Assembly: GCA_018818105.1 (NCBI GenBank)
Contig: JAHISK010000128.1
Coordinates: forward strand, 1-36,678
Reading direction: 5' to 3'
Source of the DNA: Candidatus Omnitrophota bacterium
Lineage (GTDB): Bacteria; Omnitrophota; Gorgyraeia; Duberdicusellales; 4484-171
Length of the DNA: 36,678 nucleotides
Shown: positions 1-36,678 of the stretch, in pieces
How the letters are laid out: each line of letters starts with the position of its first letter
How positions within the stretch are numbered: the stretch's first letter is position 1
Translations under genes and position numbers: made by a program
Notes under the pieces: model-generated
The model's input: only the letters and a program-made list of their open reading frames with translations
What the model was told of the DNA's origin: nothing
Databases searched by the model: none

Positions 1-3000
1 GTCACTCCCAAAAAGCATATTACCTGCACCTGCATAATCTTTTCTTTATAAAACGCCCAGAATATTATATTAAGGTTCCAAACTCGGTTAAATCCACGAA
101 GTATTTTATCCGCTTGTAAAGGCGACGATGACATCCCCCGCGCAAAAATCGCGGAAGACCCCCCCAAGAAATCGACAACCCCTTGTCTAAACTCCTCTAG
201 AATATCACTGTTGTCAAATTCCTTTCTATTTAACTTCGCGTATCTTACCCAAGCCACGTAAGCCGCGTAAAAATATTCATATCCTTTATCAAAGATAGTC
301 GCGATAATTTGTTTTTCTGACTCAATACCGTCGGATACAACCACATTAACCGTCTGCTTCGTTTCATTAAGCAACTTTTTAAACTTTTCACTAAACGGCT
401 CAAACCTCCCAGGAAAAGCATTTAGCACTTGCGACCAAAAAATAACAGCTAAATTAAAATTAGCCATACCGCTAAAATAATACGTTTTATCATGTTCAGG
501 ATTTATACGAACCGCCTCTTGGAAATGGGCTCTAGCATCATCATAGTCTCTTAATCGAAACTTAGCTAATCCCAGAAAATACTGAACTCTTTTATACCCC
601 GGGTTTATATCAACTACACGCCTAAATTGTTCAATCGCCGCCGTATATTTGCCGAGTTCGGCAAAACTCTTCCCGCTCTCATAAAGCTCATCAACCTCAT
701 CACCCGCGCCTACCGGGCTGGATATGATTTTTCCCATATCACGCGCGGTAATACCTCTTTTCACCGGAGAAGAAACAGAAGCGGGCGGCGCGTTAATTAA
801 ATTATCAGTTACTGCCACCCGCGCCGGAGAAGCGGAATAATATAGCGGATCAATTAAAAACATAAGAAATAAACTAAAACCGTCCTCATATTCCATACTT
901 TTCACCAAAGGAGAAGAATTAAGTATTGTGTCCCCTGAACTTACATCATACTTTCTAGAGTGGAGGTCTGACCCTGTTATTTCTAAAAGGGCCTGCATCG
1001 TTACCCATTTCAAGGGCTGCCCCTGTTTTTCCTCGTCGTTATTCATGCTTTCCGTTATCTTGACACATATGGCAATAAATGGTATATTTAGCTTAGAAAA
1101 AAGGAGGAAAAGTCTATGTCTACTAAAGTTACGTTGGAACTGGATATTCAAAAAGCTAAAAACCTCATAAAACAGATGTCTCTTGCCGATAAAATTAAAC
1201 TTTTGAAAGAACTTAATAGGGAAACATGGGGCAAACGTATCGACGAAATTATTAAAAATATCGATCTTCGCCGTAAAAAGTATAAAGTTTCCGCTAAAGA
1301 AATATCTAAAACCATTAAAGAATCCCAAAAAGAATTTCATGCTCGCCGTTATTGATACAAATGTAATAATTTCAGGATTATTAACTAAAGGATCCTGCCG
1401 AAGATTATTGTTATCCCTCAAAAATAAAGATTTCACTCTTGTTATAAACGATATAATTTTCAAAGAGATAGAATTTGTTTTAGCGAGAGAAAAATTATCT
1501 TTACTAATAAATAAAGCGGAAAAAGAAGATATTTTATCCTTTATAAAATCACAAGCTTTATTTTTTAAACCAAAAACAAAAATAAATATCTGCCGAGACA
1601 GGAAAGACAACATAATTTTAGAAACCGCCATAGAAGCCAAAGCGGATATTATCGTAAGCGGAGATAAAGATTTAACAATTCTTAAAAATTTCCGAAAAAT
1701 TCCTATTATTACCCCTAAACAATTCTTAGAATACCTAAAGAAATAAAGACTTCTCCTATCCTCAACTGTTGCCTGAAAAACTTTTCCTTCATTGCAGGGT
1801 AAAAGGGCCTGCAACGTTACACATTTCAAGGGCTGACCCTGTCTCTGTCCGTTAGAGCCTTCCACCTGCTCAGCAAAAATGATAATAGTATCCACATCGC
1901 TTAAATCAACAGAAACGCCCCTGCCCCAACTGCCATAAATAATCACGCCCTTAATATTCTTGCCGTCGTTGTTGCAAAACTTTATATTATTATCTATCTC
2001 CGTTTTGATCTTCTCCCAGCTTCTCGTTCGATCACCGTCAAAAGCCTTTATGCCTGAAAGAGTAACCTCCCTACCCTGCAAATAAGCGTCTTTCATATTT
2101 TGATTTAAAAAACATTTCATACTTTCATAATCTAATTTTTCATCCGGGAACCTCTGCCTCATATCTTTGAACAAGTTATCTATCGCGATATCTGCCCCCT
2201 TAAAAACCGCGCGGGCTAAAGCGGCACTTTCAAACGTTTCGGAATTAAGTAACCTCGCAAAAATATTATTTAAATCAGGTAGGACTCGCACAATATTAAA
2301 ATTTGAGGCTACCCTATATCTAAAAGTACTACAAAACCTAAAAGAAATAGAATCAAGAACAAAAGCTCTGACGAAACGAACATCTCTTATTTTTTCCGCG
2401 ATACTTGAAAGAGGAGAACTTATTACAGAGATAACAGGGTCAGACATCCACTGAGGTATGTGACTTGAAATTCCACCATACTTTCTAAAGGGGAGGTCTG
2501 ACCCTGTTATTTCAAAAAAGTAACTCTTGAAGAAATCGGAATTGGCATATCGACTTTTAAGGTATCCCTTGTCAAGATTACAGACCTGCCCCCTTCCTTT
2601 AAAAAAATCCTTCCCCTCAACGTCACAAAGCTTTTCTTGACGGGTTGAAGAAGATGAAACAGACTTCTCTGCTAACAGCGGACTATCTATTTTTTGAAGC
2701 TCTTTGTTTATCGTCCAAAATATATCTGCATATACCAAAAAACCTCCCGAAGAAGGGAGAATTTGATGAATTTTCGGTAAAAATACCTCAAAAATTATTG
2801 TTCCCTCAAATGAACTTTGTTTAATATTTAATTCTGTTACATCTGGGCTTCGCTTCAAATTAATTATGACCTTAACCTTTCCTACTTTTGTGCATACACT
2901 TTTAATATTTCTGGAAACATTATTTTTCCCATTTGCGCCGCGCAACAAAACTTTTGATTTAGATAAATATGCTGAACCAGCAAATAATTCGTTTCCTATT

Positions 3001-6000
3001 CTAAATTCTCTAACTATATCTCCGCCTGAACTCCCCCATAAAAGCTTATATTCTTCAGCTAGTATTACCGCAAAAGTTGTCTTACCAACCATACTATCAC
3101 CAAATAATTCCCATACATTCCCTTGAGAATCAAATAAAATTTCACATACGCCTACTAACATATAATCTTCTATACTATCTATAAACCCTGAATACTTTTC
3201 CTTAAATATTTGTATTTGATTCAACCCATCCTTATCTCCCCTAAATTCATAAACTATATCCATATAAGAATCCCTTATATCTATACTATTTAGAATACAA
3301 TATTCATAAATTTTATTAAACGCTTTAATAAAATCTTCTAAGATAACTGGGGATGAATTCACATTAACTAAACCAAAAATCATTTTACATTTCAAGGGCT
3401 GACCCTGTATTTTTGGAGATAAATCCAAGGCCGGCGAACTGGAACCGGTGGAATATAGCGGGGCAACAAAATTATCCTTGACAACTTTTTCCTTCTGACT
3501 TAGGATAGTATCTGCCATGAAAGATAAGAAACCTAAAGCAAAAACCCTCAAAAAATCCCCAAAATTTTCTAAAGATAGAGAATTTGCGGTAATCCTTGAG
3601 AAAGTATATGGCGGAATTAAATTGTTATCTGAAGGACAACAAGATCTCAGAGGTAAATTTAGCATGTTATTTACTGAATTCGGTAAACAAAAAGAAGAAA
3701 TTACACTAATAAATTTAAAATTAACTAGAATAACCGGTAAGATAAATGAAATGGATGGCAAGATAACTGAAATGGGCGCTGATATCAAAGAAATAAAAAT
3801 TACTATAAAATCCCACGATATCCGATTAACCCATCTCGAAACCGTTAAATAAACTGACGCCGCCTGCCCGCCGGCGTCAATGAAGAGAACAAAATACAAC
3901 ACGTCCTCTACTCCCTCACCATTAATCGTATTAATACCCTTAGCCGTCCATCTTGTTTTAAAAATCATTTTCATTATATCAGTTACTGCCACCCGCGCCG
4001 GAGAAGCGGAATAATATAGCGGATCAATTAAAAACATAAGAAATAAACTAAAACCGTCCTCATCTTCCATACTTTTCACCAAAGGAGAAGAATTAAGTAT
4101 TGTGTCCCCGGAACTTTCCGAACTTGCAACCAAAGACCCACTCAAAACCCCCCGTATTTCCTGACCACTTATCACCGCGTAGGTGATAAGTGGGTTGATA
4201 ATACGCGGGTTATTGTGACTTCCCGTGAAAACAACTCCGGACACACCGTTTATCGGGAAAGCGACATGCTCAGCGTGCTCGGAATTATTAGTAGTTTTAC
4301 ATTCAAAAATTATTTGGGGATAAAATGATCTCAAAAAGAATTTGCTGATTTGATCGGAAAGAATCGCGGCAAGAACGATACCCGCGAATAGGTAAATCTT
4401 AAATATTTCTCCCCTCTCTGTCCCCGCACGAATCAAACCGGCTAAAGCAATATATTCTGTGAAAAGATTAACCGATTCAACAAAAACAGCAGGGTCAAAA
4501 ACAGCAGGGTCAGCCCTTGCAAAAACAGCAGGGTCAGCCCTTGCAAAAACAGCAGGGTCAGCCCTTGAATTGTGAAATAATGAAACAAAAACCGGCGGGG
4601 CATGCGGCCATACAGAAAATTCAACCGCTAATATTTTCGCCGGCGAGCTAGATAAATCAGGGCCGTCCCCATTTTTCCCCATATTCTGAAGGCTCAAGCG
4701 AGATGATAAATGCTGTAAAACCCTCCTGGTGAAACTACTATTCATAAAAACATCATACTTTTCTCCTTTAACCATAAAATGAATAACCCATGCATAATCA
4801 TTGCTGTCTTTTATGTCTTCTCTGTATTCGTGGCCTTTATAAACACACTCCCCACCTTCTACACGCAATACTTCTCGTAACAATCGCATAGCAGTTCTCA
4901 TGGGCATCTGAACAGTTGAATCTTTTTCTATGAGATACTCTTTTGCCCGCTTTCCGTAATCAGTCTTTGCCTTAGACAAATCAACGATAAACCTTGCCAT
5001 ATTATAGCCGGCTTGATTTAGATGCTGTAATGGTGCCATTACCTTAAGGCTCTTCTCATGTATAAATAACTCTTCTTTGTCGGAATAGGCAAAATGAAAC
5101 ATCTCATGAACACAAACATAGCTCACTATGAAATCTATATTTTTTTCTTCTCTAGGGATTTTTTCATTTATCAAAACCACACCTAAACCCAAAACCGCCC
5201 TTCCCATGCTATTTTTCGGTAATTCATCAGTTATCACTATATGCCTTAAATACTTGCCACTCAATTCTGTTAAAACATTTCCTATCTGTTCATCTTGTCT
5301 TTGTAACGACCTCAGAGCAGAAATAATTCTTTCCTGAAGGGGCAAAGTCTGGTAATATTTTTGTAAATAGCGCTCATAATTAAAATTATAAAAAACCGGA
5401 CCGCTTATCCAATTCTTCTTACATTTTTTAAATAACTCCTCACTAAGAGGAGCAAAAAAATGACGATAGCTATAACCATCCTGTTGCTGTTTTGCCTGGG
5501 ATAAACATTCTTTACCTGGCAGCATTGTTAAATGGGCTTTTTGTTGTGCCTTTGCGGCGACGGACTGTCTCCTTAACAATGCTACATGGTATTGTTTTGA
5601 AGATAGTAAACTCCCGCAACCAACTAATAACGTCAAAATTAAAAGAAGGAATATAGTTGTTTTGGCCAAACTAGCAAAGATTCTGCTCATGGGCGGAGCA
5701 TGAGAAAAAATTGAAAGGCCATGTAATGAGGAGAGGGTAACAGGGTCAGACTTTGAAATGGGAATTGAAAAATATAAGCATGGCTTACAAATAAAAACAT
5801 CGACATCTTTTCCCATTTCAAGGTCTGACCCTGTTTTTTCTGCTATTTCTCCAATGGTCAACGGTTGGACAAGATAATAATCCCTTGAAATATTTGATTC
5901 CATACATGAAGATGACTGAAGCTCCTTTATACTTTCCTCGTTTGAGGAAAATTTCCCAGTTTTCCCGCGCCTCTCAAATAAATTTAAACAATAGCCGTAA

Positions 6001-9000
6001 TTGGAAAAGGTTTTAGCATATTTTTGATAAACAACACCTCCCAAAGCCTTTTCCATAGCCGCATCAACAACTCTACTATTACCCTCTTCTCTAGGAACAT
6101 AGTTAAGATGCCAAGAAAATCCGCCAATACCCATATTAATCTGTTCTATGAACTTTCGTAAGTCCTGTTTTACTGAATTCCTACGGCTTTGGAAAAAGTC
6201 AAAAATCCTCTCCATCTCCCTACAGTCATAACAATGGCCAGACAAAAGCAAACACAAGCGGCTTTTAACCTCTTCCATATTTAAAGCCATGTAATCCTTA
6301 AAAAACAACCGCAATTCATCATAATCAATAGCATCAAAAATATCGTTAGGCCTAACCAGATTAATATGATAATCAGCTATATTAAAAAAATTAACCAGAA
6401 AATAGAAACTAAACAAATCTATGTCTTTCATAATTTCATGAAAGCATTGATCATCATCAAACCCAATAATTGCCCCGCAATTATCCGGGAAACGTGAAAC
6501 CACTCCAATACTAGGCCATAAATGACTAAAATTACCAACATGAAAATCCCATTTTCCCGTGACAAAAGCAAAAGCGAATAACCTCGTAAAAGAAGCTTCG
6601 AAAGTTGATTGATAAATAGCAGAGTCATCTGACCGGTAATCCTGCGCCTGCCTCCTCAAATAGATCGTATCATAGTTTTTAATTCCGCAAATCTCTCCTA
6701 AAACCTTCTGTTCCTTTGGAATCGGCAAGATAAAATCACACACATTAACCTTTAGCATCCGGGCAAGAACAAACGCAACCGCCTCTCGAAAATAAACATT
6801 CTTACTCGGATATAACGAATTCCACCTGAGTCCGAAATCAAGCGGCGGCGATTCATTCTTACAAAAATATATAAACCGGTCATCCGTTACTAGTCGTTCA
6901 ATATATGTATCGCGGCCGGTTTGCGTAAGAAGTTTCCGCGTATCCGGATAGGGATAAATCTTTCTATACTTAATTATATTTTCACCAGAACCGGGCAAGC
7001 AGGCAGGTGAACTGCTTTTCTGTATTGGAATTACTAATGATATAGCTGTAGTAACTCTTCCTTTTTTTTCTACTTGCATAGTCATACCTAATTCTTCCGC
7101 AACTCTTTCAGCGATCATATATTTGATGCCTGGATAAGAAATCCTTGACGGCAGCAGAAAAAGGCGGTTCCCGCTTATCTTAATTACTACATTCTCCTCT
7201 CTCTTTAAAGATAATATCGTGAATGCTAAATTATATCTAGCCGCCTGCGGGAATAAAATATTAATCAAAATAAAAGCTACTTCATAGGGAACAGCCTCCA
7301 CGAAAAGTGAACTCCTAAAAAAATCTTTTTTGATTTTATGTTCAAAACGATTTTCATTAAATCGAGAAAACAAAAAATTAATAATTTTCGACACCACATC
7401 ATTTATATCTATATTTTTTCTTTTTTCATCTAAAAACAACTCTATTCCATCACAATAATTCATGGCATCTTCAATACCTACTCGTAAAATATTATATTCA
7501 CGGCCATTTTCCGGCAGTTGGTTCAGGAATTCATCCATTATATTTTTTTGCGACCTTATAAAACTGACGATCGCCTCAAAAAAAACGGTAGTTTCTTCTT
7601 TTAACTTGATATCTTTAAAAAAATCGTCATACATAGAATCTAATGTTTTGCATCGCGGTTTAATCTTCTCTTCATAATACGTCATCATTCCTTCATATTT
7701 CCTAAAATATAGCGTTGGATCACAATAACGAGATAGTAAATATTTAAAATAATCTTCGGCAAATATTTTAAATAAAAATCTTTTATCTACATTTTTTATC
7801 GATGAAGAGACTTTCGAAGAAGAAGTTGAAAAATCAATTTTAAAAGATACCTCATTTATTCTACTGCCTCCGTTTTTTTCTATCTTCTGCGCGGTAATTA
7901 TAATTCCCCCGTTACTCGGCCAACCAGCCCTAACAAACACTTCAAAATTCTCAGACCTGACAAGAAAACCTATACTTATATCACTAATAGTTAGCTCCAT
8001 TTCCTCGCCAAAGAAAACCGCCCTAAGGCAGTTTCCTTTATCATACGTCCGCGTCACTCCTGTCCCATTCAACACCCGCCACCCCCATGGAGGAATACTT
8101 ACCGCTTCTTTCATAAAAAGAGAATCCACTCGGGCTATACGATCCAAGAAAGAAAAAATCACCTTCTCTTCTCGCATTATACCTGTCAAAATTTCTCTTA
8201 TATCTCCACGATGCTTTGTCCAATTCTCCTCACTTATATAATTTTTTAAACATACGAGTTTTTCAAAAAGCATTAAAATATCAACCTTTATATTTCGAAA
8301 AAACGGATTTTTCTTTATTGCCAACAACACTTCAAAAAAATAAGGGTCAATCGCCTCTAATTTTAAAGCGAGTGGATTTTCTTCATCCGCTAACGGAACA
8401 TCGACTAATTCCTCGTTCCCAATAATAACCTCCTGATTCTGACCTTTCGCGGATACAACATCTTTATTTTCTTTCAATAATTCATTAAAAAAATCCACGC
8501 ATTTTTTTATTACCTCCCAAGAATTTTTTTCCAGCGGCAAATTTAAAATAGCGTTCAAAAAAGATACCCGTTCTTCCCACAATTCGGTTAAATCTTGCCT
8601 TTCCATCGTCGCGTTCGAACGCTTGACTTCCCTTTTATACCTAGACACTATTTCCTCAACACAAGTATTCAAGCATTCGTTCAAAGAATCAAAACCCGCT
8701 TGGCTTAACTGTAACCTATCTTTATCTTCTTCCTTCCCCGCGAACCACTCCTGAAAATACTTCATCGCGGCAAAGTAATCTCCTCGATAATAAGCCTTAA
8801 CCCCTAATTGTAATATTTTTAATTGGGCAATATACTTTTTCACCGATACCGGAGAAGATAAATATCCTTTATTCGAAAGTGGAGGCCTGACCCTACTATT
8901 TTGCATCAGCAAAACATCATAAAGAATCATAAAAGCAACATACCAGTTTCCTAAAGAGACCAAACTCAAAAATATCAACATCTCACCAAAATAAATAGGA

Positions 9001-12000
9001 TGCCTCACATACCGGTAGAAACCTTCAATGCGAAGTGGCCCTTCATGAAGCTCGCCTAAAGGAATTTTGCGATACACTCGCCAGACGATCAAAGAACCAA
9101 ACAGACCAAAAGGTAAAAACAATATATGGCGTTTCCAGCAAAGAGGCTTACAAACCCAGCCAGCCAAGTGGCCCGCAACCCAAATCTCAGGAACAATACG
9201 GCTCAATGACTTTTCATCGGGTTTAATGAAATGAAATATCTTATGTTTTAACCATTTCACATCCCCTTTCTTAAGAAAACTCCTGAATCGCTTAATCAAA
9301 GCTATCTTAAAAATCGGTGAAGATGTTTTTGTCTTATGCAATACTTTCGCAATATAAAGGGTTGGTTTTTGGATTGGGTTTTGTCTGAGTTGGCTGCTCC
9401 TGAAGAATTCAAGAAGCTGGAAGGCATCAAAAAAGTAAGCCTCTCCCTTAGAATCACGAACCTTGACCATCCATAGCCTCAAACCCGACCTCACCTCCTG
9501 CTCAACCTGTATCACTTGGCTAAAGCGGTTAAAGATTATCTCCTTATATGCTGCCACCGGACTTGAAATCATCCTCATATCCCAATCATCCAGAGGTGAG
9601 GAAACTTTTTTACTCAGATACTCCCGGTAACAACGACGATGAAAAACTACGATACGATTTTTAAGAACCTTTATTGCATAATCACTAGAAAGAATATATT
9701 CCCCGCTGACAAAAAACATCCCTTGTAGTATCCAATCATTAATAAGCTCTTGCCTATTGGCTAATTCTTGAAGACGCTGATACAAAGCAGGGCTGGTCCT
9801 TGACCGGCCCTGAGGATTTTTCAAGAAAACCTTTATCTCCTGCCCAAACCGATCGGTGATTTTTCCATCTTCGCAGGCTAAAAACACAGTATCTTTAAAA
9901 TTTTGCGCGTAGCCCTTAAAAACAAACCTGTAATAAGGCTCATTCATCAGCGATCCGCCTAAATATATCTCTATGTCAATATCCGGACGATTCAACAACT
10001 GCGCCAGATCTTTTTTCTTAATTTCAGGCTTACCTCCATCACGCATGATCGCATTGATAAGCGCCGCATTAGCATCATCCGAAACTAACACTTTTCCCCA
10101 AACGACTTGATTAAAACTAAATTTTTGTTGTTCATACACATACCAAAACACTACGTTTGATAAAGAGTGCTCTAGACTATATCCTATTTTTGGATTAAGG
10201 TAATCAGGAAATATCTCTAAATGGGTGAAAATAAGTACGCTACCTTCTGTGCGGCAATGGCACTCACCAATTAGCATCCCGCCTTGCGAAAGCCTGACAC
10301 AAGACAAACCGCTACCCGTTTTACACACAAACTCCAAATCATAAACATCTTCGCCTGATTGCGTTATAACCCTTAATTCGCCCTCGCAAATAGAAAACCG
10401 GCATACTGGTCCAAAATTAAAGATGGAAATCTTATTACCACGCTCTTTCTTCGCGCAAAAAATCATCTTATGCTTAAAAAACCTAAAGGCAAGGAGCCTG
10501 TCCGCATAAGGCAACTCTGTAAGAGAAATTTTATTTTTACTTAGTGTATCCAAAAAGTATTGCCTGAATAAATCGATAGCTTTCTCACTCAACCCTTCTG
10601 CTAAAGCAAGACAACAAGCCATTTCATAAGCGTAAGGACTCTCAAAAATATTCGCAACCGTAAGCCCTGCCTTTTTCAATTGGCCCCTCAATTCCTTTGA
10701 TACAGTTTCCCGGACGCGCTTAAACTCATTCCTATCCTTAAAAGGTTTCGAATGCTTACGGGAAACAAACATGACCTCCATAACATCCTCTTTAGACTGC
10801 GAACCAATTTTTGCCCCATACAAGCGATATAACGCCATTAAATCCGACAAATTCACATCCAGACTCCAATCACCGCTAAAATATTCGATATTCGGAAAAA
10901 AAAATTTCTTAAAACACATCTCAATAAAATTCTTAAGACGCTTTTCTTCTGGCCATGTAAGATTTCCTTCCCCTTCTGTTTCTTTAATCCTGTTTATAAA
11001 ACCCTTATAAAAAGTTCCAATGGCCATCGTGACAATATCTTCCATAAACCTCTGAGACATTTTGCCATCCTTAAAAATAGTGGCGATCTTTTTAAGTATC
11101 CGCGAGGAACCAAACTCCATTAAATCTCTCCATACACGCCCGGCATCTACCGGTGTATCAAGCCATAAAAGCTCAGCCACTTTCAACGCGTTCTGTGTTT
11201 CTAAAAGCCTCTTCTCCATAAAATCAACATCAAATCCTTTAATCCTTTCTTCAATCTTACGTAAAGCAACCATCGCCGGTTCCCCTCCAATGACGCCTAA
11301 AAGCTGTATCGCCAAAAGATCCGCATTAGAGCCAAGCCCCTCATTTTCGTAATAAAAATCCTTCAAAACTTTTACCAGAAAATCATAAAGCGAGCTTTCC
11401 TGAGCTATCACAGCAAAAAGTACCTGTTGAAGTCCGGTCATAAGGCTTCCCTGTTCAAAAAATACTTCCTGAGCGGCACAATGCATAATAGTTTTAATTA
11501 TATCCCGCCTTCTCGCCTCCCCTTTATTCCACAAAAAGTTCTTTGCCAATTCCAAAACGGCTTTTTTTCTCATACCTTCTTTACGAGAAACAATTTCATA
11601 CAAAAACATACAAATTTGCGCTTCTAAAGAATATCTACAGGCCACCGGAGGAAGATTTCCTGAAAGCTTAACGATATGCTGCAACGGTACCAATAAAAAC
11701 TTTTCTCCTCCAGCCATTGTTATTTGGTTAGGCATGCCAGTGCCTGTTTTAATAGAAACCAATGAATTCCTATCCAAAGAAGTATCCGGCGGGGAAAGAA
11801 GTTTAACAATAACACTGCCATCTGCTTGTTCGTCACACTGAATCTCAAGCTCCAACCATCCAAGAAGAATACGCATATGGCCGCCTAATTCAGCCACATC
11901 TACTTTTACACTATTTAATCCTTCGGATGAAGAGCACAAGAACCGCAGACGAAAATATGGTAGAGGCCAGGCATCAATAATTTCTAATTCGGTTTCAATC

Positions 12001-15000
12001 CGCTCCAGCGACTGATACATCCGTCTATACGTCAAAATTGAAAACATCACCTTGCCGACAAAAATCCTGAAATAATCCCACCAGTTAAGGTCTTTGGAGC
12101 TGATCAGCGTCTCAATTAATTCCGGATTCAGGCGCAAAAACGCGCGAATAGTCTGATACTGCACAAAAGGCAGATAAAAACACCGAACAAACCGCCCCTT
12201 GTCAGCCAGGCAGGCAGTTTTGATACTATTGATAAACAACCGCAGAAAAGATAAATTGAGGTTACCCTCCTCACGCACCACCTGACAATTACGCATCCCG
12301 GCAGCAACTAGAATATCCGCAGTCAAACGTAACCTCTTCTCAATCATGATCTCCGTATCTTCATTTACAACTTTCTCAACCAATTTTTGATAAGCCGCAT
12401 TCCTTACGTACAAAACATTGATTAATTCAGGATGATAGCCGAAAGCCGCAACAAACACCTCCATGAGATAAAAATAGCCAACCCCGTCTCTTGCTTCCCA
12501 TAACTCTGCTAATTTATCTTCCATTTCCAAAATAAGCTGTTTTCTTATATCAGCAAAAGTGTCTTTTAAATCCACGTTAGTTATTTTATCTATGACTACC
12601 GGTTTAACCAGATGAGCGGTAAACAAGAAGAGTCTACAAAAATTATCTACGTTCCCCTTGTCAAGCTGCGCAAAAGCGCTTCGCTTCAAGGTAGTAACGG
12701 CTTCAACATCATCACTACCTCGATTTACAAGAAATGCACTTATCTCCCGCGGTTCCATAAATTCTATAAAACTATTAATCCCAACGGCTTTCTCAAGCCC
12801 ACGACAAAACACATTCCTATCAAAACAAATACCCTTGCTATAATGAGAAGGCATATAAGATTTAAACATCTTTCTGCTATCTTCAAGGCGCGCAGAATGA
12901 ATATTATATAATCTGACAGCTAGCCGGTTTTCACCACCTTCCTGGCATGCTATATTAAATCTGATATCAAATCCTTCTAAGACCCTCCTGCTTTGGAGCC
13001 ATATCTCAACTAAAGCCTTAACCTCAGCCACATCAATCTGTTCCCGTGCTTCTTTATCATTCAGATTGTTCCTTTCTTTTAATAATTTTCTAGCCTCATC
13101 CCTGCTAAAACTCCTGGGTTCACCTCCATTAGGAGTAAAAATATTATCGGCCCAGTTAACACAAGGCTTGTCACTCGCGTCAGCCCAGCGCGGTCGAACG
13201 ATTCGATTCAACAAAAATCTTTTAAAAGATACCACACTTATTGGCGAAGAACAGCCCGATTTCAACCCTTTAAAAAGTGGCTGGCAAGCCTTTGGCTGAA
13301 ACAGCTGAGGCAATGCCGCCTCTAAAGGAGAACTTGTTTGCTCTTCCTGTCTTAAACACCCTCCGTTTCGACCCACATGAGCCTTCATCCAAATGGGGCT
13401 GGAAGCCATGTTTGTTTCAATAAGACCTACCACCTGTTTTTTTATTAAATCAAATTTTCTTTTCTGGCCTTCTAATAATCTAGTTGTTATAACAAAGGCT
13501 CCAAAAAGCGCCCGGGAAGTCCTCTCATCATTACCAAAATAGACAAAGCTCCTCCTGCCACTTTCAATAAGGACACACTTCGCTTCCCTATAAAGCTCAG
13601 TACTTAACCGTGTCCTTTGCTGAAGAGATAAATTCCAATAACCAGGCTTTTTAACTTTTTTGTAAAACGCAGAACTGATCGCGTAAATTTTTTCAAAATC
13701 AGCGGCTGATTCATATTTGGCCAGAAAATATTCAACAACATAATAAGCGGTCGCTTTTTGCTCAAAAGAATAAGCCTGCATCTTCTGCGACAACTCATAG
13801 GCAAAACAACCGAATTCCAGCAACCCCTTTTTGCCTTGAACCTCCCGAGCTACAAAAAGGACTATTTCTTTTTGTGAAGAATTAAGTGTTATCTCTAAAC
13901 AACCTTTACCTTGAGATGATCCATTCGGAATAACGTAGCGGGGAAAAAACTGCATGGAGAAACAAATCTTACAACATTCTTCATGAAAAAACTGCCCTAG
14001 CCGGCTCCTTATAAGTACAACAAAACGGTTTCGTTCTTCTTCATTACCTATATCCTGTAAATAACCTGATCCCTCTTGCGGATTTAACAAATCTATTAAC
14101 GGCCTTAAAAGACAATTCGGTGCTGTTGCGAAATACCCCAAAAGTGTCATCCCCGCGAAAGCGGGGATCCAAAACATTAATGGAATCAATGGATTCTGGA
14201 TTCCCGCTTTCGCGGGAATGACAGAAAACGTTATTTCGCAACAGCGCCAAGATAGAAAACAGAAAGAAATGCTATGGGCGATATCTCTTATAGATTTGGG
14301 AATGGAATACCCAAATTCTAAATCAGGATTTAACAACAGCGCCATAGACAAAAGAATTGCAGCTTTATCCATGCGGCCATCATCAAAACCCGATATGCCT
14401 CTATCATATTCTACCAAGACATTATTCACGTAATATTCTCCTAATATGTGCTTAAACCTCTCTATCATCTCTACATTCTTCTTTTGTTTGACCGGACTGG
14501 AAACTCGGCGGGAATTCGGTTTTCGGTCCAAAACAGGAGAAGCAGTCGGCATATTATTAACCAATACCTCCAGCGCGCCTTTTAATCTCTCATCACTGAA
14601 CTCCTCAACCGGAGAAGATTCCACATATATACTGCCTATAGAAAAATATATTTCTCCTAATAATCGCTGCACGCTTGCGAGATATTTACCTCCTCTCTCA
14701 TTTATATTCGCGAATTCAAGAACAATATTCACCACATTATCACTCAGTGCAATTTTCATTCTCTTACTTATAAGAAAATAAGCGTCCCATAAAATACTTT
14801 CGGCGGGTTCGAATAATTGGTTTAAAGAAACCTCAGTATTTCCATCAACACAACTAATCATTCTTTCAAATTCTTCTAACTTTTCTAACCCAGGTTTACT
14901 TTCCAAATCTTTTACCGGCGAAGAAACAAAAACATTTTGATTACATACTCTTAAAAGATTAGTTGGGGTAACAGGGTCAACCATTGAACTGACAACTGTA

Positions 15001-18000
15001 TAAACCGGTGGCGCGGCAAACAGAATATCGGCCGCGGCAAGCTCCAGGACTCCACCAGCCACGGGAGAGGTTGCCCGGGTTTTATCCTGCCACGACCAAT
15101 TTACAATAGAGAACAGTAAAGAAATATTGACATTTTTATCTGAAAATGGTATATCCGTAATCAGAGGTGAAAAAGTATGACTAAATTGTTTTCCGCTACC
15201 TATGAACATGGTATATTTAAACCACTCAACAACCATTTGACTTACTTGTAATAATGTGTTATCTTTTAAACAAAGAAAAAATAAATATATACTAAAATAA
15301 TAGTAAGCATAGAAGATTTTTAAAAGAGGAGGTAGAAATATGTTACGACACTTTAAAGTAGTTATTGAAGAAGAAATTGAAGGAGGATTTAGTGTGCATT
15401 TTCCTGCCCTTCCTGGTTGCGCAACACAGGGAGAAGACATAGAAAAAGCTATCTCTAATGCCAAAGAAGCTTTAGACTTATACATCTGGTCACTAAAAGA
15501 CGACGGTTTACCTATCCCTGAATTAGATGTACAAGTAATATTGAAAGATATAGAAATAACTGTATGACCAAATTGCCTCATATTTCCGGTAAGGAAGCGA
15601 TAAAAGCCCTCCAAAAGACAGGATTTTTTATCAAACGCCAAAGCGGTTCTCATGTGATTATGCGCCACACTACTGATATTAATAGAAGATGCATCGTGCC
15701 TTTGCACGGCTCCAAAGCTATAAAACCAGGTACTCTTCATTCTATCTTGAAGGGAGCTAATTTTTCTATTGATGAATTCCTCAATCTCCTTAAATAAATA
15801 TCTTACTCCTCCTATTCTTAAAATAAAAAGGGTAACAGAGTCAGGCACTGAAAACTGAAAACCCATCTTTCCTCCCCTTGACCCTTGACCCGCCTGTCCT
15901 GAGTATTCCCAAAGGATAACCCTCGCTCCTTTTATATCCACCGGCGAGGCGGCATGAGAAAAGCCGTTAGGCGTTAGTGAATAGTCGTTAGTTAAAACCA
16001 AATCACGTAATATGGGTGGTATGTGACTTGAAATTCCACCATACTTTCTAAAGTGGAGGCCGGACCCTGTTATTTTTGTAATTCCCATTATAAAAAAATA
16101 TGGCAGAATCATTTCACATAAATCTTGACTTTGCTCCAATAATATAGTATTAATGTTATTCATGAAGAATAATCTTAAAGGTTTATCTATCAAAGAAAAA
16201 TTAGCAATTACTGAATTTGAAGAATTACTGCTTGAAAAATTCCCTAAAAGAATTAAAAGAATCATTTTATTCGGAAGTAAAGCAAGAGGGACATCATCAC
16301 CTCGTTCTTCTGATGTGGATATACTAGTAGTAGTCAGCAAAAGCAATAAATACGTAAGAAAAGAAATTGCCGGACTTACCCATGAACCCATTGCCGAATT
16401 TGGAGTAGATTTATCTCCCATTATTGTTGAAGAAAGAGAATTAACAACATATTCACCATTTATTACCAATGTTAAAAAAGAAGGTATCTCTTTATGGCCA
16501 CACCACTGAAAGAATATGTAACCTTGCGCTTGGCGCTGGCTAAGGAAAAAATAAAATCTGCCGAGATTCTCTTTAAAAATAACAGTTGCCGGGACACTAT
16601 TTCCCGTGCTTACTATGCTATTTATTACGCAGCTAAAGCTTTCCTTCTTCATCATGGACAATATCCATATAGCCATAAAGGAGTCAGCATCATTTTTCAT
16701 AAATTCTGTGCTACTCATAATAAACCGGACAAAAGTTTCGCAAAAATGCTTTCGATCATGCAAGAAGCCCGCCTCAATGCTGATTATAAAGAAAAAGTAA
16801 AAATAACAACCGAAGACGCTAAAGAAGCAATCCAATCCGCCAAATCTTTCTTGAAAGAAATATCGTCCATTCTTAAATCTAAATAATTCATCTAAAAAAC
16901 GATTTGGATCGCCTTTAGCAGAGAAATTTTTCCTTGAATCATCTTTATTTCCAGAATAAATAGTATGAGCATTAACCAGGTCAGACCGCCTCTTTCGAAT
17001 TGAGGAGGAATTAAACTTCTGTTTTTTCGAATTTCGAAAAATTAGGGGGACACAATCCTTATTTATATCCTTGCTAATCAGCAAGGTGGCAGTCGTTAGT
17101 TGATATCTAATAAAAAGAATAGCAGATGAAAAAAAAGTTACATGGTGAAGGTCAAAAATTAGAATTGAATCCGGTGGGCTACTATCGGAAAAATATAGAT
17201 AAAAAGAGACATTGACAACCCCATCTTGCCAAACTAGGATATAGATTATGGCTAAAAAGAAACCTTCTTCTAAAAAGTCCGTTGATTCATTTACCGCTAC
17301 CGAAGTTAGGACCCTAATAAACCAACTACAAAATGATTTTAGGCTTTTTGGAGAAAAACTCCAAAGTTTAGAAAAAAAAGTTGACGGTATCGCTATAAAC
17401 CAAGCCCGTATTTCTTCATTAGAAAACCAAGTAGAAATTTTATTAGCAAAATAATCTACTCCGTCTTGATTAACTGAAGAAAAACTCCTTGTTTCGCTTA
17501 TTATTGCCACCACAAACTTTACATATTTTTTTGACAAAAAGGTGCCTGTCTCCATTATAAACAAAATAATTACGGGTGAAGAATCCAACAAATTACCACT
17601 ACTTAACTCAGATACTTTGTAGTCTTGAGGTCTGACCCCACTGACATAAGATAACTCAACCGATGAAGATGTCACATTCCGGCAGGAATCAAATAGATAT
17701 TCAATCGGCGAAGAAAGAAAAAGGCGCTGTCCCGTTTGATTCTCTAAAGAGATAGGATTCTGTGTTTCTTCGTCTCCGTTTCTTTTGCCATTTAAAACTT
17801 CACTCAACTGAGTCTCCTCCAATCCGGGAATTGCCGTATCAGGGATTTGAATCAGATAAACCTCACGATAAGAATATTCTTGATGCCCTCCTGGAGTTTT
17901 AGGAGAATGAAAAATAGTCTCTGTCAAATGTTTCTCAACAAGCCAACCTTGAGCCGCCAGTTCCCTGACAAAAGTATGTTCTGGCTCCCCTTGAGCATGC

Positions 18001-21000
18001 ATCTCTGATGCGTGTGCCAATACAGCCCCCTGCATATCATTTTTATACGCTAATTCTTGAGCGGTTTTCAACATAGCGATATAGGCCTGTCTTTCTTTTA
18101 GTCCTGGCTCCCCTTTAAACAGATTATTGCTCGGCAAAGCAAAAACCTGCCAGCCCTTCGCGGAAGACTTAGGAAGGAATCCCTCAATTCCCACCTCAAG
18201 TAGTTGAACCTGTGCTTTACCATGCAGTCTTCCGGTCTCATCTTTTAAAGCTAACGTTGCAAAATGAACTCTTCCCTCCCCTAAAGAGTTTACTTTCTGG
18301 GCTACATGCTGATCTCTGACATCCCAAGTACATACACCCGTAGCCATGCAACCCATAAAATGAAAAAAATCATCAAAAAATCCCACGTACAACTGCCGGC
18401 GGCTCAAGCAATCGACAATCTTGTAATTCTTTTGCTCATCCGCAATCCGCGAAATGATTCCTTTCATAGAACCAACATCTCCAAAGACACCGCTCATCCT
18501 GAATTGTATTTTATTGATCAGCATCTGATGACGAATTTCATCAGGATCTTCCGTAGCGTAACGCTTGATCATCTTCTCTCGCGCTCTGATTCCAGCTAAT
18601 TCTACTATGATGTTTTTTCGACTCAAAACTCCATTTTTAACATAAAAAGATTTCTTGTCATCATCCTGGAGTCCATCCACAAAATCACCGATCTTTTCAT
18701 ACAAGGTTGTCGTCTTTGTATCACGCCACGTGTCTGAGAAAAAAACTCCCCATTTATATAACCAGGCCCGATTCCTACCCGCGTCCTCAGGAACATTGCG
18801 GTATTGCTCTAACACAAAACCCTTTGACTGAAACATAAAAGCAGCCAGCACCTTGAGATCCGCTTCAGACAAATCATCACCAGAGGCAACTTTTTGAAAT
18901 ATGCTTGTTAATGCCTCTTTAGTCCACTTATCTGAAGCCCACAATGACAGTTGACGGTTAAAAGCATCACGCTGCTTTGAATCACCCTGATAGACCGTCA
19001 CCGTCTCGGCAACGGGAAAACAGTAAAGCTGACGCAATCCCGGATCAATTTCTTGTGTCCGCGCATCCCCACGATCTGCGATGACTTTTTTAAGCCTCTC
19101 TGCCATGGCTTCATAATCTTTAGCCGTGTAGTTCTTTATGGGGATAAACCGGGCCAAAAGCAACAGCTCATCCTTTATCGTAATCCCATATTTTTTCACA
19201 AACTCTTCGCTCAAACCATTATATCTTCCCCAGGCCATTTCATCCTGAAACTCCCTTTTTATATCCAGCAAAAACGTAGTGATAGCATCAGGGTTATCTT
19301 TATTATCCCGGTAAAATTCAAAAAACTTTGCCGAGATTACAGATACGCCAAGCCGATAATATCCTTCTATGTCTTTTTCAAAGTGTAGCCACTCCTCATC
19401 TTTCCATTTGCTCAAATCAATCAGGCAATCAAGTGTTTCCAGGACGCCATAGATATTTTGCGGGGCTATCCTTTGTCCTCTCCTGGCAATGCTAAGCAAT
19501 ATTTTCTTCAAATTATCGAATCTTCCAGCATTCTTTATGCCTTTGATCAAATCACCAAATCCCCACGGCTGAATACCGCCTAAAGCGACTAATACCCTCG
19601 TCAGAGGATTATTAAAAGGAATCACCCGCCGGATATCATCGATATCCTCGGTTTTTAATCCGATATTTTTTAAAGAAACCAGAACGGCGGGCGCGTTTGT
19701 GTGGATGATATCCAATAATCGTCTTAAAAAATCGACCTCCCGCAGAATCTCTTCAACCGTTTCAAAACGACAGGCAAGATACCCTAAAGATTCCCAAAAC
19801 ATTCGACGCAGCTCGTCAGTATCATAGGCATCAATCTCTTGCTGAACCCGATGAGAGAGTTTGATAAGCCGCGGATTGAAGATAATCGTCTGAAGCTTTT
19901 CCTTATCATCAAAAATCGCAAGCAAAGACCTCCCATCCTTAGGAATTATCCAACTGACAGGAAACATCTTCACAAGAATTCTCACCCTCTTCACAAAGTC
20001 ATGCTGGTTCTCCTGATTGATAGTCCCGTCTGCAAGCGCTTCCACCAAAACCGGATGTCCAACCAAAAAAACAACCGGATTGTCGATCCCCAGCTCTTGA
20101 AATAATGGTTTCAACAACAAAGCCTGAACAACACATCTAAAGTTCGCCAGGTTAATCTCACCTTTTAAAACGGCTTCTTTAAAAGAGAGGGCCTTCGAAA
20201 CCATGTCGGAGACAAAAGGAACTTCTTCAGCAATAACATCGACAAAAAGACTGACAAACTCTGACCAGGTTGATTTAGAAACCAACTTCGCATTCAAGAC
20301 CTCCTGAATGGCCTCCAAATAGACTTTCATAACTTCCCCACCAGATGACCAGCCGCTGTCTTTTTTGATGAAATCCGACCTTAATAAAACCGCCGCGTCC
20401 TCAATATTCTCACTCGACAAAACTTTATCTTCGCGTAATCCGTTCAATATCCCCAATGCCAAATTCCTGTTTTCCACACCTCCCCTTCCGTAACCTTCAT
20501 ACTTGGTGCCATCAAACGACCGACCGCTGGCAACGACATGGATAAGATCAAAGGCGGCATCGATGTTCTTTCTGGTTAAACAATGATCCGACATCAGCCC
20601 CTCTAAGGTGTCGTAAACATGCATCGGATGGGAATCAGAATAACTGGGGTCGACCGCGCTGAAGAAGTTCCGAACCTTCTCTTTATCTTCTCTTAAAATC
20701 AGCCCGCGCTCGGCAAGCATGCTCAGTGTTTTACGTGTTCTTTGCTTAATATTTCTGTTTAACTTTTCCATCTCGCTTAATTCCCTGTCGAATATATCTT
20801 TTTTCCATTCCGGCTCTTCCTCACCAAGGATTTCTTCAACAACACCGAGCCGCATCCTTTGTTCATTGAGACAGCGAAAAAAATCCACGTCGTAAGGGCC
20901 TAAAACTTCCCTTTGCAACAGTCGCAAAAAATAGCCAACATCCTCTGCCGCAGCACTCACAAAACGCCGGGACCACCCTTGGCCTTCCCTGTCCAGAGAC

Positions 21001-24000
21001 GAGAGCGTCCATTCGGACAGGCTGATCTTATATGTCTCATCCCACAGACGCACTACCAAAATCCAATTCGCACCATCGACAGATATATCGGCCACCCCCT
21101 GCTGAAACAAGTATTTAATGACACCGTTAAAAACCGCGACAGGCTGATCGATAAAATCATGAAAGATACTCACTCCTCCATCAGAAACACCTTCACAGGA
21201 CGGCAGAATGACGTTAAAAACATACGGGACCCAATGATAAAACTCATAGAGCGCGGCTGTTTTGGGTAGCGCCGTAAAAAGCGCATCGATAAAACCATGA
21301 TATTTCTGAAAAACAGCCGCCTTAACCCAATCCTTTTTGTCCATAATCGAGTTTTTTGCATCCAAGAACAAAGATATCTTCTCCACTCCCAGGGAGATCC
21401 CTATCTCGACACGTGCCTTGGAATGATCAATCGGGACTAACTCACCGACGAAGCCGCAGGATTTTTCCCGTGGAATCTTATATTCTGGCCGGTCGTATGC
21501 CGCATAGATCACAGCCGTGAGTGACGCCAGTGGAGCGGGTTCCGGAGCCAAAGCCAAGAGTCGTTCGGGAACAACATCCGCAGAAATATCCTCACCCGAT
21601 AAATAAACGCCCTGCTCGTAAAGATACCGAAGGAGATCTGCGCGAGCGCTTTCTTTTTTTTCCAAGACACTGATCATACCCCAGATAATATGCGACGATT
21701 TTTTCCCTTCCGCCAGAATGATCGCTTTTAACACGCCAGGGCTGACGGCAAACCGCACAAGATCATCTGGAGGCGGATTATTTGTATCGAAAAGCCAAAG
21801 GACGTTCTTTATCTGCAGTAATGACGATCTCAAATCGTTGCAACCCCTGAGAACCAAAATCTCCAAAAAATCTTCTGTTATAATATACTCTTCAAAAGAA
21901 TATTTATTGGTCAAGATCAAAATATCGTCGATCTCCTTCAATAATTCATTTATCTGTAGATTATTCGAGCCGGCAGACACCATCCGCAAAAGGACATCTG
22001 TGGAGAAAAAAGTCTGACGAGCCAAGGGGAGATTTTTGGTCTTATCAATAAAACTCTCAAGAAATCCAAACCTCTCTGACACGCGGCCCCCTCCTAAACT
22101 GGCCAAAACCGTCAAAAGATCAATGTTTAAAAGAACACCTTCAGTCTGCGCTCTAGCCAACAAATCCGCAAATGCACAAAGACAAACTCTCTCATTCTCA
22201 TTGCTTTGCCGTGATTGCTGATGAATAATCAGAAGCAATGTTTTCGCCTTGGTAAGATTGTTCGCATTGATTGTCGACTGTTGCGACCAGCCGAGGGATC
22301 GACGCAGTGATCGTTCAATCAGCTTGAACGCGGCTTCCCTGGACTTCCTCCTGCGATCCTCAGCCAATCCATTGCCACGACCATACTTTGACTCCTGCGC
22401 GAACCATTGACAAAACTCCTCATCAAGGCCAGTAAACGAAGGCTCAACCAGATAAGCATATTCTCCTCTTTCCGGATCGGCTACAAGCCATCCTTTTTCA
22501 AGAAACCCGGCTTCCAATTCCCCCGTAAAAAATCCCGCCCGTTCCAAGGGATACCTCTCGTAAATACCGTCAGCCTGCCGAACCAGGTCCATCAACACAT
22601 AGACCCGGTTCTCCACAATGCTTGTCTGCGTTGACGCGTTAACACCATCCAAAAAGAGATCGCACGCATCACGGAAATTATTTTTATTGATAACCCCCTC
22701 ATTAGCCCATCGTATGATGGCATCAAAATACGGTCTACCGAAAGCCTGATAGAAATCATACGAGTACGCCAACGAAAGACCCGCATTAAAAGGTGGCGTA
22801 AAGAGATCCAGGGCACAGATGACAGTGTCGTGTCTGACAACATCATTTTTGGCCAGCGCAATCAATGCCCCAAAGGCCGCGTCTGCATTATAAAAATAAC
22901 CATCAAACTGCCTCTCCCTTGGCAGCATCCTGGTGATCGCCCGGAAAATATTCATCACCAGATAAACGTTATCGTTATCAACCTCCGGCAACGAAAACCA
23001 CAGGAGCATAGACTCTAAAATTTCGGGGCCGCGAAAATTACCCGTGCCACGCAAGGTTCTCTCCACAAAATCCGTCATTGCTTGCGCGTTATTTTGCGTC
23101 ATAAAGCCGCGTTCAAAAAGCGTTGTTACTAACGTTCGTATCTGAGTGTTTTCTCCCGCGCGCATCTTTTCCAGCACATTATCGACCACACCCCTGTCCT
23201 GCTCCAGCAAAATCCTGTGGCTTAACCCTTCATCTTCGCGCGGCCTGATTTCCGCCTGAAGAATTCTTAAAAGATAATGCTGATTCTCTAAAAGATTCAG
23301 TTCTTGCGCGCTCCAGTCAATCCAGACATCATCCTTGCGACGGAACCGATCTATGGTCCAGCCGGAAATATCAATATGAAAAGACGCGCTGTTCCCATTG
23401 ACTAAAACCAGCGTACGTTTATCTTCCGAAATCGATAAATGAACAACCCCCCGCAGTATCATTATGGCCGCGATCTTGCGAAAAACAGCAACAAGATGAC
23501 TGTTGCGGCTCTCCTTCGGAGCATGCTCCAAATCCCGCGTCAGGCTTTTCTCTAAAACAACCAGATTCTGCTCAGGCACAACAACCCCAAACAAATCATA
23601 AAAAAGCTCTGAATAGACAAAAAAGTGAGCCGGATACTCCTCATAAAGCCGAGAGAATAGCTCCACAATCCGCCTATGAAGCGGATGAACAACAAACTCC
23701 CTTAATTGAGACAGCATACCCAGCAAGAAACCTTCCGCACCTGGTTCCAACTCACGTTCATACGCATTAGCCTCTTCGCCGACCAGAGCGACCTGAAGAT
23801 ACTTTTTTCCACCCCGATTGACGACTCCAATCGCCTGAGCCCTATCTCCTATTTGCGCAATGCGCTGACGTCCAACGAAACTAACACTAGCACCACTCTT
23901 GCCGGCATTCTCATTTTTCTGGCAAGGACTAGATATAATCACACGGCCTTCCATTCCGTCTTCAAGAAATAGCAGGGTCAGACCTTGAAATGGGAATTGG

Positions 24001-27000
24001 ATAATATAAGCCTTGCTTACAAATAAAAACATCGACATCATTTCCCATTTCAAGGTCTGACTCTGTATTTTTTTTGAAGATATTTTTCCACAAAGCATAA
24101 AGCCGCATATATGACAAGCATTCTGAAACATCAAATAAGCAACATTAACAGAGTCAAACCCTGAAACCTGAAAGTCCGAAACCGGCGAGGCGTTTCGAAG
24201 ATAAACTTCGAGAATACTCGAAGAACTCTGCTGCTCTTTTCCTTCTAATGGAAAAGAATCTTTCTGCATTTTCAAAAAGCTGAACGGATGCCGGCCTTCT
24301 GTTTTATACTTTTCCACCATCACGGCCGCCAACATAATAGAAACGATTTTTTGAACACGGTAAGCTATTACCTTCAGAGATTCTTTTTCGGCGTCAAATA
24401 ATATTATTTTACGGCTATATTTCAAATATTTCTCGATATCACTAAAACAAGGCAAATCATATTTCTGACAAACTTTTAAAGCCTCATCCACTAATTGAAA
24501 CATATTAAAAAAACCTTTCCTTTCAAACGACAATAATTTTCTATTCGCCAACAAAACTTTCCCTTCCTTATAAAAATACTCCAATCCAAAAACATATTCT
24601 CCTTCATGAAGCGTCAAGTTTGCTTCCATGTCATTAATTCCATCGGCGGCGTAAATAATCTTACAAGCCAAATCCACAGCATACGCTTCGCCTAAAACAA
24701 CGGAATCGTACACCGGAGATGAAAAACGCCGCTTTTCTAAACAACCCTGAGGTATAACAGGGTCAGCCCTTGAATTGTGAAATAATGAAACAAAAACCGG
24801 CGGAGCATGCGGCCATACAGAAAATTCAACCGCTAATATTTTCGCCGGCGATGAATTCCCGAAAAACAAAGCTTTCCAGTTTCCGGTTTCAACCACGTTA
24901 CGCATGTTCGATGGGTATATAGCGGCAGTAACCGCTGAACGAATATATACAACACTGTGCTTACCAACCGGCGAGGCGCTCCCCGTATCCTCTCGTTTCT
25001 CCGCTGTCATATTCACAGAAAAATTACACCGACACGACACAACACACAATTTTAAATTATAAAAACCCAACCTTCGCAAGAAAAATCCAAATGGTACTAA
25101 ATCTAAATCACTTTCACAAATTTGCGCGCCTTCTTCATAATACAGCCGCAAAATCAATTTAATTATTTTTAGTTCATTTTCGCTAAACTCCTCAATTACC
25201 ATCCTTCGACTAATTTTATTTTCGGGAAAACTTGTTTTCTCTAAAAATTTCCTCCAGATACCCATCCTGTTTTGTTTAACTAATAATGTATGGATATTGT
25301 TTAACGCTTTTATAATCAAAGGCTTTACTTCCTCCATTAATCCATCAAATCCTTTCATCAATACGCATAACATGGCTACAGATTCGGCATGACTGATATC
25401 CTCTAATTCAATCCTCTCTGCTAATTTGGATAATATCTCAAAAATATAACTCCCTAAGTCTTTACCTTTCAAATCTCTAACTTCTCCGTCTTCAAAAAGA
25501 ACATCTTTTAACCATAACCAGTGGAATCTTATGTCTTTTTTTTCAAATACCCTAAACAAAATCAAGTCGTCAAACACTGTCTTATTACCCGCGGAATCTT
25601 TTAATCCTAAAGAATACCACGGCGCGCTATACGATGGATTAAAGAAAAACGAATAGTGAATGTTTGTTTCCGGATCAACCCATCCCAAAACTAAAGCCTC
25701 CTCAAGAAAATCCCGAACAAAAGCAGGGGAACTATTTTCTTGCCTCAAATCAAACAAATCAACCTCCGGCTCCCCAAAAAATAAAGAAGCAACCTTTCCC
25801 TCCACCGGAGAAAAAATACCTTCCGCTAATATTCTCGCCGGCGAGCTAGATAAATCAGGGCCGTCCCCATTTTTCCCCATATTCTGAAGGCTCAAGCGAG
25901 ATGATAAATGCTGTAAAACCCTCCTAGGGTCAGACTTTGAAATGGGAATTGACAAATATAAGCATGGCTTACAAATAAAAACATCGACATCATTTCCCAT
26001 TTCAAGGTCTGACCCTGTTTTTTCTCTGCCAATGTATCTACAGAAAAGGGGACATGCAACAACAGGGTCAGACCTCTCATAAGTTATTAAACTAACTCCG
26101 TCCCCTATTACAAAAAAAGATATCGCGTCAGGCATTGATATATACTTTGACCCGGAAACCGGAATAACCGCGCGGGGTAAAAGGGCCTGCAACGTTACAC
26201 ATTTCAAGGGCTGACCCTGTTTTTCTATAGATACCGAAGAAGAGCCTACCTTCTTTACAAATTCAAATCTCTCCAACACCGCTGCCCTCTCTTTAGGATG
26301 TAAAATATCACAGCTCTTTACTAAATCATGCCACCGAATAGCGTGCCAAGCATAAGGATAATCACTCTTTTTAAGCTGATGCGGTAATGTCTTATTTAAA
26401 ACAACCTTTTCAAATACCAACAGGTCATTCTCTTTACGATAAATACTTAACCAGACATCATCAAAACAGTTAATAAATATTCCGCCTTCTTTTAGCATTA
26501 TAGCAGCATAGGTTTGATTCGTTTTTATTACCTTAAACGGCTCCTGCCAATACAAAGCATTTGTACTAATAATCACATCGACTTCCTTTATTCGTGTAGC
26601 AAATGATCCCCGAACAAAATGACAATTTTTAAGCAATTCTTCACCCTCTTCTTTTTTATTACTTTTAAGCCACTCTCTTAAAACTTGCCTAATAGATAAT
26701 TTTTTAGCATTTTTCACCGCGTCTTCCCCCTTATACCCTTGATAAGTAAACCAGCAATACTTAGGATGATTGCTTGAATCCGTTTTTAAATATCCCATAT
26801 ATTTCCCATCTAATGAAAATAAATAATAGTCATGACTTTCCCAATTCTTATAATTATCTACGTTCTCATAGATAAACCCCGGCATTAAACTATCAACAAA
26901 TAAAATTTGCGCGTTAGGATTCTTTTCTTTAAAAAGTATAAAATCATCACTACCTATAACCGAAGGTGGCACTCCCGCTCCTATTTCAATAATATCTTTA

Positions 27001-30000
27001 ACCTTAATTTTTTGTTCTGACAACAACTCATATGGTAAATACCCACGGCCAAACTCCATCTGATATTTCTCCCCTATTGCTAGGTCAACATTACCTACTG
27101 TTGCTTGAGTTATAGATTCTAAGACACTACGGATATCTTCTATAACAAAACAGTCTGTTTCTTGCTGCGTCAATTCATAAAGGCGATTGTATACTTTGAT
27201 AAAAACAGAAATACCATTACAAAAAGTAAGTGCTAACTCAACTAATTCTAAACCAACCTCTTTTCGATACGCTAATGTTTTTAAGTTTAAACAAATTTTA
27301 TAATTTTCACCATCAATGTCATACTCATACACAACCTTTCCGGAATCCGGCTTATCACTAAACATTTTTCCGTTTATCACTAAATAAACTTTATTACATC
27401 CTTTCCTTTCACCAAGGTTATTAATAATTTTTATCGTTTCATCCTGACTCCCACATAAAATATCTAAATCATCCAGCAACGGTTTCAATTCAAGCGCTTT
27501 AAAACACTTTATATTAGAACTACTCTTTTTTCGAAAAAGAAGACCTGATTCTGTTGTATCTACGCTACTACTTTGCCTTCGTATGGTAATGGATAATGGT
27601 GAAGGGATGGAAACCAAAAGGGAAAAAGAAAAGATTAAGTGGTAAACGGAAAAAACAGCAGGGTCAGACCTTGAATTGTAAAATGATGAAACAAAAACCG
27701 GCGAGGCGGCGACGCTATCAACAATCTGCAATCTACCATCTACCATCTCTTCTAAACTCGACGGGCTGGTTGTTAATCGAAATAAATGAAATAGCAGGGT
27801 CAACCCTTGAAATGTGAATTGAAGAATATAAACCTGGCTTACAGATAAAAACATCAGAATCATTTCACATTCCAAGGGCTGACCCTGTACTTGATTAATT
27901 AAAAAGGAATAATTACCCTTGACACGCCTCAGAATATATGCTAAATTTTGGACAATGATAAATAAATTCTTCTCGAACACACGCAGAAAAGCATTAGGTT
28001 CCGCGTTAATCGATATATTCAAAGGCAATGCTATCGCTATTTTTATTGGAGACGTATTTATTAAATTAAACTTTATATTTAAAACGGTATCTTTAAGCGC
28101 CCTAGTAATTGTTGTAATTATAGGGTTATCGCTTCTTCCTAAGGAGGAATAATATGACCATCGCGATATTATTAGCGATTGTAGCGCTCCTTTTTGGATT
28201 ATGGTTTGCCATAGAACAATATAGAATAAAACATTTCCACCGCTAAAAGCAAACTTATTTTCTTTAACTAAGCAAGAAGAACTATTCTTAGCGCCGTTAC
28301 CGAACCATCCCGACGCCCAACTCATTCCATACTTTATGATTATTTCTAATAAAGACTGAACTCCTGATAAATCCGGTACCAAGTTTTCTATAGGCGCGGG
28401 ATCTCCCAGCATTTCTCTAAATATCTCCTCAAACGGTTTCTCAGAAACGTCATTTGCCGCCTGCCCGCCGGCGTCAACGAAGAAAACAAAATACAACACA
28501 GCCTCTACTGCCTCACCGCTAAACGTATTAATCGGATTCATATCATTAGCCGCCCATCTTGTTTTAAAAATCATTTTCATTATATCAGTTACTGCCACCC
28601 GCGCCGGAGAAGCAGACGCTAATCTATTATAAAAATCTGACCAGCAACCCCCTGCTATCGGCGAGGCGGCAGACTCATTAGACGAAAAACTGCTTTCCCA
28701 TAAATCACTCAACGCCGCGAGGAATTCGTTTTCACAATCATCATTGTTAACTTTAACTTCCGCTAAATTAACCGCGGCTCCGTTGTCTTTAATACGCTTT
28801 AATCCTCCCTCAAATTTGCCGATACCCGCCGTTTGAAAGAAAATCCAAAATATTTTGCGTTTCATATCATTAATAAAATCTATATGCTCTGAAATCGCCG
28901 AATGCGTTTTTTTAAAATCTTTCTTTAATCCGGCATAAAAAATAGAAATCTCCATAGCCCCGCTAACAACATTATTTAAATAATGCCTCAACGTCATCCA
29001 TACATCTTTAATTAACTCCGTTTTATCTTGTTCCGACACAATGCCTCCAGATAATTGGGGCCAAAATACAGGAAAGAGGTTCCCTGACAAAACTATAGAA
29101 TTATCTTTGCAACAATCTACCGGCAAAACCGAATCACCCATTATTTGAATACTCTCCCGTATCTGTTTTATATGCTTATCATAACTCTCACCCTCGTTTA
29201 CCGGGTAAGAATTAGAATATTGGTTTTCCATAACCTTCACCTCTAGTCCCTTAGCCATTTTTACCACCGGTGAAGACAAAACACCAAAAGCGCCATTCCT
29301 AACCGCAGAGCTGATATCTTTTTCATTCCCTATTTGAATGCCCTTAACCCTATTAGCATATTGTCTAACATTAAAATAAACACGCGCCGCCAACATACAA
29401 ATTTCCACCGCATTCTTATAAATTCGAGCTGTATAACTCAAAAACTCTAAAACCTCTTCTATCTCTTTAATTGTCTGAAAATTCATAGAAGATATTCCCC
29501 TTAAAATAACTTCTAACCCCTGTTCCTCACTATGCAATAGCCATTTTTCAAAAAATTCTTTATGCCCGCGATTTATACCACAAACATCATTAATATTTTC
29601 TTTAGAAATAACATACTGCTGATTTTCTTCAAACCGGTTTAATAATAAATCAACGCTGATTTTTAATTTGCTCTGGACAAAAGATGTTTCACTCAACAAT
29701 CTTAATAAATATTTCTGCACCCCGCTTAATATTTTCGGCTCCATACCCGAAGCATTTACTTTATCTTCTGACAATTCTATTTTTAATTCCCGCCGGGTAC
29801 AATACCAATTAAGCCCATTATCTATATCAAATTTATCCCCTATCTCAATCCAAGCTTCCATTACTTCATTTAAAACATCTTCAATTGTTAAAAAGGATTT
29901 ACCTTTTCTTAATAAAATTTTTGCCGCCTGTTTAACAATTGCGGTAACAATCCCAAGTTTTCTATATTCTTTCGAATAAATATGCACTTCCTTAATTCGG

Positions 30001-33000
30001 GGGACACAATATTTAATTCCAACCCGCAACAAATAAATAATTGAGTATTGTGTCCCCCGAATTCCATTAGGCCTTCCATAATGAGCAATTAAAACTATTT
30101 TACCGCCATTATATAAAATATACTTGAAAGTAGGCCGCGCGGCGTTTAACCTGATGTCATCAATTATTCTTTCCTTTGGGTCAAAATGAGTATCATTAAA
30201 ATCTACCCGCACAACAAAAGTTACTCCTTTAATCCGTGCAGAAGGAATTAACGACAGATAAAGAAGGTTATCAATATTCTGTATAGTTTTTGCTTTGAAA
30301 ACCGGAGAACTACAAGATACTTCTAATGGCAAGCCGAAATTTTCTATAGCAGATATAAAATCTTGATAAGGAAGGCGGAAAAACGTTAAATGCGGAATAT
30401 CCCCATGCAATCCAATTAACAATGCAGAAGAAACTAATTCAGGAAAAAACCACCCGCTTTGAACATGTTCATACATCCCTACTTCTGTTACTACGTTAAT
30501 AAATTTATCCCAAACAGACTGTAAGGAATATTTGTTTAATAATGGGCTGCTCCCTAAATTAGAAGAACGATACGCCATCGGGCTGGAACTCCGAGAACCG
30601 TCCTTGCCTAGTAAACAGCCGATAACCCCGGTCATAAACCCAAGCATGCGAATATTAATATTTGCTTTTCTGGCGACAGTCGCGGATTTATGGTATTCCT
30701 GTTTCAAATTCGCTATATATTTCCATAAACTCTCCGCTTCCGCTTTTTTTAGTCCCTGAATACTTTTCAGAACATCTTCAGCTAAATTTATGAAGTCGCC
30801 ATTATATGAATGATGGAAAAGCGCCCAGCGGGATTCTTTCGGCGCGCCTGAAACAGCCAGAAATATCTCTCTACAAATGTCTCTTTTAGCCGCGGTTACA
30901 CTTTTTAATTCCTGCTGACCGTTATCATAGCGCAAAAGAAAATTTATATTTGAATTCAACCCGCCGCTTTCTTCCGGAGAAACCGATAATATCTTATTTT
31001 CCACAATACCCCTTGCTTCCTCCACCCCTTTCTGAAAAATATCCTCGTCAGCCATAACCGAATCTTCGATGAATTGTTTAATCTTCCCCGAAATATCAAA
31101 TTTAACTCTCTGTTTATAATCCGGATCCCCTTGTTTAGGAATTCTATACCGCCAGTTTAACTCCTCCATCAAACGCAGTGTGGACAGAAAAGGATTATTA
31201 ATCCGGTAATGGTCGCCTACTTCTGTGCCCACAACAAAACACCGAAACTTCGCGCCGCTGTAAAATAGACGTTCTAATATTTCTACCGCGATATTTTCTC
31301 CTTCCCCCCAAAAATCAGCTATTTTCGCACCATGCACAATCCCGTCATGAGTAGAAATGCTTACATGGCACCGCGGATCAAGGCGCAGATCATCCTTATG
31401 GCAAATCATAATATCCATCGTGATTAACCCTAAATTTCTAAGTTTATCAGCAACCCAATCCGGCGCGCCTAACTGCTCGGTAATGCATATCGCGCCGTAC
31501 TGATCAAACAAAGCTTTTATCGCGCGCATTAACTCATCCCCCGGCTCATCGCCGCTCATTCTGTCTTTTTTATCAACCCAGGGATAAGCCATGTGCGCGG
31601 CGTCAACCCTGCCGCCGTCATATTTAAGAACCCTTAAATGATATTCGTAATCGGCTAAGATAAAATCAAAAGGCCGCGGTTGTTTTCGCAGGTTGGTGTA
31701 ATTATACCGCGCGCAACTCCACCACTCCTGATCCCACACTCCCGGGCTCTTGCTTAAATCCTGAAAATAACCCTTATTGTCTCTGAAACTCCCCCCTTCC
31801 ACACTGTCTTTACCGCAAAAATACGGCAGATCAAACAAAACATGCCCGCCGATATGATGAATTCTATCCATTCTTTCCAAAAATTGTTTCGCCGCCCAAA
31901 ACTGCGCGAACTTATAATATTCCTTTCTTTTTTCATACTCTTCATCTTTTATTTTTCCGGACAAAATGCCTTTAACTTCCTGCTTCTGCCACCAAAAAAA
32001 CCAATGCGAGCCGTTATATATATCTTTAAACGCCCTAAAACTACAATAATCTTCCAGCCAGCTAAAATCAGGGTTATTTTTAAACTTTTCCAGCGCGGTT
32101 TTAATATCTTCATATTTTCTTTCGTTTACTCCTTTTAAAAATTCCTCAAAAACTCTTCCTGCCAAAATATTTTCTCTCTCCTCAACCGCGGCGTAATTTA
32201 TATCCGTAACATTTTTATACCGCCTTTGAGGATAAAGAGGAATTTCTATTTCCTTCGGAAAAGAATCTGCGACGATAATATCCCAATTGATATTAAGTTC
32301 GTTTAGCGCACGCCGGCTGTAAGAAGAATACGGACTGTATGATTCCCCGATAACCTTCTCCATCTTAGGAAAACAAACCGGATCAATCAGGTTTTCCGCG
32401 CAGGGATGAACCGGTAAATCCAACATCGTATCTATGCCTGTACGCTGATGATAATCGCGATATGTATCAAACCCGTCGGTAAATTTACCTATTCCTAAAT
32501 CCGGGCCTTTTTTCTGCCGATATGAAAATATCGGCAACTGTAACGCCGAATACCCCTTTTGCCACCACGATTCACGCTTTTCTGCCGGAGATGAAGTTGT
32601 TTTTTTGCTGTTTTCAACTATTCCGAAATAATAACTATCTATCCATATGCCTAAATCAATGCCCGGGAATAAATTTAAATCTACCTTGGCCCACTGACTG
32701 CCCGTATTAACCAAAACTACTACCGCGCGGTCTTTATAGGGAATCTTAACTCCGATAACTAATGAATCCGGAACATCAATTACTCCAAATCCTCCCTTCT
32801 CAATAATCTCACGATTCTGACGGTAAAAATCAAATAAGCCTTGATGGAAAGAATCAACCGTATTTTCTTCCCACACCAGAGTGGCATCCGACTCAAAAGG
32901 AAGAGCTTTTATTTCAGGATTTTCAACCGGAGTTTTATCCTGATCATAGTTATGCCCTCTTTCCTGACCGTTATACACAAGAAAAGACGACGCACAAATA

Positions 33001-36000
33001 TACCCTAAGGCCATTGCCGCGCGATAAAAACGCCCCAATAAATGATAAGGGTCAGCTTCGTCATGGGTAGCGATAAACGACAACGAAGTAGCGCCGCCTT
33101 TCTGCCACCTCTGAAACGCGATAAAATTTAACGCTTCTTTAATTAAGGCTTTCCGTTGATAAGGATTTTTTTTCTCCCAATGATCCCATACCCACATATT
33201 TTCCGGCAAAGCATCATAAAAACCCGCCCTGCCATCAAGCTTTGTATTCTTATTATAAGTACTATCAACCTCTGCTCTGGAAAGCTCATCATCCAGCTCA
33301 TACGATTCTATTAATAACCCTGCCGCCGGATTAATTTTCTGTAATTCTCTCTTTGCCCGCGCGAAAAATTCTTCTTCTCCGAAAACATTTCTACCAAACC
33401 TACGGAATATTGCCGCGTTAGTCATGAAATGGCCCATATCCCACCTAAACCCATCAACTCCTTCTCTCGCCCAAAGATTCATCGTTTCAATCAAGTAATC
33501 CTGGACCTCGCGCATATATAACCTTAGCTGGCGAACATCTGTCCACCCGTCTTGTTCTGGTATAAAATCATGCACCCAATCCGGATGTTCCCGGCAAATA
33601 TAGTTATCTTTCGCTATATGATTAGGGACAATATCAATAATAATCTTCAACCCCATACTATGTGCTCTTACAATCATCTTTCTGAATTCATCTGAAGCGC
33701 GACATTTTAACTTTCCATACTCCTCCGGCTTATTTGAAGATAACAAAATAAGAGCTCTTTCAACCTCTCCATAGGACGCCGATTGTTCCAGATTAAGGCT
33801 TCGTTTTAAATCTTCGTCAGCTATAGCAAACTGAATATTAACTGCCTGATGATCTCTAATTGAAAAAATCGAACCGCTTCTTTTATTCTCATGCCCTTTT
33901 CTCACTTTTCTGGCCTCTAAGCCTATGGGATATATCCCCAAAAGATATATCGTATCATTACCCATACCTTTAATTCTTTTAAACTCTCTCTCATCCAGTG
34001 ACTGAAAAAAACTCTGTCCTGATTTTTCACGGTTATACGCTCTTGAGAATATCTGATAAATTCTTGCCGTTCTCATCCATCCTGCCTTATCCTTTTTAAC
34101 AATTTCCTGCCGTAACAACCTAACTAATCTTTCTAAAAAAACCATTAAGCGATAATCTCTCCGCCTAAAGCTAAGCTCCGTACGATCTCGCAACCTTTTC
34201 ACATAATCAGCTAATTTAGCGCATCCGTAAACAGCCGAAAACACGGCGATTACATAATTAAAAAAATCCAAGTTATTAGTATGATCATCTAAGGCCGATT
34301 TACCGCAATACATCTCAATTTCCCGCCGGCTCCATAAAAACCCCTCTAAGCCTCCTTCTCCTCGAGCGAAAAATTGTTGACCATCACAAGTAGTAAAACC
34401 AAACGATTCAATCTTTTTGGGATGTGCCAGAATTTGTTTTAACTGTTCAAGATTAAGGTTTTCAATTAAATTTTTTACAGTTACAGGCGAACTATTAAAA
34501 AAATCTGCGGGAATTAAGATAAAATTAATGAAGACTATTCGGCAAGAATTAAGAATTAAACCATCCGGCGGGCTGACGGTCAACAGATATAAGTATAAAA
34601 ATAATAACCATAAATAAGAGTTTTTCATTTTTCGGGTTACCCCCTCTTCTAAAATATTCAGATACACCGGCGAAGAAGCAAAAATATCTATCTGACCCAT
34701 AATAACTTCGGATAACCGATGAAATCCTTCACAACAACAAATATCATCCGTATCTTGTTGAAACCGTCTCGCTAAAACATACTCCGGTAACAGCTGAATT
34801 TCAATCCCTAAACATACACACTGAATCATTACCATTAATAAGCATCCATCAAGACAATAAAGCTTGCTGTTGGTTCTACGCCATAAAGAAATGTTTGGCG
34901 CCTCATCCATAATAAAAAAAGACAGCTTTTCAAGATTCTCGTTAAGATCATTAAGCACCCCTCGCATCTTATAAACTCTGCCCTTCATATATTGCAAATA
35001 CGCTGGCGTTAAAAAATCATATTCAATGTCTCTTATATAGCCGATATACTCGGCAAAAAAATCATTGTAGGACTTTTTTAAGCCTTCCAGTTCAAATGCG
35101 AAACAACTCACCGAGAAAAGCTTAGCCTCAAATTCTAAAAGTACTCGTCCATACAACTGCAATATATCCACGATGCCGCCGGAAAGCTCAACCATAGTTT
35201 CATCCCGTAACAATTTCACAGCAGAACTAGTTTTACCTTTAATCTTATCCGCAGGACTAGAATTACTAATTATAATTCCTCTTTTGTTTAAAACACTACT
35301 CTCTACCTGTTCCTTCTCACATTGCCCCATAGAAACATTTAACGGAATTATTCTTCCAACTGGAGAAGAACCTCGATCCCTACTACTTTGCCATATATTC
35401 CCAAACCCTAAATCTAACATTTTCCACAAATCAGCAAAATTATTGAATCCCGCTCTTACTCCTAGCCGCAAGCAGCTGCCGTTAAACCCAAAAACCGGTT
35501 CAACAAAAGGTTCTGTTTTTCTAAATGACCTTCCGTCAACAGAAGTTTTCCATAATTGTTGAATTTCCCCGCGGTTCAAATACAAATCTAAAACAGCAGC
35601 GATCACCATCTCATCTCTTGACCAACCTGAATTATTACCGATTTCTACAATATCTTTACCCCTAAACAAAATCTGCAACGGCAATCCAATCTTTACCCAT
35701 AACGCCATAAAAGCAACACTCTGCCGCTGAACAGGATTAATAAAAGAATCCAGCGCTAAAGATAAAACAAACTCATTATACAACCGATATTCCGCCTCAA
35801 ATCCCGCGGCCGCGCGCGCATAATTTGTTTTTCGAAGCCATCTCACATAATCCTCAATACTTTGCTCATTTTTTTTACAATTTCTAAAACTGTTATATTT
35901 AGTTAACCATTCTTTCGCGGCCTCCGGCTTATTTTGTTTTAGGCACTCTTCGTATTCTTTCAAATAGGATCGAGCGATTTCTCCGTTTTCTTTTCCTTTT

Positions 36001-36668: not shown

Positions 36669-36678
36669 AATTACTAAA

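Follow-up and report, generated by a model that had tools for sequence, protein, structure and literature searches.

Omnitrophota are an uncultured bacterial phylum with some of the largest genes known. The window analysed here, a stretch of 36,678 nucleotides from a Candidatus Omnitrophota genome, carries on its minus strand a single open frame in which a six-frame stop count found no stop among 12,225 codons (positions 3 to 36677), with 460 to 1224 stops in each of the other five frames. Since the window is an entire contig (C61), this frame is cut at both ends and its true size exceeds 12,225 codons. With 36.7 kb free of stops, it belongs among the giant ORFs of Omnitrophota, taken as those longer than 20 kb. 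Embedded in the plus strand are six short cassettes, first delimited at 1060-1746, 3478-3852, 15237-15797, 16125-16886, 17212-17454, and 27919-28246, which correspond to 230, 126, 187, 254, 82, and 110 codons of the minus frame. The initial annotation had proposed that the giant frame reads straight through each of them, and the program count bears this out, with zero stops in all six. All six lie antisense to the giant gene, as had also been claimed, and so do the nested loci of other genomes described below. The features of the window are collected in Table 1.

Table 1. Features of the window, with coordinates, strand, and the evidence for each.
Feature	Coordinates	Strand	Evidence and remarks
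Giant open frame	3..36677	-	12,225 codons; both contig ends open; codon score, domain fragments
Interspersed repeat ACAGGGTCAGnCCTTGAA	960..27888	both	22 copies vs 0.05 expected; several adjoin cassettes
Sigma-70-like promoter of VapBC cassette	1060..1088	+	TTGACA-17-TATATT, 11/12, TG before -10 box
VapB-like antitoxin	1116..1355	+	NF047401 1.1e-6, below cut-off; VapB15-like; phase 0 (giant-frame register)
PIN toxin, putative (VapC, TIGR00305 type)	1339..1746	+	PIN_3 1.3e-20, TIGR00305 3.5e-23
Coiled-coil ORF CC1	3517..3852	+	Opposite-strand codon score above giant frame; relative nested on contig C77; no family
AF2212-like antitoxin fragment	15177..15251	+	24 codons; Pfam 0.0022, below cut-off
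HicB antitoxin	15340..15567	+	Pfam 2.2e-10
HicA toxin, putative	15564..15797	+	Pfam 2e-18; phase 0 (giant-frame register); GSH present
MNT nucleotidyltransferase antitoxin	16153..16509	+	NTP_transf_2 1.7e-10; GSx11DxD motif
HEPN protein	16494..16886	+	Pfam 1.6e-18; phase 0 (giant-frame register)
Coiled-coil ORF CC2	17248..17454	+	Opposite-strand codon score; related to C77 coiled-coil; no family
Small membrane-like ORF, first of pair	27955..28152	+	ATG start; no family
Small membrane-like ORF, second of pair	28154..28246	+	30 aa; ORF; no family above cut-off

Three of the cassettes encode toxin-antitoxin (TA) pairs. In the first one, the VapB ORF lies directly upstream of the PIN gene and overlaps its start, a pairing that is kept in nested loci of other genomes, and the PIN acidic residues D6, E43, D87, D90, and D109 are invariant in all eight aligned nested PINs. 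Profile matches confirm 1116-1746 as a VapBC pair of the TIGR00305 type, and 15340-15797 as a HicBA pair formed by HicA and the adjacent HicB, the toxin role being putative in both. The third pair (16153-16886) is confirmed in the same way as MNT-HEPN-like, of the type VII kind: a nucleotidyltransferase with a GSx10DxD-like motif (GSKARGTSSPRSSDVD) stands beside a HEPN protein, both with Pfam matches. The RX4-6H ribonuclease motif of active HepT toxins found no match in the 130 aa of the HEPN protein, which is why the pair is filed as MNT-HEPN-like and not as an active HepT system.

The cassette proteins had been called recognisable in the initial annotation, a description that holds for these three TA pairs and is restricted to them, since both coiled-coil ORFs and the membrane pair gave no family match above cut-off in profile searches. 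A similar restriction applies to the claim that the cassettes have their own promoters. As judged by consensus matching only, good promoters precede the VapBC cassette and CC2 (10/12 match to the sigma-70-like consensus), whereas the HicBA candidate (9/12) is no better than many sites in that stretch. Candidate TTGAC-type -35 boxes are visible on inspection at 3478, 16125, and 27919.

Outside the cassettes and repeats, the giant frame behaves like coding DNA in its codon usage. Over most of the contig, its codon score is close to the scores of ordinary host genes, and it falls below zero mainly at the cassettes, the repeats, and a few other stretches. The protein modules found in it by profile search are fragmentary, and include GH13-like and GH77 parts and an N-terminal PGK-like stretch. 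The possibility that these modules are copies of host genes was rejected, given that a tblastn search with the giant proteins as queries, covering 1.3 Mb of the genome, matched only three stretches: the PGK-like one, the VIPAKAGIQ repeat, and one on contig C119 that is 22-29% identical to four loci. An orthologous giant gene was sought with the middle segment of C61 among 57 relatives, and none was found. The GH77 part matches one relative, whose contig carrying the GH77 counterpart has no match to PIN, HEPN, or HicA. An alternative genetic code is unneeded, as the five other frames are rich in stops and the cassette genes terminate at normal ones. A known structured RNA, such as a self-splicing intron, was likewise rejected, since Rfam gave no match anywhere in the window.

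Similar open frames exist on four further contigs of the host genome, a draft MAG of 2.03 Mb in 157 contigs, of which about 1.4 Mb of letters were examined. Three of these contigs are also open from end to end (C119, 7,185 codons; C77, 2,186; C37, 1,717), and C113 reaches a stop after 2,308 open codons. Given the terminal repeats common to C61, C119, and C113, the contigs are probably fragments of a single giant gene, or of a few, split at repeats. Screening the ORFs of the opposite strand by codon usage recovered the cassette genes of the window and added more on the other giant contigs, including three antisense TA pairs. C119 carries a DUF433 gene with a DUF5615 gene (4.5e-20 and 1.4e-19) and a second VapBC-like pair (PIN 2.6e-8), C37 a PIN-like ORF with a weak match (PIN_6, 0.0011) paired with an antitoxin-like one, and C77 a third coiled-coil ORF related to CC1 and CC2.

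The openness of the giant frame over the TA genes exceeds what chance would produce. In 622 other genes of the host, no more than 0.1% of windows of about 700 bp are open in a given antisense frame. VapB, HicA, and HEPN share the codon register of the giant frame, and any TTA, CTA, or TCA codon in them would therefore be a giant-frame stop. Even though TTA is the commonest leucine codon of the host, TTA or CTA is used for none of their 27 leucines (0/8, 0/8, and 0/11, respectively), and TCA for none of their 23 serines; if the three genes followed the codon usage of the host, each would be expected to contain 5 to 8 giant-frame stops. Their operon partners PIN, HicB, and MNT sit in another, harmless phase because the genes overlap, and use TTA or CTA for 29 of 40 leucines (Fisher 5e-10 against the 0/27 of the phase-0 genes). 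In either of its two other antisense frames, every one of the six TA genes has 3 to 16 stops, from which it follows that the purging is specific to the giant frame: the synonymous codons of the TA genes are free of stops in exactly that frame. Chance openness was rejected by these antisense statistics of host genes together with synonymous resampling. The weakest cassette is the membrane pair, with a P0 of about 0.4 when its longer, TTG-initiated ORF (27919-28152) is resampled, and at a single cassette such as this one, openness could be due to chance.

This arrangement recurs in other genomes, most of the sequences being, like the host genome, from draft MAGs. Among 37 genomes of the same family, two further genera were found to have TA genes nested in wholly stop-free loci, in every case antisense. 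The eight aligned nested PINs then served as the query for a scan of named genomes, which retrieved 80 loci, of which 16, from ten Omnitrophota genomes, are nested antisense to a frame that is open across the whole available locus (3.4-12.4 kb). Among these 16 are the records that correspond to G008 and G019, two genomes of the same family as the host whose loci are identical to those of JAMWBQ01 and JAHJHM01 (Candidatus Omnitrophota). One Elusimicrobia locus has an antisense frame of 10.6 kb, and one further Omnitrophota locus is a weak case with a frame of 3.0 kb; PINs from other phyla within the 80-locus set were never nested in a long antisense frame. All nested PINs of the scan are antisense to the open frame. 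With the weak case left out, stops in antisense offset 2 are absent from all 17 nested PINs, whereas only 3 of 62 free ones are stop-free in that frame (Fisher 1e-14, a value that overstates independence since some of the PIN rows are related). All 12 nested VapBs, which come from eight genomes, lie in phase 0; TTA or CTA encodes 0 of their 94 leucines and TCA 0 of their 40 serines, compared with 83 of 254 and 25 of 127, respectively, in the nested PINs. No related cassette was found to interrupt a giant frame. Thus, the structure of genes within a gene put forward in the initial annotation is borne out, both by this recurrence in ten named genomes and by the purging of TA codons in the giant frame, and the comparison supports nested antisense TA genes with a host frame kept open as a general feature of Omnitrophota giant genes. 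Within the host genome, both PIN_3 genes are nested, but only one of four HicA and one of 13 HEPN genes.

Between genomes, most of the similarity of nested loci ends at the cassette, and the surroundings mostly differ. For several nested TAs, the closest relatives found are nested TAs of another genus (64% for the C119 VapBC, 58% for HicB), which suggests a shared pool of frame-compatible cassettes among Omnitrophota giant genes. In the PIN tree, the nested state is strongly clustered, yet about eight changes of state are required, at least three of them on well-supported branches, and a single origin of nesting is therefore unsupported. One genome has two nested copies of a PIN cassette that are 94% identical over 689 bp, a recent duplicate. 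Here, PIN has a dN/dS of 0.13 and the overlying giant frame one of 0.24, a weak comparison that involves the same nine substitutions. In the 249 bp beyond PIN, where 14 synonymous and 16 non-synonymous changes are seen, the giant frame has a dN/dS of 0.24 (p = 4e-4, from site counts). On the giant side, stop avoidance is seen within the cassettes, and the amino-acid signal there comes from nine changes only. A relative of the nested cassettes was also found among ordinary genes of an Omnitrophota genome, under an antisense frame of 804 nt and with a VapB without in-phase stops, as if the cassette had recently left a giant gene.

The explanation that we favour, at a probability of roughly 60%, is that the giant gene is a mosaic of protein modules and interspersed repeats, entered antisense by short cassettes, mostly TA operons, which are filtered by reading frame, purged of stops, and retained by addiction. 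An insertion would survive only where the giant frame remains open. In host genes, 201-bp windows are open in 9.3% of cases in antisense offset 2, in 1.9% in offset 0, and in 0.2-0.3% in the two sense frames, which in 402-bp windows are never open in the sample. A cassette in the antisense offset-2 phase, with its overlapping partner in offset 0, would thus pass this filter most often, and since the filter favours antisense, short inserts, nested cassettes would be expected to be both. Leftover giant-frame stops would then be erased by synonymous change, giving rise to a pool of frame-compatible cassettes that would spread among Omnitrophota giant genes. Once inserted, the cassettes may be retained by addiction, as a deletion cutting the antitoxin supply would be punished. 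TA operons are short and their loss would be punished, so their dominance among the cassettes would be explained. If the giant gene gains any protection, this would be a side effect of cassette retention.

A tentative reading, to which we give rather less than even odds, is that these are dedicated dual-coding addiction cassettes, that is, TA operons readable on the opposite strand that spread between giant genes and make the giant gene addictive to lose. That the TA modules actually serve the giant gene, nesting being selected since its loss or truncation is punished, as in the stabilising role suggested in the initial annotation, we regard as unlikely. The spacing of several TA types along the giant contigs and the nested TAs of ten other genomes would fit such a shielding role, but the frame filter and cassette-level addiction account for the same facts, and a deletion in another part of the giant gene would leave a cassette with its own promoter intact. 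The favoured account, insertion filter plus cassette-level addiction, is also the simpler one, as it assumes no benefit to the giant gene.

Less probable again is a regulatory role, also raised in the initial annotation, in which antisense transcripts from the cassettes would disturb the transcription or translation of the giant gene; the antisense orientation of every cassette and the good sigma-70-like promoters on two of them speak for it, but orientation is already accounted for by the frame filter, and regulation requires neither TA proteins nor conserved active sites. Finally, the open frame over the cassettes might be fortuitous, an assembly artefact, or not a gene, a concern that arises from the draft state of the MAG and from the repeats common to C119 and C113 that bound C61. 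We consider this highly improbable, and for the pattern as a whole it is refuted by the probability of at most about 0.001 per cassette of some 700 bp in host genes, by the purging of codons in one specific phase, by the recurrence of the pattern in further assembled genomes, by the host-like codon score of the giant frame, and by the peptides from a giant ORF reported for Velamenicoccus archaeovorus, the only one for which translation has been reported (PMC10066038).

Should translation of the giant frame indeed run across the cassettes, the arrangement would amount to a systematic case of long bacterial sequences coding on both strands, spanning a phylum, in which each host gene holds several operons that belong to known families. 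The purging of opposite-strand stops in unrelated genes is hard to account for unless giant genes are translated, and the cassettes offer a direct test of their end-to-end translation. They would also constitute a habitat of TA systems overlooked by annotation with one frame per locus, and bear on how giant genes grow, through insertion filtered by reading frame.

With chromosomal TA loci (VapBC of the TIGR00305 type, HicBA, MNT-HEPN, and DUF433-DUF5615), the nested pairs share their families, the overlapping two-gene operon, and the PIN acidic residues, the HicA GSH, and the MNT GSxDxD; contrary to those loci, they lie antisense within another frame and their codons are purged of the stops of that frame. 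Mobile DNA tolerated in coding genes with the frame kept open is known from Rickettsia palindromic elements and other in-frame repeats. Such elements are short and are not genes, whereas the inserts described here are operons of two genes that lie antisense to the host gene. Giant ORFs are known in Omnitrophota, including one of 39,678 aa in V. archaeovorus, and resemble the frame on C61 in being longer than 20 kb, with few annotated domains, poor conservation between relatives, and GH-like fragments, for which surface polysaccharide degradation has been suggested; nested TA modules are unmentioned there, the word "toxin" being absent from the main text (PMC10066038). Genes embedded antisense in a longer gene have been described in Escherichia coli O157:H7 (asa, ano, laoB, and others), and are presented in the abstracts as short novel ORFs, some of them said to be overprinted inside an older gene (PMC6294744, PMC5960689, PMC5810103, PMC9927249), whereas in Omnitrophota established TA families are inserted and the host frame reads over them. 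The initial annotation knew of no description of such an arrangement, and a search of the open-access literature, preprints being outside its scope, found no title, abstract, or other account that describes TA modules lying within giant genes. The individual components are known; what appears to be new is their arrangement, together with its recurrence across the phylum and the phase-specific recoding.

A contig from a same-family relative, G025:C3 (loci L150 and L160), consists essentially of a single open frame of 20,296 codons over 60,962 bp, which includes a GH77-like stretch (31%). PIN, HEPN and HicA were looked for on this contig, with no match, and it is a candidate for a giant gene free of PIN, HEPN and HicA cassettes.

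A VapB-PIN cassette located outside any giant frame is found at L237, a locus from an Omnitrophota genome. This cassette groups among the nested relatives on the PIN tree, that is, those lying antisense within long open frames, and the antisense frame across it is still open over 804 nt.

Coordinates of the features in the window and at locus L237
Feature	Location	Strand	Context
VapB-PIN cassette	L237 2819-3656		not within any giant frame
PGK, GH77 and GH13-like enzyme fragments	window 30063-30227 and 31503-33800	minus	within giant frame
VIPAKAGIQ...WIPAFAGMT repeat	window 14115-14264		inside giant frame, stop-free
Repeat ACAGGGTCAGnCCTTGAA	window 960-27888		often adjoins cassettes

The PGK fragment listed in the table shares 46% identity over 56 aa with another locus of the host, and the VIPAKAGIQ...WIPAFAGMT repeat is common to at least eight other loci of the same genome (88-100% identity). 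The interspersed repeat ACAGGGTCAGnCCTTGAA, copies of which often adjoin the cassettes, occurs 22 times in the window against 0.05 expected, and its AGGGTCAR core is about 6 times as dense in the giant contigs as in the rest of the genome.

In the giant frames of the window (C61) and of C119, C113, C77 and C37, the other contigs of this genome with similar long open frames, the tetrapeptides SSPV, SSPA and SSPL reach a frequency of 2.2-3.5 per 1000 aa; the other host genes have 15 in 276,554 aa (0.05 per 1000). Giant frames from several other Omnitrophota genomes are likewise rich in these tetrapeptides, which look as if they were linkers between the modules of the giant frames.
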